A stretch of DNA of 64,000 nt from a virus: positions 27,614 through 91,613 of the IMG/VR virus record IMGVR_UViG_3300005528_000048; one strand, 5' to 3'. The notes below the pieces were generated by a model. It had not been told where the DNA came from. It made no database searches and saw only the letters and a list, made by a program, of their open reading frames with translations. This document shows, in pieces, positions 1 through 64,000 of the stretch. Made by a program: the position numbers and the translations under genes. Every line of letters starts with the position of its first letter. Position 1 is the stretch's first letter.

Positions 1-2
1 CT

Positions 3-575
3 GTATTAAATAATCCTGGATTTAGAATTACTCGTACTACTTCGCAAAGGCCAAGTCAGCCAATGATAAGTGGATCGGGTGCAGCAAGTTATTTAAGGGT
101 ATCAAATAATACATCTGCCTTGCCTCTTCCAACTTCCACAAGCGGATCATCTTCTACACCAATATTATTGCCACAAAGAACCGCTGGTGGTTTAATTTCT
201 GGTGGTTCCAATATTCGCGATGATGTTCCAGCCATGCTCACTGGCGGCGAGTTTGTCTTGAACAATCGCGCCACTCAACGCATTGGTCTTCAAAACCTCA
301 ACAGACTCAATAGCGGAGCGCCAGTTTCTAGCGAAGGTTCTTCACCAGAGATGACTCAAACTTTGATTGCCAAGCTTGATGAACTCATTCAAACCACTGC
401 AAACTCTTCCAAAGAAAATGTAGTTGTGAATGTTTCCACAAATGAAGCTGGTGGTCAAACAACTGAAAATCCCACTGGCACAGAAAGAGACTTACAAAAG
501 AAAATCCGCCAAGCTGTGCTTGATGTAATCGCTCAAGAAAAAAGACTAGGAGGGTCGCTTGAAAAATCACGATGA
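3..575 (+). CDS. Tail tape measure protein, C-terminal end (partial)
   Basis: The reading frame is open to the left edge of the window, so only the last 190 or so residues are present. About residues 70-100 of the visible part carry DDVPAMLTGGEFVLN followed by an arginine/leucine-rich stretch. This is the DDVPAxLxxGEFVxN signature common near the C-terminus of phage tape measure proteins, which set tail length and line the tail tube. The tail of the protein is polar and predicted helical. The stop overlaps the next tail gene by 4 bases (ATGA), as expected in a tail operon. Confidence 0.75.
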   Translation, partial: VLNNPGFRITRTTSQRPSQPMISGSGAASYLRVSNNTSALPLPTSTSGSSSTPILLPQRTAGGLISGGSNIRDDVPAMLTGGEFVLNNRATQRIGLQNLNRLNSGAPVSSEGSSPEMTQTLIAKLDELIQTTANSSKENVVVNVSTNEAGGQTTENPTGTERDLQKKIRQAVLDVIAQEKRLGGSLEKSR

Positions 576-1375
576 GCATAGACCGATCACTCTCAGTTCA
601 ACCATACGATCAAGTTTTTGTCGTGAATGGTGTGCAACTCTCTGGAGTTGACAGCATCAGCATAAACTATAGCGTCCCATTAGAAAACTCTTTAACACTA
701 GGATCAACTTATGGCTATAATCTCAACAATCCTATCCAAGCCGAAATCTCTTTACAACGCAGCATGTTATACCAAGACCCGCTTTTGGGTTTTACTGGCG
801 ATTCTAGTTTTTCTGGCAGTTTGAGCTACAATGGTAAGTCTTATGGTTTCACTAGCGGCTTTTTAAACCGATACAGCATTTCCTGCACTGTTGGCGAGAT
901 TCCATCCATCTCTTGTGGCATCACTGTTTATGGAAAACTTGAACCCTCCCTTGAGGTTTTAAAAACACAAGAGAATCCAAGCATTTTTATTCCAAGCCCA
1001 AGATCAATGACGGTTTCTGGAGACAATACTTCAAACAATCGCGTCAAAAGCTTTTCTTTCGAGTATTCCATTAATCGTCAAGGCATCTATTCTCTTGATA
1101 GTGCAAAAGAAGTTGATGAGGTTGTGTTTTTGCCGCCAGTTAATGTTGCCGCTTCACTAACATTTGATGCAGTGAACATGACTCCAGAAAATCACGAATT
1201 CTTTTTGCAGAGCGCAGAACAGAAAAATTTTGACATTTCAATCAAAAGTCGAGATAATAATAGTGAAATTATTCATCTCACGATTCCAAACATTCAAGAA
1301 ATTTCACAAGAGCTTTCAGCAAGTTCAGATAGCTCTTTGGCCATTGTTAATAACTACATAGGATACATAGAATGA
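572..1375 (+). CDS. Putative minor tail protein
   Basis: This 267-residue protein follows the tape-measure end with an ATGA overlap and overlaps the next gene by 4 bases. It is rich in Ser, Asn and aromatic residues in alternating beta-strand patterns, with no signal peptide or membrane segment. I recognise no family. Its place directly after the tape measure is where siphoviruses keep distal-tail or tail-tip proteins, so a structural tail role is inferred from context. An AGGAGGG purine run lies upstream, within the end of the tape-measure gene. Confidence 0.55.
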   Translation: MSIDRSLSVQPYDQVFVVNGVQLSGVDSISINYSVPLENSLTLGSTYGYNLNNPIQAEISLQRSMLYQDPLLGFTGDSSFSGSLSYNGKSYGFTSGFLNRYSISCTVGEIPSISCGITVYGKLEPSLEVLKTQENPSIFIPSPRSMTVSGDNTSNNRVKSFSFEYSINRQGIYSLDSAKEVDEVVFLPPVNVAASLTFDAVNMTPENHEFFLQSAEQKNFDISIKSRDNNSEIIHLTIPNIQEISQELSASSDSSLAIVNNYIGYIE

Positions 1376-3633
1376 ACTTGTTCTACAACAGAGACAATAA
1401 CATCACTGGCGCAGCAAACCTAGCGTCTTTCAACTTTAGTCCCAACTATGGTTCAACAGTTTCGTTCTCTTGCAAAAAGAACAAGTACATGTATAACAAT
1501 AATTCTTTTGCGATTATACCAACAACGCTTAATAATATTGTTGCCACATGCAGTTTTAATTTTAATGTGAATGAGAGTGATGCGCAAAACATCATGAACT
1601 TTTTTGAGAGTCAAAGTGGAACTGGCGCTTTTGCAGTGAATGATGCTTCTCAGATTTATCGCACGCTAACTGGTTTTGCTGATGATTTCAGCATATCAAT
1701 GACAACCAATAACCAATACAATATTGCTTTAAATTTTTCTGTTGAAAGAAACTCTAGCGTTCTCAATTGGAGCGGAATGTCTTTTGTAAATTACGATTTT
1801 GTAAGTTGGGAAACTGGACAATTTTATCAAAAATATCAGCCTGTTTATTTTGAAATTCAGGCCCAAAATAAATTAGTCAATTTTTATTATGCTACCGAGG
1901 ACCATACAAGCACAGCAGATAATGCTCCGCCGAACACTGGCTACTGGTCACAGTCACTATTCTATGAAAATGAACTCGGACTAACTGTTGAAACAAAACC
2001 AATGGTTTCCAGAAATGAGTTTAAAAATTCTTTTGTTCAAAGAATCAAGGACAGCGAAAACATTCACTCTTTCCAAGGATTGCAATTAACTTATAAAAAT
2101 ATTACTGATTTCAAGCTCAAATCTCTTCTTCACTTTTTAGAGAATTCTCTTGGATACAAAAGGTTCCAATTCAATTTGCCAAAAATTTATGATCGCCCAA
2201 AACTGTTTTATGTTGATAGTTGGCAGCACTCTTGGAACTATCAAGACTCAAATAACCTAACAATATCAATTGTTGAAGACCCTCTCGGCATCAAGGTCCA
2301 AGATGATGTTCCCGCTTTTCTTGTTGGACAAGCTTTAAATCAATCTTCGCTATCATATTATGCTGACCCCAAATCGTCAGCTTATGTGATTGATGCTTCT
2401 GGCGTTAAAGAAACAAAAACAGAAGGCTCTCAACAAATCAATTGGGGCAGTTATCCAGTCAAAAATTTAAAAGTTTATCGTGAGTTAGATAGCTTTTCAG
2501 CTTATAACCAAGGAGTTGAATCTGTGATTTTTTATCCACGCTGTTATGTGGGTAATTGCGATCTTTCAGTTAATCAAATCAATAGCGTTTCTTTCGAAGG
2601 GGCGAAAGATGTTGTGGGTTTAAATTTGACAGCTAATAATTTATCAACATTTTCGGCTGATGGTGTTACAGGATTGAAAAACTTAAATCTATCAAACAAT
2701 AATCTAACATCAATCGGCATCAGTGGATGCAACAGCATCACTGGTTTAAATCTTAACGAGAATCAAATATCGCAGCAGAGTTTTTCAGATGCGCTAGTTA
2801 ATTTGGCTTTTGGTTCTGGGACCAGTGGCAACATTTCTGTTCTTGGAGATGTTAGCTTTTATCAATTAAATCCAACGCCGCAGTCTGGCAATGATTATTT
2901 TTGTATTTCTTCTCTCGATTATCGCAACTGGACACAAACATATAAAAATTTAAGCTTGCCAATTCAACCAACTGGTTTTGTGGGCAGCAACGTGTTCACG
3001 GTTTGGCTTAGAGATTCTTTCTCTGAAGCAGTAACAAACGAGTATTCTTCAAAATGGACTTCCAGCCAAAACACTTACGAAACAATCCAAGATTACACGC
3101 CAAACCCTTCTTTGTGGGCAACTTTAAATCCAAATCAATTTTATAAAAGACCAGCATATCTATTTAATAATAGCTTGTTAACTGGTGGAGTTATCAATAA
3201 TACTGGTGATTATTTATCAGCTTTTGTGGTTGCAAAGTTTGACAATAGCGGCGATCAATGCGTTTTGAATTTTTCTCCAAATAAAAATTATGGACTATTT
3301 TATAGCGGCGGAACAGTATCATTCAGGGACGGAGCAACAGTCAATGTTTTGACAGGAAATGTTGCAACAGATCAGTATTACTCTATTGGCTTCGTGCGCA
3401 ACTCAACGCATTTTACTGGCTATCTGAATGGCTTGGTTGGTAATTCTGGAACTCTCTCTGCTAGTAATTTAAATTCAATCAAGCTTTCTGTTGGGGGAGC
3501 AGAAGGCGCAACACCAAGATATTTTGCGGGTAATTTGGGCGAGGTTTTAGTTTTCTCAAATTCTTCCGCTTTTAATTTGGACCCTGCTTTTCATAAACCC
3601 TTTAACGCTAGATTTGCCATATTTGTGCCATGA
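1372..3633 (+). CDS. Minor tail protein: two gpM-like domains, leucine-rich repeats, LamG-like end
   Basis: The 753-residue protein looks modular. Residues about 1-140 resemble lambda minor tail protein M (a beta sandwich with the 'loop over NFFESQSGTGAF' pattern). A second related domain follows at about 210-310, with YKNITDFKLKSLLHFLEN and a closing HSWNY...EDPLGI. Residues about 400-475 hold leucine-rich repeats (LNLTANNLSTF, LNLSNNNLTSI, LNLNENQIS). About 590-750 resembles a laminin-G/concanavalin-like carbohydrate-binding domain (SAFVVAKFDN, YSIGFVRNSTHFTGYLNG). The fold assignments are by eye. A tail-tip adhesin that binds a protein or glycan receptor is the inference. Confidence 0.6.
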   Translation: MNLFYNRDNNITGAANLASFNFSPNYGSTVSFSCKKNKYMYNNNSFAIIPTTLNNIVATCSFNFNVNESDAQNIMNFFESQSGTGAFAVNDASQIYRTLTGFADDFSISMTTNNQYNIALNFSVERNSSVLNWSGMSFVNYDFVSWETGQFYQKYQPVYFEIQAQNKLVNFYYATEDHTSTADNAPPNTGYWSQSLFYENELGLTVETKPMVSRNEFKNSFVQRIKDSENIHSFQGLQLTYKNITDFKLKSLLHFLENSLGYKRFQFNLPKIYDRPKLFYVDSWQHSWNYQDSNNLTISIVEDPLGIKVQDDVPAFLVGQALNQSSLSYYADPKSSAYVIDASGVKETKTEGSQQINWGSYPVKNLKVYRELDSFSAYNQGVESVIFYPRCYVGNCDLSVNQINSVSFEGAKDVVGLNLTANNLSTFSADGVTGLKNLNLSNNNLTSIGISGCNSITGLNLNENQISQQSFSDALVNLAFGSGTSGNISVLGDVSFYQLNPTPQSGNDYFCISSLDYRNWTQTYKNLSLPIQPTGFVGSNVFTVWLRDSFSEAVTNEYSSKWTSSQNTYETIQDYTPNPSLWATLNPNQFYKRPAYLFNNSLLTGGVINNTGDYLSAFVVAKFDNSGDQCVLNFSPNKNYGLFYSGGTVSFRDGATVNVLTGNVATDQYYSIGFVRNSTHFTGYLNGLVGNSGTLSASNLNSIKLSVGGAEGATPRYFAGNLGEVLVFSNSSAFNLDPAFHKPFNARFAIFVP

Positions 3634-5333
3634 TTATTAAAAGCAATTCAATCATCTTAGCTTCTGATTTAAGTCCAGCTTTTCAAGCGGTTGGAGATTT
3701 TGCGCCATATAAGAGAGGCTTGTTTCCAATTGCTTTTGTTGATAATCTTGCGTTCGATGTTCAAGGCAATCGCATTCGCTCTAAACAAGTTGGGGGTCAA
3801 GAGTTCTCTGTCGAGAACTTGGCTTTTTCACCAACTGTTTCTCTTTCCTTTGATTATGTTTCATCGCTAACATTTGACAATGAAAACTTGCTCGGAATGT
3901 TTTTAAAAGGATGGGGAGATTTTCAATCCATCTTTAAAGGCAGCAACGGTCAATCTTGCAATCTTTATTTTATCTTGAGTGATTTGTTTGGTCTTGATTT
4001 AATTTATCAAATCAAAGATCGCGGCAATCTAAATGGTTTAGAAGTTATTTCATTTGGTAATTGCACTCTAAGCAATTACAACTTGGCCATTGCAGCGGCA
4101 ACTCTTCCAAAGACTTCGATTCAAATGGAAGCAGTGAATATGGAAATGCAGGTTGTTTCCTCGAATCTTATTAATGTTCCAGCGATTAATCTTAGCGTTG
4201 GCAACAAAGATGGCGCTGCTCAACTAAGCATTAATAATTCAGAGTTCATCACTAACCTTAACGCTCTCAATACTTCTGCAACTGGTCAACCAATTTTGCC
4301 AACATATAAAACCACAGCGTTCAACATCATCACCGAAAATCCAGAAGTTCCGTCAATTCAAATCTCTCCTTGGGCAGATGCGGCAATTTCCTCGATTGGT
4401 TTTTCAATCGGAGTTGAACGCGAAGCAAGTTATGGATTTGGCAGCGACTTTATCTACGATAAGAAAATTAAGTTTCCGATTGTTGGCAACTTAAATGTTA
4501 CTGCAACAGCTTTGGCGCTTAATTCTGGCGTGCCGATTCTCACAGGAGCAATGAGCAACGAGCCTTCATACTCTCTTGAACTTCAATTCATTGATCCTAA
4601 TGAATTAAAATATATTGGCCAATCTATTGCCACTCTATCTGGTTATGCCGACCAAAACTACAGCGGTTTCTTGACAAATAATAAATATTTAAAAATCAAC
4701 AACGCCAAACTAGAATCACATAGTCACAACATTGATTATGCATCCAATCTCACTGTTGAGTTTGGGTTTTCTTTTGCTTGCAATGAGCAAAATGGTTTGT
4801 TAATGAAGTGGGGCCAAAGATCAGAAAAAGAAGGTGCGCAATTGTTTACATACGAGGGTCTAAAGTTACAGTCTAGTGATGGCGAAAAGATTGACCTTGA
4901 TAATTATCTTTATTTTAATGATACTGGTTCTGCGATTATACCGTCTATCTGTGCAAGTCCAGGATTGTCAAGCGATGGCCTTCTCTTATTAACCAGAGAT
5001 AATACAACTGAAATTACCAACAGTTGCCAGTCTAATCCGCTTGGAGCTTTTACTTTTGAGGCAGCGGCGATTTATGATGCTACTGAATATGGTCAACTTT
5101 ATTGGACAAATGCTTCTGGCGCTCTCGGTTATATTGTTTACCGTTCAGAAGAATCTCCAACTGGTGCTTATGTACAAATTTTTTCTGGATTAGCTAATAA
5201 TTATGAAGATTATGGAGTTAGTGCTGGAGGAAATTATTACTGGTATAGTGTTGTGGCTTTTAATAATGTTTATGTTTCTAGCGGAATTTCTACAATTTCT
5301 AGCGGCACTAATCAAATAGTTTATTTCCCATAA
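3630..5333 (+). CDS. Tail structural protein with C-terminal fibronectin-III-like domain
   Basis: The 567-residue protein overlaps the previous gene by 4 bases. Most of it is beta-rich with no motif I recognise. The last 80 or so residues read as a fibronectin type III-like module (LYWTNASGALGYIVYRS ... NYEDYGVSAGGNYYWYSVVAFN), with the usual tryptophan and tyrosine positions. Such modules often sit on phage tail proteins and may bind cell-surface sugars. A structural tail role is inferred from operon position. Confidence 0.6.
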   Translation: MIIKSNSIILASDLSPAFQAVGDFAPYKRGLFPIAFVDNLAFDVQGNRIRSKQVGGQEFSVENLAFSPTVSLSFDYVSSLTFDNENLLGMFLKGWGDFQSIFKGSNGQSCNLYFILSDLFGLDLIYQIKDRGNLNGLEVISFGNCTLSNYNLAIAAATLPKTSIQMEAVNMEMQVVSSNLINVPAINLSVGNKDGAAQLSINNSEFITNLNALNTSATGQPILPTYKTTAFNIITENPEVPSIQISPWADAAISSIGFSIGVEREASYGFGSDFIYDKKIKFPIVGNLNVTATALALNSGVPILTGAMSNEPSYSLELQFIDPNELKYIGQSIATLSGYADQNYSGFLTNNKYLKINNAKLESHSHNIDYASNLTVEFGFSFACNEQNGLLMKWGQRSEKEGAQLFTYEGLKLQSSDGEKIDLDNYLYFNDTGSAIIPSICASPGLSSDGLLLLTRDNTTEITNSCQSNPLGAFTFEAAAIYDATEYGQLYWTNASGALGYIVYRSEESPTGAYVQIFSGLANNYEDYGVSAGGNYYWYSVVAFNNVYVSSGISTISSGTNQIVYFP

Positions 5334-5334
5334 T

Positions 5335-5550
5335 ATGACAGTTCTTTTTAATTATCCAAAGGTTGAAATCTCTTCTGTTTCTGAAGTTTTGAAATCAGAA
5401 GATGGGGAAATCTATCATCTTTTATTCCTTGGGGGAGACTATTCGGATTCTGATCTGTGTATTCCATCCAAAGACGAAAGCCCCAATTATTATTTTTATT
5501 CTGGAGATGGTCAAATTTCCGTGGTAGAAGTTCAAAATCCAAATGTTTAA
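5335..5550 (+). CDS. Small protein in tail operon, unknown function
   Basis: A 71-residue acidic protein begins one base after the stop of the previous tail gene and is followed by another small tail-operon gene. No domain, signal peptide or membrane segment is visible. Its tight packing in the operon supports it as a real gene. The function is unknown, and a tail or fibre accessory role is only a guess from position. Confidence 0.55.
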   Translation: MTVLFNYPKVEISSVSEVLKSEDGEIYHLLFLGGDYSDSDLCIPSKDESPNYYFYSGDGQISVVEVQNPNV

Positions 5551-5565
5551 AGTGTAATTCTATAT

Positions 5566-5913
5566 ATGGCCGCAGGAACATACAATTTAACTGGTTCAAA
5601 CGCAATCGAGAGAGGGGCATGTTATTCCTACTCTATTGATTTGAGCACCACAACTGGAGAATATACCCTTTCTGGCTATGCTGTATCAGGATACCTGCGC
5701 CGAAAATGGGATGGCTCTTTTGGCCCTGATTGGACAACCAGTATTTTAAGCACTGGTTCTGGCATCATCACTTTATCGCTTGATGCTGCCAAAACATCAG
5801 AATTGTCTTATGACTCTTACGAGCAAGAGATTTTCATCTATCCGCCGAATAGTGGTTGCCCTGTTAGAATCATCAAAGGCGATGTAGATATTCAGGGAGG
5901 GGGGTTTGAATAA
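5566..5913 (+). CDS. Small beta-rich tail/fibre-attachment protein
   Basis: This 115-residue protein starts about 15 bases after the preceding gene and its stop overlaps the following fibre gene by one base. The sequence (GTYNLTGSNAIERGACYSYSI, then a long beta pattern ending in CPVRIIKGDVDIQGG) resembles the N-terminal beta-sandwich seen in small baseplate or fibre adaptor proteins of siphoviruses (BppU-like). That resemblance is impressionistic. Its position just before a fibre gene fits an adaptor that anchors the fibre. Confidence 0.5.
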   Translation: MAAGTYNLTGSNAIERGACYSYSIDLSTTTGEYTLSGYAVSGYLRRKWDGSFGPDWTTSILSTGSGIITLSLDAAKTSELSYDSYEQEIFIYPPNSGCPVRIIKGDVDIQGGGFE

Positions 5914-7112
5914 TGCCTACTGATATTTCAGTTGTAATCAATCCCCCTGAGCAAGTTAATGCAACCCTACAAACCAATCCAAACCAGATTGATTTGACAG
6001 TGAATCAATTTGGGGATGTCCCACCGCACGCAACAACTCACGCTCCAAATGGAAGCGATTCGCTTGGCGCTTATTATATCACTGGTGACGTTGTTCGCCC
6101 AAGCGAAACTGGTAGTTTTATTACCACTGGTCAAACTGGACAGTTTGCTACAACTGGTCAATTGTCTTTTAGTAATACCGAAGTTATTACTGGCGATACA
6201 ACACTTGCTGCAAACAAATCTTATTTAGTAAGAATACCGCCTGGTTCACCCTCTTCTACTCTAAATGTTTATTTGCCATCTAATCCACAGAGCGGTAGTT
6301 TCATTGAATTACAAACAGAATTTCTTGAATCTGGATGGGGATTTGCCAAAGGTTTAAATATTAACGCCAACGGTAATTTAGCAACTGGTTGGCAAAATGA
6401 AATTTCATGGACTGGAGATTTTTCTATTTTTGCTCCCCTTCAAGCTCCATTATTTGCTGATTTGGTATATAATGGATCAGCGTGGATTTATACTTATAAA
6501 GGTCCAGATTTAAGCTTTGGCAGAATTTATTATGCGGGGCCAGGCGCTCTTTTAACTGTTGGTAGTAATTATCGAATATCTTCTGTTAATTCAGGCATTT
6601 TTGCCGCCGCTAGTCAAACTGGACAGTTTATTACAACTGGTCAAACAGGTCGGTTTGTAAGCACTGGTTCTACAGGTTCTTTTATAACATCATCTCAAAC
6701 TGGACAATTCGTTTGGACTGGCTCAACAGGCAATTTTATTACAGGATCAGTAGTTAGACCTTCTGAAACAGGTTCGTTTTTAACAACCTCTCAAACAGGC
6801 AGCTTCATCTCAGCCTCTCAAACAGGCGGATTTGTTGGCACAGGTCAAACAGGCTTTTATACTGGTGTTTTTTATCCATATTCATCTAATCCAAATGGAT
6901 ATGTTCAAGGTGCTGTTGTGCGCCCTTCGCAAACTGGACAGTTTGTTGGCACTGGTTCTACAGGTTCATTTATATCCGTAAGCGGAGGCTCACACGGCGA
7001 TATTCTTTATCGTGGACCTTCATCATGGGTGCTTTTACCAGCAGGAACCAGCGGCCAATTTCTTAAAACAAACGGCAGTGGCGCAAATCCTGTATGGGCA
7101 TCAATACTTTAA
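5913..7112 (+). CDS. Tail fibre protein with 9-residue TG-x-F repeats
   Basis: The 399-residue protein starts after a strong AGGGAGGGGGG ribosome-binding region. The N-terminal 40 residues look like a fibre anchor. Two blocks consist of repeats of the form (Q/S)TG-x-F-(I/V)-x-T-(G/S). The longer block spans roughly 6607-6870 (about residues 230-320), with a unit of nine residues (27 bases). The C-terminal section (GGSHGDILYRG ... SGQFLKTNGSGANPVWASIL) is a common fibre tip ending. Repeats with glycine and aromatic residues at fixed spacing suggest a trimeric beta fibre. Receptor binding is inferred. Confidence 0.75.
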   Translation: MPTDISVVINPPEQVNATLQTNPNQIDLTVNQFGDVPPHATTHAPNGSDSLGAYYITGDVVRPSETGSFITTGQTGQFATTGQLSFSNTEVITGDTTLAANKSYLVRIPPGSPSSTLNVYLPSNPQSGSFIELQTEFLESGWGFAKGLNINANGNLATGWQNEISWTGDFSIFAPLQAPLFADLVYNGSAWIYTYKGPDLSFGRIYYAGPGALLTVGSNYRISSVNSGIFAAASQTGQFITTGQTGRFVSTGSTGSFITSSQTGQFVWTGSTGNFITGSVVRPSETGSFLTTSQTGSFISASQTGGFVGTGQTGFYTGVFYPYSSNPNGYVQGAVVRPSQTGQFVGTGSTGSFISVSGGSHGDILYRGPSSWVLLPAGTSGQFLKTNGSGANPVWASIL

Positions 7113-7520
7113 TTAACAGTTTAACCAATCTCTTTCATTGATTGGATAGAGAACAGTTAGTTCTTCGCCTTCGTTAATTTCTCTAGCGGAGAAATAAATA
7201 TCTGCATTTTCGTCATGAATTAAGTTTGGCGTTTCAGAATGATTGACGTAAAAACTCAAATCAATTTGATCCAAAAAACCATCAATAAAGAACCCGTCTT
7301 TGTCTGAGTGACAGATATATCGGATGTAATTTTTGATAGCGTCCGATACGTCAGATATTTCACTCCAGCAAATAAAATGGTTTTCTGCTCTTGGAGCGAA
7401 GATTGGATAGTCTTTGGGAATCTTAGAGAGCGCAAAAACTCCAACTCCTGCGCCATTAATCTTTGAAACGCCAAGCTTACATTGTGGCAGTTTGAGGTTC
7501 TGTATAATGGATTGGCGCAT
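7113..7520 (-). CDS. SET-domain protein (putative lysine methyltransferase)
   Basis: The 135-residue protein is little more than a SET domain, the fold of S-adenosylmethionine-dependent protein lysine methyltransferases. GAGVGVFA at residues 24-31 matches the first SET motif. NHSETPN at 93-99 matches the NHSxxPN cofactor motif, and EINEGEELTVLY at about 114-125 matches GEELxxxY with its catalytic tyrosine. There are no pre-SET or post-SET cysteine clusters. It overlaps the upstream gene by 44 bases and converges on the plus-strand fibre gene with no visible terminator between them. The substrate is unknown. Confidence 0.8.
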   Translation of the reverse strand: MRQSIIQNLKLPQCKLGVSKINGAGVGVFALSKIPKDYPIFAPRAENHFICWSEISDVSDAIKNYIRYICHSDKDGFFIDGFLDQIDLSFYVNHSETPNLIHDENADIYFSAREINEGEELTVLYPINERDWLNC

Positions 7521-8136
7521 CGGAAAATTCAGTCATGTAGCTATAATCTGTAAACTTGTTTCTCTTGTTTTCAACTGAATAAATATTTAAGTCAATTTTA
7601 TATCCTGGATTTTTATCTATTGGGTTGTAAACCCATGCGTCATCGTGCCAGATGATGCGGTTGTTAGGATAAGCGTAAAAGTTGCCATTATCCATTTTAA
7701 ATAAGTGGGCGCATTTATGCTCTGGAGTTTCGCTGAAATTAGTGTCTAAAACGCTTTTATTTTCCCAACTCCAATCAAGAGTGAACAAGTATTCACCGCA
7801 CTCTTTTGTGTTTGATGGAGTGATTAATTTGGCGCGTAAACCACGCAGTCTTTGACGCACCTGAACGTCAATATAGGGAGAGAAGCAGTCCCAATACATT
7901 GCTTGTTCAAGCGGCACAGGATCGCATTGTTTCCAGCAAAATGCTGTGATTGGTCGCCGTGTCCAATTCACGCCATTATTTAAATATGCCTCAAAAAGCG
8001 GCACACGCTTCTCAATAGAAGCAACAGAATGAACATCTGCTGGTGTATATTCGCCGTGACCTTTTTCGTGGTTAAATAAATATTCGTTTCGGATTAAACA
8101 AGTAATCGTTGGAATATTATGATTGAGATAGGCCAT
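7477..8136 (-). CDS. Conserved-looking phage protein, unknown function
   Basis: The 219-residue protein lies between a fibre gene (2 bases upstream) and the SET-domain gene, which it overlaps by 44 bases. It is rich in Trp, Tyr, His and Cys (for example AFCWKQCDPVPLEQAMYWDCF and FYAYPNNRIIWHDDAWVYN). That pattern suggests a compact globular enzyme or binding protein rather than a fibre. There is no signal peptide or membrane segment, and I do not recognise the family. It probably belongs to the same late transcript as the fibre. Confidence 0.55.
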   Translation of the reverse strand: MAYLNHNIPTITCLIRNEYLFNHEKGHGEYTPADVHSVASIEKRVPLFEAYLNNGVNWTRRPITAFCWKQCDPVPLEQAMYWDCFSPYIDVQVRQRLRGLRAKLITPSNTKECGEYLFTLDWSWENKSVLDTNFSETPEHKCAHLFKMDNGNFYAYPNNRIIWHDDAWVYNPIDKNPGYKIDLNIYSVENKRNKFTDYSYMTEFSDAPIHYTEPQTATM

Positions 8137-8138
8137 AA

Positions 8139-9806
8139 TTATAGGTCAGACCAAGGACCAGAGGCAGAACTCAAGCCAACTCCAGTTCCAGTAGTTAGTT
8201 GAGTTACACGCATATTAAACTGCGTTCCAGTTACGGCCTCGGCGGTAATGTTGTCAACAAACCTCAAATATGGTCTAACTTTTGTTGCTCCAGTGATTGT
8301 AACAACACAATCAAATATGAAATTATTTAAATATCTTATATCTGAGACGCTTGATGTGTCAATTACTAAACTATCTACGTCAGTAGTTCCTGTTGCAAAT
8401 ACTGCTGAAACTGCATCAGTGCCAGTGATATTGAAACTTGATCCGTTTGCGTTACTACTATTTGTATAGTATCTTTTTTCAGCAAGACCAAAACGATGTG
8501 TAAAAGTAACTGCGCTACCAGTAATTCCAAGATTAATTGCACGATTAGTTGTGCCTTTAATTAATCTTGTATTATAGTAAATATGATAAGTGCCAGTATT
8601 TAAATAAATGCCTGTAGAACCAAGAAGCGTATTGACTGTACCGCTAGTACCGTTTCCAACAAAGAATGGTTGAGGAGCTACATAGGAATAAACTGGATTT
8701 AATGCTGTTCTGTTTGCGGCACCAGAAATTTCATTGGTGAAATAAAACAGCCCATTAGAACCATATTCAATTGCTCCACCAGAGGGAGAAGTTGTTAGAT
8801 TACGATTTAATACCAAGGCTGGAGCAGAGGCGTTTCCGCTCGCACTAATTCCGCTTGTTATTGTTGCGCGACCTGTAAAATTTGCACTTCCACTAAATGA
8901 AGCGTCACCAATGACAGCAAAGTTTCCAGTGTTTCTTGTTTCGCCAATTAATAGTGTTGTGCCAGAATGGTTAAAATTACCAGTGTGTGTGATGTTGCCT
9001 TGAATGACATGTTGCACGCCGCTAATATTGCAACTACCAGTAATATTGGTAACACCACTAACTCCAAAATCAGAAATAACATTAAACTTTGCAGCAGTGC
9101 CAGAAAAGGTCAATGCTGAACTCGCAGCATCAATTGAAACATTGCCTTTAAAAAAGGAATCTCCAGTTTGGTTAAAAGCTCCAGTGTGATTCCAAGCTCC
9201 AGTTGAAACAAGAGTTCCTGAATGCCCCAAAGCCCCAAAAAAGTTTGAATTGCCTGATTGAGAAAGCGAGCCAGAAAATGTTTTATTTCCAGTAGCGAGA
9301 ATCGTTCCATTAAAAATGGAATTTCCAGAAACATTTAAATCTCCACTGAAAGTATTTGTTCCAGCAGAATTGATATTTCCACTAAAATTGGCAGCATTTA
9401 AATTCGTTGTGCCAGAAAGCGTAACATTATTACCTGTAGAATTATTTAGAGTTGAAGCTGGAATTGTGGCATTTAAAGTGCCTAAAATAGTTAAATTTTG
9501 GAAAACACCAGTAGAACCAGAAACTCCACTAAACCAGCCAGTTTTAAATCTATTGGATGCGCTACCCAAATCTACAGCAGCATTACCTGTAGGAGTGATA
9601 GCTTGAACACCGTTGAGTTGTGTTGAGCCGTTTAAAACAGCGCCACTAGAAAATACGGCCTGATCAACAAAAGTTTTAACTCCACTAATTGTTTGATTGC
9701 CAGTTGTGCGAGCCAATCCTGTGCCACCTAAGACAAGACCAGAATAAGCTGCTGTAACAGCTTGATCAATTTGTTGAGCGGAATTTTGAAGAACGTAAGT
9801 TGCCAT
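8139..9806 (-). CDS. Tail fibre protein with short beta-repeat shaft
   Basis: The 555-residue protein has an N-terminal anchor region, then a module reading TGNQTISGVKTF that recurs in the giant fibre at 44676-47666. A long Gly/Asn/Ser/Thr-rich shaft follows (residues about 110-330) made of short repeats such as NVSGNSIFNG and FNQTGDSFFKGN. The C-terminal 200 residues form a globular head with fewer repeats. The start is supported by an AAAGGAAAAAT ribosome-binding site. It is a probable receptor-binding or side fibre. Codon use and composition match the other tail genes. Confidence 0.75.
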   Translation of the reverse strand: MATYVLQNSAQQIDQAVTAAYSGLVLGGTGLARTTGNQTISGVKTFVDQAVFSSGAVLNGSTQLNGVQAITPTGNAAVDLGSASNRFKTGWFSGVSGSTGVFQNLTILGTLNATIPASTLNNSTGNNVTLSGTTNLNAANFSGNINSAGTNTFSGDLNVSGNSIFNGTILATGNKTFSGSLSQSGNSNFFGALGHSGTLVSTGAWNHTGAFNQTGDSFFKGNVSIDAASSALTFSGTAAKFNVISDFGVSGVTNITGSCNISGVQHVIQGNITHTGNFNHSGTTLLIGETRNTGNFAVIGDASFSGSANFTGRATITSGISASGNASAPALVLNRNLTTSPSGGAIEYGSNGLFYFTNEISGAANRTALNPVYSYVAPQPFFVGNGTSGTVNTLLGSTGIYLNTGTYHIYYNTRLIKGTTNRAINLGITGSAVTFTHRFGLAEKRYYTNSSNANGSSFNITGTDAVSAVFATGTTDVDSLVIDTSSVSDIRYLNNFIFDCVVTITGATKVRPYLRFVDNITAEAVTGTQFNMRVTQLTTGTGVGLSSASGPWSDL

Positions 9807-9831
9807 ATTTTTCCTTTTACCTTTGGTATAA

Positions 9832-10035
9832 TTACACTAATCCGAGAGAATCGCCCTTACGAACATCATCCCAAGAGGCTTGGCCCTTGTTCTTGACGCG
9901 ACGACGATATTGGGAATAGCATACAGCGGCTCTTTGTTTTTGATCTTTATAGTCTTTGTTCATCATATCGTCTGCCATGCAGCGACTAACAAATTCTTGT
10001 TCTTTCTCTTTCTTGGATGGGGTTGGTAAAGGCAT
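9832..10035 (-). CDS. Small conserved phage protein (CMxDxxM...KQRxAVCYSQ motif)
   Basis: A 67-residue basic protein contains FVSRCMADDMMNKDY followed by DQKQRAAVCYSQYRRR. This motif pattern, as I recall it, turns up as a small protein or as the end of larger head-assembly proteins in many tailed phages, but its function is not established. It lies just upstream of the fibre gene on the same strand and just downstream of the kinase-like gene. The two cysteines might bind metal. That is inference only. Confidence 0.55.
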   Translation of the reverse strand: MPLPTPSKKEKEQEFVSRCMADDMMNKDYKDQKQRAAVCYSQYRRRVKNKGQASWDDVRKGDSLGLV

Positions 10036-10039
10036 ATAA

Positions 10040-11089
10040 TTAAATTACACTTTCTACGAAAAATTCAGCTATGGGTTTTAGTTTTTTGTCAAAACTCGGT
10101 AGTTGATAAAAGGTATCATAGTTTTTACTAAATTTGATGGCGCAATTCAAAACCTTGTTCTTTTTGTAAGCTTTTAAAACATAAACTTCCTTTAAGTATT
10201 CTACCATGATTTTAAGCAAATTAAAGTATCCAGCAAAGTTTTTCATTTTTCTTAAATAACCTTCGTCAATTTTTTGCTTGGAAAACTCAACATATTTTTG
10301 AATCATTTGGTCTTCAAAGGCTTCTGAAAAGAAAAACTCATATCTAAGCGATAAAATATCCAAAAGAAGATCGCCTTTGTAGGCATTTTCCCAATTAATT
10401 GCGTGAACATAGTCACTCAAAATCAACATGGTTGATTGATTCAAATTGCCATGACAAAGCTGACCAGCAGATGAATCAATCAAAGATTTTTTGTTTTTAA
10501 GGATATTTTGAATATACAAAATCTCTTCCGAAAGAAGCTTTCTGAGTTTTGAATGGTTTTTGAGCCAATCAATTTCGGCATCTGGAACTTTAAAAATATC
10601 AAAGTTTAGATAGCCATCCAAGTAATCTGAAACTGATGGCAGTTCTTCAACTGCTTCAAACTCTGATAACTGTTTGAGAAAAAAGGGAACAGCATAGTCT
10701 TGTTCCACAATTGAAGCAATGCCAGCACTTGCAATGTTAGGCATTGGCAAAAATCCAGTAATAGAATACTCAACAGAGTTATCTATGCCATAAGCGATTG
10801 GATATGCCGATACCTTTTTGCGAATGTTTTTTTGTAAAATATCAAATTCCTTCTTTAGATTTGATGAACCCGCATCCAAAGAAAGCTTTATGCAAACTTC
10901 GCCAACGGCTGTTTTTACTAAAAAAATGTCATTATTAGTATTAGCGTCAATAAAATCTATTTTAATAACGCGACCAAGCTCCTTCTCATCGCAGAGTTTT
11001 TCTATTAAAACTTTTTCGTTCTCATATACTTCTTGTTGACGAGAAAAGACGTAAACTTTTTCTTGGAAAAGGTTTGTGACTCTTGGCAT
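10040..11089 (-). CDS. APH-fold kinase-like protein, probably catalytically altered
   Basis: The 349-residue protein has the outline of the aminoglycoside phosphotransferase/choline kinase fold. There is an N-lobe with VCIKL (Lys68) and a glutamate near residue 81, a hinge around 110-120, then CHGNLNQSTMLI (212-223) and AINWENAYKGD (230-240). In active members these two motifs read HGDxxxxN and IDW/D. Here both key aspartates are asparagine (Asn215 and Asn232), so it may be a pseudokinase. It starts just downstream of a minus-strand terminator. Substrate unknown. Neighbours are structural. Confidence 0.65.
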   Translation of the reverse strand: MPRVTNLFQEKVYVFSRQQEVYENEKVLIEKLCDEKELGRVIKIDFIDANTNNDIFLVKTAVGEVCIKLSLDAGSSNLKKEFDILQKNIRKKVSAYPIAYGIDNSVEYSITGFLPMPNIASAGIASIVEQDYAVPFFLKQLSEFEAVEELPSVSDYLDGYLNFDIFKVPDAEIDWLKNHSKLRKLLSEEILYIQNILKNKKSLIDSSAGQLCHGNLNQSTMLILSDYVHAINWENAYKGDLLLDILSLRYEFFFSEAFEDQMIQKYVEFSKQKIDEGYLRKMKNFAGYFNLLKIMVEYLKEVYVLKAYKKNKVLNCAIKFSKNYDTFYQLPSFDKKLKPIAEFFVESVI

Positions 11090-11130
11090 ATCTATAATAA
11101 AAAGAAACCCGTCGAATTCGACGGGTTTCT
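11090..11130 (-). terminator. Rho-independent terminator, 28-base perfect palindrome
   Basis: Positions 11103-11130 form a perfect palindrome that can fold into a 12-bp stem with an AATT tetraloop. Read on the minus strand it is followed directly by TTTTTATTAT, a usable U tract. It lies 18 bases past the stop of the 71-residue gene at 11149-11364 and just before the start of the kinase-like gene. It should end minus-strand transcripts here. The plus strand lacks a U run. Confidence 0.85.
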
Positions 11131-11148
11131 AAGATGGTGCTAATCGGA

Positions 11149-11364
11149 TTAGGCGATAACCTTCTTACCTTGACGGTAGCCAGCTAGACTGGTCTTGGCA
11201 AGAGTAAGGTTTTCGTCCCGATTGCGGTCATAAACACGAACATAGTTTGGTGTTTCTGATACAAAACGACCATTCACGGACTGACCTTGAGTGGTAGTTA
11301 GACCGAAAAAACGGCCACGGCTAGAACGCATTGCGCTGATAATTTTATTAATTCTTGTATTCAT
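11149..11364 (-). CDS. Small basic protein, unknown function
   Basis: The product is 71 residues from the ATG at 11364; an in-frame ATG six codons earlier is possible. It is basic and compact (RGRFFGLTT, NGRFVSETPNYVRVYDRN, LAKTSLAGYRQGKK), with the look of a small beta-barrel or SH3-like nucleic-acid-binding protein. I cannot name a family. A TAAACT box lies 5 bases before the ATG, but no matching -35 box is visible. The gene has its own strong terminator, which suggests a highly expressed single unit. Confidence 0.55.
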   Translation of the reverse strand: MNTRINKIISAMRSSRGRFFGLTTTQGQSVNGRFVSETPNYVRVYDRNRDENLTLAKTSLAGYRQGKKVIA

Positions 11365-11385
11365 TGCACAGTTTATACGCATTCT

Positions 11386-13773
11386 TTATTCAAACATTAC
11401 CGTAGAGTCAATAAATTTAGCATGAATTTCTGATTTAGAATCCTTTAGCATAAACTTAGCCAAGGGAATTTCAAAATACTGGCGATAGACTTTTTGAATT
11501 GAGCGAGCATTGTTGCCATTTTCCTCGATTTTCTTTAACAAGAAATCTTTGGTTTCTTCTGAAATCTCAATAGTTTTATTATTTTGCTTGAGCATTTCAT
11601 TTGTTTTCTCGATCATGCGGTCAAAGATTTTGCAGAATTCGTTTTTAGAGATTTTGTTAAATACAATTACATCATCTAGTCGAGCCAAGAATTCTGGCCT
11701 AAAGAAGTTCTCAATTGATTTTTTATATTTCGAATCTTGACTGTCTTCTGCTGGAAGGAAACCCATTGATGGCTTGGCAACTTGTTCATGTCCTAGATTG
11801 CTGGTGAGAATGATGATAGAATTAGAGAAGTCTATTTTTCTACCCAAATTATCAGTCAAATAGCCATCATCCATGATTTGCAAGAACAAATTATTGATGT
11901 CTCTATGGGCCTTTTCAATTTCATCAAAAAGAATCACACTATTAGGGCGATTGCGCACGAATTCAGTTAAAACGCCGCCTTCCTCGCATTTTATATAACC
12001 AATTGCCGAACCAATTAATTTATTGATTGAACTAGACTCTTGGTATTCACTCATGTCAAGCTTTAGCAAGGCTTTTTCATTGCCAAAGAACTTTTCAGCC
12101 AAGAGTTTAGCTGTCCAAGTTTTGCCCACGCCAGTAGGCCCAACAAATAAAAACTTACCCATTGGTTTGTTTTTGGGCTTTAGTCCAGCCTTTGAGCAGA
12201 TAAGAATATTGGCAATTTTCTCCAAACCTTCATCTTGACCATAAACATCGTTTTTCAAAATCTCTAAAATGTTTTCGTTTTGTAGATTATTCGCGAAAAT
12301 AATTTTATTTTTACTGATACTTAGCTTTTCAGCAAAAACATCAATCAGATTCTCTGTTGAGATTGGTACAAACTTGCGTCCTTTTTCGGCCCATTCTACA
12401 AGCTTTAGCCCAAATTCTTCAATCATCTTCTCGCACTCGCCAGAATGCTTTGGGTCATTAATCTTTTCAAGGTTCTTTTTAATTTTAGTTTCAAGATTTT
12501 TAATCTTCTTTGGAATGACAAAATTGGATATTTTAACTTTAGAACCAAGTAAATCAATAATGTCAAAAGCCTTGTCGGGAAATTTGCGGTATGGGATATA
12601 CTTTTCGCACAAGAAGATTATATCTTCAATGATTTGTTCGGAGTAAGTGACTCCATGAAACTGCTCAAATTGAGCTTTAGAAGACATTAATATCTTTTTT
12701 GTTTGCTCGTTATTTGGCTCTTCGATTGTAATAGCTTCAAATCTGCGTTTTAAAGCACCATCCTTCTCAAACAGCTTCTTGTATTCAGCATGGGTTGTAG
12801 CGCCAATACAAGTGATTTCTCCGCGAGCTAGGGCAGGTTTCAGCATGTTTGCCACATCAAGAGCGCCTTCGCCGTTTCCAGCGCCAATCATGGTGTGAAT
12901 CTCATCAATAAAAACAATATAGTTATTATTCTTTTTGAGTTCATCGAGCAAGCCTTGGAATCGCTGTTCAAATTGACCGCGATATTTTGTACCTGCAATC
13001 ATGGATGCCATGTTCAAAGACACAACAATTTTATTTTTAAGCAATGCGGTTGTTTCGTCCACCATGATTTTATAAGCTAGTCCTTCAACAATAGCTGTTT
13101 TGCCAACGCCAGGATCTCCAATCAAAATAATGTTGTTCTTTGTTTTACGAAGAATAGTTTCAGCAAGAGTGGCGATTTCAGTTTCTCTCCCATATACATT
13201 GTTCAACTTATTCTGCAAAGCAAGTTCAGTTAGGTTGGTGCAATACTTTTTAATGTAGGTTTGCTTTTCCACATTCTCTTCTTCAATCTCTGGAACTTTT
13301 TCTGGTTTCTTTTTAACAGAATTTGGGTCCAAATGGCTAATAAGAAGTTCAGCAAAGTCATCTATGGGAAACTTGCTATGCTCTAGAAATCCCCTCACAG
13401 TTGGGGATGTCATAATTAAAGCATATAAAACATGCTCAACGCCAACATATTCTTGATTTAATTGGGCGCTTGTCTCGTTCGCAAATTTAAGAATTTCCTC
13501 AATTTCGTTGTGCCAAGCCTTTTGATTAGTTTTCTTTTTAAAAAAAGCTGGATGATTCTCTTCAACAAACGGAATAATTTTATCAGCCAAATTGTACTGA
13601 TTTACCATGAATGGTCTGAAAACCGTGCGAAACAATGGATAATCAAGCTCAACAATCGTTTTAAACACATGGGCGCAGTTAATTCTTTCATGCCCCAAAG
13701 ACCTTGCTAGTTCCTGAGCTTGTTCCAGAGCTTTTTTGACTCGCGGAGTCAAGTTGAAGTTTTTCATCCTCAT
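11386..13773 (-). CDS. clpC: ClpC/ClpA-type AAA+ unfoldase with putative ClpP loop
   Basis: The 795-residue protein is full length for the ClpC group (about 810). Residues 1-145 form the double Clp N-domain (LGHERINCAHVF, EYVGVEHVLYAL). D1 has Walker A GDPGVGKT at 219-226 and Walker B IVFIDEIHT. A short linker of about 60 residues replaces the long ClpB coiled coil. D2 has GPTGVGKT near 545 and VILFDEIEKAH. After sensor 1 (LTSNLG) the sequence runs to PSMGFLPAE, at the position of the V/LGF (IGF/L) loop that docks ClpP. No clpP gene is in the window, so the host ClpP is the likely partner. Confidence 0.88.
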   Translation of the reverse strand: MRMKNFNLTPRVKKALEQAQELARSLGHERINCAHVFKTIVELDYPLFRTVFRPFMVNQYNLADKIIPFVEENHPAFFKKKTNQKAWHNEIEEILKFANETSAQLNQEYVGVEHVLYALIMTSPTVRGFLEHSKFPIDDFAELLISHLDPNSVKKKPEKVPEIEEENVEKQTYIKKYCTNLTELALQNKLNNVYGRETEIATLAETILRKTKNNIILIGDPGVGKTAIVEGLAYKIMVDETTALLKNKIVVSLNMASMIAGTKYRGQFEQRFQGLLDELKKNNNYIVFIDEIHTMIGAGNGEGALDVANMLKPALARGEITCIGATTHAEYKKLFEKDGALKRRFEAITIEEPNNEQTKKILMSSKAQFEQFHGVTYSEQIIEDIIFLCEKYIPYRKFPDKAFDIIDLLGSKVKISNFVIPKKIKNLETKIKKNLEKINDPKHSGECEKMIEEFGLKLVEWAEKGRKFVPISTENLIDVFAEKLSISKNKIIFANNLQNENILEILKNDVYGQDEGLEKIANILICSKAGLKPKNKPMGKFLFVGPTGVGKTWTAKLLAEKFFGNEKALLKLDMSEYQESSSINKLIGSAIGYIKCEEGGVLTEFVRNRPNSVILFDEIEKAHRDINNLFLQIMDDGYLTDNLGRKIDFSNSIIILTSNLGHEQVAKPSMGFLPAEDSQDSKYKKSIENFFRPEFLARLDDVIVFNKISKNEFCKIFDRMIEKTNEMLKQNNKTIEISEETKDFLLKKIEENGNNARSIQKVYRQYFEIPLAKFMLKDSKSEIHAKFIDSTVMFE

Positions 13774-13782
13774 GTTTTTACA

Positions 13783-16338
13783 CTATTTGATTTCTGATAG
13801 TTTCATATAAATTTTCTCGTCCAAAATGGCAAGTTTATCTACGAATAAAATGTCTTCGCCCTTCTTGCCAGTAACAATTATGATGTTTTCTTCTTTGGGT
13901 AATTTATTGCCATTTTCGAGATATTCGGTGAGCCGCGCTTTTTGATTAGTATCGAGCAGCATTGCTTTGATTTTGCCGCTTTCGTCAGCGATTTCGAGTT
14001 TTGCGTATTTGTTTCCATTTGCACTTTTTTTGCGATAGCAGTCTTTGACAACGCCAACCATACGCACATTCTCGTTCATGTCAAGCGAGTTGAATGTCAT
14101 GCAGTTAACATATCTCTCTGAACTTTGCTCTGAAAAAATATTTTTAATAATTTGTGAATAAGAATATCCAAGCAGTTTGGTTTCAAAATACCAGTTTGCG
14201 AATTTGGGATATTTTGAGTTCTTATCGTAGATTTCTCGATACCCTGCATATTTTTGTTTGAATGTTTGGAATCTCTTGTCACTCATGATGACTTTGTTAT
14301 CGTCACCAACTTGTTTGTTTTTAACGCAATCGTGAACGGTTTTTAGAATATCGTAGTTGTATTTTTCGCCCAAAGAGCAGAAAAGTCGCTTTTCCCTATC
14401 TGTGAGAATATTGAACGATTGAGCTTCAAGAACCATGCGGCAACGATCTTCTGAAAAGCTATTTAAGGCTCCAGCTTGAATAAGGGCGGAAAGAGCACCA
14501 ATATTCAATCCCACTTGCTTTGCCACTGTAAAAACATCATATTTGTTCTTGAGTTCAGCATTGCAAAACTCCATCAAAGCTGACATGGTATTGTCAGAAA
14601 TGCCCTTGATACTGTTCAGCCCGTATCGAATATCTTTTTTCTCAATAGTGAAATCAGCCTTGGATTTTGTAAGGTCTGGAGCTAGAAGCTTCATATCAAA
14701 ATATGGAAGCTCTTGAGTGATCTTGTTGATTTCTGCATAGGAGTCTGGCTCAAACTGAGTCATTTTCAGCAAGCTCAAAAAGAAATTTTGAGGATGTTTG
14801 AATTTGAGATATAGTGTCCAAGCAGCAAGAATAGCATAAGAGATGGAGTGAGATTTATTAAACGAATAGTTTGCCGAGTCTTCTGCGACCTTCCATAACA
14901 CTTCTCCAATAACAGGGTCGAGATTGTTTTGCTGAATTTTCTCCTTGATCTTGTCTTGCCAAGAAGACATTTGATCAACCTTCTTCTTACCCACGATTCT
15001 TCTAAGCTGTTCAGATTCATCCAAGGTGAAACCAACCTTTACAGCCATTCGCATCAACTGTTCTTGATACAATGGAATACCGCCAGTGTATTGCAGAATA
15101 TCATCAAAGAAAGGATGAACGCTTTGGAAGTCGCCAGTATTAACATATTGCGCATATCGGTCTAAGAAGTCCAAGGCTCCAGGGCGTGCAATAGCCACCA
15201 CAGCAGAAAGCTCTTCAAGGCTCTTTGGTCGAACCTTTTGTGCAACTTTAAAGTTTGTATCAGCTTCGATTTGAAAGAGTCCCTGCGGAGTTTGCAGGTT
15301 TTGAAGATGATCATAGATTTCCCTGCTTTGCAAATCCAAGGTTGTAATGTCAAAACCAATCTGCTTACAAACATCATGAATCACTGAAAGTGTTCGCAAG
15401 CCAAGAATATCAAACTTCACACACAAACTTGCAACATCATTCATGTCATAACCAGAAACCAAGTCGCCATCGCCAGTTGTTTGCAGTGGCATAATCTCTT
15501 CCAAGTTGTAATGGCTGATTGCAATGCCAGATGGGTGAACTCCTGTATTCTTAATCAAGCCTTCCAGCTTCAAAGCAATTTCAAAGATTTTTTTATTATC
15601 AGATGCCCACTCTTTGAACTTATCACTTTCTTCACAAGCGTTCTTGAGAGAAGCTACTTTGCCAAACTTCTTTGGAATCAAGTCGCTGATTTCATTAACT
15701 GCTGATTCTGGCAGTTCTCCAACAAGCTTTCCACATTCTTTCACGCAAAGCTTGCTGCTCAAAGTATTGAGCGTAAGAATTTTACATGTTTTGCCAGAGT
15801 ATTTCTCTTCAATAAATTTGATCACTTCTTGGCGGCGTTCATAAGCAATGTCATTGTCAACGTCTGCCAAGAGAGAACCGTCCAAATAAGTTTCTCCGTT
15901 AACCACAATCTTCTTGGCGCGGCTCTTGGAAACAAATCGCTCAAAATACAACTCATACTGAATCGGGTCAACCTTCGTGACTCCAATCAAATATAACACT
16001 AGAGAACCTGCTGCTGAACCACGGCCAGGACCAGTTGGAATTCCATTCTCATGACAAAATTTCAAGATGTCCCAATTCAACAAAACATAGTCAATAAACC
16101 CAAGCTCTTCAAACAAACTCAGTTCTGTTTTGACGCGCTCATAATACACTTGTGAGTTGTCTTTTTTGTCAATACCTTTTTCCAAGACTCCTTTATGACA
16201 AAGCTTGCGAAGAAATTGATAATTTGATGATGTGTTTGGAATACCCAAAGCATCATAATACTTTTGCTCGATAATGATTTGAGGAAGCTTAACTCCAGGG
16301 AGTGTTGGTTGCTCGTATTTTTGAAAGTTTTCGATCAT
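13783..16338 (-). CDS. dnaE: DNA polymerase III alpha, polymerase part (C-terminal piece of split DnaE)
   Basis: The 851-residue protein holds the DnaE catalytic core. GPGRGSAAGSL lies at about 102-112, the acidic metal site ADVDND at about 158-163, and the third aspartate in KFDILGLRTL near 311. Fingers and the helix-hairpin-helix region follow (LNSIKGISDNTMSALM). A C-terminal OB fold sits at about 745-830. The start (QPTLPGVKLPQ) aligns with the position in DnaE just after the PHP domain, so the PHP part is missing here. It is supplied by 17753-18499. It is the replicative polymerase subunit. No strong ribosome-binding site is visible. Confidence 0.9.
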   Translation of the reverse strand: MIENFQKYEQPTLPGVKLPQIIIEQKYYDALGIPNTSSNYQFLRKLCHKGVLEKGIDKKDNSQVYYERVKTELSLFEELGFIDYVLLNWDILKFCHENGIPTGPGRGSAAGSLVLYLIGVTKVDPIQYELYFERFVSKSRAKKIVVNGETYLDGSLLADVDNDIAYERRQEVIKFIEEKYSGKTCKILTLNTLSSKLCVKECGKLVGELPESAVNEISDLIPKKFGKVASLKNACEESDKFKEWASDNKKIFEIALKLEGLIKNTGVHPSGIAISHYNLEEIMPLQTTGDGDLVSGYDMNDVASLCVKFDILGLRTLSVIHDVCKQIGFDITTLDLQSREIYDHLQNLQTPQGLFQIEADTNFKVAQKVRPKSLEELSAVVAIARPGALDFLDRYAQYVNTGDFQSVHPFFDDILQYTGGIPLYQEQLMRMAVKVGFTLDESEQLRRIVGKKKVDQMSSWQDKIKEKIQQNNLDPVIGEVLWKVAEDSANYSFNKSHSISYAILAAWTLYLKFKHPQNFFLSLLKMTQFEPDSYAEINKITQELPYFDMKLLAPDLTKSKADFTIEKKDIRYGLNSIKGISDNTMSALMEFCNAELKNKYDVFTVAKQVGLNIGALSALIQAGALNSFSEDRCRMVLEAQSFNILTDREKRLFCSLGEKYNYDILKTVHDCVKNKQVGDDNKVIMSDKRFQTFKQKYAGYREIYDKNSKYPKFANWYFETKLLGYSYSQIIKNIFSEQSSERYVNCMTFNSLDMNENVRMVGVVKDCYRKKSANGNKYAKLEIADESGKIKAMLLDTNQKARLTEYLENGNKLPKEENIIIVTGKKGEDILFVDKLAILDEKIYMKLSEIK

Positions 16339-16367
16339 TTTAGGTTTAAAAGTGTAAATACAATGCT

Positions 16368-17153
16368 ATGTATGATATAAATGAAAAAATGGCTTATTTC
16401 TTTGGTTTCTTTTGGGGTGATGGAGGCATGAAATCTAATAATAAACCTACGATTCCAAAAATATGCATTGTAAAGGAAGATGCAGAAAATTTATACGAGA
16501 CGTTTAAAGAGTGCTTTGAATTTTCTTATTCAGAATACGCCCAGCCTAATAGAAAACTTCGTTCAATTTTTTATTTTAAAAATAAGGGTTTAAAAACGTT
16601 TCTTTTAGAAATGGATGGTTTGAATAAATCTTATCTAGCTCCAACAAAAATTTTAAAAGCCATACCCATTCATTTGCATAAATATTTTTGGCGCGGATAC
16701 GTTGATGCTGATGGTTGTTTTTATAAGAATAAGGATAAAAAGGGCGGCAAGTTTTCTTTTTCATCATCTATAAACCAAGATTGGTGTGAAGTCAAAAACT
16801 TATTTATTTCTTTGGAAATTGACAATTTTTCAATTTTTAAAAAGCAAACAGATAATGGCAATAGTTCCACTTTCGAAGTAAAATATGGCCCTGATATTAA
16901 AAAATTTGGCAATTTTATTTATGGAAATGAATTTGATGGAATAGGTTTGAAAAGAAAATTTGATAAGTTTATAGAAATTTCTAACTCTTTAGAAAAACTA
17001 ACTTCAAATAAAAAGGGTATTTCTTTCCATAAAGGAATTAAAAAATGGAGAGCTTATGTAAAGCGTCAATTTTTAGGATGGTGGAATACAGAAGAAGAGG
17101 CTTATTCAGCTAGAATTAAATTTCTATCTCAAAAATCTGCTTCTGAAAAATAG
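16368..17153 (+). CDS. LAGLIDADG homing endonuclease with AP2-like DNA-binding end
   Basis: The 261-residue protein has two LAGLIDADG helices, AYFFGFFWGDGGM near residues 9-21 and FWRGYVDADGCFY near 107-119, each with its acidic catalytic residue. Residues about 215-255 (KGISFHKGIKKWRAYVKRQF ... GWWNTEEEAYSARIKF) match the AP2-type domain often appended to such enzymes. It is the only plus-strand gene in a 25-kb minus-strand block. It sits between the two parts of dnaE and overlaps the 3' end of the exonuclease gene by 38 bases. It is a free-standing mobile gene. Confidence 0.88.
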   Translation: MYDINEKMAYFFGFFWGDGGMKSNNKPTIPKICIVKEDAENLYETFKECFEFSYSEYAQPNRKLRSIFYFKNKGLKTFLLEMDGLNKSYLAPTKILKAIPIHLHKYFWRGYVDADGCFYKNKDKKGGKFSFSSSINQDWCEVKNLFISLEIDNFSIFKKQTDNGNSSTFEVKYGPDIKKFGNFIYGNEFDGIGLKRKFDKFIEISNSLEKLTSNKKGISFHKGIKKWRAYVKRQFLGWWNTEEEAYSARIKFLSQKSASEK

Positions 17154-17763
17154 CGAATGTCATCTCAATGTCCACTAATGCGTTATGAAGCTTGCTTGGA
17201 TCATGGTCAATGTTGTAATGCTTGAGCAAGTGAGCTTGACTTGTTTTGATTCCTTTTTCACGATGGTTTAGCCAACGATACTGCCAGCAAATCAAGTCAT
17301 CAGGGTCAACAGACTTGCACTCTTTAGCGATTGCCATTGCCATTGCTTTTGTATCAAGCACGCGATTCACATAATTGAAGTTGGAATCTAAACCCATTGC
17401 TCTCTGCCATGAATTGAGCATATAAACATCAAAGCCAAGAATATTTTGGCCAATGATTTTTGTTTTACTATCTTCAAGATGATTATCTAAAAGTGGACAG
17501 AACTCATCCCAAACTTCTCTAGGGCTTTTGGCGAGAGAACGATATTTGCCATAGTCAAATCCAGTAATCTTAGCGGCACCTTCGCTCATTTTCAAATCTG
17601 GCCAATAAATGTATCTCTCTTGACGAGAAACGATTTTTTTGCCAACAGCTTCAATCCACGCAATCTGCCAAGGTCTTGAATGTAAAAGATTCAATCCTTC
17701 CGTCTCAGTATCCAAGACGATATATTTTTGATTGAAATTAAATCTCAGTAAATTATCTTTCAT
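17116..17763 (-). CDS. dnaQ: DnaQ-like 3'-5' proofreading exonuclease (DEDDh)
   Basis: From the ATG at 17763 the protein is 215 residues. YIVLDTETEGL gives the Exo I D-x-E. IGQNILGFDVYML gives Exo II with Asp. DPSKLHNALVDIEMTF gives Exo III with the DEDDh His and Asp. It removes mispaired 3' ends for the replicase. The start was chosen for its GGGAGG ribosome-binding site nine bases upstream; an earlier ATG at 17799 would overlap the upstream gene by 47 bases. It overlaps the PHP-part gene by 11 bases, so it is translationally coupled inside the split dnaE locus. Confidence 0.88.
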   Translation of the reverse strand: MKDNLLRFNFNQKYIVLDTETEGLNLLHSRPWQIAWIEAVGKKIVSRQERYIYWPDLKMSEGAAKITGFDYGKYRSLAKSPREVWDEFCPLLDNHLEDSKTKIIGQNILGFDVYMLNSWQRAMGLDSNFNYVNRVLDTKAMAMAIAKECKSVDPDDLICWQYRWLNHREKGIKTSQAHLLKHYNIDHDPSKLHNALVDIEMTFAIFQKQIFEIEI

Positions 17764-18499
17764 TTTTAAAAGCCTCCCAAGAGAATGAATCGCTGCCACA
17801 GTGTTCTAAGTTTGGGCTAGAGAGCGATTGCTCTTTGCCAAAAGAACGATTGCATAAACACTTGTATGTTTGCCAAGCTTCAAAGTCTTTACGATTTTTG
17901 TAATAGATGGATTTTGTTTGCTGAATTTCTTCACCCTGCGCCGAAGCCCATTTTTCCACCTTGAGTTTTAAGATGTGATCAAAAGGCAAACTATTGTTTT
18001 CGACAAAGTAGGTTGCTTTTGTAAAGTTAAAGTTTGGCAAGCACTGTTTACCTCTAAAATTATTATTATAGATGAAAGAGTCGTAAAATGGAATGCACAG
18101 CATCAAATCGTTCGACCAATTGTTTTGTAAAAATACAGAGTCAACGAAGCCACCATTCTTGTTTGCTAGAGAAAAAATACGAATAAGGTTTTTGACACCA
18201 TTATCATTTTTAGCGAATAAGACGATCTTGTGCTCGGATGATTTTTTGTCCTCTTCTGAGACTGAATTACAACATGAAATTCTCAAACCAAAGATTAGTT
18301 GAATATCGTGCTCTTTACATTTCTGATAAGCGTCCAAAAAACCAATCATTGAATCCTCAACCAAGAAGACTGATTTTAGTTTATTTTCTTGAGCAATCGA
18401 AATGATGCTGTCAGAACCGCCTTCTTTGGTTTCTTTTGGATGATCTAGTGTGAGTATTGATTTGCCAATACTATATGTGCTCTTGAAGAGAGGAATCAT
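17753..18499 (-). CDS. DnaE PHP-domain part (N-terminal piece of split DnaE), active site lost
   Basis: The 248-residue protein matches the N-terminal PHP region of DNA polymerase III alpha. IISIAQENKLKSVFLVED aligns with the DnaE segment ending in LTDHGNM. QLIFGLRISCC matches the PIIGxE strand. HKIVLFAKNDNGVKNLIRIFS matches the next core strand and helix. The end, KSIYYKNRKDFEAWQTYKCL, aligns with DnaE just before the polymerase core. The PHP metal ligands are absent (no HxHSxxS at the start, VEDSM in place of TDHGN), so it is structural rather than catalytic. It probably binds the product of 13783-16338. The start is supported by a promoter at the right distance. Confidence 0.78.
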   Translation of the reverse strand: MIPLFKSTYSIGKSILTLDHPKETKEGGSDSIISIAQENKLKSVFLVEDSMIGFLDAYQKCKEHDIQLIFGLRISCCNSVSEEDKKSSEHKIVLFAKNDNGVKNLIRIFSLANKNGGFVDSVFLQNNWSNDLMLCIPFYDSFIYNNNFRGKQCLPNFNFTKATYFVENNSLPFDHILKLKVEKWASAQGEEIQQTKSIYYKNRKDFEAWQTYKCLCNRSFGKEQSLSSPNLEHCGSDSFSWEAFKNER

Positions 18500-18504
18500 G
18501 CTTT

Positions 18505-18533
18505 AATCTAGCATGATACGTTCTACCTGTCAA
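18505..18533 (-). promoter_or_regulatory. Sigma70-type promoter, leaderless, for the dnaE PHP part
   Basis: On the minus strand TTGACA (18533-18528), a 17-base spacer and TAGATT (18510-18505) lie with TAGATT ending five bases before the ATG at 18499. Transcription would start at or within one or two bases of the ATG. The -35 box lies inside the last codons of the upstream nuclease gene. Confidence 0.7.
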
Positions 18534-19560
18534 TTCCTTTATTGAAAGCAGGACAACCAGCATAGTGCATTATCTGGTATAAAAACTTGTCTTCTGGATA
18601 TTTTTTAAGGTAATCATCAAACTCATCTAAGAAGCAAGACGTAATCATTGTGCCTTTCATGTCGCTGATTTTGTAATAATAAAAATCAAACTTGTATGGA
18701 CAATGATATTTGGGATTGCCGTCTTTTTTTAATTCACCCTTTTTAGAAGCGAAACCACATTGAAGCGGCCCACTGAATGAGTTATCTTTTGGATAGTCTT
18801 GACGCGCTGCCAAATTTGAAAAGGCAGTTTGAATATTAAAATTATCCAAGTATTTTTGGATTTCGGTGAGTTCAGATTGAAACCCATCTAGCTCTTCTTC
18901 TGTTAAAGCTGGCATTCTTACAACACCTTTTTCTGTTGGCAAAAACTTTAAAAACAAGAATTCAGAGCGGCGATTTTTATAATCTGGAAACTGCTTTTTA
19001 ACAGCTAGTGAATACATCAAGTCTTGCAAGTTGTTTTCGAGGTCTTTGCCCTTGAAAACTTCTTTGCTGCTTTTGAAGTCGCGAATAATAGCCAAGCCCT
19101 GCTTCTTGTATAAGAAAAGCTTGTCAATGAAGCCTTTGATTTTATAATCAAACTTGCCTTCTTTAACATCAATTTCAAAGTCTTGTTCGCTTAATGCTTC
19201 GGATGGTTTGCCACATTCTGTTCCAAAAAAGTCATATTGTAAACCTGCAAGCGTCATGTCGCAGATTTGTTTAATGTTTTCTTCGTCATTAATGCCTTCT
19301 TTTTTGGCATGTTTGCGAATCAATCTTTCAATAGCTTTACTAGCAAAAACATTTCTCTTTTTAATAATAATGGAAAAATGCTTCTTGTGGCGATTTTCGC
19401 CCAAGCATTCGAAAACCAAATGGCATACAGAGCCGCGCTTTGCTCCACTATTGCTTCGATCAGGAAGTTTCAAGTGATATGAACACCAATACTTCCAACT
19501 GCACGATTGAGCAGTTTTGATGCGACTTGCCGATAGTGATGTTCGATTTTTAGATTCCAA
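18523..19560 (-). CDS. RecB-like PD-(D/E)XK nuclease
   Basis: The 345-residue protein starts with SASRIKTAQSCSWKYWC, typical of the RecB/Cas4/AddB nuclease family. Around residues 130-160 it has IKGFIDKLFL followed by AIIRDFKSSK, the G-x-D ... D-x-K core, and then the QLxxYxxA-like helix (NLQDLMYSLAV). Cys in CSWKYWC and in the later CGF and CPYK might ligate an iron-sulfur cluster, as in Cas4 and AddB. The reading frame opens at a TTG directly after a stop codon, and no ATG lies within the conserved start. A role in processing DNA ends during replication or recombination is inferred. Confidence 0.8.
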   Translation of the reverse strand: MESKNRTSLSASRIKTAQSCSWKYWCSYHLKLPDRSNSGAKRGSVCHLVFECLGENRHKKHFSIIIKKRNVFASKAIERLIRKHAKKEGINDEENIKQICDMTLAGLQYDFFGTECGKPSEALSEQDFEIDVKEGKFDYKIKGFIDKLFLYKKQGLAIIRDFKSSKEVFKGKDLENNLQDLMYSLAVKKQFPDYKNRRSEFLFLKFLPTEKGVVRMPALTEEELDGFQSELTEIQKYLDNFNIQTAFSNLAARQDYPKDNSFSGPLQCGFASKKGELKKDGNPKYHCPYKFDFYYYKISDMKGTMITSCFLDEFDDYLKKYPEDKFLYQIMHYAGCPAFNKGIDR

Positions 19561-19580
19561 AGTTTAGTTGATAGTAAAAT

Positions 19581-19799
19581 TTATTCGATTTCAGACCATG
19601 CTGCAAAAGTTTCAAACCAATCCTCTACGAATCTTTTCTCATCGCCAAAGATGGTTTTCATATTTTTCATGAACGCTTCTTTATTATTTAGAATCATTCC
19701 ACAAAACTCTTCGACAGAGATTTCTTTTGGAAAAAAGAATGCCGTTGTTTCTTGTCTAATTGGCTGGCCAAATAAAGTTCTATTTTTAGGTTCGCTCAT
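19581..19799 (-). CDS. Small acidic protein in replication operon, unknown function
   Basis: A 72-residue protein (NRTLFGQPIRQETTAFFFPKE ..., acidic C-terminal half) lies 5 bases after the primase gene and 20 bases before the RecB-like gene on the same strand. No motif is recognised. It may be an adaptor for the replisome, which is a guess from position only. Confidence 0.5.
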   Translation of the reverse strand: MSEPKNRTLFGQPIRQETTAFFFPKEISVEEFCGMILNNKEAFMKNMKTIFGDEKRFVEDWFETFAAWSEIE

Positions 19800-19804
19800 T
19801 TATT

Positions 19805-20851
19805 TTAAATTCCAAAGTTTTCTAGTTTTTTAAAAAATTTCTGTAGTTTTTTATCTTGGAAAGCATTACGATTAGCAGAGCAGTAATCTTTGTAATCATT
19901 TAATTTAGCTTCTTGAGAAGCGCTTGGTTGTTCATACCAATCTTTAAATGGCATTTCTTTCTGCCTCATCTCGCCAAAATCATTTGCCCAAGGTAGTTGC
20001 ACTGATAGTTGCTCAAAGTCAAAAAATTGACTGAGTTTCATGTAGTTTTTCATTGCAGCAATCTTGCCATGATTCTTTTGCTTCTCATTGTCGTTATTTG
20101 TGGCGATAATGATCTTGCGAAGGTCTTTGGAGCAAAGATAGTTCAGCAGTGCTGGAGAGCAGTCCAATCCAAAAGTAACGAGGTTATGAGCGTAGCCTTC
20201 TTCTGTCAAGGCCAAGCTATCTCCAATGCTTTCTACTAAGATGACTTCCTTTTTCTCATCAATAAGAGAATCAACTGTTTGCTCTCTTGGAACAAATGCT
20301 GGATAAACCCATCGAGTTTTTGTGCCAACATGCTTCCACTTTGGAGCTTCGTTATTATCGTTGATTTTTCTGCCGCTAAAACCAAAAATCTCACCATCAG
20401 AGTTATAAACTGGAAAAACAATTCTTTGATACATTTGGCCATTACCAGCCAAACCGCACTGATAGAGTTTTTGCGTTTCTTCACTGATTCCACGCTTCTT
20501 ATAAAAGGAAAAGTTTGGGAACAGCCTGTTTAAGCATTCTTTGGGGTAAATTTTATCCATTTCTATTTTTTCTTTCGCGATATAGTGGGCCTGAATCTCT
20601 TGATTAGTTGAGACATATTCTTTGATGATTTTGGGGTCTTTTGTTTGTAGCGTTAGTTCAACCAGCTTAACAAGCGGCATGGAAGAATGACCCTGCACAT
20701 AGTCTTGCCATACTCCACTATTCTTATACACTTTAATCGCTGTGGGATTATCGCCGCCACGATACAAAGCTTTGGTTCTCCAATGATTGCCAAAATCCTT
20801 TAGAGTATAGCCAAGCTTTTCGAGCGAGTTTTTTATTTCATCAGAGTTCAT
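19805..20851 (-). CDS. dnaG: DnaG-type DNA primase (Toprim), no zinc-binding cysteines
   Basis: About 348 residues from the ATG at 20851, which overlaps the helicase stop; an ATG at 20878 is also possible. The N-terminus (ALYRGGDNPTAIKVYKNSGVWQDY) has the outline of the DnaG zinc ribbon but without its Cys/His ligands. Then comes the primase core (YKKRGISEETQKLYQCGL, IVFPVYNSDGEIFGFSGRKI) and a Toprim domain with VILVESIGDSLAL (E..GD) and IIATNNDN. It makes RNA primers and lies directly after dnaB, the usual replisome pairing. Confidence 0.85.
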   Translation of the reverse strand: MNSDEIKNSLEKLGYTLKDFGNHWRTKALYRGGDNPTAIKVYKNSGVWQDYVQGHSSMPLVKLVELTLQTKDPKIIKEYVSTNQEIQAHYIAKEKIEMDKIYPKECLNRLFPNFSFYKKRGISEETQKLYQCGLAGNGQMYQRIVFPVYNSDGEIFGFSGRKINDNNEAPKWKHVGTKTRWVYPAFVPREQTVDSLIDEKKEVILVESIGDSLALTEEGYAHNLVTFGLDCSPALLNYLCSKDLRKIIIATNNDNEKQKNHGKIAAMKNYMKLSQFFDFEQLSVQLPWANDFGEMRQKEMPFKDWYEQPSASQEAKLNDYKDYCSANRNAFQDKKLQKFFKKLENFGI

Positions 20852-22358
20852 CAAAGTCGGGAGCGGTGTTTCTGCCATTCTCTTCTGCGCCTTCTCCAAT
20901 ATCATTGAATTCAACAACATCGCGAAGATCACCTCTTTCAGTGATGCAGAAGTTTTTAAATTCCAAATTAATAAAGTTCTTGCGAAGAGTGTCTCCAACG
21001 CGCACTGGTTCAACTGCACCAGCAATATCTTTGCCCAAGTGTCGAGCTTTCACGTTAATCAATTTATGAGTGCCAAATCTAACGCCTTCATTTAGAACTT
21101 CATCCGTTGTCTTATTTCGCAAGATGAACATGTGAGAGCAGAATTGAGTGATTCGGTCAGATAAAGAAACAATGCTTTCATCGTCAATGACATTTTGTGA
21201 ATTGCGATTATTGGTAATGCCAGAGCGATTGGATTGAACAGAAGTAATCATGGGAATTATGGGCAATCCATCATGCAAGATTTCTTTCTGCACGCAGCGC
21301 TTAAATTTATCAACCATCTCTCCAACCATTTGCCACTCTGTTTTGTTTGCGCCACCATTATCAGATGTTGTTTTGATGTAGTCGAAGCTAAAAATCATTC
21401 GATTGCCACGCCCAACCTTGGAGTAGTAAAAACGCTTTAGCGTGTTGATCATGGAATCAACATCCAATCCCCCAACATTATAATAATAAAATTGCATCTT
21501 CTTGACCTTTGCCCAAACAGACCGAACCTTATCAACTGTTTCTTTGCCTGCTCGCAGCCATTGACCACTTTCAATCAAATGCATTGGAACTCCACTAAGA
21601 GCAGAACACTGGCGCATAATGAGTTCTTCCTTGCTCATTTCTCCATTATCAAAATGAAGAACAGGAACATTATATTTCAAACTCACCTTGGTTGAGTAAT
21701 CCATAGTAAACTGAGTCTTGCCGACACCAGATCGAGCAACAATGACGGTGATATTTCCTGGTCTAAGCAATGAACCATAGATGCTATTAATTTTTTCATG
21801 TGGTCCCATCATGCCGAACTCGCTAACAGGATTTGCGCCACGATCTTCAATCATTACCTCCATTTCATCATAGATGTTTTCTGGAGAATCGTTACCAACT
21901 TCATACTGATTGATGCGGCTGTTGTATTCTTTATCAGCTACAGAAATGATTTCTGAATAGGAGCTTTCTGCTGGCAAGCTTTTCATCTTCTTCGCAATGT
22001 TTTGCGAAGACTCGTAGATTTCTCGGCGGATAGTGTACTTCTTGAGTTCTTTGGCTGTTTTAATGAGACTGCCATCAGCAACCTTTCTCATGCCAAGACT
22101 CTTCACATATTCTGCCACATTCACTACATCATCGAATGTGATACCAAGATTCTGAACTCGCTGTGCGATGATTACATCGTCAATTTCTTCATGCGCTTCT
22201 AGTGCCTGACGAACAATTGTGAAGATCGTTTTATTTAAACTGTTGTCTTCACTATAGAAATCTTTTTCATTTATGAATGCAGAGATTTCAAAATAGTTCT
22301 CTGGCTTTTTAATGAGAGCCGCCAGCAATTGTTTTTCAAGTTCATAAGAGTATATCAT
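20841..22358 (-). CDS. dnaB: DnaB-type replicative DNA helicase
   Basis: About 505 residues from the ATG at 22358 (an AAGAG site precedes it; a TTG at 22385 would add nine residues). The N-terminal domain (EKQLLAALIKKPENYFEIS) is typical of DnaB. The RecA-like C-terminal domain has LRPGNITVIVARSGVGKTQF as Walker A, VPVLHFDNGEMSKEELIMR as the DnaB H1a region, and FSFDYIKT as Walker B. It unwinds the fork as a hexamer. It overlaps the primase gene by 11 bases. Confidence 0.9.
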   Translation of the reverse strand: MIYSYELEKQLLAALIKKPENYFEISAFINEKDFYSEDNSLNKTIFTIVRQALEAHEEIDDVIIAQRVQNLGITFDDVVNVAEYVKSLGMRKVADGSLIKTAKELKKYTIRREIYESSQNIAKKMKSLPAESSYSEIISVADKEYNSRINQYEVGNDSPENIYDEMEVMIEDRGANPVSEFGMMGPHEKINSIYGSLLRPGNITVIVARSGVGKTQFTMDYSTKVSLKYNVPVLHFDNGEMSKEELIMRQCSALSGVPMHLIESGQWLRAGKETVDKVRSVWAKVKKMQFYYYNVGGLDVDSMINTLKRFYYSKVGRGNRMIFSFDYIKTTSDNGGANKTEWQMVGEMVDKFKRCVQKEILHDGLPIIPMITSVQSNRSGITNNRNSQNVIDDESIVSLSDRITQFCSHMFILRNKTTDEVLNEGVRFGTHKLINVKARHLGKDIAGAVEPVRVGDTLRKNFINLEFKNFCITERGDLRDVVEFNDIGEGAEENGRNTAPDFDEL

Positions 22359-22381
22359 GCTACTCTTACGATACTCAGCAA

Positions 22382-22669
22382 TCAATCTTCGTCAACATCA
22401 TCTTCATCATTTCTTCCCATTTCTCCAAGATTGTATGCGGTTTCAGCATCGTCTGAATTTTGAAGATATTTTTCCAAAGCTTTTCTCATGCCAAATTCAA
22501 CCACTTGAGAATCATATTTACAGTAGATGACTGGAGTTCCATCTTCTGAAACATAAGCTAATAGCACACCCTTATACTTGTCCGCATTGCCGCTTAACTC
22601 ATAAATTTGTTCGATAAAGTTTGAAGGCATTTCAAACTGAGGAATTTCCTTGATTTTATTCTTCGGCAT
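22382..22669 (-). CDS. Small acidic protein upstream of dnaB, unknown function
   Basis: The 95-residue protein has a strongly acidic end (DDAETAYNLGEMGRNDEDDVDED). A beta-rich middle (YKGVLLAYVSEDGTPVIYCKY) looks like a small sensor or adaptor fold. It stands at the head of the helicase-primase transcript and has a promoter five bases before its ATG. A helicase loader would often occupy this place, but no loader motif is visible. Confidence 0.55.
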   Translation of the reverse strand: MPKNKIKEIPQFEMPSNFIEQIYELSGNADKYKGVLLAYVSEDGTPVIYCKYDSQVVEFGMRKALEKYLQNSDDAETAYNLGEMGRNDEDDVDED

Positions 22670-22674
22670 ACCTT

Positions 22675-22703
22675 ATATTACAGATAAATTTCGTACGATT
22701 CAA
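22675..22703 (-). promoter_or_regulatory. Probable leaderless promoter for the dnaB operon
   Basis: On the minus strand TTGAAT (22703-22698), 17 bases, TAATAT (22680-22675), then five bases to the ATG at 22669. The -35 box is weaker than in the related sites (4 of 6 consensus bases). The spacing and the 5-base gap are identical to the stronger members of the set. Confidence 0.55.
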
Positions 22704-23085
22704 AAAAATCTTTATTCAATTCCGAAACGCTATAAATTTCCACAAGCTTAATGCCGTTTATTTCGCAAAACTCAAGCTTTTTATTGTCTCTTTTTAATTG
22801 CTGCAAGAATTTATTTCTGCTGCCATGAAAGAAAGGAACAAATTTTGTGTGTTGCTGTCCTTGGACCTCGATTGCTATTTTTTTGTTGGCATTGTAAAAA
22901 TCAAAAGTCATTCTTGTGTCAATGACTCTCAGTTCTTCAAATACAATGTCTTCACTCCAGTAAAGCTTCAAGAATCTTTTAACTTCGTCTTGAAATTTGC
23001 TACGAGTTTTTTTGCGCCAATTGATTAAATATTTTGACGCATTCTTGAGATATTTTTCTTTTCCGTATAGAGTTTTAAACCTCAT
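22678..23085 (-). CDS. PD-(D/E)XK endonuclease-like protein
   Basis: The 135-residue protein contains RMTFDFYNANKKIAIEVQGQQH at about residues 60-81, followed by a helix with LKRDNKKLEFCEINGIKLVEIY. This is the core of a restriction-endonuclease-like fold: the Asp of FDFY, the Glu and Gln of IEVQG, and a closing lysine-rich helix and strand. Vsr and homing-type small nucleases look like this. It overlaps the recA gene by 11 bases and lies 8 bases before the next gene. A role in recombination or in DNA repair is inferred. Confidence 0.7.
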   Translation of the reverse strand: MRFKTLYGKEKYLKNASKYLINWRKKTRSKFQDEVKRFLKLYWSEDIVFEELRVIDTRMTFDFYNANKKIAIEVQGQQHTKFVPFFHGSRNKFLQQLKRDNKKLEFCEINGIKLVEIYSVSELNKDFFESYEIYL

Positions 23086-24214
23086 TGGAAATCATTTTGC
23101 GAAAATATTCAATTAAAAACTTCAATAAAGCTGCATCATCCTCAACAGTTTTAAACAAGGAAGCCTCGCCTTGAATCTTAGCTGGAAACTCAAGAGAATT
23201 TTCAGCTAATAATTGCAGGAAGTCTTCGCTTGGAGAAAACCAAGCTCCGCTCTTATTAACAAGTTCCCAAGCAAGCAGTAGGTCAACAATCTCCTTTTCA
23301 ATCCAGATGGATTTGCCACCTGTGCGACCATATCGAATAGGATATGGAATAGTGAGATTGGTTTTCTCGTTTGGAGACTTTTTGACTGTGACTTTGGCCC
23401 AATGTCCAATTGGCGGATTTTTTTCCAAGTCAATGCTTTTTTCGCTAGGATTTTTAAGAATAAGATCGCCTTTAAAGCGGGGTTCGAACTCAAGAATCCA
23501 GTTGGCAAAGTGTAGCAAGGCATTGCCTCCTGTAGCAGAGGTTTGGCGAATTGGTGCTTTTGAATATGGGTCAAGCTTGATGTCTGCTCGAACTTGAGAG
23601 ATAAAGATTGCCATGTGACCGCGCTTTGCAAGCGCAATCGAAAGTTTCTTCATGAATGTCGCAGCAATCACTGCGCCACCCGCAACCTTTGAACTTTCCT
23701 CAAAGGATTTGTCCATATCATTCTTGGCAATAAGGCCATCAACCGCATCCAAGAGGAAACAGAATTTGATCTTCTCTTCGTTCTTGGAAACTAATTGTCT
23801 CATAGCATCAACAACAGTTTCATAGATGTTGCTCTCAAAAACAAAGCAAGTTCCAGCCACCCAATCTTCTGCTGAAAATACAAACTTGATGCCAGAACGC
23901 TTTTGCATTTCTGGAGAAAGGCGACCTTCTGCCTTGATGTAAAAGCCTTTGCTATTTGGAATATCAAGCAGGAAATTCTTCATCACTTCAAGAGCTTCGC
24001 TAGTTTTGCCACCCTCATTCATACCCACGAACCTGTGCAGTCCTGGACCAAAGCCGCCACCAAGTTGCAAGTCAAGCTGGAGTGAACCACTCGATACTTT
24101 ATAATCTACTGTTTCTTCAAAGTTGTAGTGATCTTCCGCATTTTGTTTCAGGAAAGATTCAAGCACTTCGCTTGAAGTAATCTTCTTTTCTTCTGTGTCT
24201 TTAGTCTTTTTCAT
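23075..24214 (-). CDS. recA: RecA/UvsX-like recombinase
   Basis: The 379-residue protein has SGSLQLDLQLGGGFGPGLHRFVG followed by Walker A GMNEGGKTS, a Walker B-like strand FCFLLDAVDGL, and the L1/L2 region (FISQVRADI, QTSATGGNALLHFANW). It forms filaments on single-stranded DNA and drives strand exchange. The Walker A differs from bacterial RecA (GPESSGKT), as in phage recombinases. It overlaps the genes on both sides and belongs to the replication block. Confidence 0.87.
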   Translation of the reverse strand: MKKTKDTEEKKITSSEVLESFLKQNAEDHYNFEETVDYKVSSGSLQLDLQLGGGFGPGLHRFVGMNEGGKTSEALEVMKNFLLDIPNSKGFYIKAEGRLSPEMQKRSGIKFVFSAEDWVAGTCFVFESNIYETVVDAMRQLVSKNEEKIKFCFLLDAVDGLIAKNDMDKSFEESSKVAGGAVIAATFMKKLSIALAKRGHMAIFISQVRADIKLDPYSKAPIRQTSATGGNALLHFANWILEFEPRFKGDLILKNPSEKSIDLEKNPPIGHWAKVTVKKSPNEKTNLTIPYPIRYGRTGGKSIWIEKEIVDLLLAWELVNKSGAWFSPSEDFLQLLAENSLEFPAKIQGEASLFKTVEDDAALLKFLIEYFRKMISNEV

Positions 24215-24554
24215 TTAAAAAGTCTCTAATGGTTCTAGGTTTACGTTCAATTAAAACTGGTTGATGCAATGGGTCATCTTTCAAGATGATTTGCGGTTCT
24301 CTACTTATACGAGATTCGCTGCTATAAATTTTGAATCTTTTATCCAAGTCTTGAAGGATTTTTGGCGCAAACAAAATAGCTAAACTATCTCCTTTAAAGG
24401 AGAAGCTGGTATCTCTTAAAAATTCTAAGCTATATCTTTCAACCAAACGAGCCAATAAAACATATTCTCTTTGCCAAAATTCTCGCTTTGATTTAGCGGG
24501 AATCTCGACAAATTTGGAGACTATAAGTTTTTTATTTGGTTTTTTCTGCGGCAC
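24201..24554 (-). CDS. Small basic protein before recA, unknown function
   Basis: A 117-residue protein reads from a GTG start. It is basic and helical (KKPNKKLIVSKFVEIPAKSK, QREYVLLARLVERYSLEFL) and overlaps recA by 14 bases. A recombination mediator would fit the position, but no motif supports that. The start codon is uncertain because no good ribosome-binding site is visible. A TATAAT box lies one base before the GTG, too close for a normal start. Confidence 0.5.
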   Translation of the reverse strand: MPQKKPNKKLIVSKFVEIPAKSKREFWQREYVLLARLVERYSLEFLRDTSFSFKGDSLAILFAPKILQDLDKRFKIYSSESRISREPQIILKDDPLHQPVLIERKPRTIRDFLNEKD

Positions 24555-25098
24555 AATTATATTCAGATATTTGCTTTACAGAATATCCATGATACTCAAA
24601 CTTTTGCAAGAGAAAATGATGCATGATACCAGGATTAAATGTGTCTTGACCATGATAAAATTCATATTCAATATATGGAATAGTAAAATATTCATCTTTC
24701 ATGTGCATTAGTGTTTTAACATCTAAACCTTCAATATCAATATATAAACGGTCTAGCGGTGGTAAATTTTTTAAAAAGTCATTAATATCAATACATTCGG
24801 CGTCAATAAAATTCACATTGGGATGATGATGTTTCAATACATGATCTTTATTTAAAGATGCATGTGCAGATTCTTCATCGCCCTCTGGAAAGTAAAATCT
24901 ACAAGTTGTATTTTCCAAACCGATTGCTTTGTTAAATACTTTTAAGTTATTAACAAAACTATAAACTTTTTGAGCCTTTTCGCAGCATTTGGGCAGAGCA
25001 TCAACAACAAAAAAATTCTCAATAACATTTTGGTTATCTTTGACGAAATCAAAAACATGATCGTCACAATTATTACATCCTATTTGAAGAATATTCAT
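24532..25098 (-). CDS. FkbM-like methyltransferase
   Basis: From the ATG at 25098 the product is 188 residues. MNILQIGCNNCDDHVFDFV is a Rossmann SAM-binding start (QIGCN), NFFVVDALPKCCEKA supplies the second acidic strand, and LDRLYIDIEGLDVKTL is the D-I-E-G motif of FkbM-family O-methyltransferases, which often methylate sugars. It follows gmd by four bases in the sugar block and may O-methylate a deoxysugar. The longer frame to 25227 overlaps gmd and is unlikely. Confidence 0.75.
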   Translation of the reverse strand: MNILQIGCNNCDDHVFDFVKDNQNVIENFFVVDALPKCCEKAQKVYSFVNNLKVFNKAIGLENTTCRFYFPEGDEESAHASLNKDHVLKHHHPNVNFIDAECIDINDFLKNLPPLDRLYIDIEGLDVKTLMHMKDEYFTIPYIEYEFYHGQDTFNPGIMHHFLLQKFEYHGYSVKQISEYNCAAEKTK

Positions 25099-25102
25099 AA
25101 AA

Positions 25103-26140
25103 TTAATTAATGTAAGGCCAACCTGAGTCTCGCGCAACCATTTTCTCAACAAGTTGCGAGAAAGATGTGTTTGGAATCCAGCCAAGCTCTTCTCTTGCTG
25201 GTGTCGAATCACCCCAAAGAAGATCAACTTCTGCTGGACGATAGAAAGCTGGATTAATTACTACAAGCTTTTGTTTCGTGTTTTTGTCAATAAAAACTTC
25301 ATCTAAACCGTTGCCAATCCACTCACCTTCAATAGAAGCAGCTTCGAAGGCTAGTTCAATAAATTCTCTTACTGAGTGAGTTTCATTAGCAGAGAGAACA
25401 TAGTCTTTTGGCTTTTCTTGATTAAGCATCAGCCAAACACCGCGCACAAAATCTTGAGCATCGCTCCAATCTCTTTTGGCGTCAACATTGCCAAGCTCCA
25501 TTGGCAAGAAAGATTCGTCACTTTTTTTGGCGTTATAGATTCTTGCTACATTTTTAGTGATTTTTCGCGTTACGAACTCTTCTCCGCGACGAACGCCTTC
25601 GTGATTAAATAAGATTCCTTGAACAGCATAAATGCCATAAGACTCTCGGTAAACCTTTACCAAATGATGCGCAGCGCACTTAGAAGCGCCGTATGGCGAT
25701 CTTGGACGAAATGGATGGTTGATGTCTTGTGGAGAATATGCAACATCTCCGAACTGTTCGCTGCTGCCAGCATTATAGAATCTAGTTTCTGGAGAAAGGT
25801 TTCTAATAGCTTCAAGACAATGAAGCACTCCCATGCAGTTTGTTTGCATGTGATTAATTGGCATCTTCCAACTATTGCCAACAAAAGAGTTTGCAGCGAA
25901 GTTGATGAAGTAATCTGGCTTGATTTCTCTAATTGCTTGATTAATGCTTTCCGCATCAGTAAGGTCCAACTCTAACAATTTAAATCTTTCGTGGTTCTTG
26001 ATATTTTCAATGTTTTGATGATTTGGAACACTCAAGCGTCTATGCGCCCCGTAAACAAAGTTGTTTGGGTCTTTTAGCAGATGGTCTGCCATCAGCGAGC
26101 CATCTTGACCAGTAATACCAGTTATAATAATTGTTTTCAT
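25103..26140 (-). CDS. gmd: GDP-mannose 4,6-dehydratase
   Basis: The 345-residue protein matches the short-chain dehydrogenase GMD: TGITGQDGSLMADHLL (NAD(P) GxxGxxG), INFAANSFVGNSW, NAGSSEQFG with the catalytic Ser, SPYGASKCAAH (YxxxK), NHEGVRRGEEFVTRKI, and NPAFYRPAEVDLLWGD. It converts GDP-mannose to GDP-4-keto-6-deoxymannose, precursor of fucose, rhamnose or perosamine sugars. No partner reductase or aminotransferase is recognised in the window, so later steps may use host enzymes. Confidence 0.93.
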   Translation of the reverse strand: MKTIIITGITGQDGSLMADHLLKDPNNFVYGAHRRLSVPNHQNIENIKNHERFKLLELDLTDAESINQAIREIKPDYFINFAANSFVGNSWKMPINHMQTNCMGVLHCLEAIRNLSPETRFYNAGSSEQFGDVAYSPQDINHPFRPRSPYGASKCAAHHLVKVYRESYGIYAVQGILFNHEGVRRGEEFVTRKITKNVARIYNAKKSDESFLPMELGNVDAKRDWSDAQDFVRGVWLMLNQEKPKDYVLSANETHSVREFIELAFEAASIEGEWIGNGLDEVFIDKNTKQKLVVINPAFYRPAEVDLLWGDSTPAREELGWIPNTSFSQLVEKMVARDSGWPYIN

Positions 26141-26484
26141 GATTTAAGTTCTGTAGTTTGTATATCGGGGAAAAATTTATTTTGTAAAGCCACTTTGCAA
26201 TAATACCTTTTCATATTTAAATCGTCCACTTCTTTTGCGGAAATCTTTCCATAACGAGCTTCTTCTACAGCTTCAAAAGTTTTAAAATTAGCGTCAATTA
26301 AATTTTTAAATTCTTGAGAACGCACAATTTTAATATGTTGGTCTTCTGGTATTTGATTCAGGATATGTTCATTACATAAAGTTCTTGCGGTAAGGGTTTT
26401 TTCATTATTGAATATTTTGTGTTTAACCGCAAGGATGGCTAAATAATCATAAGCGTACCCCTCATCTACTAAAATTGTGATCAT
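26137..26484 (-). CDS. Unknown protein in sugar block
   Basis: From the ATG at 26484 (ATGA overlap with the GT9-like gene) the product is 115 residues: MITILVDEGYAYDYLAILAVKH, then helical charged stretches ending before gmd, which it overlaps by four bases. No motif recognised. Its coupling to both neighbours suggests a role in the same sugar pathway. Confidence 0.5.
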   Translation of the reverse strand: MITILVDEGYAYDYLAILAVKHKIFNNEKTLTARTLCNEHILNQIPEDQHIKIVRSQEFKNLIDANFKTFEAVEEARYGKISAKEVDDLNMKRYYCKVALQNKFFPDIQTTELKS

Positions 26485-27179
26485 AATTGATAATATGTAA
26501 TTGATGGATGATTGTAATTCCACTCATCTGCATTGAATAGTGGATGATTTTGTGGCTGAATAACTTGACAATGAGCGCCAACAGAAATAGCCAAGTGCAT
26601 ATCTCCAGTATTGCATCCAACATAAAGGCCCACTTTTCTCAATAAGCAAATATATTTACTCAGTTCCAAGTCTGTTAAAATATTTTCATATTTAATAGAA
26701 ACTGGATTACTAGAGCTTTGACAAATAATTGGAGTTAAGCCATCAGAAATTAATTTATCAAATAACTGCTCATAACTATCAACCTTTAAGCTTCTTACTT
26801 CATGCCACTGTTTTGCACAATGCGGCACAAAAATTACTGGATTAATCTTATTGATAAGATAATTTGCAGTCCAAATTTCTGATTCTTGATTTGAATGTAA
26901 AACTAAAGGTCTATTATCTAATAATTCTGCATGTTGAAAAAAATTTCTTAGTTTTCGTGTAGCATAGTGACCCCCACCAAGATCGGGCAAATATTGATTA
27001 ACGTCTTCTATTATAACATCAGCGATGCCATCAAATAAAATAGAAAACCTTTTTATTTTAGCAGGCAATGAAACAATTGGTTTTTTATTATTTGCAAGCA
27101 AGTGCTTACAAATACAAGTAAGTATTAACGTATCACCTAACCCCTCGGATGGACAAGATAATTTAATTAAATTATCCAT
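26481..27179 (-). CDS. Glycosyltransferase family 9-like protein
   Basis: The 232-residue protein begins IKLSCPSEGLGDTLILTCICKHL, the GxGD-like N-lobe of family 9 (heptosyltransferase-type) enzymes. It ends with KVGLYVGCNTGDMHLAISVGAHC, which matches the family's D/N-S/T-G-xxH-x-A motif. It is shorter than bacterial heptosyltransferases (about 340), so the N-lobe may be reduced. It probably transfers a sugar in the phage-encoded glycan pathway. Confidence 0.7.
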   Translation of the reverse strand: MDNLIKLSCPSEGLGDTLILTCICKHLLANNKKPIVSLPAKIKRFSILFDGIADVIIEDVNQYLPDLGGGHYATRKLRNFFQHAELLDNRPLVLHSNQESEIWTANYLINKINPVIFVPHCAKQWHEVRSLKVDSYEQLFDKLISDGLTPIICQSSSNPVSIKYENILTDLELSKYICLLRKVGLYVGCNTGDMHLAISVGAHCQVIQPQNHPLFNADEWNYNHPSITYYQL

Positions 27180-27180
27180 G

Positions 27181-27951
27181 TTATAATTTTAATTTATGTT
27201 TAAGATAAGGGTATTCAAAGTCTTCGTGTTTCATGTGAATCTTGTGAGCGGGGTCTTGCCCACCGCCTTCAACATACCAATGTTCGTGCCAGAACTCATG
27301 GTTTCTCTTTAGTCGAGAGTCTAAATCTACATAACCAAAATGAACAACAAATGGTGAAACACCAAGCTCCAAGCGTTGTAGATCAGTTGTGGTTGCCATT
27401 GTTGAAACAAATTCTCCATCAGCATTAACCAAGTCACAACCATCGCTCATTTTAGTATTAATTGTGCCGTCTTGTTTTCTGGCCGCTTTACTTGGCGCAC
27501 GATAAGCTTGTCCTTTATTGAAATATTGCTTGTTAGTAATTGAAGAATAGTGATTCCAATCTTTATAAAGATTCACAGATGCAACTGCTGCACACTGAAC
27601 TGGACTAAGAGCAATTTGCATGGCTAAAATTTCCCACAGTGGTTTTTGCCACAATGGAATGTACTCATCGAGATCGAGTTGAATCTTAAAATCTTGCGTG
27701 CAAGCTTGAAGGGCGGCATTTTTAATCTTGCCATCAAGCCAAGGGTCTTGATATGAAAAATCGGTTTCTATAATTTTCCAGTTAGAAAAGTCTTTTAAAG
27801 TTTCTGAGATTGCTTCCTTTGTATTATCTACGGAAGTATTAACTGCGATGATTACTTCATCTGCAAATTTGCATGAATTTTGAACGCTGTTTTCCCAACC
27901 AACAAAGCCATGCTTGATGAGGTTAAATGCTGAATGATAAATGCTAAACAT
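27181..27951 (-). CDS. Glycosyltransferase family 2-like protein
   Basis: The 256-residue protein has FADEVIIAVNTSVDNTKEAI, the first GT-A Rossmann-like unit, and DFKIQLDLDEYIPLW, a D-x-D-type nucleotide-sugar site. The C-terminal part is rich in Trp and His (FWHEHWYVEGGG). It begins 8 bases inside the end of the SemiSWEET-like gene and ends one base before the GT9-like gene starts, in one transcript. Confidence 0.72.
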   Translation of the reverse strand: MFSIYHSAFNLIKHGFVGWENSVQNSCKFADEVIIAVNTSVDNTKEAISETLKDFSNWKIIETDFSYQDPWLDGKIKNAALQACTQDFKIQLDLDEYIPLWQKPLWEILAMQIALSPVQCAAVASVNLYKDWNHYSSITNKQYFNKGQAYRAPSKAARKQDGTINTKMSDGCDLVNADGEFVSTMATTTDLQRLELGVSPFVVHFGYVDLDSRLKRNHEFWHEHWYVEGGGQDPAHKIHMKHEDFEYPYLKHKLKL

Positions 27952-28228
27952 GTTTTTTGTAAATGTAATAAATTGCCACCATGACTGTTGCAGAAACTAG
28001 GCCACAAAAATAATTTACTATCCACCAAAAATCCCATCCAACACGCAAAAGGGTATATCCCATTGCTGAGACATACCCAATTATTGAAAGAATAAACATG
28101 CCAACGCTAACGTCTTGCACATTTTTTGTCCTCAAACTTTTGGAGATTTGAGGAATGTAGCAGACTGAGAAGCAGAACGTATAAATAACACCTAGAATCT
28201 GTTCGATCACTAGGATAATACGAAACAA
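27944..28228 (-). CDS. SemiSWEET/PQ-loop sugar transporter-like membrane protein
   Basis: The protein has at most 94 residues with three predicted membrane helices (about 5-23, 38-58 and 66-88). The first is followed by CYIPQISKSLRTKNVQDVS, the PQ-loop signature in which the proline-glutamine pair bends the helix and a Lys-Ser/Val-Ser segment follows. Length and topology match SemiSWEETs, which dimerise to move sugars across membranes. The start is uncertain: TTG at 28228 or GTG at 28210, the latter preceded by a TATTAT box. It sits in the sugar-nucleotide block. Sugar transport is inferred, not shown. Confidence 0.75.
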   Translation of the reverse strand: MFRIILVIEQILGVIYTFCFSVCYIPQISKSLRTKNVQDVSVGMFILSIIGYVSAMGYTLLRVGWDFWWIVNYFCGLVSATVMVAIYYIYKKHV

Positions 28229-28243
28229 TAAAGAATTTTCTAA

Positions 28244-29278
28244 TTAAATTCCCACTTCCTCTTCAATGTAATAAACATTGTCTAATAGAGGATTAAGAGC
28301 TAAAACTTCTTCTTGAGAAGGAAAGTCTTCTTCATTCAAAATAGCATCAGACATTCTGATTTCTCTTTCGGCCTGTTTGATATAAAAGGCTTCGATTGGG
28401 TCTTCACTGCTAGTGATTTCAGTAACAGTCTTGCCCTTCTCCCAAGTTCTACAAGCCCAATATCTAGCTTTCCATTTAGGACCAGGGTTGCTGTCGCATT
28501 GATGTCTTGCGCGGAAATTCTTGCGGCGTTCAGGGTCATCGCGTTTGATTTCCATGTTAGGGTCGCCAAATTTAACCATCACAGTGTTGCCTTTGTCGTT
28601 TTTAACATAAACGCCAAATTTCTTATTAGAGCCAGAAGGAAGTCTGAAAGGCTTATTAAGAGTTTTCTTTTCTGCTTCGGTATAGTCAATGTCTTCATTG
28701 AAGATGTCCATTTCTTCGAATAAAACACCAGCTTCGATTAGATTAATATGAGCTAATTGAAGCTCAAGGTCTTCAAAATCATAATAGTCGTGATTATGAT
28801 CAAAAGCTTCGGAACCTTTGGCAATGTCGCCATCAGCAGCTTTATATGCATCTTTGACTTTTTCGCCACGCATCATTTTCAAGAAAGTATTGACGCGAGC
28901 CATTGCCCACTGCTGACGACTCTTGCCTGGACGATGAGTGGAACTAAAAGCACCCAAGCCACGGCGATAAACTTTCTTTAATTGAGAAAGAGAAACTTTA
29001 CGGCTGTGCTTGGAGTTATGATCTTCAACTTTCTTTTTTAGAGACTCAGTGATTTTATCATTGAAAGTGATTTCGGCCTTAACAACTTCTTTTTTATCAT
29101 CTTTCTCAAGATTTTTCTCAGCGCGTTCTTTAGCATCTGGAGTAGTGCCAGCAGAGCCTGGCTCATTCATTTTTGAACCCTTTTTACGCTCATCTGGCTT
29201 CGCAGGAGTTTGTGCGGAGCTTTTTGGTCCAGGGCGGTTCTTGGCCTCTAAAATCTGTTGAGAAAAATCTACTTCCAT
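28244..29278 (-). CDS. Probable phage head/structural protein (DUF5872-like plus cysteine module)
   Basis: The 344-residue protein has a charged, low-complexity start, then KKVYRRGLGAFSSTHRPGKS with QQWAMARVNTFLKMM at about 100-135, a DUF5872-type module. At about 235-280 a module reads VKFGDPNMEIKRDDPERRK then RARHQCDSNPGPKWKARYWAC. Both modules occur in small proteins or fused to head maturation proteins of tailed phages, but their function is not settled. It is followed upstream by the nrd operon. Confidence 0.6.
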   Translation of the reverse strand: MEVDFSQQILEAKNRPGPKSSAQTPAKPDERKKGSKMNEPGSAGTTPDAKERAEKNLEKDDKKEVVKAEITFNDKITESLKKKVEDHNSKHSRKVSLSQLKKVYRRGLGAFSSTHRPGKSRQQWAMARVNTFLKMMRGEKVKDAYKAADGDIAKGSEAFDHNHDYYDFEDLELQLAHINLIEAGVLFEEMDIFNEDIDYTEAEKKTLNKPFRLPSGSNKKFGVYVKNDKGNTVMVKFGDPNMEIKRDDPERRKNFRARHQCDSNPGPKWKARYWACRTWEKGKTVTEITSSEDPIEAFYIKQAEREIRMSDAILNEEDFPSQEEVLALNPLLDNVYYIEEEVGI

Positions 29279-29321
29279 GTTTACTTTTTACACTTAAAAA
29301 ATTATTTTTATCAACAATTAG

Positions 29322-30968
29322 TTAAGCTTCGCAAGACTTACACTCATTAAGGGAGCGAGCCAATAATTGACTTGGATTGCTTGATTTTTGGTAGTAAAAG
29401 CCTTTGATGCCTTGCTGCCAGCCAAAGATCATTAGTTTACTTACTTCTCCAACGGTTGTTGCTGGAGGAATCATAAGATTGAGGCTCTGACCTTGATCAA
29501 TGAACTTTTGGCGTTGAGCAGCTTGGATAACAATTTCCTTTTGGGAGATTTCTCCAAAGGTCTTGAACACATCCTTTTCGTGATCTGTCAAGAAATCAAG
29601 ATGCTGAACTGAGCCGCCATTTTCCAGAATGCTCTTCCAAACTTCTTGGTCGTCTTTATCTTTTTGCTTCAAGAGTTCTTTAAGATATGGATTCTTGTAT
29701 GTGAAAGAGCCTTTGGCAAGTTTCTTGACATAGTAATTGGAGTTTTGAGGCTCAATACCTTGAGAAACTTGACCAAGAATAAAAGAAGAAGAAACTGTTG
29801 GAGCAATAGCTAAACGAGTAACCATTCTTTCGCCATATCCTTTGAGCATTTCTGGCTCACCATATTTTTCAGCCATTTCTTTGCTTGCCTTCAAGCTTTT
29901 TTCTGAAATGAGCTTGAAAACGCTTGCGTTCAATAGTTTGGCTTCCATGCTTTCCCATGCAATGTTTTTGGCTTGCAAGAGAGAATGCCAACCTAAAACT
30001 CCAAGACCAACCGCTCTCTGCTCTTTTGCAAACTTATTAGCAGCAGCCATGAACGGCATATTTTCAGTCTTACGAATGTATTCTTCGGTCACAGTATCAA
30101 GGAAGTAGGTCAATACTTCAACAGCGTCAGTGTCCTTCCATTCATCGTAATGCAATAGATTAATGCTTGAAAGCACGCAAACAAACGAAGTATCCTTGTC
30201 AGAAGAAAGATTAATCTCATTACAGAGATTGCTGGCATAAATTTTTACGCCTTTGTCTTTATAAACTGCTGGCGCTTGCTCATTTGCGTTGCCAGTGAAG
30301 TGAATATATGGATAGCCACTTTCAAAACGCTTCTTGATAACTTGGCCCCAAATTTTGAGCTTATCTTTGTCTTTGTTCAAAAGACCTTCCATCCATTCGT
30401 TTGAAATGCAAACACCAATGCTGAGTTCTTGGATTGGATGTCCTTCGCTACGAATACGAAGAAACTCTTCTAAATCTGGATGATCAATATCCAAATACGC
30501 TGCCATTGAACCACGGCGGACATTGGATTGAGAAACAATGTTGGCTACCTTGTCAAAGAGTTCCATGAAATGAACGCTGCCACTTGATGTTCCGCCAGAA
30601 CTAATGGTTGCGCCTCTTGGACGCAGCTTGCCAAAATAAGCAGATGTTCCAGCAGCGTTCTTTGTCATCATTCCAATTTCAGCATTCTTATACAAAATGC
30701 TATCCATTGTATCGTCAATGAATGAGCCATTGCATGAGCAAGGTAAGCCTCTTTCAAGACCATAGTTTGCCCATACTGGAGAGGACAAACTAAACCAGCC
30801 ACGCGACATGTAATCTTCGAACTTGTCTGCAAAGCCTCTGATCTTCAAATACTTTTCGGCAGTTTCAGCAATTTCTCTAACTCTTTCTTCTGCGGTTTGA
30901 TCTTCTCTAACGTAACCGCGAGCAAGAAATTCGCGGGATTTTTGATTTAGCCAGTAGTATTTTGTCAT
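29322..30968 (-). CDS. nrdA: Ribonucleoside-diphosphate reductase class I, alpha subunit
   Basis: The 548-residue protein is a short class I NrdA without the N-terminal ATP cone. All catalytic residues are visible: the Cys pair region LPCSCNGSF, NLCNEINLS (Asn, radical Cys and Glu), CVLSSINLL (third Cys), KGFYYQKSS (the Tyr pair for radical transfer), and a C-terminal CKSCEA pair for re-reduction. It makes deoxyribonucleotides. It starts 2 bases after nrdB and shares its promoter. Loss of the ATP cone implies weaker dATP feedback control. Confidence 0.95.
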   Translation of the reverse strand: MTKYYWLNQKSREFLARGYVREDQTAEERVREIAETAEKYLKIRGFADKFEDYMSRGWFSLSSPVWANYGLERGLPCSCNGSFIDDTMDSILYKNAEIGMMTKNAAGTSAYFGKLRPRGATISSGGTSSGSVHFMELFDKVANIVSQSNVRRGSMAAYLDIDHPDLEEFLRIRSEGHPIQELSIGVCISNEWMEGLLNKDKDKLKIWGQVIKKRFESGYPYIHFTGNANEQAPAVYKDKGVKIYASNLCNEINLSSDKDTSFVCVLSSINLLHYDEWKDTDAVEVLTYFLDTVTEEYIRKTENMPFMAAANKFAKEQRAVGLGVLGWHSLLQAKNIAWESMEAKLLNASVFKLISEKSLKASKEMAEKYGEPEMLKGYGERMVTRLAIAPTVSSSFILGQVSQGIEPQNSNYYVKKLAKGSFTYKNPYLKELLKQKDKDDQEVWKSILENGGSVQHLDFLTDHEKDVFKTFGEISQKEIVIQAAQRQKFIDQGQSLNLMIPPATTVGEVSKLMIFGWQQGIKGFYYQKSSNPSQLLARSLNECKSCEA

Positions 30969-30969
30969 T

Positions 30970-31944
30970 TTAAACGAGTTCTTCTAGTTCGAATGTTTTA
31001 TTTTTCTTTGCGTAGTCAACAGGACGTTGGTAGAAAAAGTCAACAGCATTGTTTGCCAAGACTTCTTCATCCATCCACTCATAGTCTCTAGCAAGCGTTT
31101 TGTCAATGGTAAATAAGGGTTTGAAACCAATCTCTTTCAAAGAATCATTGATTCTATTTTTCACATACTCTTTGAGAATATTAGCATTCATTCTTTGTGC
31201 GCTAAAGTCGCCAATAATCCAATCAATAATCTTGGATTCTGCTTTGAAAGCTTCTTCTGCTTCGTGCAAGATTCTTTGCTCCAAATCAGCATCGAAAAGC
31301 TCTGGACACTCTTTGCGAATCACGTTCACAAGTTTCATGCCAACTTTAGCATGAATGAGTTCTTCGTTCTTGGTATAGGTGACTTGTTGAGTTGTGTCTT
31401 TTAGCACATTGCGATAACGCCCGAACCAAAGAATAATGTAAAATTGAGAAAACAAAGAAACATTCTCAATGAAAAGAGTAAAAAGAATGAGTGCATAAAC
31501 ATATTGTTTACGAGAGTCTTTGTAGAAACGATGAGTGTATTTGCGAAGATAGTTGACACGACCAGACACAACATCAAGCTTGAGATTTTCCTCAAAGATT
31601 TCTTCCATATCAAGAACTTCAAGAAGACGCTGATAAGCATTGTTGTGAATCACTTCCACTCCAGCCATCACATAACCAAGATCAGTGAGTGATGGGTGGG
31701 GAAGATTGTCTCCGAGCTTGGCCCAAAACTTTTTAACCGCCACTTCGATCTGACCAATGGCAGAAAGCGTGCGAATAATAACTTCTTGCTCTTCTTTGCT
31801 TAGATTTACTTTGAAATCTTGAAGATCACTGGAGAAGCTAAATTCTTTATGCGTCCAGAACCCTTCGTGCATTGCTGAAATAAAATCTTGAACCCAAGGA
31901 TACCGATCTGGCTTGCGCGAAATTTGCTCGTCGAAAATAGTCAT
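30970..31944 (-). CDS. nrdB: Ribonucleoside-diphosphate reductase class I, beta subunit
   Basis: From the ATG at 31944 the product is 324 residues. Metal ligands are visible: Glu in AIGQIEVAVKKFW, EVIHNNAYQRLLE (E-x-x-H with Tyr at the radical position), Glu in FIENVSLF, and KNEELIHAKVG (E..H). It holds the di-metal centre that activates NrdA. The start was chosen because a promoter ends five bases before it; the longer frame to 32004 would run through the promoter. Confidence 0.94.
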   Translation of the reverse strand: MTIFDEQISRKPDRYPWVQDFISAMHEGFWTHKEFSFSSDLQDFKVNLSKEEQEVIIRTLSAIGQIEVAVKKFWAKLGDNLPHPSLTDLGYVMAGVEVIHNNAYQRLLEVLDMEEIFEENLKLDVVSGRVNYLRKYTHRFYKDSRKQYVYALILFTLFIENVSLFSQFYIILWFGRYRNVLKDTTQQVTYTKNEELIHAKVGMKLVNVIRKECPELFDADLEQRILHEAEEAFKAESKIIDWIIGDFSAQRMNANILKEYVKNRINDSLKEIGFKPLFTIDKTLARDYEWMDEEVLANNAVDFFYQRPVDYAKKNKTFELEELV

Positions 31945-31949
31945 ACGAT

Positions 31950-31977
31950 ATATTACACACTGGTTGGTCGCTGTCAA
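31950..31977 (-). promoter_or_regulatory. Leaderless sigma70-type promoter for nrdBA
   Basis: On the minus strand TTGACA (31977-31972), a 16-base spacer and TAATAT (31955-31950) end five bases before the nrdB ATG at 31944. The transcript should begin at or next to the start codon. Confidence 0.8.
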
Positions 31978-32095
31978 GAATTTTGAAACAGAAAAATTTC
32001 TCAAACTTTTTTCACATTTTTTGAAAGAAATACCCCCTCTCCCTTCGTATCCCTAGCGTTCTTTCCTTGCCGAACGTAAATAGTCCTTAAAATAA

Positions 32096-32137
32096 TATTT
32101 ATACTAAAGTTTCTTTAAAGTATATATCGTATAAATA
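32096..32137. promoter_or_regulatory. Inverted repeat of two outward TATAAATA boxes between nrd and dut operons
   Basis: TATTTATAC (32096-32104) and GTATAAATA (32129-32137) are a perfect 9-base inverted repeat with a 24-base spacer. Each arm, read outward, contains TATAAATA, which equals the T4-type late promoter box. The surrounding 240-base gap (31945-32184) holds no gene. It also has a smaller interrupted inverted repeat inside the spacer (ATACTAAAG...). It may be a divergent late promoter or an operator. Confidence 0.5.
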
Positions 32138-32184
32138 TAGAAAAATCTTCTTGACAGAAGATGTTTTCTGGAAGAAGTTGAGAT

Positions 32185-32472
32185 ATGGTTATCCTCAAAA
32201 ACTTCAAACAAAAAATCTTCCTTGTCCAAAGTGGCGATTGGGAGTGTGTAGTTAACGCAGAAGACGTTACAGATGCTTGCTCAAAAGCACTAGAACAAGC
32301 AATGGCTTGCTACAAAGAAGCTGGTCTTGAAAATATCAGTCTTGGTTTTTTAATGTCTTGTCAAGAAATTCAGGAAGATTTAGAAAATATTTCGTATGTT
32401 CATACAGCGGCTATTTTAGCAAACAATGGCCACTACGAACTCGCTAAAAATTTAGATAATGAATTTTCCTGA
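32185..32472 (+). CDS. Small protein at head of dut operon, unknown function
   Basis: A 95-residue protein begins after GGAAGAAG, a fair ribosome-binding site. The sequence (SGDWECVVNAEDVTDACSKALEQAMACYKEAGLENI) looks like a small alpha-beta fold. It overlaps the dut gene by 14 bases and leads the nucleotide-metabolism transcript. No family recognised. Confidence 0.55.
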   Translation: MVILKNFKQKIFLVQSGDWECVVNAEDVTDACSKALEQAMACYKEAGLENISLGFLMSCQEIQEDLENISYVHTAAILANNGHYELAKNLDNEFS

Positions 32473-32992
32473 CCTGCTTTATGTTGTTGATCAAGATTCA
32501 AATTTATCCCATCCTGCCCATGATGGCGATGTTGGATATGATGTAGTTGCAGCTTCAAATCCAAAAATTGTTGGTGAATGTTTTGAAGACACCAACATTT
32601 ACAAAAGAATTGATTACATTGAGTATGATTTAAACGTCAAGGTTGACGGCTTTCAACCAGTCAATTCGCCAAATGAAGACATCTACACTCTTGTTTTTCC
32701 AAGATCAAGCGTGAGCAAATATAACTTGCTTTTAGCAAACTCCATTGGAGTTGTTGACTCTGGTTTTCGATCTACAATTAAAGTTAGATTTAAGTATATC
32801 ATGCAGCCAGAAGATTTAGTATTTTTTGATAATAAAATTCTCTGTATAGTTAATGAAAATAAAATTTATCAAAAAGGTGATAAAGTTTGCCAATTAGTAT
32901 TTCAAAAGCATTTTCACCCATCTATTGAATTTGTTGAAGAGCTTGAACAAACAGAAAGAAACGAAGGAGGCTTTGGCAGCACTGGCTTATGA
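32459..32992 (+). CDS. dut: dUTP diphosphatase (trimeric dUTPase)
   Basis: The 177-residue protein has the trimeric dUTPase motifs in order: AHDGDVGYDVV (motif 1), FPRSSVSKYNLLLANSIGVVD (motifs 2 and 3, with RSS and the catalytic Asp of GVVDSGF), KGDKVCQLVF (motif 4), and RNEGGFGSTGL (motif 5, the glycine-rich tail). It hydrolyses dUTP to dUMP, the substrate of ThyX (encoded at 60356), and keeps uracil out of DNA. There is an insertion of about 30 residues after motif 1. It overlaps the dNMP kinase gene by 4 bases. Confidence 0.93.
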   Translation: MNFPDLLYVVDQDSNLSHPAHDGDVGYDVVAASNPKIVGECFEDTNIYKRIDYIEYDLNVKVDGFQPVNSPNEDIYTLVFPRSSVSKYNLLLANSIGVVDSGFRSTIKVRFKYIMQPEDLVFFDNKILCIVNENKIYQKGDKVCQLVFQKHFHPSIEFVEELEQTERNEGGFGSTGL

Positions 32993-33603
32993 TTATTGGA
33001 ATTTCAGGAGTAGCCCGAAGTGGCAAAGACACTCTTGCCAACAACTTTGTAAAAATTTTTAAACATCTTGGCATCAAAGCCAAGAGATATGCTTTTGCAG
33101 ATGAGCTAAAGAGAGAAGTGCGACCATTTCTTAAAAAGAAAACTGGATTAGACTCCTTCACTCAAAATGATGACGAAAAGAAAATGATTCGTCCATTTCT
33201 TGTTGCTTATGGCACGCATATTCGCAGAGCGCTCAATGAGAACTGCTGGATTGATACTCTTTCTTCATATTTAAAAAATAACGAAATCGCAATCATTTCT
33301 GACGTTCGATACAAGAACGAGGCTGATTGGATTCAAAAAAATGGCTTTCTTATTCATATTGCGAGGCTTGACAAAGAAAACAATCTCATCAAACCAGCAA
33401 ATTCAGAAGAGCTTGAAAATGACCCTATTCTACAAGCACAAGCCAACTTGTCTTATGTTTGGCAAACAGTAGAAGAAAGCAAGGAAAAAGACAATCCATT
33501 CTCGCTTTCTGAATATAGCTGGGCTATTTTTGAACAATGCTTCGACTCGGAGGAAATCACACAATGGCAGACGACTTATCCCTTATCGAAGAAATCAAAA
33601 TAA
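32989..33603 (+). CDS. Deoxynucleoside monophosphate kinase
   Basis: The 204-residue protein starts IIGISGVARSGKDTLANNFV, the P-loop of T4 gp1-like dNMP kinases, and continues with YAFADELKREVRPFL, RPFLVAYGTHIRRALNENCWI, and IAIISDVRYKNEADWI (Walker B and lid). It phosphorylates dNMPs to dNDPs. It lies in one operon with dut and overlaps the sigma-like gene by 40 bases. Confidence 0.88.
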   Translation: MIIGISGVARSGKDTLANNFVKIFKHLGIKAKRYAFADELKREVRPFLKKKTGLDSFTQNDDEKKMIRPFLVAYGTHIRRALNENCWIDTLSSYLKNNEIAIISDVRYKNEADWIQKNGFLIHIARLDKENNLIKPANSEELENDPILQAQANLSYVWQTVEESKEKDNPFSLSEYSWAIFEQCFDSEEITQWQTTYPLSKKSK

Positions 33604-34130
33604 ATAACAACGAAAGTTGTTTAAAAGAATTGATCGCAAAACACTCTGGAATTTATTTACAGATTGTTAACCAAACAATTTCTGATCAGTCAAATATCAA
33701 TAAAAACGATATTATTGACGATAAAGACCTTTTCATCTATGAGAAGGCTCTAAAGTTTGACCCCAACAGAAGAATCAAGTTTTCAACTTATTTAGGCAAC
33801 GAAATAAAATGGAAATGCTTGAATATTCATAACAAGGTTAAAAAGTATGAATACTGTGATGTTGGTGATTTGTCTGAACATTTAGTTGACAAAGATTATA
33901 TTGGCGAGTATATTAACCAAGAAATCATCTCACTGATTTATGATAAGGCAGACAAATACCACGATGAAAGGGTAAGAAAAATTATTCAAATGCGTTATAG
34001 AGATTGCAAAAAGAATAAACTAACACCGTGGAAAAGAATTGCAAAAAAATTGAAATTATCAATACAAGGATGCATTAATATTCACAATAGGTTCATCAAG
34101 GAAATTAAACACGAATTAAACAATAATTAA
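33564..34130 (+). CDS. Sigma70-family-like transcription factor
   Basis: From the ATG at 33564 (chosen for GGAGG nine bases upstream) the product is 188 residues. Residues about 50-85 (DDKDLFIYEKALKFDPNRRIKF then STYLGNEIKWKCLN) match sigma region 2, with the FSTYxxxxI core of regions 2.3/2.4. Residues about 135-180 (VRKIIQMRYRDC, KRIAKKLKLSIQGCINIHNRFIKEI) look like a region 4 helix-turn-helix. It may act like the T4 gp55 late factor. It lies between dNMP kinase and ssb. Confidence 0.65.
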   Translation: MADDLSLIEEIKINNNESCLKELIAKHSGIYLQIVNQTISDQSNINKNDIIDDKDLFIYEKALKFDPNRRIKFSTYLGNEIKWKCLNIHNKVKKYEYCDVGDLSEHLVDKDYIGEYINQEIISLIYDKADKYHDERVRKIIQMRYRDCKKNKLTPWKRIAKKLKLSIQGCINIHNRFIKEIKHELNNN

Positions 34131-34138
34131 ACACGAAT

Positions 34139-34582
34139 ATGGTAAATAAAACAATTCTCTACGGCTTTTTGGTCGCTGACCCCGAAGCTCGATACACAAA
34201 AACTGGCAAGTGCGTTTGCAATCTTCGCATTGCTCATCGCGAAAATTATAAGGATGAAAACAAAGACCCTCTTTATATGAGCGTTGATGTTTGGGATAAA
34301 CAAGGCGAAATTTGCGCCAAAAATCTCAAGAAAGGTTCTAGTGTTATTGTTGATGGTCGCTTGGCTACCGATACTTACGAAAACAAAGAAGGTAAGAAAA
34401 CTACCAAGACCTTTATTGTTGCTGATCGTGTTAACTTTGTTCCTCGATTTGAAAAGTCTGAAAAGACTGAAAGCTCCCCGACACAAAAAGAAAAGAAAGT
34501 CGCGCCAAAGAAGATCACAGCCACAGTTGAGGAAGAAGAGTCTGGGACTGGCGGTGAAGAGGGTGATGACATTCCATTTTAA
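34139..34582 (+). CDS. ssb: Single-stranded DNA-binding protein
   Basis: The 147-residue protein is bacterial SSB-like: TILYGFLVADPEARYTKTGK (OB fold start), CNLRIAHRENYKDENKDPLY, VDVWDKQGEICAKNLKKGSSV, and VDGRLATDTYENKEGKK. An acidic flexible linker leads to a GDDIPF end, the canonical tip that recruits replication partners. It protects single-stranded DNA and recruits replication partners. It lies in the early plus-strand operon. Confidence 0.93.
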   Translation: MVNKTILYGFLVADPEARYTKTGKCVCNLRIAHRENYKDENKDPLYMSVDVWDKQGEICAKNLKKGSSVIVDGRLATDTYENKEGKKTTKTFIVADRVNFVPRFEKSEKTESSPTQKEKKVAPKKITATVEEEESGTGGEEGDDIPF

Positions 34583-34584
34583 TT

Positions 34585-35655
34585 ATGCAATTAATTGTTG
34601 AAGCTCCAATTAATTCCCTTTCCTTTGGAAATGTGGCAATTAATCTACTGCGCGAGATGTGGCGCAAAAATATGCAAGTTGGTCTTTTCCCCATTGGAAA
34701 AGTTGACCCATCTGCTCACAATCTTGAACCAGAGTTCTCCAATTGGCTTCAAAACGCAGTTAATAATCGGTTCTTATACTTGAAGAAAGAAGTGCCAAGT
34801 TTGAAACTTTGGCATCTAAACGGTAGCGATAATCGCAAAACTGAAAAGCAATATTTAATTACTTTTTACGAAGCGTCTCAACCAACATTTGTTGAAAAAG
34901 CCCTCTCCAATCTACAGACAAAAACTCTATTTTGTGGAGATTATGCCGCAAATGCCTTTAGGAAAGAAGGTTGCGAAAACATCGCCTCATATAAACTTGG
35001 ATTTGACCAAACCTTTCATGTCACTGGTAAAAAATACTTGCCAGAAAGAATTCACTTTGGACTCATGGGCAAGTTTGAAAATCGCAAACATACTGCTAAA
35101 ATCATTCAAACTTGGCTAGAAAAATATGGTAATAATCCACGCTACTTGTTAAGTTGCTGCGTTACAAATCCATTCTTGCCGCATGAGCAAATGAAGCAGA
35201 TTTATGATTCTGTTCTTGGAGGAAAGAGGTATAGCAACATCAACTTCTTGCCATTCCTTCAAACCAATGCGGAAGTCAATGATTTTCTCAATGCTATTGA
35301 CATTGACCTCACTGGCTTGAGTGGAGCAGAAGGTTGGAACTTGCCAGCTTTCAATGCTACTTGTTTAGGTAAGTGGTCAATTGTCTTGAATGCAACCGCT
35401 CACAAAGATTGGGCCAATGAAACCAACACTATTCTTGTTGAACCTAATGGTATGATTCCAATTTATGATGGAGTTTTCTTCCGCGAAAATGACATGTATA
35501 ATCAAGGAAATATGTGGAATTGGAGTAAGGAATCTGTGATTTCTGCGTTTGAAAGAGCAGAGCAAAAAGTTGGAACAGTTAACGAGGCTGGCATTCAACT
35601 CTCCAAAGAACTAACCTACGAAAACACTCTTAACCAAATCATCTCTCACCTATGA
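34585..35655 (+). CDS. GT-B glycosyltransferase (family 4-like)
   Basis: The 356-residue protein has a GT-B layout: an N-terminal lobe (IVEAPINSLSFGNVAINLLREM), the linker YKLGFDQTFHVTGKKYLPERI, and a C-lobe with FGLMGKFENRKHTAKII and DLTGLSGAEGWNLPAFNATCLG, the E-x(7)-E/S-like sugar-nucleotide site. Donor and acceptor are unknown. It is coupled to ssb (2-base gap) and to the Hsp20-like gene (4-base overlap). Confidence 0.75.
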   Translation: MQLIVEAPINSLSFGNVAINLLREMWRKNMQVGLFPIGKVDPSAHNLEPEFSNWLQNAVNNRFLYLKKEVPSLKLWHLNGSDNRKTEKQYLITFYEASQPTFVEKALSNLQTKTLFCGDYAANAFRKEGCENIASYKLGFDQTFHVTGKKYLPERIHFGLMGKFENRKHTAKIIQTWLEKYGNNPRYLLSCCVTNPFLPHEQMKQIYDSVLGGKRYSNINFLPFLQTNAEVNDFLNAIDIDLTGLSGAEGWNLPAFNATCLGKWSIVLNATAHKDWANETNTILVEPNGMIPIYDGVFFRENDMYNQGNMWNWSKESVISAFERAEQKVGTVNEAGIQLSKELTYENTLNQIISHL

Positions 35656-35897
35656 AAGAAGACCTAGTATTAGAAATCCAAGCGCCTGGATATAAGAAAA
35701 ACGAAATTCAAATCGAATTCGATAACCGCTACTTAATCATTTCAGCAAATAGCGAAAAGTATGGTTCGAGTTATCTTGCAGAAACTATTCCTCAAGCTTA
35801 TGAGATTACCAGCACTTCTGCTAAACTTGAAGATGGCATCCTAGAAATCAGGATTCCTCAAAAGCCAAAAGAAACAAGAGTTGTTCAAATTCAATAA
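35652..35897 (+). CDS. Minimal Hsp20/alpha-crystallin-like chaperone
   Basis: The 81-residue protein is a bare alpha-crystallin domain: LVLEIQAPGYKKNEIQIEFDN, LIISANSEK, IPQAYEITSTSAKLEDGILEIRIPQKP. The last segment is the conserved A-x-x-x-D/N-G-x-L motif. It lacks the flanking N- and C-terminal tails that drive oligomer assembly in most small heat-shock proteins. Small Hsp20 proteins occur in other large phages. A strong terminator follows. Confidence 0.83.
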   Translation: MKEDLVLEIQAPGYKKNEIQIEFDNRYLIISANSEKYGSSYLAETIPQAYEITSTSAKLEDGILEIRIPQKPKETRVVQIQ

Positions 35898-35901
35898 TAA
35901 G

Positions 35902-35930
35902 AAAAGCGGGTTGAAAAACCCGCTTTTTTG
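35902..35930 (+). terminator. Rho-independent terminator after the Hsp20 gene
   Basis: An 11-bp stem (35902-35912 with 35917-35927) with GAAA loop and a closing TTTTTTG on the plus strand. It lies 4 bases past the Hsp20 stop and ends the dut-ssb-Hsp20 transcript. It implies that the next gene has its own promoter or relies on read-through. Confidence 0.88.
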
Positions 35931-35937
35931 TTTTAAA

Positions 35938-36327
35938 ATGGTTATGCCGCTATACTGCTATCGTAACCCGCAAACTGGTGAAGAGATTGAAATCATTCAA
36001 AGAATGAATGACATTCATGAATTCGTTGATTCAAATGGACTAAAATGGGACAGAGTGTTTTTTTCGCCCAATGCAAGCATTGATACAAAGATGGATGCTT
36101 TTAGTCAACAGAAGTTTGTAGAGCGCACAGCGGCCAAGAAAGGTTCTTATGGAGACTTGCTTAATTATAGCGCAGAAATGAGTGCTCAACGAGCAGAGAA
36201 AGCTGGCGGTGTTGACCCTGTTAAAAAGCAATACTTGGAAGACTATTCTAAAAAGAGAAATGGTGCAAAACACGCCTCAGAGCAACCTAAAACCATTGAG
36301 AGCAAAAACATTAAGGTCGAATTATGA
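35938..36327 (+). CDS. FmdB-like small protein, zinc ribbon lost
   Basis: From the ATG at 35938 the product is 129 residues; an ATG at 35944 gives MPLYCYRNPQTGEEIEI, which matches the first strand of FmdB-type zinc ribbons (MPxYxYxCxxCG). Only one of the metal cysteines is present, so zinc binding is doubtful. The remainder is lysine-rich and helical (QYLEDYSKKRNGAK). Function unknown. Confidence 0.55.
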   Translation: MVMPLYCYRNPQTGEEIEIIQRMNDIHEFVDSNGLKWDRVFFSPNASIDTKMDAFSQQKFVERTAAKKGSYGDLLNYSAEMSAQRAEKAGGVDPVKKQYLEDYSKKRNGAKHASEQPKTIESKNIKVEL

Positions 36328-36884
36328 ACATCCCTAAGTTTACTGATAAGGGTTTTTATAAAACAAAAATTCCAGAAAAATCATGGCAAATGATTCAAGA
36401 GGTTTTGGCCAATCATATTAATGAGCGAGTTCCAGAATATTCTGATACCCTAAAGCCAGACTTAAAAGGGTGGATTAAATCAAGTCAATTTGAAGTTGCC
36501 ACAGACCTACTTTGCTTGCAGAGATTTCCAGAACTTAAAAAACAAGTTATACTAGAAATGTATGATGCTCTTTCATCTTGGTCGGGTGCAAAACTAAACC
36601 CCAAAGGAATCATTTACGGCATTCGCTTCTATAAGAATGGGGCCACTTTAGGAATGCATGTGGATAAAAAAGAAACGCATCATATTAGTGTAAACATGAG
36701 CGTGGCATTAGATGGGCAACCTTGGCTATTTGACATTGTGGACCATTCTGGAGTTGAGCATCAAGTTTTAATAGAACCTGGAGAATGTGTTTATTATGAA
36801 TCTGCTCTCTGTCTTCATGGACGTAAAACATCGTTTAACGGCAATTATTATGCCAACATGTATTGTCACTTCACACTAGAATAA
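36324..36884 (+). CDS. 2-oxoglutarate/Fe(II)-dependent oxygenase-like protein
   Basis: The 186-residue protein ends in a double-stranded beta-helix pattern: YGIRFYKNGATLGMHVDKK gives H-x-D, and YYESALCLHGRKTSFNGNYY gives the distal His with a basic residue for 2-oxoglutarate. It fits a hydroxylase acting on a protein or other small acceptor. The target is unknown. It overlaps the preceding gene by 4 bases and the following one by 1 base. Confidence 0.7.
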   Translation: MNIPKFTDKGFYKTKIPEKSWQMIQEVLANHINERVPEYSDTLKPDLKGWIKSSQFEVATDLLCLQRFPELKKQVILEMYDALSSWSGAKLNPKGIIYGIRFYKNGATLGMHVDKKETHHISVNMSVALDGQPWLFDIVDHSGVEHQVLIEPGECVYYESALCLHGRKTSFNGNYYANMYCHFTLE

Positions 36885-37501
36885 TGTTTTTTTCGGTCTA
36901 TAAAACCATCTTTGTGCATATTCCTAAAACTGGAGGTTCCAGTTTAGAATTTGCTATTTGTAAAAAACATCTTCCAGAAAGCTCCAACTTAAACGAAGAC
37001 TCTTATAAGATATTCACCATCAGAGGCGCAATGTGTTGCATAGAAAAAAACACGCCTCGCGGACACCCTCATAGTTATATTTCAGAGTATCACAAATTCT
37101 TACAGATTAATTCTTATTTAAAATTTACTGTATTAAGAAATCCATTTGATCAGGTTACTAGCCTATATAACCAGATGAAATCGTCCATGAAGATTCCTTC
37201 ATTGGAGCACTTCATCTTATCAGATGAAAAGAACTCATTTCAGAATTTAAATCACTACATTAATCAATACGAATACACTCACCTTAATGGTGAACTAGCT
37301 ATTGATAAAGTATTTGTTTTTGATCGTTACCATGAAGCGCAGGATTTTGTAGAAAAACAATTTGACTTAAAAATTGAAAGAGATAAAAAACTTTGGGCCA
37401 CAACATATACTGGAGAGTCTTGGTCCAAAGAAATGAAGGATAAATTTACTTCTGTTCATTATCAATCTATTGCTTTATATCATAGATTTTTGAAACAGTA
37501 A
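36884..37501 (+). CDS. Sulfotransferase family protein 1
   Basis: From the ATG at 36884 (TAATG overlap) the product is 205 residues. FVHIPKTGGSSLEFAI near residue 10 is the 5'-phosphosulfate loop for PAPS. FTVLRNPFDQVTSLYNQM at about 80-97 is the 3'-phosphate site (R-N-P-x5-S). It would transfer sulfate to a sugar or similar acceptor. Two further members are in this window. Confidence 0.85.
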   Translation: MFFSVYKTIFVHIPKTGGSSLEFAICKKHLPESSNLNEDSYKIFTIRGAMCCIEKNTPRGHPHSYISEYHKFLQINSYLKFTVLRNPFDQVTSLYNQMKSSMKIPSLEHFILSDEKNSFQNLNHYINQYEYTHLNGELAIDKVFVFDRYHEAQDFVEKQFDLKIERDKKLWATTYTGESWSKEMKDKFTSVHYQSIALYHRFLKQ

Positions 37502-37515
37502 ATTTACTATCCTAT

Positions 37516-37974
37516 ATGAATCTCGCCTTCTACAAGCCAAATAGCAAAAATACTGGTTGCGCCTTTTCTTTCCAACTATCTTCCAAAGGACAACCAACCG
37601 TTTATGTAAACGGTATTCAACAATTCTCTTGGAATGAGCAAACAAAAAATGGATCATTTTCTGGCAACCAAAAGAACCCTGAAAAGACCATAGCCATTAA
37701 GCTCAACGAAAATGAGATTGGTGGATTGATTCATGCAATTCGCACTTATGGCGAATGGAAAGCTTTTCACTCATTTGAAGAAAATAAAACTCAAATCTCT
37801 TGGACTCGATACAAAAAGAAAGATGGCGCAGATGCCTTCTCGTTCTCTGTTTCTCGCAACGGCAATCAAAAATTTGGCATGGGTGTAGAGCTTTCAGAAG
37901 CAGAAGCTCTAAGAGTGTTTCTTGAAACCTGCCTAGTTAAAATTTTTGAATCAAAAGCCCAAGCCTCAGAATAA
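37516..37974 (+). CDS. PC4/whirly-like single-strand-binding candidate, function uncertain
   Basis: The 152-residue protein starts NLAFYKPNSKNTGCAFSFQL, then DPEKTIAIKLNENEIGGLIHAI (EKTIAIKLN...EIG), and a second copy-like half KFGMGVELSEAEALRVFLETCL. The layout of two beta-sheet halves each ending in a helix resembles PC4/whirly single-strand-binding folds, but this is a weak visual match. It lies two bases before the large glycosyltransferase gene on the same strand. Confidence 0.5.
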   Translation: MNLAFYKPNSKNTGCAFSFQLSSKGQPTVYVNGIQQFSWNEQTKNGSFSGNQKNPEKTIAIKLNENEIGGLIHAIRTYGEWKAFHSFEENKTQISWTRYKKKDGADAFSFSVSRNGNQKFGMGVELSEAEALRVFLETCLVKIFESKAQASE

Positions 37975-37975
37975 C

Positions 37976-39865
37976 ATGAGAAAAAAAAGAATTCTATTTC
38001 ATACTAATTTTTCGCGACTCTTTACTGGCTTCGGGAAAAATAATAAAAACATTTTACGCAAACTGCATGAAACTGGCAAATATGAACTCATAGAATTCGC
38101 TAATGGCTTGCCTTGGGATGCGCCAGATTGTAAGTTTCAACCTTGGCAGTGCTATGGTTCCATGCCAAATCCAAATGTCATGGCACAAATTAAGGGAGAC
38201 GCTGGAAAAGAAAGAGCGGCCCATTATGGTGCTTACGGCATTGACAATGCTATTGAAAAATTAAAGCCAGATGTTTATCTTGGCATTGAAGATATTTGGG
38301 CCTTTAATGGTTTTTGTGACAAGCCTTGGTGGAATCACATCACCTCAATCATTTGGACCACGCTAGATTCGCTTCCAATCCTTCCTGACGCTGTTGATGC
38401 AGCGCCAAAGGTCAAGAACTATCTTGTATGGGCCTCGTTCGCAGAAAAGGCTTTAAAAGAGATGGGATATGGCCATGTGAGAACACTCCCTGGAACTCTC
38501 GATGTCAACCAGTTCTACAACCTTGGTCCAAAAATTAAAAACGACCTGAGAAAAAAATTCAATATCAAAGATAACTTTATTATTGGGTTTGTGTTTCGCA
38601 ATCAGCTTAGAAAAAGCGTCCCAAATCTTTTAGATGGTTTTTGTGAATTCAAAGCAAAAAATCCAGAATCAAAACCCAAGCTATTGCTTCATACTCACTG
38701 GATGGAGGGATGGGATATTCCAAGACTCTTGAGAGAAAAGAATATTGACAATTCTGATGTTTTAACAACATACTTCTGCAAGAATTGCCGCCAATACGAA
38801 ATTAAGCCATATCAGGGCCAAGACTTGAACTGTCCATACTGCAAAGCTCAAAAAAGCGTTTCCACAACCAATATTGTTCATGGAGTCAATGAGGCTCAAT
38901 TGAATGAGGTTTATAATCTTATGGATGTTTATTGTCATCCATTCACAAGCGGAGGACAAGAGATTCCTGTTCAAGAAGCCAAACTCGCTGAACTCATCAC
39001 GCTTGTTACAAATTATTCTTGCGGCGAAGACTACTGCACAGATGAGAGTGGAGGCTTGCCCTTGGATTGGTCAGAGTATCGTGAGCCAGGAACTCAATTT
39101 ATTAAGGCATCAACCAGTGCATTTAGCATTTGTAAACAATTAGAAAAAGTTTACAATATGAAGCCTGAAAAACGTGCTGAAATTGGCAAAAAGGCCAGAG
39201 ATTTTGTAATCAATCATTGCTCTATTGAGGTTGTTTGCAAGCAATTAGAAGAGATGTTTGATAATGCGCCTTTTGTTGAAGATTGGAGCATTCAAGAGAG
39301 AGTTAAAAATCCCAACTATCAACCTCCAAATATTGAAGATAATTGTGAATGGATCATTGACTTATACAAGAATATTCTTGGAGAAACAGTTGATCGCAAT
39401 CATCAAGGCTGCTTGCATTGGATTGAAAGGCTCAAATCAGACCTTAATAGAGAGCAAGTTTTAAATCATTTTAAAAATACTGCTGCTAAAATTGAACCCA
39501 AAACAATTGATATTGGAGATGTTTTGGATAAAGATGATGAAGGAAAAAGAATTGCTGTTGTTATGCCTCAATCTGCTGGTGACGTATTAATGGTGAATGC
39601 GTTGCTAGAAAATTTGCAAGAACTTTATCCAGACCATCATATTTACTTTATTACGCTGCCACAGTTTTTTGAGATTGTAGATGAGCATCCATGCGTTCAC
39701 AAAATTTTACCATATTCGCCAATCTTTGACAATCTTCTTTTCTTGGAAGGGCAAGGTGAGCACAAAGGATATTTTGAACTAGCGTTCTTACCTTTCATCA
39801 CAACACAAAGACATTTTACCTATCAACATAATGGAAAAGACCGAACTCAATTGCAATTTCATTAA
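37976..39865 (+). CDS. Glycosyltransferase (GT4-like) with zinc ribbon and N-half of a GT9 domain
   Basis: From the ATG at 37976 the product is 629 residues. It begins RILFHTNFSRLFTGFGKNNKNIL (GT-B N-lobe). The C-lobe has VYCHPFTSGGQEIPVQEAKLAE, the family 4 E-x-x donor site. Within it, CKNCRQYEIKPYQGQDLNCPYC at about 262-283 is an inserted zinc ribbon. The end (RIAVVMPQSAGDVLMVNALL ... FLPFITTQ) is the first half of a family 9 glycosyltransferase. The second half is in 40225-41388, with a cupin gene between them. Confidence 0.8.
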   Translation: MRKKRILFHTNFSRLFTGFGKNNKNILRKLHETGKYELIEFANGLPWDAPDCKFQPWQCYGSMPNPNVMAQIKGDAGKERAAHYGAYGIDNAIEKLKPDVYLGIEDIWAFNGFCDKPWWNHITSIIWTTLDSLPILPDAVDAAPKVKNYLVWASFAEKALKEMGYGHVRTLPGTLDVNQFYNLGPKIKNDLRKKFNIKDNFIIGFVFRNQLRKSVPNLLDGFCEFKAKNPESKPKLLLHTHWMEGWDIPRLLREKNIDNSDVLTTYFCKNCRQYEIKPYQGQDLNCPYCKAQKSVSTTNIVHGVNEAQLNEVYNLMDVYCHPFTSGGQEIPVQEAKLAELITLVTNYSCGEDYCTDESGGLPLDWSEYREPGTQFIKASTSAFSICKQLEKVYNMKPEKRAEIGKKARDFVINHCSIEVVCKQLEEMFDNAPFVEDWSIQERVKNPNYQPPNIEDNCEWIIDLYKNILGETVDRNHQGCLHWIERLKSDLNREQVLNHFKNTAAKIEPKTIDIGDVLDKDDEGKRIAVVMPQSAGDVLMVNALLENLQELYPDHHIYFITLPQFFEIVDEHPCVHKILPYSPIFDNLLFLEGQGEHKGYFELAFLPFITTQRHFTYQHNGKDRTQLQFH

Positions 39866-40223
39866 AGAAGGATGCAAAACTTCACACTATGTCCCTAAAG
39901 GATGGGGATATGAAAAATGGTTAGTAAATCGCGATGATTATTGCGGCAAACTTCTTTTTCTTTTTAAAGGAAAAAAGCTTTCTTGGCATTACCACGAAAA
40001 GAAAACTGAAACCTTCTATGTGAACAAAGGCTCTGTTGTTCTTTATTATGGAACTGGCAACGATATAAATGCAGCTATCATGCAAGAGCTTTATGAAGGA
40101 GATATTTTTCATGTTCCAGTTGGTTTGCGGCATCGCCTATTAGCTTTGGAAAATTCAGAAATTATTGAGTTTTCCACTCACCATGAGGATAGCGATTCTA
40201 TTCGCATTGAAAAAGGAGATTAA
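39831..40223 (+). CDS. Cupin protein, mannose-6-phosphate isomerase-like
   Basis: The 130-residue protein carries a cupin motif: LSWHYHEKKTETFYVNKG (H-x-H-x(4,5)-E) and GDIFHVPVGLRHRL (closing His). Single-domain cupins of this type often bind a metal and sit beside sugar-nucleotide genes. It overlaps the end of the upstream glycosyltransferase by 35 bases and ends one base before the next glycosyltransferase start, so it splits that domain. Confidence 0.8.
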   Translation: MEKTELNCNFIKEGCKTSHYVPKGWGYEKWLVNRDDYCGKLLFLFKGKKLSWHYHEKKTETFYVNKGSVVLYYGTGNDINAAIMQELYEGDIFHVPVGLRHRLLALENSEIIEFSTHHEDSDSIRIEKGD

Positions 40224-40224
40224 T

Positions 40225-41388
40225 ATGAGTCATTTAATACAAGAATACGCTAAAAGTTTAGGGGTAAAAATCGGCAAACCAATTTTCCCCACCCACTACA
40301 TTCCTGTGATTGACGATAAATATATCACGGTTCATGTGGATAACAAAATTGACTCAAAATTTTATGAGTTCTTTCCAGAAGTTATTGAGCTTTTGAAGAA
40401 TTTGCTGCGACCACTTGGATACAAAATTTATCAAATTGGCGGCGGCGATGATCCTCAGTTGCCTCTTGTTGACAAAGCTTTCCTTGGTTTCTCCAGAAAG
40501 CAAACATCATACATTGTTAAGAATTCAAGCCTTCATTTGGGAATTGATAGTTTTCCTGTTCATCAAGCGAGCGCTTTTGATGTGCCAATTGTTGTTCTTT
40601 ACTCTCACATTTATCCAAGCCATGCCAATCCGTATTGGAGCACTCCAAGCAAAGTTCGCATCTTAGAGGCTGATCGCGGTGGCCGTAAACCAAGCTACAC
40701 TTATCACGAAAAGCCCAAATCAATCAATACCATTAAGCCAGAAGATGTTGTTAAAAATGTGTGTGAATTGTTAAATGTGCCATACACAAAAAGCATCAAC
40801 ACCAAATTCATTGGCGAACTTTATTCACAAGCTGTTGTTGAAATCATTCCAGACTTTTATGGCTTTGCCGAAGAATTAAAAAATAGACTCATCAATATCA
40901 GAATGGATTATTTTCATAATGAAAACAATCTACTTGCTTGGTGCTCAAACTATGCTTGCCACGTTATAGCGAGTCAACCAATTGAGACTAATCTCTTAGC
41001 TCAGTGCAAAAACAATATCAAAAAAATCACTTTTCAAATCCAAAACACAAAAGACTTTTCCAAAGAATATTTAGAATCAGTCAAGAACTTGGGTTTAGAT
41101 ATTTCTTGTTCAACTAAAAATAAAGAAGAGTTAGCAGAGATTCGTAATTTTTATTTTGATTTTAGAGTTGAACTTGACGAACCACCAAATCAAGAAAGAG
41201 TAAGTGAGCTATCTCAAATTCCAAATTTGAAATTTTTGACCAAAAAGGATATTTTTTCCAGCGGCAAGCGTTATCCTTCCAAAGCTCATGTTGATTGTGA
41301 TCAAGTTTTTGTTGACAGAGCATCAGATGTGATCTATAATGAATCATTCTGGACAGATTTAGATCACTATTTTATTTATGAATCCTAA
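40225..41388 (+). CDS. C-terminal half of a GT9-type glycosyltransferase domain plus unknown tail
   Basis: From the ATG at 40225 (AAGGAG site) the product is 387 residues. The first 170 residues (LIQEYAKSLGVKIGKPIF, KQTSYIVKNSSLHLGIDSF, then DVPIVVLYSHIYP) are the donor-binding half of family 9 enzymes; its first half is at the end of 37976-39865. The second half (about 190-387) is an alpha-beta region (LGLDISCSTKNKEELAEI) with no recognised motif. The two halves probably assemble in trans. Confidence 0.72.
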   Translation: MSHLIQEYAKSLGVKIGKPIFPTHYIPVIDDKYITVHVDNKIDSKFYEFFPEVIELLKNLLRPLGYKIYQIGGGDDPQLPLVDKAFLGFSRKQTSYIVKNSSLHLGIDSFPVHQASAFDVPIVVLYSHIYPSHANPYWSTPSKVRILEADRGGRKPSYTYHEKPKSINTIKPEDVVKNVCELLNVPYTKSINTKFIGELYSQAVVEIIPDFYGFAEELKNRLINIRMDYFHNENNLLAWCSNYACHVIASQPIETNLLAQCKNNIKKITFQIQNTKDFSKEYLESVKNLGLDISCSTKNKEELAEIRNFYFDFRVELDEPPNQERVSELSQIPNLKFLTKKDIFSSGKRYPSKAHVDCDQVFVDRASDVIYNESFWTDLDHYFIYES

Positions 41389-42112
41389 CAAATACAAGCG
41401 TAACGAAATGGGCCTTATCGAAGGCGTTGAATATAAATTCAATGAAGACGGCTCAATTAACTGGCGAGCAATGATCAAACCAGAGCATTTATATCCTAAC
41501 AAGGATTGGTTTGAAACTCGTAAAATGCAAATGCCAGATTCAATTGAAGGTCTTGGTGATCATCAGCTTCTTATTAAGCTTGCAGGCATCAAAGAACTAG
41601 CTCGTTTTCGTGGTCTTGAAACTGTTCGTTATACAATTAACACTGTATCTTCAAATTACGCAACAGCGGTTTGCGAAATTCGTTGGATGCCAAACTATGA
41701 AACAAATGGAATTTCCCAAATTTTCAGCAGCACCGCAAACGCCACGTTTGACAACTGTTCAGGCTTTGGCATTAAGTTTCTTGAGACTATCGCTGAAAAT
41801 CGCGCTTTTGTTCGCGCTGTTCGCAATTATCTCAATATTCATATTGTTGGTGATGATGAAATTGATAAGTCTAAAAACAAGGTCGCTTATGAGGAAAGCG
41901 AAGCAATTGTTCAATCGCTAACACCACAGAACGCTCTCAAGAATGCAGCTAAACAAAATCTTGGCTGCGCAGATTTTGAAGCTTTCAAAAAGCATTTGAG
42001 GAAGATGTGGAAAGACGAAACCTATAAGAATGAAGAGGCTGCAAATTGGAACTCTTTCGAAGATATTCCAATTAAAGAAAGCCGTAAGCTATTGTCCCTT
42101 GTGACAAAATGA
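41378..42112 (+). CDS. Phage protein, possibly DNA annealing related
   Basis: The 244-residue protein contains LIKLAGIKELARFRGLETVRY, then TANATFDNCSGFGIKFLETIA and ENRAFVRAVRNYLNIHIVGDD. The middle part recalls the ENRAxxRAxR patterns in single-strand annealing or Erf-type phage proteins, but I cannot assign it firmly. It overlaps the upstream gene by 11 bases and the next by 4. Confidence 0.5.
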   Translation: MNPNKYKRNEMGLIEGVEYKFNEDGSINWRAMIKPEHLYPNKDWFETRKMQMPDSIEGLGDHQLLIKLAGIKELARFRGLETVRYTINTVSSNYATAVCEIRWMPNYETNGISQIFSSTANATFDNCSGFGIKFLETIAENRAFVRAVRNYLNIHIVGDDEIDKSKNKVAYEESEAIVQSLTPQNALKNAAKQNLGCADFEAFKKHLRKMWKDETYKNEEAANWNSFEDIPIKESRKLLSLVTK

Positions 42113-42564
42113 TTGAAAAAGTCATATCTGCTCAAAAGTTTGAAAAAGCTTTCAGAGATTTAGAGTCTATTTTTAAAGAGGAAAACTCCAAATATGGACA
42201 CGCATATTTGCCGATCAATCCTCAATGTGTCATTGATTCATTTGCTCATCCAGCGTTACTAAATAATAGTATTCACTGTTGGGCAAATTTTGAAAATAAT
42301 CAAGTGGATGGCTTAATTATGTTTATGGATGGTATGCATCCATTTTTAGGCAAAAGAATGTTTACTGAATATTGTTGGGTTAGTAAAAATCCAAAAAAAT
42401 CATTTGCCTTATACAAGACAGCAATTAAATTTGCCCAAAAAAGAGGCATAGAATATGTTATCATGAACTGTGTTGAAAACTATCCAACATCTAATAAGTT
42501 AAAGAAAATTTATCAAAAAATGGGTTTTAAAAAAGATTCAGAATCGTATATCAAAAGAATATGA
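42109..42564 (+). CDS. GNAT-family N-acetyltransferase-like protein
   Basis: The 151-residue protein ends YVIMNCVENYPTSNKLKKIYQKMGF, the last strand and the Y-x-x-x-G-F ending common in the GNAT fold. Upstream HCWANFENNQVDGLIMF gives the central beta strands. Acetyl-CoA pyrophosphate loop residues are not clear. Substrate unknown. It is coupled to both neighbours. Confidence 0.6.
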   Translation: MIEKVISAQKFEKAFRDLESIFKEENSKYGHAYLPINPQCVIDSFAHPALLNNSIHCWANFENNQVDGLIMFMDGMHPFLGKRMFTEYCWVSKNPKKSFALYKTAIKFAQKRGIEYVIMNCVENYPTSNKLKKIYQKMGFKKDSESYIKRI

Positions 42565-42767
42565 GAAAAACAATCGCAAAACAACTTAGAGCAATCACTA
42601 ACGCAGAAGATAACGCTATCAACAAAAGAGTTTATAGACGTTTAAAGAAGCAATACAACAAGGTTCCAAAACATGCACGAAAAGACTTCATCGAAGCAAC
42701 AAAGCAATTCTACGAATTGGTCCAAAAACAATCTAGGGAGCCTGTGGCTGAAACAGGGCAAGAATAG
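42561..42767 (+). CDS. Small basic phage protein, unknown function
   Basis: A 68-residue lysine-rich protein (KTIAKQLRAITNAEDNAIN, RRLKKQYNKVPKHARKD) of a size and style seen in many T7-like or other tailed phages, function unknown. It overlaps the preceding gene by 4 bases. Confidence 0.55.
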   Translation: MRKTIAKQLRAITNAEDNAINKRVYRRLKKQYNKVPKHARKDFIEATKQFYELVQKQSREPVAETGQE

Positions 42768-42915
42768 CAAATATCTATCTGGTAAGATAGTGCTGCAAGA
42801 CTCAAACGGAGAAACAATCACTCAAAATATTATTGTTTTTAAAAACAAGTATAAAGAAAAAGACAATCATCCAGATTATGTAATCTTTAAGCCTTTTGAG
42901 GCAAATCAAAACTGA
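42673..42915 (+). CDS. Small phage protein with YLSGKI ... HPDYVIF motif, start uncertain
   Basis: The conserved part runs LWLKQGKNSKYLSGKIVLQD then IIVFKNKYKEKDNHPDYVIF, a pattern I recall from small phage proteins of 50-70 residues that begin just before the LW motif. No ATG lies there, so the start may be a CTG near 42738, or the upstream ATG at 42673 may be used with a 95-base overlap. Function unknown. The gene ends at the convergent boundary with the sulfotransferase. Confidence 0.55.
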   Translation: MHEKTSSKQQSNSTNWSKNNLGSLWLKQGKNSKYLSGKIVLQDSNGETITQNIIVFKNKYKEKDNHPDYVIFKPFEANQN

Positions 42916-43506
42916 TTACATTTTATAATTAAATCTATCAAAGTCTTCTGCGTAAACTGATTGAACTATTTTTTTTAGTTCTTTCGTCCATTTAATATTT
43001 TTTTTCTCAATTGGTTTTCTTTCGAGTCCAAATTCTAGCGGACCATATTTAGAATTTAAATAGTCAAAACATTCATTTATTTTCTCGTAATGAAAGATTT
43101 TGATTCTGTCTTCATAACCTTTAACAAAGGAACTCTGAGTCTCTAAGTGACCATCAAAAATGTATTTTCTCTCTACTTGGTCCAAGTTTGGAATTAGTTT
43201 AATAAATTCTTTAAATGTTGCGTGTTTGAGTTTGAATAGCCATTCGTTATTCTGAATATAGTTATATTCAGAAACCAATCTATCATAGGGGTTTCGAACA
43301 ATTGTAAATAGTTCAAGATCGGCTAAGTCAATTTCATGTGATAGTTCTTCGCATGTCAAGTGCTGCGGACAAACGCAATAGTGTTTGAACTTATATTCAT
43401 TATAGAAATTATTAATAGTTTTCATGCCCAAAGCTGTTTCAATTGTGGTTCCAGCAGTTTTCGGAATATGTATAAAAGCTAATTTTTTATCTTGACAAAT
43501 AGGCAT
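42916..43506 (-). CDS. Sulfotransferase family protein 2
   Basis: The 196-residue protein has AFIHIPKTAGTTIETALG (5'-phosphosulfate loop, residues about 10-25), and TIVRNPYDRLVSEYNYI (3'-phosphate site, about 83-100). It overlaps the GT8-like gene upstream by 20 bases, which suggests that the two act on one glycan. Convergent with 42673-42915; no terminator seen. Confidence 0.87.
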   Translation of the reverse strand: MPICQDKKLAFIHIPKTAGTTIETALGMKTINNFYNEYKFKHYCVCPQHLTCEELSHEIDLADLELFTIVRNPYDRLVSEYNYIQNNEWLFKLKHATFKEFIKLIPNLDQVERKYIFDGHLETQSSFVKGYEDRIKIFHYEKINECFDYLNSKYGPLEFGLERKPIEKKNIKWTKELKKIVQSVYAEDFDRFNYKM

Positions 43507-44674
43507 GAGAATATTCTTTGATGAAGTTTGATTTTGCGATTGGCTCCAAACAAGGACCGATGAAATGTATCAAAACATCTGAGTCTTTTATTTCAGGATT
43601 GTACCTAGATTTGTTTTGATCTATGGCGGAATGAATTTTTACCTTACTATTAAAAGTAACATATTCGGTTAAATTATAGTTGCAAAAATAGTAATTCATG
43701 AATGCTTGCTCAAAAAAGTATTCACTTGGCCACGATTTCATCAGCCAATTGACATTATAAAAATGCTCTTTCATCAACTCGCAGTTCATGAATAAAAACT
43801 GACCAGCATTAAATGGCATTTGTTGATTTTCACATATTCTCTTATAGAATACATCGTCTTTCACTATGCCGTGATATTGACCCAAGTGAGAATCTAATTT
43901 AATAATTTTTTCGCTATATGCTGTGTATAGTTTGCCGTTCTTGATTTCAAGATCAAATACTTCATTGATATTTTTAATAGCAATCACATCGCTATCAATA
44001 AAAAGAATTTTTGCGAATTCATTAACTTTATCAAAATCATAAATCTTCGTTTTATTTTTTGAGATTTCAACGCCGTCAGTTGAGTCATCTACTGTGTGAA
44101 AATGATAGTTAATACCCCTTAATCCGTCTAAATTTCTAATTTTAGATTGCCAAGATTCGGGGCATATAAATAAAAACTCAAAACTCTTTTCGCTTGCTAA
44201 ATCAACAATCGAATTAATGGAAGTGTCTAATAAGTTTAGATAATTTAAATCTCCGCCAACAGCATAGTATATTAAATTTTTAGTTCCAACCGTTTCTTTT
44301 GAGCAATTTTGAATTTTTGAGAAGCGAGCGTCTAGTATTTTTAAAACGGTTTTTTTGCCAAAATCGCTATCATCATAAAAAGAGTTTTCATTCTTTCTTA
44401 AATAGAACTGAATGTTCTTGGGTTTTTGGCCATTAAGCCATTCATATTTATCGCTTCTTCTAAATTTTTGAATTGACCCATCTTTGTATTCTACGATTAA
44501 TACCAAAAATGCACATTTGTCAAATTCTTTCTTGGGCATTTGAAAATGATCTTGCCTAATTTTGCTAGGGTCTAAAAATAAATCTTCATAATCATGATCG
44601 CTATACCATACTCTTAAAGAGGCTTTATTAATTTCTTTTAAGTTTAAATTCGCAAAAGGAATCAATTTTATCAT
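43487..44674 (-). CDS. Glycosyltransferase family 8-like protein
   Basis: The 395-residue protein has an unrecognised first 120 residues, then NLIYYAVGGDLNYLNLLDTSI (GT-A start), FAKILFIDSDVIAIKNINEVF (D-x-D metal and nucleotide-sugar site), MPFNAGQFLFMNC (family 8 NAGVL-like motif), and VLIHFIGPCLEP (the H-F-x-G-x-x end). A retaining glycosyltransferase. The fixed overlap with the sulfotransferase gene suggests coordinated modification. Confidence 0.82.
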   Translation of the reverse strand: MIKLIPFANLNLKEINKASLRVWYSDHDYEDLFLDPSKIRQDHFQMPKKEFDKCAFLVLIVEYKDGSIQKFRRSDKYEWLNGQKPKNIQFYLRKNENSFYDDSDFGKKTVLKILDARFSKIQNCSKETVGTKNLIYYAVGGDLNYLNLLDTSINSIVDLASEKSFEFLFICPESWQSKIRNLDGLRGINYHFHTVDDSTDGVEISKNKTKIYDFDKVNEFAKILFIDSDVIAIKNINEVFDLEIKNGKLYTAYSEKIIKLDSHLGQYHGIVKDDVFYKRICENQQMPFNAGQFLFMNCELMKEHFYNVNWLMKSWPSEYFFEQAFMNYYFCNYNLTEYVTFNSKVKIHSAIDQNKSRYNPEIKDSDVLIHFIGPCLEPIAKSNFIKEYSHAYLSR

Positions 44675-44675
44675 T

Positions 44676-47666
44676 TTATGGATAAGCGGCTGGTTTAATT
44701 AATTCAATAGCATCTATACTAGCTGCCCATCTAGTATTTTGGCCGCTAACTCCGCTGCCAAAAATACAAAAAACATCACTATAGCTTCCTGTATTAAAAC
44801 TGCCTGTTACAGAAAAGACCGCTTTACCAGCGTTTTCTAAATCGGTTCCTATTGATTCAATATGATGGATTCTTTGATAGCCTGTATTGGATGCAAGGGT
44901 GCTAATGACTGCTTTTCTCATATATTGAGAAAGATTAGCGTCTTCATCTACACCAAGAACTTTAACTGTAAGCATCATGATTTTATCGGTTTGGTTTTCT
45001 AAAATATTAAAATATAAACCTGCACCATCCATAGATAAAACTGAAACTCCAGAATCATAAGTAGTAGCGTTTAAAACAAACTGAATATTTTGACAATCTC
45101 CATCGGCACTAAATTTATCTGAACTGTAAGCCCTTGAACCATAACGATCAGCTTTAGAGTAGTATCCACCAGCAATTGAATATGCCGCATTTGGAGTTGT
45201 GCTACAGCCTATACCTGCCAAAATAACTGAACACAAACCTCCAGCACTATTATTCTCTCCACCCAAACAAGACGCTGAATATCCACTAGAAGTATTATAA
45301 TAGCCCCCTAAAACAGAAGCGTAACTATTACTTGCTAAATTATCTTGACCACCGCCAATTGTGGTAAAAGAACCAGAAGTGATATTACCTACCCCGCCCA
45401 AGATAGATTGCCAACTTCCATCATCTGTTTTATTGTTCCATCCACCAGCAATTGTATTATGAGAACCAGTATTTAATACATTACCTTGACCGCCACCAAT
45501 CAAACCATAGCGAGAATTTCCAGAGTTTCCAGAACCACCAGCAATTGTTGGATAGTAATTTTGAACATAACTACCAAAAGAATTATTTTTACCAAAAAAC
45601 CCAGTTTCAGTAATAAGCTTTCCGATAAAAGTTTTTTCTCCACTGATGGTTTGGTTTCCAGTTGCATAAACTACATCACCAATAGAAGCATTATCGGTAA
45701 ATGAACCAGAAATTGTTTGCCCATTTCTAGGATATAAGAAAAGAGTTTTTGTTGTTGTACCAGAAAATTGTAAACCAGTAATTGATTGATTGTATCCAGT
45801 AATTGCGCGACCACTAATATATAGGCCATCAGATTTTTTTAAATATGTTTGATCAATGTTTCCAGTAATTTCCTCGTAGGGCAGAATAGTTTTCCATTGT
45901 CCAGACTTGACTAAATAAAGATTTTGTCCAGAGCTTCCCGTTTGGTAAATAAGTGCTCCATCTGAATTTGGAACATTAGCAGGTGAATTATAGCCACTAA
46001 AGAAATTACCCGTTCTCCGATCAAAAGATAAGGTAGGAGGAATACCATTTGTATAAAATAATTGTTCTGGTGGAGAGAACAAATACCCACTCGTTTCTGC
46101 GCCATAAACGTAGCCAGTTCCAAAATCATCTTGACCCACAAATTTATAGTAAACAAACTGATTGTTTGGCACTTCATTGGCAAAAATTGAAAAGCTTTGT
46201 GAAGAGGCGTTTTCCAAGAAATTGACTGTTTTTAATAATGCGAAACCAGATAATGAATATGGCGTTCCAGTATTAGCACCAGTATAAACATCAATACCTT
46301 TTGTAATATAATTTTCGACAGCATCGGCATCGAAGTTAACTGTAAAATTAATTTGGCCACTCAAGGGAGCATTTAATAATTGTGTGACACCTGTAAGCTC
46401 TTGAATGACAATTGTTGAACCGCTTGCTGGAGGGACATTAAAAATTAATTGATCATTATTTCCATCAATAGAATAATCTCCCGAAAGCTCTTCAAAGCCA
46501 CCAATAAACGCTCTATAGTTCGTTGATAAGAATCCTGTGTTTCCTGTTGATTCAACAATATTAAGGGCAAATAAATTAGGCAAACTATAAAAATTAACTT
46601 GTGGTGTTGGGGTGAACTTAATTTCGTATTCGCTCGAAGGCACTAAGTTACCTCCAGAATAAACACTGTAAAAATCTCCGCTATTGATGTAGCCAGTGAT
46701 AGCAAAACCAGAAACATCTCCAGTCGGATTATAACTCCAATTTAAAACTTGAGTAAGGCCAGAGGTCAATCCAGTAATAAATGAATTAGTTTTACCAGTG
46801 ACATCAAACCCCGTCAAAACCCCGTCTCCAACATAATTCCATGTTGTTAAAACATTATTAAGAACTCCAGAAGTTTGAGATGAGAAATAATCTTCAACAC
46901 TAATAAAATCAATATTAGCTGGCAAATGGTAAACTGTTGCTAATACAGAGTTTTCAGCACCTTGATTTTTGATGTTGAATAGTAATGAATAATATCTTTC
47001 TCCAGAAGGCAGTCCAAAAAGTTCAGCATTTTTAGTTTGAGGAAAATTAAAAGATAAGCTTGTTTGATTTGTTGCAAAATTTGAGGCAATTAAATGCGAT
47101 TGAGCAGTGGCAGGCGTAGCTCCAGTGGAAAGCAAAGAAGCTTTATACGAGAAATTATAGTTGGAGAAGCCTTGATTTTGCGCTAACTGTAAATCGCTTG
47201 TGATTTCATTATCATAAATATCTCTATATTGAAAATTGAAAGAAGAGTCTTTAAATCTTGAATAATAGAAACTCTCTCCCGTGCCTTTGGACGTTGCAGA
47301 TGGATAAAAACCAACTGGAAACGGTGGCGCTGGAGGCGCTGGCGGAATAATTGGCGGCGGTGTAGGCGAAGGAGGTGGCGGTGTAGGAGGCGGTGTAGGA
47401 GGCGGTGTAGGAGGCGGTGTAGGAGGCGGTGTAGGCGGAGACGGCGGTGAAGGCGGTGAAGGCGTTGGTGAGGGAGGCGGAGATGGACAATCGTAAGGAT
47501 ATGATATACCGTCAGAATAAAATAAAGAATTAAATTCCCCATTAAAAAACGAAGATAAAGCGGAGTCAGAATAAGCAATATCAGTTGAAACCCATGTGGG
47601 ATTTTCAGTATAAAGACCTACTGTATTACCACTACAATCTTGACCAGTATGAAAATAAGAAGGCAT
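44676..47666 (-). CDS. Giant tail fibre with polyproline hinge and YadA-head-like repeats
   Basis: The 996-residue protein has an N-terminal head-like part of 60 residues, a proline-rich hinge (about 60-118) encoded by the 12-base repeat at 47377-47448, long beta-rich regions, the module TGNQTISGEKTF shared with 8139-9806, and from about residue 695 a series of GGxxN repeats (NTIAGGWNNK, TIGGGQDNLA, SVLGGYYNTS) like the YadA head or trimeric autotransporter-type beta prism. A host-range fibre is inferred. It follows the J-like gene on the same strand. Confidence 0.78.
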   Translation of the reverse strand: MPSYFHTGQDCSGNTVGLYTENPTWVSTDIAYSDSALSSFFNGEFNSLFYSDGISYPYDCPSPPPSPTPSPPSPPSPPTPPPTPPPTPPPTPPPTPPPPSPTPPPIIPPAPPAPPFPVGFYPSATSKGTGESFYYSRFKDSSFNFQYRDIYDNEITSDLQLAQNQGFSNYNFSYKASLLSTGATPATAQSHLIASNFATNQTSLSFNFPQTKNAELFGLPSGERYYSLLFNIKNQGAENSVLATVYHLPANIDFISVEDYFSSQTSGVLNNVLTTWNYVGDGVLTGFDVTGKTNSFITGLTSGLTQVLNWSYNPTGDVSGFAITGYINSGDFYSVYSGGNLVPSSEYEIKFTPTPQVNFYSLPNLFALNIVESTGNTGFLSTNYRAFIGGFEELSGDYSIDGNNDQLIFNVPPASGSTIVIQELTGVTQLLNAPLSGQINFTVNFDADAVENYITKGIDVYTGANTGTPYSLSGFALLKTVNFLENASSQSFSIFANEVPNNQFVYYKFVGQDDFGTGYVYGAETSGYLFSPPEQLFYTNGIPPTLSFDRRTGNFFSGYNSPANVPNSDGALIYQTGSSGQNLYLVKSGQWKTILPYEEITGNIDQTYLKKSDGLYISGRAITGYNQSITGLQFSGTTTKTLFLYPRNGQTISGSFTDNASIGDVVYATGNQTISGEKTFIGKLITETGFFGKNNSFGSYVQNYYPTIAGGSGNSGNSRYGLIGGGQGNVLNTGSHNTIAGGWNNKTDDGSWQSILGGVGNITSGSFTTIGGGQDNLASNSYASVLGGYYNTSSGYSASCLGGENNSAGGLCSVILAGIGCSTTPNAAYSIAGGYYSKADRYGSRAYSSDKFSADGDCQNIQFVLNATTYDSGVSVLSMDGAGLYFNILENQTDKIMMLTVKVLGVDEDANLSQYMRKAVISTLASNTGYQRIHHIESIGTDLENAGKAVFSVTGSFNTGSYSDVFCIFGSGVSGQNTRWAASIDAIELIKPAAYP
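47377..47448. repeat. 12-base tandem repeat encoding the proline hinge
   Basis: The unit GGCGGTGTAGGA occurs in five perfect copies (47377-47436) and a sixth with one change at its end. On the coding (minus) strand each unit reads Pro-Thr-Pro-Pro, so copy number changes keep the reading frame and alter hinge length by four residues. Flanking sequence carries degenerate related units. Confidence 0.95.
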
Positions 47667-47670
47667 AGAG

Positions 47671-50600
47671 TTATTTATTAATTACGAATCCTTGAATGAT
47701 TCCGTTTGTTCTTACTGGAGCCACATAAGAAACAACAGATAGTGATCTGGATGCGGTTGCTGATATTGGGTTTGGATATGAACCAGTGTTTCTGGCAGTT
47801 ACTTTTAAAGTAAAGGTTCCAACTTCTGTTTGATCTTCAAAAATAGCAGAGTTACCAGTAACAGTTTGTTTGATGCTTTTAAATTTTGGAGTAATTAATT
47901 CAACATTGTAGGCGTTTGCGCCATTAACAGGCAACCAGCTTCCAGACAAATCTGCTGTATCTGCTTGCATGTCCCAATTGCCAGTTCTTAATGTTAAAAT
48001 TCTTGGGAATCCCAAGTCATACACATATTTATTTTGCAGCAATTCTGCTTGGCCTTCGCTCACTGCTGTATTTCTAGCTGGTGGGAAGGCGGAGAAGAAA
48101 TCTTGCATCAAGCCAGTTTCGCCTTGTTCAATCTCTGCAAATTTACCAGTGTCAAACTTTGAAGCAATGACCTCATATTCATTGAGGTTTAGTTCTTTGA
48201 TTGATTGAATTTTATAAACCTGCTGTTTAGTGTTAGCGATTGTAATGGAGCAAGGTGTTCCAGCGCGAACTTGCTGCAACAATGGATAGCCAGAACATCC
48301 AGTATCAATAAAGAACTTGGAACCATAATCCAATGCTGGAGAAGAGTCAATGACTTGAGTTCCAGTTGCTTGAAGCGTCACTCTGATCGGAACATCTGTT
48401 TGATAGAGTTCAGAAACACTTAACTTTGTTGGAGACTTGGCCAAATCATAAAAGTCATTAGACTGATATTTGCCAGTTGGAATCAGAACAGAAATTTCTC
48501 CCGTTAGTCCAGAAGAGCTAAAATCAGACGATTTAAGAGAAACATTAGTATATATAGAGTTATTAATTGTATCAACATCTAAAACTCGCCCCACATGATT
48601 TTTAAGGGTTTTAACATTGTCATTGATTGCGATCAAATCTCCTGGCCTGCATAAGAGAGTTTCCAAGTTGCCAACAAAGGCCACATTTTCGTCTTCATTA
48701 ATGGTGGAGTAGATGATGTGTTCACCAAGGCGTTTGGCGTGAGCGCGGCTAGTAATGCCAAAAGTTTGCGCTGTGGTTCTTAAAATGCCGCGAGTTTTAA
48801 TGTCATCAGGGTCTTCCACATATTCAATTTTCTGTTTGAACAAGTCGTCGCGATCTAAATAAGTCACTTCAATAACATTGTATTGTAAATCTCGACGCTC
48901 ATTTGAGTAGTTGAACATACCATCTTTCACATTCGAATTATTGAAGAAGCCCATGATTGGCTTGAGCCTATCGTTTGTGAAGTTGATTTCTGAGTTTGTG
49001 TAAAACATGTTGCCTCTAAAGCAAGCCACTAGAGACTTCAATGATTCAAACACATTGGTTTTATCAGCAATTACGCCATTAAAGGCATATCTTGGCTCTA
49101 GTCCGCCATCAGCAGCAGGAACGCCAACAAATACGCCATTAATATCAACACCATCACAATAGCGGCCAATCTTATAAAGCTCCCAATAGTTAACCTCAGA
49201 TGGCGAAATAAAGTTGCCTAATCCATATCTACGATTGATTAGAATATCAAAAAGAACCCAAACAGGATTATCGGTCCAAGCTAGTTTAAATGTTCCATCC
49301 CAATTGCCTTTATAAATTGTTTTTTCATCACTAGAATTGCTTAGGCTATTGAATGAAGCCAAATTCTTTCCAGCAATATATCTTTTGTCTTGACCATTTG
49401 CCTTGAGTGGAAAATAATTGCTTGGGACGAAAACTTTCTTAAATCTCGCGTCATAACTGCGAGCAGGAATGGAAGTGAATGTTCTAGCATCTAATTTTAA
49501 ACCACAAATGGTTGAGTATGGATAAGAAAATGGAACATTAATAATTTCGGTGATTTTTTGCAAATATATTTCACGGCGGATAAGTGAAGAGTAAGATTCC
49601 GCAGTTGTTCTATAGGCTCTTACAAATCTATTTTTATTAACTACATGGGGAGGAAGAGAAATTGGCTGTGCAATATTCTGACTTCCTAGAATAAAGCGGC
49701 TATATTGTTGAATTACTGAAGCGTTTTCTTCTCGACCAACATCAATTGATACTGGCGAATTAACCAAGCCTCTAACTTGGAACAATCTTGAAACAAACAA
49801 CTCTTCTTCTCCAGTTAGCGTTTGGTATCCAGTTTCAATTCTAAATTCTATTACGGAAGGAATGCTTGTGCCAGCTTGAACGTCTTCTTTTGTGCCATCT
49901 GACTTCAATAAAAGTAAATTTTGTTGAGCCGTATCTTGTAAACTTGTGATCTGCAAAGAAATAAATACTTGATCAACATTGGGATTTAAAACTATATGCG
50001 TAATTCTTGATCCAGGTTCCGATAAATACTTGACATAATTTTTATTCCAATTAGTATAGCTCTCAATAGCACCATTAACTTTTCTAAAATCATCACTTCC
50101 TTCGTTGGCGTAAGCGCCTTCTAATAAAGCGCGAAAAGCGATTCTGAAAAATAAAGGCCAACCAGTTGAAGGAGAGTAGGATGTTAAAAATACTTGACCA
50201 CTAAAAGAAGAATATTCATATATTAAAGTAAAATCAAAATTATTTGCATTTATCAAATCTTTTTGATAATCCGTTATGTAAACAGTATCCGTGGCTAATA
50301 TATTAAACTGATCACCATTGTTTTTAACAATGTTTCTTTTAAAACATTTTGTTGATTTATCAAAAGAAAGCGTAATTTTTATATCATTTGAATAAAAGCG
50401 ATAACTTACCTTGCCAGCTAATACCATCTGAATGATATTTCCAGTTTTATTCAATGATTCAATGGACCAAGAACTACTTCTAAATTCTGGATTAGGATTT
50501 AAAAGGCCAAGGGATAAAGTATTACCGCTCATTAGTTGTTTTGTTAAACTAACAAATTCAGATTCATTTTTAAATAAATCAGTATGCAAAGTTTTTAATT

Positions 50601-51837
50601 CACTTAGTTCTTGAATTGAAAAGAATTCAGTTGTTCCTTGTTTGAATTCAGAATCAGATATTAATCCAGAACTCGCCATAACAGATGATTCGTTGTATCT
50701 TGAATCAACCTCAGTGTATTCTTTATTTAACAGCGTTAATACAGGCTTGCCTTGCTCAAACGGACCCCTAAGTTTAGAGTTAAATTGAGTATCTAAATAA
50801 GTTTTATTGAATAAACTTAATGGTTTTTGAAGATCAGCTCCGTCTCTTGTTTCAAAGGTCGCGTTAGCATAATTAAATTTAGCCGTGGTATTGATAATCT
50901 TAACAGATTTGATGAAATTAATTATTGCATCAACTCCATTTTTTAAAACATAATTATTTCTTTGATAGAAGAAAACATAAAAATCCCCTTTTGCTGACGT
51001 ATTGCCACCAGCACTTTGAAAAAAACATGTGTTAATTTTCTTTTTAGGAGATAAAATCTTTTTATTTTGCAATTCTGTTGACTCTAAATCATAATATATC
51101 TGATTATAAATGTCATTAGACAAGATAATCAAATCATCAATGGAGTGAACGTATCCATCAGGAGCAAGATCAACATTTAAAGAAATTTTTAATGCCAAAA
51201 ACGGATAATCAGTGGCGAAATATTCTGGAAAATCTGGTAAAAGATAAGCTAAAACCTCTCTCTGAGAAGTGAAATTAAACTGTGCTCTTAATAATCTCAA
51301 TTGTTTAAAAATCGAATCATTTTGAGCCGATGGTTGAATACCAGCATACACATTCTCAATATTTTGAATTGATTGAAAAATAGAATCAGCTATTCTATCT
51401 TTGCCAGATAAAACAGAAAATGAAACACCTTGAGTGTTTGAACCACTTAAATCACTCAAATCTGTTATTAAAGTTTCAATAAACTCCGAATTAGAGTAGA
51501 ACTTATTTTGAAAAGCGGAGCCAATAAAACTCAAGTCAAGGTCCGCAATAGTGTTAAATGAATCGCTGTCAACTGGCTGACGCACAATAACATCTTCCAA
51601 ATAAATACTTTCAAATAAACGGATATTGTCAACATATTCGCCATTCTGCCCAACAAAACCATCAATTTCTCCGTCTGAAATAAGATCAATATTTTCTACA
51701 TAGTCATAAGAAGAAACAGCTTGCAAGTCTCCTAACTTTGGCGGCTTAAATGTTGGTGGAGTAGGTGGTGGTGGAGCATCTGGACCTCCACCCGCACCAA
51801 CAATTCCTTTGATATATTTTTTAGAAAAATGGCTCAT
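47671..51837 (-). CDS. Lambda J-like tail tip/host attachment protein
   Basis: The 1388-residue protein begins with a glycine/proline stretch and YDYVENIDLISDGEIDGFV, matching the start of J-type central fibre proteins (DLISEGPIEGL). The middle (KGNWDGTFKLAWTDNPVWVLFDIL, NRRYGLG) is also typical of J (WVLYDLLTNxxYGLG), as is the later RPGDLIAINDN. The C-terminal 140 residues look fibronectin-like. It attaches to the host receptor. It comes two bases before the I-like gene start. Confidence 0.9.
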   Translation of the reverse strand: MSHFSKKYIKGIVGAGGGPDAPPPPTPPTFKPPKLGDLQAVSSYDYVENIDLISDGEIDGFVGQNGEYVDNIRLFESIYLEDVIVRQPVDSDSFNTIADLDLSFIGSAFQNKFYSNSEFIETLITDLSDLSGSNTQGVSFSVLSGKDRIADSIFQSIQNIENVYAGIQPSAQNDSIFKQLRLLRAQFNFTSQREVLAYLLPDFPEYFATDYPFLALKISLNVDLAPDGYVHSIDDLIILSNDIYNQIYYDLESTELQNKKILSPKKKINTCFFQSAGGNTSAKGDFYVFFYQRNNYVLKNGVDAIINFIKSVKIINTTAKFNYANATFETRDGADLQKPLSLFNKTYLDTQFNSKLRGPFEQGKPVLTLLNKEYTEVDSRYNESSVMASSGLISDSEFKQGTTEFFSIQELSELKTLHTDLFKNESEFVSLTKQLMSGNTLSLGLLNPNPEFRSSSWSIESLNKTGNIIQMVLAGKVSYRFYSNDIKITLSFDKSTKCFKRNIVKNNGDQFNILATDTVYITDYQKDLINANNFDFTLIYEYSSFSGQVFLTSYSPSTGWPLFFRIAFRALLEGAYANEGSDDFRKVNGAIESYTNWNKNYVKYLSEPGSRITHIVLNPNVDQVFISLQITSLQDTAQQNLLLLKSDGTKEDVQAGTSIPSVIEFRIETGYQTLTGEEELFVSRLFQVRGLVNSPVSIDVGREENASVIQQYSRFILGSQNIAQPISLPPHVVNKNRFVRAYRTTAESYSSLIRREIYLQKITEIINVPFSYPYSTICGLKLDARTFTSIPARSYDARFKKVFVPSNYFPLKANGQDKRYIAGKNLASFNSLSNSSDEKTIYKGNWDGTFKLAWTDNPVWVLFDILINRRYGLGNFISPSEVNYWELYKIGRYCDGVDINGVFVGVPAADGGLEPRYAFNGVIADKTNVFESLKSLVACFRGNMFYTNSEINFTNDRLKPIMGFFNNSNVKDGMFNYSNERRDLQYNVIEVTYLDRDDLFKQKIEYVEDPDDIKTRGILRTTAQTFGITSRAHAKRLGEHIIYSTINEDENVAFVGNLETLLCRPGDLIAINDNVKTLKNHVGRVLDVDTINNSIYTNVSLKSSDFSSSGLTGEISVLIPTGKYQSNDFYDLAKSPTKLSVSELYQTDVPIRVTLQATGTQVIDSSPALDYGSKFFIDTGCSGYPLLQQVRAGTPCSITIANTKQQVYKIQSIKELNLNEYEVIASKFDTGKFAEIEQGETGLMQDFFSAFPPARNTAVSEGQAELLQNKYVYDLGFPRILTLRTGNWDMQADTADLSGSWLPVNGANAYNVELITPKFKSIKQTVTGNSAIFEDQTEVGTFTLKVTARNTGSYPNPISATASRSLSVVSYVAPVRTNGIIQGFVINK

Positions 51838-51838
51838 T

Positions 51839-52447
51839 TTAGTATTTTGGATTGCTCAAAACCGAATCGGCACTATCAATAATAGCAACTTGGTTGGCAG
51901 ATTTTTTAGCTGTTGAATTTAAAAATTCGTCTGTTAAAGTGAGTGTGAGCGGGAAAGATTTAATGGAGCTTTGAACAACAAAAGAGCCAACTTTTAATCG
52001 CCCATAAACAAGAGGAACTGGATTGCCTTGCTCAGTGATATTTTCTCGATTGGAGAAAGCTAATGATTTAGAATTAGCTGATGAAATTCCTTCTGCTCCA
52101 GGAATTTGAGGATATTGTTGCTTGCCAGCTTGAACATAGGAATATACCGCAGAAGCCACAGCAATAACTAACATAATAATTTGCCCTACTGTTGAACCAA
52201 TAATTGTTGGCACAAAATCAATTTTCTTGATTTTTTTAATCTCTGTAAAAGAGTTGCCTTGAACCCACTGGTTGTCAGCAACAATTGAGTAAACAATTTT
52301 TTTCTTTAATAAGTCTTTGAGGTCTTTTGAGAAATTTTCATAATTAGCTTCTAAAGCTCGAACCACATCTCTAGGTTCTTTGATTGCAAATCTATGCAAT
52401 CGCCCATATTTTTTGCCTAAAATACCATGTAGATGAATTTCTGTCAT
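51839..52447 (-). CDS. Lambda I-like tail assembly protein
   Basis: The 202-residue protein begins IHLHGILGKKYGRLHRF (the lambda I/ubiquitin-like start), has a small hydrophobic stretch (IIMLVIAVASAVYSYV, about residues 90-105) and ends SLAFSNRENITEQGNPVPLVYG followed by RLKVGSFVV, the conserved I-type motif (NRENxxxQGxPVPxxYG). It is needed for tail-tip assembly in lambda-like phages. Overlaps K by 4 bases. Confidence 0.87.
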   Translation of the reverse strand: MTEIHLHGILGKKYGRLHRFAIKEPRDVVRALEANYENFSKDLKDLLKKKIVYSIVADNQWVQGNSFTEIKKIKKIDFVPTIIGSTVGQIIMLVIAVASAVYSYVQAGKQQYPQIPGAEGISSANSKSLAFSNRENITEQGNPVPLVYGRLKVGSFVVQSSIKSFPLTLTLTDEFLNSTAKKSANQVAIIDSADSVLSNPKY

Positions 52448-52848
52448 AAGAAGCCTTTTACCTTATTAAGAGTATTTACATCAACTTCATGCTCTTTTGG
52501 CTCATAAATTGCAAATTTCTTAGTTTGGAGTGAGTAAATAATGGACGGCAAACAAGTAGCCTCTGAATTTGCTTGGTCCATTTCTGAAAAAGACTCGTCT
52601 CCATCAGGGTGAGAGTGAATCAATGAAATAAATTCGTTTTCGTTTTTGAACCTCAAATAGTCCAAAGGATCAACACAAAAAAACTGTTTTGGATTTGGTG
52701 AGCGATTATTAACAAACTGCACTATATAGTCTTTGCCATTTTTGCCAACAAAACCGCAGCACTCTAACGAGAAATATCTATCACAATGCTCACGAACAGA
52801 CTCCAGAATTTTTTTAAAGCTTTTATTTTTGACGATAGGATTGTCCAT
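52444..52848 (-). CDS. Lambda K-like tail protein, JAB/MPN peptidase domain
   Basis: From the ATG at 52848 the product is 134 residues (the longer frame uses a TTG). HSHPDGDESFSEMD at residues 78-91 is the JAMM metalloprotease motif (H-x-H-x7-S-x2-D), and SLECCGFVG supplies the upstream Glu. In lambda K this domain is followed by an NlpC/P60 domain, which is absent here, so this is the K N-terminal domain alone. It overlaps the L gene by 26 bases. Confidence 0.85.
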   Translation of the reverse strand: MDNPIVKNKSFKKILESVREHCDRYFSLECCGFVGKNGKDYIVQFVNNRSPNPKQFFCVDPLDYLRFKNENEFISLIHSHPDGDESFSEMDQANSEATCLPSIIYSLQTKKFAIYEPKEHEVDVNTLNKVKGFL

Positions 52849-53839
52849 ATTGATAATTGTCTGTGGCTGGAAAGCCCCCAAATGGCAGATAAAATGCGCC
52901 TAAACTAGCTGTTTGAGCGCTAGGAACAGGATTATAAACGGAGCCAGTAACCGTTTGAGAGCCAGAAATACCGCTATAAGATAGGGTGGAATTATAAAAC
53001 CGCTTTTTGCAAGCTCCAATAGACTTGGAACAGCCATCTTTTTCCCAAGGAGCGTCATCAAGGCCAGGCATGTTGTTTTCTGTTGCTACATGCGTTTGTG
53101 TGCAAACATACCAAGTTCTAAACGGGTCTTTCGGAGTAGAAACATAAACAATCATTCCTGGATTGTAGGTTATATTATAGGTCCACTCATTACTACTGCT
53201 TTGAAAGTTAAAGCTGCCAGTTGGAACATAAGTAAATGGCGTGTCATCTTCTTGGCAAACTGGAGCACCAAAATAGTGACATCCCAATCCGCGATACTGC
53301 CAATAACAGTATCTTCCCATCACCAATCTTCCAGGGATGGAAAAGTTTTCCAAGTCAAATGGAGCAGTCAATTCAAACTCCACAAGAGACTTGTTTTCTT
53401 GTGTCTTTTGAGAAATTACATAAGAGTCGCGAGAAATTTCAGAATTTGGGTCTGCAACTCCATAAGGATTAATGCCTCCTTCAAAATTTACATCGTCAAT
53501 GTATTTAACAAAAATTTTAATTCTTTCTAGTTTTGCGAATTTAAAATCGTTTTTTCGGCGCAAAATCTGACTAATTACCAACTGTTCATTGCTGATTCTA
53601 ATCTTTGGACGACTGATTCGATTGAAAATATTTGTTTCAAAATCCTCAACTTCAACTGCCAAAGGCACATAAGCAATGTTATTCAACACAATCTTGCCTT
53701 GTAATCCATTAGAGCATGGATGGAACGGGAAGAAAGAGTCTGGCTCATTAACCGTATCGTAATAGATTTTGTAAAACTCTAAAACGGCTGTTGGCTCTAA
53801 ATCAAGTAAGTCTTTAGAAACTTTGTTGTTAATGGGCAT
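52823..53839 (-). CDS. Lambda L-like minor tail protein with iron-sulfur-type cysteines
   Basis: The 338-residue protein matches minor tail protein L: EFYKIYYDTVNEPDSFFPFH, VDDVNFEGG-like hub region, and a cysteine-rich end. GRYCYWQYRGLGCHYFGAPVC has three Cys, and CSKSIGACKKRFYN two more, consistent with the [4Fe-4S] site known in lambda L. First gene of the L-K-I-J run. Its ATG (53839-53837) overlaps the ATG of the divergent gene at 53838. Confidence 0.87.
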   Translation of the reverse strand: MPINNKVSKDLLDLEPTAVLEFYKIYYDTVNEPDSFFPFHPCSNGLQGKIVLNNIAYVPLAVEVEDFETNIFNRISRPKIRISNEQLVISQILRRKNDFKFAKLERIKIFVKYIDDVNFEGGINPYGVADPNSEISRDSYVISQKTQENKSLVEFELTAPFDLENFSIPGRLVMGRYCYWQYRGLGCHYFGAPVCQEDDTPFTYVPTGSFNFQSSSNEWTYNITYNPGMIVYVSTPKDPFRTWYVCTQTHVATENNMPGLDDAPWEKDGCSKSIGACKKRFYNSTLSYSGISGSQTVTGSVYNPVPSAQTASLGAFYLPFGGFPATDNYQYGQSYRQK

Positions 53840-54362
53840 GACTAAAAATAATAACGGTTCAAACTATAAATTACACGAATTTTTAGGAAGTGAGGACGAA
53901 AGGCAAAAACTGCTGCTTGTTTATTTGGAATTCTTCAATCGCTCTAGGCCATTAGACTTCAAATACAAAACTCTTTCTGAGCAAAAAACCAAATACGACG
54001 AACATTTTAAATACCTAATTGATCAAACGAAAATATTCTATGTATTGCAAGACAATCGCTTTATTGGATTCATATCTTTTGATATTGGCTTAAAAACACT
54101 TGAAATTCCAAAAGAACTAGAACAAATCATCAAACCACAACACACATGCGAATTTGTTTTTGCTGCTTCGAGATATTTTAATTGGAACCTTTTTCAACAA
54201 TCAGCTTTTGGAATTTTTCAGTTGATTAAGGCCAAATATAATGTAAAATATATAGCTGGAAACGTGCGCAGAAAACATAAAAAAAGACAATTCATTGCAA
54301 TTGCCCAAAAACTTTTTAAATTTAAAACCATAGAAGACTTCGCATATTATGAAATACCGTAA
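53838..54362 (+). CDS. GNAT-like acetyltransferase, weak match
   Basis: From the ATG at 53838 the product is 174 residues; ATG at 53832 is also possible. The region FYVLQDNRFIGFISFDIG gives GNAT-like strands, and KYIAGNVRRKHKKRQFIAIAQK resembles a basic CoA-loop helix. A weak visual match. It overlaps the following nuclease-like gene by 14 bases. Confidence 0.5.
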   Translation: MTKNNNGSNYKLHEFLGSEDERQKLLLVYLEFFNRSRPLDFKYKTLSEQKTKYDEHFKYLIDQTKIFYVLQDNRFIGFISFDIGLKTLEIPKELEQIIKPQHTCEFVFAASRYFNWNLFQQSAFGIFQLIKAKYNVKYIAGNVRRKHKKRQFIAIAQKLFKFKTIEDFAYYEIP

Positions 54363-54867
54363 TCAGTTTGACTATAATGGCCAATGTTCCGATTCAGGAT
54401 ACTCTGCCGAAACTCTTTTTTCAGAAATGGCTGAAAAACGAGGTTGGAAAGTCTTAAAAGCAGACCGCAAACAACAACTCTCCCATGTTGATGTTTATTT
54501 AGACCACAAAAAACACGGCACTGTTTCTTTTGATGTTAAAGCTCAAAAGAAAGTGAAACGCACAGACTCAAATACAAACGATAAATATTTGTGGGTAGAG
54601 TTCGCGAATGTGGCTGGCAAAGAGGGTTGGCTTCGCGGCAGTGCTGATTTGATTGCTTTTGAACAAGAGAAGAATTTCTTAATTGTTAGGAGACAAGCTT
54701 TGTTAGATTTCTGCGAAAAGAACGTGGACTTCTCTGATAAGGTTGAGAGTTCTGGTGAGGCAGTGTATCGCATTTATCAGCGAAAAGGCCGCAAAGATGA
54801 GATTTCACTGATTCCTATAAAAGATATTAGAGAGCATTTATCTTATTCTCTTTGGAAGAAGCCATGA
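54349..54867 (+). CDS. PD-(D/E)XK nuclease-like protein
   Basis: The 172-residue protein has YSAETLFSEMAEKRGW (helix with Glu), HVDVYLDHKKHGTVSFDVKAQK (D-x-x-x ... F-D-V-K, the D ... DxK core), and KYLWVEFANVAGKEGWL. This matches small DNA endonucleases of the restriction-fold group that phages carry near replication genes. Substrate and role uncertain. Confidence 0.65.
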   Translation: MKYRNQFDYNGQCSDSGYSAETLFSEMAEKRGWKVLKADRKQQLSHVDVYLDHKKHGTVSFDVKAQKKVKRTDSNTNDKYLWVEFANVAGKEGWLRGSADLIAFEQEKNFLIVRRQALLDFCEKNVDFSDKVESSGEAVYRIYQRKGRKDEISLIPIKDIREHLSYSLWKKP

Positions 54868-55520
54868 TGGAATTTTCTCCATGCAAGCATAAATGGATTT
54901 GGAGCATGATTTTTATTCGTGTTCCTAAAAACGCCAGCACTTCTATCTATTCTCACCTTGGCGATCTTAATTTGATTAAAAAACATGAAAAAACCTTTCA
55001 TGATGTTTTCTTTAAAAGAAACCCATATAATCAACGAGTCTCGACTACGCACGTTAAACCAAACGAAATTTATCAAATTTTTGGTTCAATGGTTCACAAT
55101 TACATGTCTTTTTCTGTAGTTAGAAATCCATTTGATCGTACAGTTTCCTTATTTCAGTATGCCAAAGAAAAAAAACTAGGCAATCTTTATCAAAGATCAA
55201 ATGACGCATCTTTCGAAGATTTTTGCGAAATTATGAGTGAAAATTACGCAAATAATACAAAAGATTTTATTGCTACTCATCAACAAGTTGAGTGGTTCGA
55301 AGGCGCATTTCAGCCTAATTTTATTCTTCGTTTCGAAAATATTAAAAATGATTTTAAAGAAATGCTTGATCTTTGCGAAATCAAACACATTAATCCAGAT
55401 ATTCCGCACGAAAACGCAAGCAAAAGATCAGATTATAAAGACTATTACAATTCCAATACAAAAAAGATAGTTGAAAAAATCTTTGAAAAAGACATTGACA
55501 CATTCAAATATACCTATTAA
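54864..55520 (+). CDS. Sulfotransferase family protein 3
   Basis: From the ATG at 54864 (GGAAGAAG site) the product is 218 residues. MIFIRVPKNASTSIYSHLG is the 5'-phosphosulfate loop (with Arg-Val-Pro-Lys-Asn in place of IPKTGG), and FSVVRNPFDRTVSLFQYAK is the 3'-phosphate site. It overlaps the nuclease-like gene by 4 bases. The loop differs from copies 1 and 2, so the acceptors probably differ as well. Confidence 0.82.
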   Translation: MMEFSPCKHKWIWSMIFIRVPKNASTSIYSHLGDLNLIKKHEKTFHDVFFKRNPYNQRVSTTHVKPNEIYQIFGSMVHNYMSFSVVRNPFDRTVSLFQYAKEKKLGNLYQRSNDASFEDFCEIMSENYANNTKDFIATHQQVEWFEGAFQPNFILRFENIKNDFKEMLDLCEIKHINPDIPHENASKRSDYKDYYNSNTKKIVEKIFEKDIDTFKYTY

Positions 55521-55523
55521 GGT
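55495..55523 (+). promoter_or_regulatory. Sigma70-type promoter, leaderless type, before 55529 gene
   Basis: TTGACA (55495-55500), a 17-base spacer and TAAGGT (55518-55523) lie with TAAGGT ending five bases before the ATG at 55529. It lies in the last codons of the sulfotransferase gene. AAGGTAAG in this segment could also serve as a ribosome-binding site. Confidence 0.55.
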
Positions 55524-55528
55524 AAGAC

Positions 55529-55783
55529 ATGACTGGTAAAATTAAAATCATTGGCGCAAACAATCAAGCCCATCTTGATTGGATGGAAAAAGAATTTGAG
55601 AACTGCACGATTGAACACGCTGGCGGAAACGCAGCAGTTCACAGTGTTAAAGTTCCAGATCGAGGCGAGTTTCCTTTTGAGCTTTACAAAACTATTGTTA
55701 TTCAAGACCGCATCATCTTTGAGGGCTATGCTCATTTTGAAGATAATCTTGGCCGTTTAGCAATCGAATTCTTTCCTCAATGA
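55529..55783 (+). CDS. Small protein of unknown function
   Basis: An 84-residue beta-rich protein (IKIIGANNQAHLDWMEKEFEN, VPDRGEFPFELYKTIVIQ). It ends with a 4-base overlap with the following gene. No recognised motif. Confidence 0.5.
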   Translation: MTGKIKIIGANNQAHLDWMEKEFENCTIEHAGGNAAVHSVKVPDRGEFPFELYKTIVIQDRIIFEGYAHFEDNLGRLAIEFFPQ

Positions 55784-56703
55784 AATATTTAATTATTGAT
55801 TCTCACAAAGGTTCGCTGAAAGAACCTCAAAATCTTCACTGGCTAAATGCCAAAAAGATCAAAGACTTTTTGATTCAAAGCGGCCATGAGGCTGACCTCA
55901 TCTGGAGCTATCCAACAGTCAACGACAACATTAAAGGTGGCTATGACCGAATCATTTTTAATCATGCAAGTCACTATTCTTACGTTGACTACGCTTGGCT
56001 AAAAGCTAGTCCAGAAGCAAAAATCTTTTACATCACAAACGAATACAACCTTGGCGAACCAAGAGCTTTGTGGATGGGAGTGAAAGAAGGTCGTCGCTAC
56101 GAAGTTATTGCCAATCATGGTGGCAGCATTTCTAAAATCGTAGAAAAATATTTGAACGGTTGGCACTTTGTTAATTTGAACTGTCTAGTTTTTGACCCCA
56201 AAGAAACAACGGCCCCAAAAGAAGGATGCATTTATTATGGTTCTTTTCGCAAGAATCGCGAAGTCTCATTCCGTAAATATTTAAAAGGCAAAGTAACTGT
56301 TTCAACACACCAAAAAAACCGTGAAAAATTTAACGCAATTGAGGTCAACGGCCCATTCATTGATCGAATCAACTGGTCAAAAGAAGGACTCTCTGCTTTC
56401 TACTCTAGTCTCTACATTGAGGACGAGATTAACCATGTCAACTATAATTGTTTGGCTAACCGATTCTATGAAGCTCTCAATTATAGCGTTCTTACTCTAT
56501 TCGATTATGAGTGTAAAAACACCATTGCCATGTCTGGTTATGACGTACCTCCTTATTGCATTATTGGTAATGAGCAAGAACTCGCACTAAAAACTCAATT
56601 TCAAATGCCAGAAATTCGCGACTATTGTTTGCGAGTCTGGAAAGAAAAAGCAGCAGAAGAGGTAAAAGAAACCTTGACAAAAATCCTTCTCATTGTAGAA
56701 TAG
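55780..56703 (+). CDS. Putative GT-B-like glycosyltransferase
   Basis: The 307-residue protein has an alternating alpha-beta pattern with a two-lobe layout: IIDSHKGSLKEPQNLHWLNA at the start, IFYITNEYN, CIYYGSFRKNREVSFRKY at the hinge, and NCLANRFYEALNYSVLTLFD near the end, where GT-B enzymes bind the sugar nucleotide. No classical catalytic motif is sure. It overlaps the upstream gene by 4 bases; the last codons contain a promoter. Confidence 0.5.
   Translation: MKYLIIDSHKGSLKEPQNLHWLNAKKIKDFLIQSGHEADLIWSYPTVNDNIKGGYDRIIFNHASHYSYVDYAWLKASPEAKIFYITNEYNLGEPRALWMGVKEGRRYEVIANHGGSISKIVEKYLNGWHFVNLNCLVFDPKETTAPKEGCIYYGSFRKNREVSFRKYLKGKVTVSTHQKNREKFNAIEVNGPFIDRINWSKEGLSAFYSSLYIEDEINHVNYNCLANRFYEALNYSVLTLFDYECKNTIAMSGYDVPPYCIIGNEQELALKTQFQMPEIRDYCLRVWKEKAAEEVKETLTKILLIVE
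56674..56701 (+). promoter_or_regulatory. Sigma70-type promoter for the 56749-58690 operon
   Basis: TTGACA (56674-56679), 16 bases, TAGAAT (56696-56701). The transcript would have a leader of about 40 bases, A- and C-rich and without a Shine-Dalgarno sequence, before the ATG at 56749. The site lies in the last codons of the preceding gene. Confidence 0.75.
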
Positions 56704-56748
56704 TTAACAACAACACAACCACAAACAAATAAAAAATAAATAAAACCT

Positions 56749-57000
56749 ATGAGCAACACCATTGCCAAGGCAATTGAAAAAAGCGGACCCGAACAGATTG
56801 ACCTCTGTTGGGCAATCCTCAAGTATAAGGAAATCGGCGTTCTTCGCAAAGTCAAAGCCCTTTGTTCGGCATTTGGTTTGGACTTGGAACAAGTAGTGTC
56901 CGAGCTTCCAAAAGAAGAAAATGGTCGCATCATTGATTGGGAAACCCGTCACATGATTCACGACTCCCTTATCAAGATGACCAAAATCAACAAGCAATAA
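56749..57000 (+). CDS. Small protein, unknown function
   Basis: An 83-residue protein (SGPEQIDLCWAILKYKEIG, LRKVKALCSAFGLDLEQVV). Helical, with no motif recognised. It starts the operon that carries the ECF-type sigma gene and has an A/C-rich, SD-less leader. Confidence 0.5.
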   Translation: MSNTIAKAIEKSGPEQIDLCWAILKYKEIGVLRKVKALCSAFGLDLEQVVSELPKEENGRIIDWETRHMIHDSLIKMTKINKQ

Positions 57001-57001
57001 C

Positions 57002-57199
57002 ATGGAAAACAAATCAGGCGTTAAGTGGTATTCAGTTTATAGTCAAAAGGGCGAGCATCAAGCCTCTTATGATCAGTATTTCTCTGATGCGTATGTTTGG
57101 GCCTTAGATTGTGCCAAACATATTGGTGGCTACATTTGCGAGTGCGAGGTTGGCCAAGAGGAAAAAGTGATTTTCAATGCTCTCAAAAAGCAGCCGTGA
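57002..57199 (+). CDS. Small protein, unknown function
   Basis: A 65-residue protein (SGVKWYSVYSQKGEHQASYD, DCAKHIGGYICECEVGQEEK). It starts one base after the stop of the upstream gene and overlaps the next gene by 4 bases (GTGA). The cysteine pair might bind metal. Function unknown. Confidence 0.5.
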   Translation: MENKSGVKWYSVYSQKGEHQASYDQYFSDAYVWALDCAKHIGGYICECEVGQEEKVIFNALKKQP

Positions 57200-57444
57200 A
57201 AATATTGGACGCAATTCCTTTGTTATTGCAGCTTGCGGTTGAATACTTCAAGTTGCGTAATAAATCCTTTCTTTTCGATATTTTGGAGAAGTTTGACAAC
57301 AGGATTGATAAACTAACCTCTCAAAGAAATCAAGCGCGTCAAATACCCACTCCCGAAGGCCAGAAAAGAGCCACTGAATTCGATGAAGAAATTATTGAAG
57401 AGCAGCAAAAAATGCACATCTTCCTACAAGATTTAAAAAAATGA
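57196..57444 (+). CDS. Small coiled-coil protein, possible spanin partner
   Basis: From a GTG at 57196, overlapping the upstream stop as GTGA, the product is 82 residues. A moderately hydrophobic start (ILDAIPLLLQLAVEYFKLR) is followed by a charged helix. The following gene overlaps it by 4 bases and encodes a lipoprotein-like protein, an arrangement resembling i-spanin/o-spanin pairs. The N-terminal segment is not a convincing membrane helix, so this is a guess. Confidence 0.4.
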   Translation: MKILDAIPLLLQLAVEYFKLRNKSFLFDILEKFDNRIDKLTSQRNQARQIPTPEGQKRATEFDEEIIEEQQKMHIFLQDLKK

Positions 57445-57665
57445 AAAAGACTATTCTAGCATTAATGATTTGCGGATGTTGCCAAAAATACATTCCCGAA
57501 AGGAATCTGGAACAGCAACCTCCAGAGCTTTTCATTCCGCCAAACACAAGCGTAGCCACTACTCAAGGAGTCTATACCACTGGTAAAGACATTGAAATCT
57601 GGCACTCTCACAAGAAATACTCTTCTTTGCAAGACGAGCTTTCCAAATTCAGACCACTAAACTAA
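57441..57665 (+). CDS. Possible small lipoprotein (o-spanin candidate)
   Basis: A 74-residue protein begins KKTILALMICGCCQKY, with a basic start, a short hydrophobic stretch and cysteines near residue 11 that could serve as a lipobox. The rest is proline-rich (PERNLEQQPPELFIPPN) and lacks other hydrophobic segments, as in outer-membrane spanin partners. Uncertain. Confidence 0.45.
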   Translation: MKKTILALMICGCCQKYIPERNLEQQPPELFIPPNTSVATTQGVYTTGKDIEIWHSHKKYSSLQDELSKFRPLN

Positions 57666-57671
57666 AGACTA

Positions 57672-58259
57672 ATGAGCGAACTACAAGAGCGTCAACTCTC
57701 CGATTGGAATAACAGCCAAAGCTGGAATGCATTTTTTGAACAATTTAATGAGTATTTAAAAACATTGGCCCACTCATACAAACTTCCATCACAAGATGTG
57801 GATGATGTTGTTCAAGAGGTTTTCATTTCAATGGCGAATTACTTTCGCGAAAATAAGTTCGACTCGTCAAAGGGAAACATTTATTCTTGGGTCACAACAT
57901 TTGCCAAGTGGAGAATGGTTGACATTATTCGCCGCAATCAACGTCAGCACAAGCATGTTACAACTGGCGACGATCTTCTCATGGAAATGCAGCCAGACGA
58001 GAATCAAGACCTTGATGCAAAACTTGAGAATAATTATCAGCAAAAACTCTTTGTTCAAGCTTTGAAAAATCTTGGCAAAGTTCACAAGAGCAAAGACTAT
58101 ATGATCTTTTGCGATATGCATTTTAACCAACTAAATAATGATCAGTTGATGAAGAAATACAAAGTGAACTGTGGCACAGTTTACATTGCTAAACACCGCA
58201 TGATCAAAAAAATCAAAGAGGAAGTCAGCAGAATCCTCTGCGAAGAGCCAAACTACTAA
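57672..58259 (+). CDS. ECF-type RNA polymerase sigma factor
   Basis: The 195-residue protein has sigma region 2 at about residues 35-85 (LPSQDVDDVVQEVFISMANYF then YSWVTTFAKWRMVDIIRRNQ, with the DDxxQ/VFxxM and WRMVDxIRR motifs) and region 4 at about 130-180 (MIFCDMHFNQLNNDQLMKKY, VNCGTVYIAKHRMIKKI). A short acidic linker connects them. It should direct RNA polymerase to phage promoters. No anti-sigma factor gene is recognised next to it. Confidence 0.85.
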   Translation: MSELQERQLSDWNNSQSWNAFFEQFNEYLKTLAHSYKLPSQDVDDVVQEVFISMANYFRENKFDSSKGNIYSWVTTFAKWRMVDIIRRNQRQHKHVTTGDDLLMEMQPDENQDLDAKLENNYQQKLFVQALKNLGKVHKSKDYMIFCDMHFNQLNNDQLMKKYKVNCGTVYIAKHRMIKKIKEEVSRILCEEPNY

Positions 58260-58690
58260 TGCAGTTTAAAAAAGGTGTTTCAACAGAGAAGGTAGAGTTA
58301 GGAAACTGGCGCGGAGAAACTGCTGTTTTTAAATACCTAAAAACAAATGGCAAATTCATAAGAGAACTAGATGCTTACAGAATACTGGAGTCTTGCGAGT
58401 TTGTGCCAAAATTATTGGCAAGTTCCATAGATGATAGAGTGATTGTCACTAAATATGTTGGCCAATCGTTAAATTTAAAATACCTTCCACCAGAGAGAAA
58501 AAAGTTTAAAACTCAAATCCAAAATATGAATCATGAATTAGTTCATGTTTATGGAATTCATCACAATGACATTCGGTGGAAAAATGTGGTAGAGTCTGAT
58601 GACGGCAAATTGTTTTTAATTGATTTTGAATCTTGGACCTCAACAGAAAAAGGCTCCAAAGAGCGCGACCCTGAAAAAATCTTATCTTGA
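58259..58690 (+). CDS. Miniature kinase-like protein
   Basis: The 143-residue protein keeps the core of an ATP-dependent kinase: FKYL (Lys25), an acidic helix near residue 36, HHNDIRWKNVV (101-111; Asp104 catalytic, Asn109) and FLIDFESW (Asp122, DFE in place of DFG). This pattern, with a short N-lobe and no C-lobe extension, resembles lipopolysaccharide/RIO-type minimal kinases. Substrate unknown. It overlaps the sigma stop by one base. Confidence 0.7.
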   Translation: MQFKKGVSTEKVELGNWRGETAVFKYLKTNGKFIRELDAYRILESCEFVPKLLASSIDDRVIVTKYVGQSLNLKYLPPERKKFKTQIQNMNHELVHVYGIHHNDIRWKNVVESDDGKLFLIDFESWTSTEKGSKERDPEKILS

Positions 58691-58714
58691 CAAAAGACAA
58701 GCATGGGTTACTGT
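58687..58714 (+). promoter_or_regulatory. Leaderless sigma70-type promoter for the UV endonuclease gene
   Basis: TTGACA (58687-58692), a 16-base spacer and TACTGT (58709-58714) lie with TACTGT ending five bases before the ATG at 58720. It begins on the last bases of the kinase gene. Confidence 0.68.
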
Positions 58715-58719
58715 TTACT

Positions 58720-59631
58720 ATGAACCTATCCCTTTGCTGCATCTCAAAAACATTGTCTGATAACGGGCAGAGCTTTCGCTCTATGACTTATACGCAGTTT
58801 GCCAAGCTGCCATTCAACGCTGCTATCAGCGAGCTTTCCGAGCGCATCTTGCACAATTTCAAGATGACGCTCAATACTATTCGCTTCTGTCAGCTTAACA
58901 ACATTCAAGGCTATCGCTTGTCCTCTTCTCTTGCTCCAGTATTGACGCACAAGAACGTCAATCTGCGCATTGCAGACCTGCCCAACATCGCTGCTATCCG
59001 TAGTGTTTGTGACTCTATCAAGCAACTTTTGGCGCAGCATCCTCTTCGCTTGTCTGCTCATCCTAGCGAATACATCACACTATCGTCTGACAATCCAGAA
59101 TGCATCAATAACAGCATCCTTGACCTACAGCAACATGCAGAAGTGTTTGACTTGCTTGGTCTTCCTCAAGACTATCGTTCGCCGCTCAACATACATGTTA
59201 GACAGGATGGCGACCCTCAAACCATTGCAGACAAGGTATTGCGCGTTTACGATCAACTGCCAGACAATATTCGTCAACGCCTTGTGCTTGAGAACAATGA
59301 CAATGCCAAAGGTGTTTGGGGCATCAAGAATCTTGTCAAGTATTTCTACGGTTCTCGCAACATCCCCATCACTTACGACTCTTTGCATCACAGCATCTTG
59401 CATGACAATCTAGCAGCAGAGGAAGCATTCAATCTTGCTTACGAAACTTGGCCAACTACTCCACTGTTTCACTACAGCGAAGGCATTGATGGCACTCGTA
59501 AACATGCTGACATGCCAGTTTCAATTCCCAACAACTATGGCCGTGATGTTTATTTTGATGTGGAACTCAAACACAAATGCCAAGCTATTTTCCGCATTCG
59601 TGAGTTGACAAAGCAAGCAATCTCCGCATAA
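58720..59631 (+). CDS. uvsE: UV DNA damage endonuclease (UvdE/UvsE)
   Basis: From the ATG at 58720 the product is 303 residues. LCCISKTLSDNGQSFRSMTY, NNIQGYRLSSSLAPVLTHKN, LRLSAHPSEYITLSS, LNIHVRQDGD, RLVLENNDN and YDSLHHSIL match UvdE in order; the His/Glu/Asp residues of the TIM-barrel metal centre are present. It nicks DNA 5' to pyrimidine dimers. Base composition is richer in G+C than the neighbours, suggesting separate acquisition. Confidence 0.88.
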   Translation: MNLSLCCISKTLSDNGQSFRSMTYTQFAKLPFNAAISELSERILHNFKMTLNTIRFCQLNNIQGYRLSSSLAPVLTHKNVNLRIADLPNIAAIRSVCDSIKQLLAQHPLRLSAHPSEYITLSSDNPECINNSILDLQQHAEVFDLLGLPQDYRSPLNIHVRQDGDPQTIADKVLRVYDQLPDNIRQRLVLENNDNAKGVWGIKNLVKYFYGSRNIPITYDSLHHSILHDNLAAEEAFNLAYETWPTTPLFHYSEGIDGTRKHADMPVSIPNNYGRDVYFDVELKHKCQAIFRIRELTKQAISA

Positions 59632-59632
59632 T
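59605..59632 (+). promoter_or_regulatory. Leaderless-type promoter for the gene at 59639
   Basis: TTGACA (59605-59610), a 16-base spacer, CATAAT (59627-59632) and then 6 bases to the ATG at 59639. The -10 differs from TATAAT at one base. Confidence 0.6.
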
Positions 59633-59638
59633 GTAAGC

Positions 59639-60208
59639 ATGAAAAACAAATTTTGGTACCCTGTTCCAGCTTCTCAAACATGGGAGGGTTGGGAAACTTG
59701 GCGCAAAAACATTAAGAAACAATATCCAATTCAGTATTGGATGCGCGAAACTGCGCCTCATTGGTTCTCAATTCATATCAAATGGCCATGTCGAGAACTA
59801 TACTGGAAAGTTTATCGTTTTTTCAAGCCATGTCATAAGGATATTCGCAAGGTTATTCCTCGTCAGTGGAGCGACATCTCTAATTTAATTGTTGAGGTTA
59901 ATTTTGCCATGATTCTTTCGTTTAAGAAAGAGGCTGAATCTTCTTTTGTAGATTGGGATGGCACACCCGAACATCGCAAATTCAAGAACTGGCTTGATTC
60001 TGCTGTTCATTGGATTGAAGAAGGCAGGCCAAATTGTGAAGCGCAGCGAGACGTTTTGTATCCTCCACATCCTCTGCCACCAGAATTAAAAAATAAAACT
60101 TATGATGAACTTTATGGTGAACTTAATAAAGTTGAAGCACTGATTGCTCAAACAGACACTAGCATTCTCAAACAAATGGTTGAATACCGCGATTACTTTT
60201 GGACATGA
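59639..60208 (+). CDS. Tryptophan-rich phage protein, unknown function
   Basis: The 189-residue protein is rich in Trp (FWYPVPASQTWEGWETWRKN, YWMRETAPHWFSIHIKWPC) and has a helical tail (ELYGELNKVEALIAQTDTSIL). No family is recognised. It begins about 8 bases after the UV endonuclease gene, with its own promoter. It overlaps the next gene by 4 bases. Confidence 0.5.
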   Translation: MKNKFWYPVPASQTWEGWETWRKNIKKQYPIQYWMRETAPHWFSIHIKWPCRELYWKVYRFFKPCHKDIRKVIPRQWSDISNLIVEVNFAMILSFKKEAESSFVDWDGTPEHRKFKNWLDSAVHWIEEGRPNCEAQRDVLYPPHPLPPELKNKTYDELYGELNKVEALIAQTDTSILKQMVEYRDYFWT

Positions 60209-60363
60209 AAATCAATAGAGAAAAACTATACGAACTTTATCTACAAGCAATGGATGAAATTCTTGACGAGTGCGATTGGAAAACGCATTTCACTGCACAA
60301 GAATGCGTGTATCTTGTATCGAGAGTTCTAGAACAAAACCCCGAACTAATTAAAAATGACTAA
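60205..60363 (+). CDS. Small protein, unknown function
   Basis: A 52-residue protein (KINREKLYELYLQAMDEIL, DECDWKTHFTAQECVYLVSR) that is too short for a family. It overlaps the upstream gene by 4 bases and ThyX by 8 bases, which supports it as a real gene. Mostly helical. Confidence 0.55.
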   Translation: MKINREKLYELYLQAMDEILDECDWKTHFTAQECVYLVSRVLEQNPELIKND

Positions 60364-61033
60364 TAAAGTTGAACTCATTGGATTCTATGGTAGCGACGAG
60401 ATTCATGCATGTTCTGCTTGGACATCCACTAGCCGCGACATCACGGAAGAAAAGCGCGAACGTATTCCCAAGCTTTTGAAGATGCTTGCAGAACAGGGAC
60501 ATCACACTCCTTTTGAAAAAAGCAGCCTGCATTTTCTTGTGGATTGCGACATTGCTTCTCACATCCACCTACTCAAGCACCGTATTGGCGTTTCGATCAA
60601 TGGAGAAAGTGCTAGGTACAAAGAACTGAAAGAAGATAAGTTTTATATTCCTGATGATTGGGCTGCATTAGATGGTCATAGTGGTGAGGAATGGGACTGT
60701 CCTTGGACAAATTTTTCTGTTGATAGTTGGGCAGAAACACTTCAAAAGTTTACCGAAGAAGGTAATGCATTATACCATCAGTGCCTCAAAGAGCTTGAAC
60801 CCGTTCTTGGTCGCAAACGCGCAAAAGAATCTGCTCGCTTCTTCAAGACTTACAATTCGCAAATTCAAGCTGATGTGATGTTCAATTGGCGCAGCTTCCA
60901 TCATTTCTTAGAGCTTCGCAACAAACCAGAGGCGCAGAAAGAAATTCGCGATATTGCAGAATATATGCTTCTTCTTGTAAAATATATTGAAGGCAACCCC
61001 TTCAAATACGCACTTGACGCTTTTGGATATTAG
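60356..61033 (+). CDS. thyX: Flavin-dependent thymidylate synthase
   Basis: The 225-residue protein has the ThyX motif: HLLKHRIGVSINGESARY is the R/K-H-R-x2-S-x-N-x2-S-x-R-Y signature. ARFFKTYNSQIQADVMFNWR and SFHHFLELRNKPEAQKEIR follow, the second FAD and dUMP-binding region. It makes dTMP from dUMP using FADH2 and methylene-tetrahydrofolate. Together with Dut and the dNMP kinase it completes a dTTP supply. Confidence 0.95.
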   Translation: MTNKVELIGFYGSDEIHACSAWTSTSRDITEEKRERIPKLLKMLAEQGHHTPFEKSSLHFLVDCDIASHIHLLKHRIGVSINGESARYKELKEDKFYIPDDWAALDGHSGEEWDCPWTNFSVDSWAETLQKFTEEGNALYHQCLKELEPVLGRKRAKESARFFKTYNSQIQADVMFNWRSFHHFLELRNKPEAQKEIRDIAEYMLLLVKYIEGNPFKYALDAFGY

Positions 61034-61041
61034 TCTATATT
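61014..61041 (+). promoter_or_regulatory. Leaderless sigma70-type promoter for the phosphatase gene
   Basis: TTGACG (61014-61019), a 16-base spacer and TATATT (61036-61041), then five bases to the ATG at 61047. The site begins in the last codons of thyX. Confidence 0.75.
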
Positions 61042-61046
61042 GCAGC

Positions 61047-61481
61047 ATGAATACAATCAACCACTACACAGACTTTGCCAATGCTGAAAAATATGCTAAA
61101 AATTATGACGCAGTAGTTTCTCTTGGTCATTTTCTTCCTGAAAGATTTCGTGAAGGGAAAAAATATCTGTTTTTAGATTTTGAAGACGAAACCTTTGCCT
61201 CTATTAATATAGACCCAACTAATGCAAAATATGCTCCCCAAGAATCCCATATACAAAAGTTTTTGGATTTCATTCGCGATTTGTATCCTATTGACAAGTT
61301 GTTGGTTCATTGTTTTGCTGGATACAGCCGCAGCCCAGCAGCAGTCGCAATCGCAAAATGCGAGCGTGATAGAAAAAGCCTTGACATCGCTCTACAAGAG
61401 TTGTATGATGCAAGGATTCCAGACAAATTGAAGCCACATCCAAACGATGTAATACTTCATCAATACACAATGATTCGATGA
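61047..61481 (+). CDS. Dual-specificity/tyrosine phosphatase-like protein
   Basis: From the ATG at 61047 the product is 144 residues. LLVHCFAGYSRSPAAVAIA at 86-102 gives the P-loop H-C-x5-R-S (Cys89, Arg95). SLGHFLPERFRE sits upstream, and PHPNDVI resembles the recognition end of DSP-fold enzymes. A target protein, RNA or nucleotide cannot be named. The start is set by a promoter box ending five bases upstream. Confidence 0.82.
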   Translation: MNTINHYTDFANAEKYAKNYDAVVSLGHFLPERFREGKKYLFLDFEDETFASINIDPTNAKYAPQESHIQKFLDFIRDLYPIDKLLVHCFAGYSRSPAAVAIAKCERDRKSLDIALQELYDARIPDKLKPHPNDVILHQYTMIR

Positions 61482-61969
61482 AACTACTAGGATTTACAAA
61501 CGGCAAACAAATTGTAGCGTCAATTGCACGTCATGACTACAATAGTCTTGGCGAGGGAACTGAATACATTATGGCTGATGGTGGCCAACCGAACATTGGA
61601 GACTCAGCAGGTTACAATAGGAAACATGGCAAACGAGTTTGGTTCGAGGTTCCTCAAACTTTTGCCGAACTCTACAATGATTGGAACCAGTCACTTAATA
61701 AACCAAGAAAATATGGAACTTGGAACTATAATGAAGTAAAAATCCTAACGCCAGAAGAGGTTCCCAATACTGAAAGTTTTGAGTGGCAAGCTGAAAACGC
61801 TATTTGGGGAACGTGTGGAATTAATGGCGATCAACCAACTTCTTATATTATGCTGAAAGACTGTTCGCCTGAACATTTAATAAACATTAAAGAACTATGC
61901 GAAAAGCGCAAAAACAATTCATTACTAAAAATAGTCAATTTTTGGGTCAGCCAAAAGTGTAAAGAATAG
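61478..61969 (+). CDS. Unknown protein downstream of the phosphatase
   Basis: The 163-residue protein (KLLGFTNGKQIVASIARHDYN, TYNLIMADGGQPNIGD-like start, WFEVPQTFAELYNDWNQS) has an alpha-beta pattern. It overlaps the phosphatase by 4 bases. I recognise no motif. It ends one base before the small membrane protein. Confidence 0.5.
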   Translation: MKLLGFTNGKQIVASIARHDYNSLGEGTEYIMADGGQPNIGDSAGYNRKHGKRVWFEVPQTFAELYNDWNQSLNKPRKYGTWNYNEVKILTPEEVPNTESFEWQAENAIWGTCGINGDQPTSYIMLKDCSPEHLINIKELCEKRKNNSLLKIVNFWVSQKCKE

Positions 61970-61970
61970 T

Positions 61971-62150
61971 ATGATTAATTGGATTATCACTCATCAACTT
62001 GACATCTTTCATGCAGTTACAGCCACGATTGCGGCCTTTGCTGCAATTGCAGCTTTGACTCCAACTCCGAAAGACGACACTTGGGCAGGCAAGCTCTACA
62101 AGATTGTGGATTGGCTCGCTCTCAATGTTGGCAAAGCCAAGGATAAATAA
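61971..62150 (+). CDS. Small membrane protein, possible holin
   Basis: A 59-residue protein has one predicted membrane helix (FHAVTATIAAFAAIAAL, residues about 13-29), then a polar TPTPKDDTWAGKLYKIVDWL and LALNVGKAKDK tail. Single-helix proteins with a TPTPKDD turn and this tail are widespread in phages, and some are annotated as holins. It starts one base after the preceding stop. A strong terminator follows. Confidence 0.6.
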   Translation: MINWIITHQLDIFHAVTATIAAFAAIAALTPTPKDDTWAGKLYKIVDWLALNVGKAKDK

Positions 62151-62183
62151 TACCCCTCTTATAGACTTCGGTTTATAGGACGC

Positions 62184-62220
62184 AGAGCGGCTCTATTTTG
62201 AGCCGCTCTTGCATTTTTTG
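62184..62220 (+). terminator. Rho-independent terminator after the small membrane protein
   Basis: A 10-bp stem (62184-62193 with 62200-62209), a TATTTT loop and a tail TGCATTTTTTG. It ends the plus-strand block. Its right arm is also the coding sequence for the last residues of the convergent metallopeptidase gene, whose stop codon lies in the hairpin loop. Confidence 0.87.
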
Positions 62221-62894
62221 TCATAGCGCTGAAAAAGCTCAAAATACTCTTCTGATAAGTTTTCAAACTTACTAAGGATTTTTTGCGGGAAATTCCTATA
62301 GAAACATTTGTTTTTAATCTCTATAGTTTCAGAAATCCACTTGCGCGATTGCGCCATATACAAGTAGGAAAACATGTAAGCATTAGCAGACTGAGCATAA
62401 GTTTCGGGCGAAATAATGTGCGACCATCTCTTTTTTATTTTTTTGATGGACCGTCTCTCGCAGTCAGACTCAAGAGCAATCACATGTTTTGCTGTTTCTG
62501 TGGGATTTTTAATGTTTTTAATCTTGAGCAACCAATCAAAAAAACTATTAAAATTGCGCGAAACTTTCTGATTGTGCCATATAGACTGACGGTTTAGCCA
62601 CTGATCAAAGTGGGAATCTTCGTGAACAAGAGTGGCAATGACCCATTTTAAAGGTTTATTCACTGCAATGGCTAGTTCCTTGGGAGAATCAGAGAAGAAA
62701 CCGCCGCAACTCCCGCCTCCAGAATAAACAACAGAACCGCTGGAAACTCTAAACTTGACTCCATGTTTTGCGCATTTTTCGTTGATTTCGTAAAAATAGT
62801 CCTGCACATCTTTGGGAAAAGAGTTTAAGATGGCGCGAGCTTTCTTGTCTATTTTCACAGAAATATTTACACCTTGGAACCGTACTTCTTGCAT
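62193..62894 (-). CDS. Zinc metallopeptidase-like protein (HExxH)
   Basis: From the ATG at 62894 the product is 233 residues. KWVIATLVHEDSHFDQWLNRQ gives HEDSH (HExxH zinc motif), and HVIALESDCERRSIKKIKK places a Glu downstream in the style of gluzincins. The first 100 residues contain a glycine-rich SSGSVVYSGGGSCGGF. Role unknown; peptidoglycan or capsid processing is possible. The start codon overlaps that of the divergent oxygenase gene. Confidence 0.62.
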   Translation of the reverse strand: MQEVRFQGVNISVKIDKKARAILNSFPKDVQDYFYEINEKCAKHGVKFRVSSGSVVYSGGGSCGGFFSDSPKELAIAVNKPLKWVIATLVHEDSHFDQWLNRQSIWHNQKVSRNFNSFFDWLLKIKNIKNPTETAKHVIALESDCERRSIKKIKKRWSHIISPETYAQSANAYMFSYLYMAQSRKWISETIEIKNKCFYRNFPQKILSKFENLSEEYFELFQRYDKKCKSGSK

Positions 62895-63705
62895 GAAAAA
62901 GACCAGTTTTGACGATTCTTGGAAATTTTGGATTTGGGACAACGTAAAGAGAGGTTCCTCCAAGAGAGAATTGGCACAAATTTTGCTTGACAAAGGCTTT
63001 GATGAAAGCCTAATCATTCAAGAATTTTCCATGCCAGACATCTTAAAAAAGGTTGAAGGCATTTCTCCACCCGTTAAAATTGAAGATTTGACTGCTAAAT
63101 TTGGCGCAGAAAAAATCTCTGATAAATTAAACATCTTTAAAATCAAGAACGCTTTGACACAGGACCAGTGTTCTCGCGCCATTGAAATCATCAAGAATCG
63201 TTGCCAAAAATCTTCTGTGATTGACTACGATAACGGCGGCAGCAAGATTTCCGACTTTCGCACAAGCTCCACTGCTCATTTGTTCCGCAATTCTGACCCC
63301 ACAATTGCTGAGATTGAAGATGCTATTTTAAACATTGTTGGCATTCCAGAGCAATACAGCGAGCAAGTTCAAGGCCAATACTACAAAGTTGGCGAGCAAT
63401 TTAAGCCTCATTTTGATTCTTTCTTTCCTCTTAGTGATGACCAAAAAAAACAGCTAGAGCGACACGGCAACCGCACTTGGACAGCAATGGTTTACTTGAA
63501 TGACACTCCCAAAGGAGGTCACACTAGATTCACAGAAATAGACTTGGAAACAAAACCCGAAACTGGCACAATGATTCTTTGGCAAAACACTAGAGAAGGT
63601 TCAAACATTCCTGAATCAAAGCATTGGGGAATGCCAGTTGAAGAAGGAGAAAAATTCATTCTGACAAAATGGTTTCGCGAAAAACCTTACCAAAATCTTT
63701 CTTGA
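62893..63705 (+). CDS. Prolyl 4-hydroxylase-like 2-oxoglutarate/Fe(II) oxygenase
   Basis: From the ATG at 62893 the product is 270 residues. The C-terminal half is P4Hc: YYKVGEQFKPHFDSFFPLS (H-x-D), TAMVYLNDTPKGGHTRFTEI, MILWQNTREG, and HWGMPVEEGEKFILTKWFRE (distal His and Lys/Arg for 2-oxoglutarate). The first 75 residues have no clear domain. Target: perhaps a virion protein. The first codon shares two bases with the start codon of the opposite gene. Confidence 0.83.
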   Translation: MKKTSFDDSWKFWIWDNVKRGSSKRELAQILLDKGFDESLIIQEFSMPDILKKVEGISPPVKIEDLTAKFGAEKISDKLNIFKIKNALTQDQCSRAIEIIKNRCQKSSVIDYDNGGSKISDFRTSSTAHLFRNSDPTIAEIEDAILNIVGIPEQYSEQVQGQYYKVGEQFKPHFDSFFPLSDDQKKQLERHGNRTWTAMVYLNDTPKGGHTRFTEIDLETKPETGTMILWQNTREGSNIPESKHWGMPVEEGEKFILTKWFREKPYQNLS

Positions 63706-63729
63706 CAACTAAACCTTTGGGGTTATAGT
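63702..63729 (+). promoter_or_regulatory. Sigma70-type promoter before the gene at 63739
   Basis: TTGACA (63702-63707), 16 bases, TATAGT (63724-63729), then nine bases to the ATG at 63739, leaving a leader of only two or three bases. Confidence 0.7.
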
Positions 63730-63738
63730 GTTGCTCAC

Positions 63739-63825
63739 ATGACACTATTTTTTATTTTTGTATTAGCAATGATTGCTGCGTTTTCGAGTGACACGGAACT
63801 ATTTGAGAGCTTTTTTAAACGATGA
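63739..63825 (+). CDS. Tiny membrane-like protein
   Basis: A 28-residue product (LFFIFVLAMIAAF is a short hydrophobic helix, then a charged end) directly after a strong promoter. It is too short for a family. The promoter position and the start of the next gene two bases after its stop support it. Confidence 0.5.
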   Translation: MTLFFIFVLAMIAAFSSDTELFESFFKR

Positions 63826-63827
63826 TT

Positions 63828-64000
63828 ATGAACGAAGAAATGTTAAATGACCAAATTGCGCAACTGCAAACTGACTTGCTAATCATGCGCAAAAAGAAAG
63901 AATACTATGAAGCGTTTTATAGTCCATGCTTGCGCATTTATTATGGTCGCATTGCAATGAGCAATGAAGCCGTTGTTGCAGGCATTGAAGAGATTGAAAA
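63828..64000 (+). CDS. Helical protein, unknown (cut by window end)
   Basis: Reads from an ATG at 63828 to the end of the window (about 57 residues so far: NDQIAQLQTDLLIMRKKKEY, YGRIAMSNEAVVAGIEEI). Coiled-coil-like heptads are visible. The C-terminus is not in the window. Function unknown. Confidence 0.5.
   Translation, partial: MNEEMLNDQIAQLQTDLLIMRKKKEYYEAFYSPCLRIYYGRIAMSNEAVVAGIEEIE

Follow-up and report, generated by a model that had tools for sequence, protein, structure and literature searches.

The DNA examined here, which we call the window, is a stretch of 64,000 nucleotides from a virus (positions 27,614 to 91,613 of the IMG/VR record IMGVR_UViG_3300005528_000048), and several of its genes have a promoter-like sequence lying almost directly against the start codon. 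The first type of such sequence, class B, consists of TTGAC, a spacer of 16–17 nt, TAnnnT and then mostly 5–7 nt (range 4–8) before the ATG. On the minus strand it precedes nrdB (31950..31977; TTGACA, 16 nt, TAATAT, gap 5, start 31944) and the gene for the PHP part of DnaE (18505..18533; TTGACA, 17 nt, TAGATT, gap 5, start 18499). On the plus strand it precedes a UvdE-like gene (58687..58714; TTGACA, 16 nt, TACTGT, gap 5, start 58720) and the gene at 61047 (61014..61041; TTGACG, 16 nt, TATATT, gap 5), with further candidates at the genes starting at 55529 (55495..55523; TTGACA, 17 nt, TAAGGT, gap 5) and 59639 (59605..59632; TTGACA, 16 nt, CATAAT, gap 6). The TAAGGT at 55529 is a poor −10 element and could alternatively be Shine–Dalgarno-like. 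An initial annotation had described the five sites with a gap of exactly five as a recurrent design that should be rarer in shuffled sequence; all five are where it placed them and they are the only exact copies in the whole 91,613-base record, which holds no copy of the reversed pattern, while dinucleotide shuffles of the record contain the exact design 0.10 times on average and none of 200 has five. Its additional examples were less uniform: the six-base gap at 59639 is real but the −10 there is CATAAT, and the nine-base gap at 63739 exists but precedes an ORF of just 28 codons close to the record end.

These computed positions are not randomly distributed with respect to genes. At the called gene starts of the record, the distance from TAnnnT to the ATG has its maximum at 5 (15 copies), and among the 23 copies of TTGAC in the 100 nt upstream of called starts, 8 lie at 33–34 nt. 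TTGAC at 33–37 nt upstream is found at 9 of 101 gene ATGs versus 15 of 1532 internal ATGs (p = 6e-6), and TAnnnT-N5 directly precedes 13/101 versus 24/1532. The search for TAnnnT-N5-ATG over the whole genome that the initial annotation had proposed gives no excess when it is counted blind to genes (67 versus 61.1 in shuffles).

In 16 related records, class B occurs 175 times versus 6 for reversed-pattern controls, or 149 versus 6 when G017, which overlaps G005, is left out; the records share kinship, and counts across them are not independent. Among 1150 ATG genes of 12 records, TAnnnT at a gap of 5 or 6 is found 188 times versus 57.7 expected. The gap of exactly five is a habit of the window's own record, as its relatives prefer six (pooled class B: 6 in 30/51, 5 in 6/51). 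Picking 107 genes solely by TAnnnT at gap 6 brought out a −35 signal (T in 74% at −34), and G made up just 5% at −1. In G007 taken alone the class B peak is not significant (p = 0.13). Class B genes avoid tight junctions (34/51 versus 242/861) and show no enrichment of divergent upstream neighbors (4/51, p = 0.22). The TAnnnT gap peak is absent from the stretches analyzed of T4, MaeS, P-SSM2, phi14:2 and HTVC008M. In its sequence, class B resembles ordinary primary-sigma promoters and fits the primary sigma factor of the host.

The initial annotation had recognized a single promoter class, but there are two, and the second has the stronger motif. This class A is a single element, GTGTAA, followed by mostly 8–11 nt (range 8–12) and the ATG; no −35 box is visible for it, and to our knowledge GTGTAA matches no common bacterial promoter. 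In the window it lies on the plus strand at 5552..5557 (a gap of 8 nt to the start at 5566), at 16352..16357 before a LAGLIDADG gene (10 nt, start 16368) and at 61957..61962 (8 nt, start 61971), and on the minus strand at 10045..10050 (9 nt, start 10035), at 13778..13783 before an ATP-dependent protease gene (10 nt, start 13767) and at 29288..29293 before a DUF5824-like gene (9 nt, start 29278), where it is also present before 11 of 11 homologs among the matches listed. nrdB has both classes, a GTGTAA (31958-31953, minus strand, gap 8) overlapping its class B promoter. The minus-strand start at 22669 (22669..22691), formerly taken for a weaker version of the class B design, has no TTGAC; the sequence just upstream, CTGTAATAT, is a one-base variant of GTGTAA.

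Within the record, GTGTAA at a gap of 8–11 nt precedes 11/101 gene ATGs versus 1/1532 internal ATGs. No upstream hexamer ranks above it in 10 of 12 records (in G013 its excess is missing among the top hexamers); in each of two sets of loci it heads the list of 90 anagrams, and it is conserved before orthologous genes. Its genomic context was computed as well: the upstream neighbor is divergent for 26 of 83 class A genes versus 39 of 861 others, and a strong hairpin with a U-tract ends 10–27 nt before the ATG in 7/84 versus 1/888. The genes it precedes serve replication, nucleotide metabolism and virion structure, and include the portal-like and PhoH genes, so that the class is probably not limited to the early or middle genes proposed earlier. 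A further 38 genes have GTGTAA at 17–54 nt upstream and would be leadered; one such case in the window (9832..9837, minus strand, at a distance of 25 nt from the start at 9806) has a Shine–Dalgarno-like site. The idea that such long-leader genes carry Shine–Dalgarno sites originated from three cases in the record and was rejected, since across the family runs of at least 4 occur in 9/38 versus a background of 21%.

A pyrimidine occupies position −1 in 55/84 class A genes, 37/51 class B genes and 85/127 genes of class C (TAnnnT without TTGAC), versus 441/888 other genes, and this preference in all classes fits a +1 at the A of the ATG. Shine–Dalgarno runs of at least 5 are found in 6/84, 2/51 and 2/116 genes of classes A, B and C, against a background of 5.5%; with 72/856 the other genes are hardly above these, and the runs do not discriminate. 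As judged from its sequences, the phage family scarcely uses Shine–Dalgarno sites, and because of this their absence, once offered as the mark of the leaderless class, does not mark it. The companion claim that late genes do have such sites is weakly true of the record (7 of 105 starts, the terminase included), but no clear excess exists family-wide. Ribosomal protein bS21, a possible modifier of initiation, was found in none of 30 records.

Which factor might read GTGTAA? Three sigma-like genes come into question. The ECF-type sigma factor gene sigma1 (57672..58259, plus strand) scores 57.1 bits against TIGR02937 (cut-off 42.9) and 36.1 bits against Pfam Sigma70_r2 (PF04542; cut-off 24). Its candidacy is weakened by its distribution, as its profile was found in 2 of 15 records, which hardly differ from the window's own, and not in the remaining 13, all of which show the motif pattern. 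At nine sigma1 loci (L092-L100), GTGTAA precedes an ATG ORF at 3 distinct sites only and is not among the top hexamers. For sigma3 (33564..34130, plus strand), each of the 12 records compared has a homolog; with TIGR02937 E-values of 7e-4 for the gene itself and 2e-7 for its homolog in G005, both under the curated family's cut-off, we term it sigma-like only. sigma2 reaches 26 bits against PF04542 (cut-off 24) and 32.4 bits, under the cut-off, against TIGR02937; the best matches of its structure are sigma factors, with low TM-scores and none at E ≤ 0.001, and it has relatives at no fewer than 582 loci in IMG/VR. It appears to have two domains and may contain a region 4, yet the GTGTAA class has no visible −35 box. 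Searches of a phage collection by tblastn with sigma1 and sigma2 gave no match. A single record, G018, hints that GTGTAA is lost together with sigma2. The reader of GTGTAA is probably a phage-encoded sigma-like protein, sigma2 being favored and sigma3 and sigma1 the alternatives.

We consider it likely that these records represent an uncultivated lineage of tailed phages in which a −10 element placed against the ATG gives rise to leaderless mRNAs, through the host's sigma factor for class B and a phage sigma-like protein for class A. Since the −10 element adjoins the start codon, transcription would begin at the A of the ATG or within a few bases of it. Class B would be read by the primary sigma factor of the host, class A by the host RNA polymerase together with the phage-encoded protein, with sigma2 favored, and the messages would be translated by ribosomes that accept a 5′-terminal AUG. 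We infer the start sites, which sigma factor pairs with which class, when each class is expressed and the 5′-AUG translation; the leaderless reading, already proposed by the initial annotation, finds good support in the measured promoter positions, family conservation, the pyrimidine at −1, the upstream terminators and the profile of phage phiYS40. A bolder formulation, which we consider about as likely as not, holds that in a large lineage the start codon is joined with the phage-encoded sigma factor into a single unit: GTGTAA, the one DNA element visible for this factor, would set +1 on the A of the ATG, promoter choice and start-codon choice would become one event, and leaderless messages from host- and phage-sigma promoters, with almost no Shine–Dalgarno sites, would carry much of the infection.

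The first 50 kb of the Thermus phage phiYS40 (Sevostyanova et al. 2007) have a TAnnnT peak at gap 6 (9 versus 1.2) and TTGAC at 33–36 nt before starts. The resemblance to the family studied here, TAnnnT some 6 nt before many starts, is one of layout, and no homology is claimed; its top upstream hexamers are Shine–Dalgarno-like (GGGAGG, AGGAGG), which the studied family lacks, and its ten best exclude GTGTAA. Its middle and late promoters have a single −10-like element, and it is not known to have a sigma factor of its own. Most of its middle and late mRNAs are reported to be leaderless (PMC3594737). The phage sigma factor gp36 of phiEco32 uses a single-element promoter, tAATGTAtA, with starts 6–8 bp downstream and no −35 box, in which it is like class A; its motif differs from GTGTAA, and in the part of that report consulted it is not described as tied to the start codon (PMC8948821). 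Leaderless genes of Bradyrhizobium japonicum have transcription starts at the start codon or no more than 10 nt away, together with TGnTA as an extended −10, and are compared by the authors to the leaderless genes of phiYS40 (PMC4842269); TGnTA is modest in the TAnnnT class of our family (18/188 sites versus 35/749 in the background).

An alternative is that the design is the host's own: host genes would carry −10 boxes next to the ATG, and the phage would simply follow them. In Deinococcus–Thermus bacteria, a TANNNT box that lies a few bases ahead of the ORF and gives leaderless mRNA is described as common (PMC12340547), and the likeness of class B to ordinary primary-sigma promoters agrees with this explanation. 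The Deinococcus–Thermus examples are cellular genes, whereas the genes studied here are those of a phage family in which the TTGAC box is strong and a second class exists, and a host origin leaves GTGTAA unexplained. We hold this account to be less likely than not, though tenable for class B, where it is compatible with leaderless phage mRNA.

Rather unlikely, in our opinion, is that these are real promoters followed by a short leader of about 3–10 nt, below the length of a ribosome site, and that the messages are not strictly leaderless. The variable gaps of both classes would suit such leaders, but the excess of pyrimidines at −1, shared by all classes, agrees better with a +1 at the A of the ATG. 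Less probable again is that GTGTAA is a translation signal or operator, a substitute for the Shine–Dalgarno sequence that is silent on the 5′ end. Its 8–11 nt spacing is similar to that of a Shine–Dalgarno site, no −35 box accompanies it and true Shine–Dalgarno sites are nearly absent; nevertheless, its enrichment at genes with divergent neighbors, which need a promoter of their own, its position just behind terminators and its occurrence in the 38 long-leader genes all argue against this view. Chance or base composition, for which the gene-blind count speaks, is refuted by the shuffles, the comparison with internal ATGs, the reversed-pattern counts, hexamers of other A/T-fixed shapes and the control phages, and we give it almost no credence.

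Leaderless translation in bacteria is often regarded as a side route. If our preferred reading of host- and phage-sigma promoters set against the ATG is true, the leaderless design would be a main route for a large lineage, serving replication, nucleotide-metabolism and structural genes, and 5′ ends and start codons become predictable from sequence alone. The phage-encoded sigma-like proteins would then be candidates testable with E. coli core RNA polymerase, and the host search would be narrowed to bacteria that translate leaderless messages well. Phage transcripts are often leaderless, according to one paper (PMC5312081). In the literature on such transcripts, as far as its texts were accessible, phiYS40 is the sole phage found with most middle and late messages so described, and neither this phage family nor the GTGTAA motif was found; the single GTGTAA match in a paper on phage 7-11 is a piece of a different motif (PMC4331800). 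A host search through the portal-like protein returned 10 contigs, whose bins disagree in their group (Verrucomicrobiales, Flavobacteria, Patescibacteria, Halobacteriovorax, Neomarinimicrobiota, Rhodospirillales and one unnamed) and point to no single host. The samples are presumably aquatic, judging from the IMG sample numbers and the bin names.

The initial annotation had described a promoter design consisting of TTGAC(A/G), 16 or 17 bases, TAnnnT, five bases and ATG, and had read it as the source of leaderless mRNAs. The design itself is real: the exact pattern stands at all five genes named (31944, 18499, 58720, 61047 and 55529) and has no further copy in the 91,613-base virus record, of which the window covers bases 27,614-91,613. 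Dinucleotide shuffles contain it 0.10 times on average, and 0/200 reached five. With gene starts taken from a simple codon-based gene caller made for this analysis, TAnnnT is most frequent 5 nt ahead of the start (15 copies; 1-8 per position elsewhere) and TTGAC at 33-34 nt (8 of the 23 copies found within 100 nt). TAnnnT-N5 precedes 13/101 gene ATGs versus 24/1532 internal ATGs, and TTGAC lies at 33-37 nt before 9/101 versus 15/1532.

Among 1150 ATG genes of 12 records, TAnnnT at a gap (nucleotides between element and ATG) of 5 or 6 was found 188 times versus 57.7 expected, and 160 versus 51.6 once genes carrying a second motif, GTGTAA, were removed; the related record G007, taken alone, gives no significant peak (p=0.13). 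A further 16 large records were selected via searches with the sigma-like genes sigma2 and sigma3; they hold 175 occurrences of TTGACN-N16-17-TAnnnT-N5-7-ATG versus 6 of the reversed pattern (149 versus 6 without G017, which overlaps G005); the records are mutually related, so that such family-wide counts are not independent.

GTGTAA ranked first in an unbiased hexamer count over the 40 nt before 109 genes of the phage's own record (14 observed, 0.56 expected), where it lies 8-11 nt upstream of 11/101 gene ATGs and 1/1532 internal ones. It is the top upstream hexamer in 10 of 12 records compared, second in G005 and absent from the top five in G013. It also ranks first of 90 anagrams both in 75 nrdB-centred loci, where 83/272 unique copies, many of them contributed by nrdB itself, fall 5-14 nt upstream of an ATG ORF (3.5% for the median anagram), and in 80 sigma2-centred loci (95/328 at gaps 7-13, 85 of them at 8-10). 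GTGTAA-N8-12-ATG was counted 141 times versus 26 for the control in a first set of 15 records including our own, two of which (G008 and G009) are near duplicates, and GTGTAA-N8-10-ATG 167 times versus 38 in the 16 other large records (157 versus 35 without G017). Among the homologous genes listed, which share 33-61% protein identity, the motif is kept before 11/11 DUF5824-like, 8/9 PhoH and 8/10 portal-like genes (two portal-like ones at 14-15 nt); in the 32 nt inspected upstream it precedes 0/9 terminase and 0/9 sigma2 genes. Contigs with portal-like genes of the family (L175-L184) have been assigned to genome bins from bacterial groups that disagree with one another; they are probably stray viral contigs. 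An alignment of 80 GTGTAA sites shows no -35 element. In many nrdB relatives (L013-L087), TTGAC precedes GTGTAA by a variable distance of some 14-24 nt, which suggests that host-type and GTGTAA promoters may overlap there.

The core of the leaderless interpretation is upheld by position statistics, terminators and the base at -1, and is widened to the GTGTAA class (class A) beside TAnnnT with TTGAC (class B) or without it (class C). A set of 107 genes picked solely for a gap-6 TAnnnT shows a -35 signal (T 74% at -34), an A-rich tract around -45 to -39 and a preponderance of pyrimidines at -1 (C 41%, T 24%, G 5%); judged by sequence, this layout is that of a sigma-70 promoter with a predicted +1 at the A of the ATG. 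A -1 pyrimidine is more frequent in all three classes (A 55/84, B 37/51, C 85/127) than in other genes (441/888). A divergent upstream neighbour is found at 26/83 GTGTAA genes versus 39/861 other genes (p=5e-13); class B genes have no such excess (4/51, p=0.22) and avoid tight junctions (34/51 versus 242/861 other genes). Strong hairpins (-12 or below) with a U-tract that stops 10-27 nt short of the ATG precede 7/84 GTGTAA genes versus 1/888 other genes (p=2e-7), 0/51 class B and 1/127 class C genes. These seven belong to four gene lineages by sequence likeness, and at six the U-tract runs directly into GTGTAA; with a terminator so close, a surviving message must start behind it, in the final bases ahead of the ATG.

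Shine-Dalgarno sites are nearly absent throughout the family (consensus runs of five or more at 72/856 other genes, 8%, versus 5.5% of background windows). That lack alone does not imply leaderless mRNA, since Flavobacterium johnsoniae, also without such sites, is described as having leaders >10 nt on 87% of predicted transcripts (PMC6847099). Adjacent class A or B genes share their class in 78/124 pairs from 12 records (shuffled mean 64.9, reached by 24/5000); the two classes thus tend to occupy different genome regions, as temporal classes would, and we can infer at most which is early or late.

In layout the system is closest to Thermus phage phiYS40, most of whose middle and late mRNAs are described as lacking a leader (PMC3594737), and which likewise has a TAnnnT peak at gap 6 (9 versus 1.2 in its first 50 kb). 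The peak was not seen in stretches of T4, MaeS, P-SSM2, phi14:2 and HTVC008M (22-60 genes each). In the likely use of a phage sigma it is closest to phiEco32-type phages; phiEco32 has single-element promoters read by a phage sigma, with starts 6-8 bp downstream (PMC8948821), and is thus a precedent.

Class B fits reading by the host primary sigma. For GTGTAA, the single phage record holds three sigma-like candidates. Sigma1 (window 57672-58259) is clearly of the ECF type; its profile turned up in two near-identical records but in none of 13 other relatives. The other two are widespread among the relatives compared. Sigma3 (window 33564-34130) was detected in 12/12 records and 16/16 others, twelve of which had been selected by it; its frame is interrupted by one stop codon in G022 (43138) and one in G029 (47932-48492). 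Sigma2 (record coordinates 4477-5163, outside the window), which is located close to PhoH and terminase genes, was detected in 9/12 records and in 12/16 others, four of these selected by it. Its predicted model has two helical domains at moderate confidence, and the structures it matches best are those of sigma factors, in no case with an E of 0.001 or less. Of four records without a sigma2 match, which may be fragments, G018 (150 kb) has GTGTAA-N8-10-ATG 4 times versus 5 in the control, and the others 7 to 2, 4 to 2 and 12 to 4. We tentatively favour sigma2 as the reader.

The DnaE-type polymerase gene (13783-18499, minus strand) is split into a body (13783-16338) and a PHP part (17753-18499), separated by an RNase_T exonuclease gene (17116-17763) and, on the opposite (plus) strand, a LAGLIDADG gene (16368-17153). 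Auxiliary genes in the window encode a sulfotransferase-like protein (54867-55520), a UvdE-like UV endonuclease (58720-59631), a dUTPase (32459-32992) and a protein (61047-61481) whose similarity to dual-specificity phosphatases is weak and under family cut-offs.
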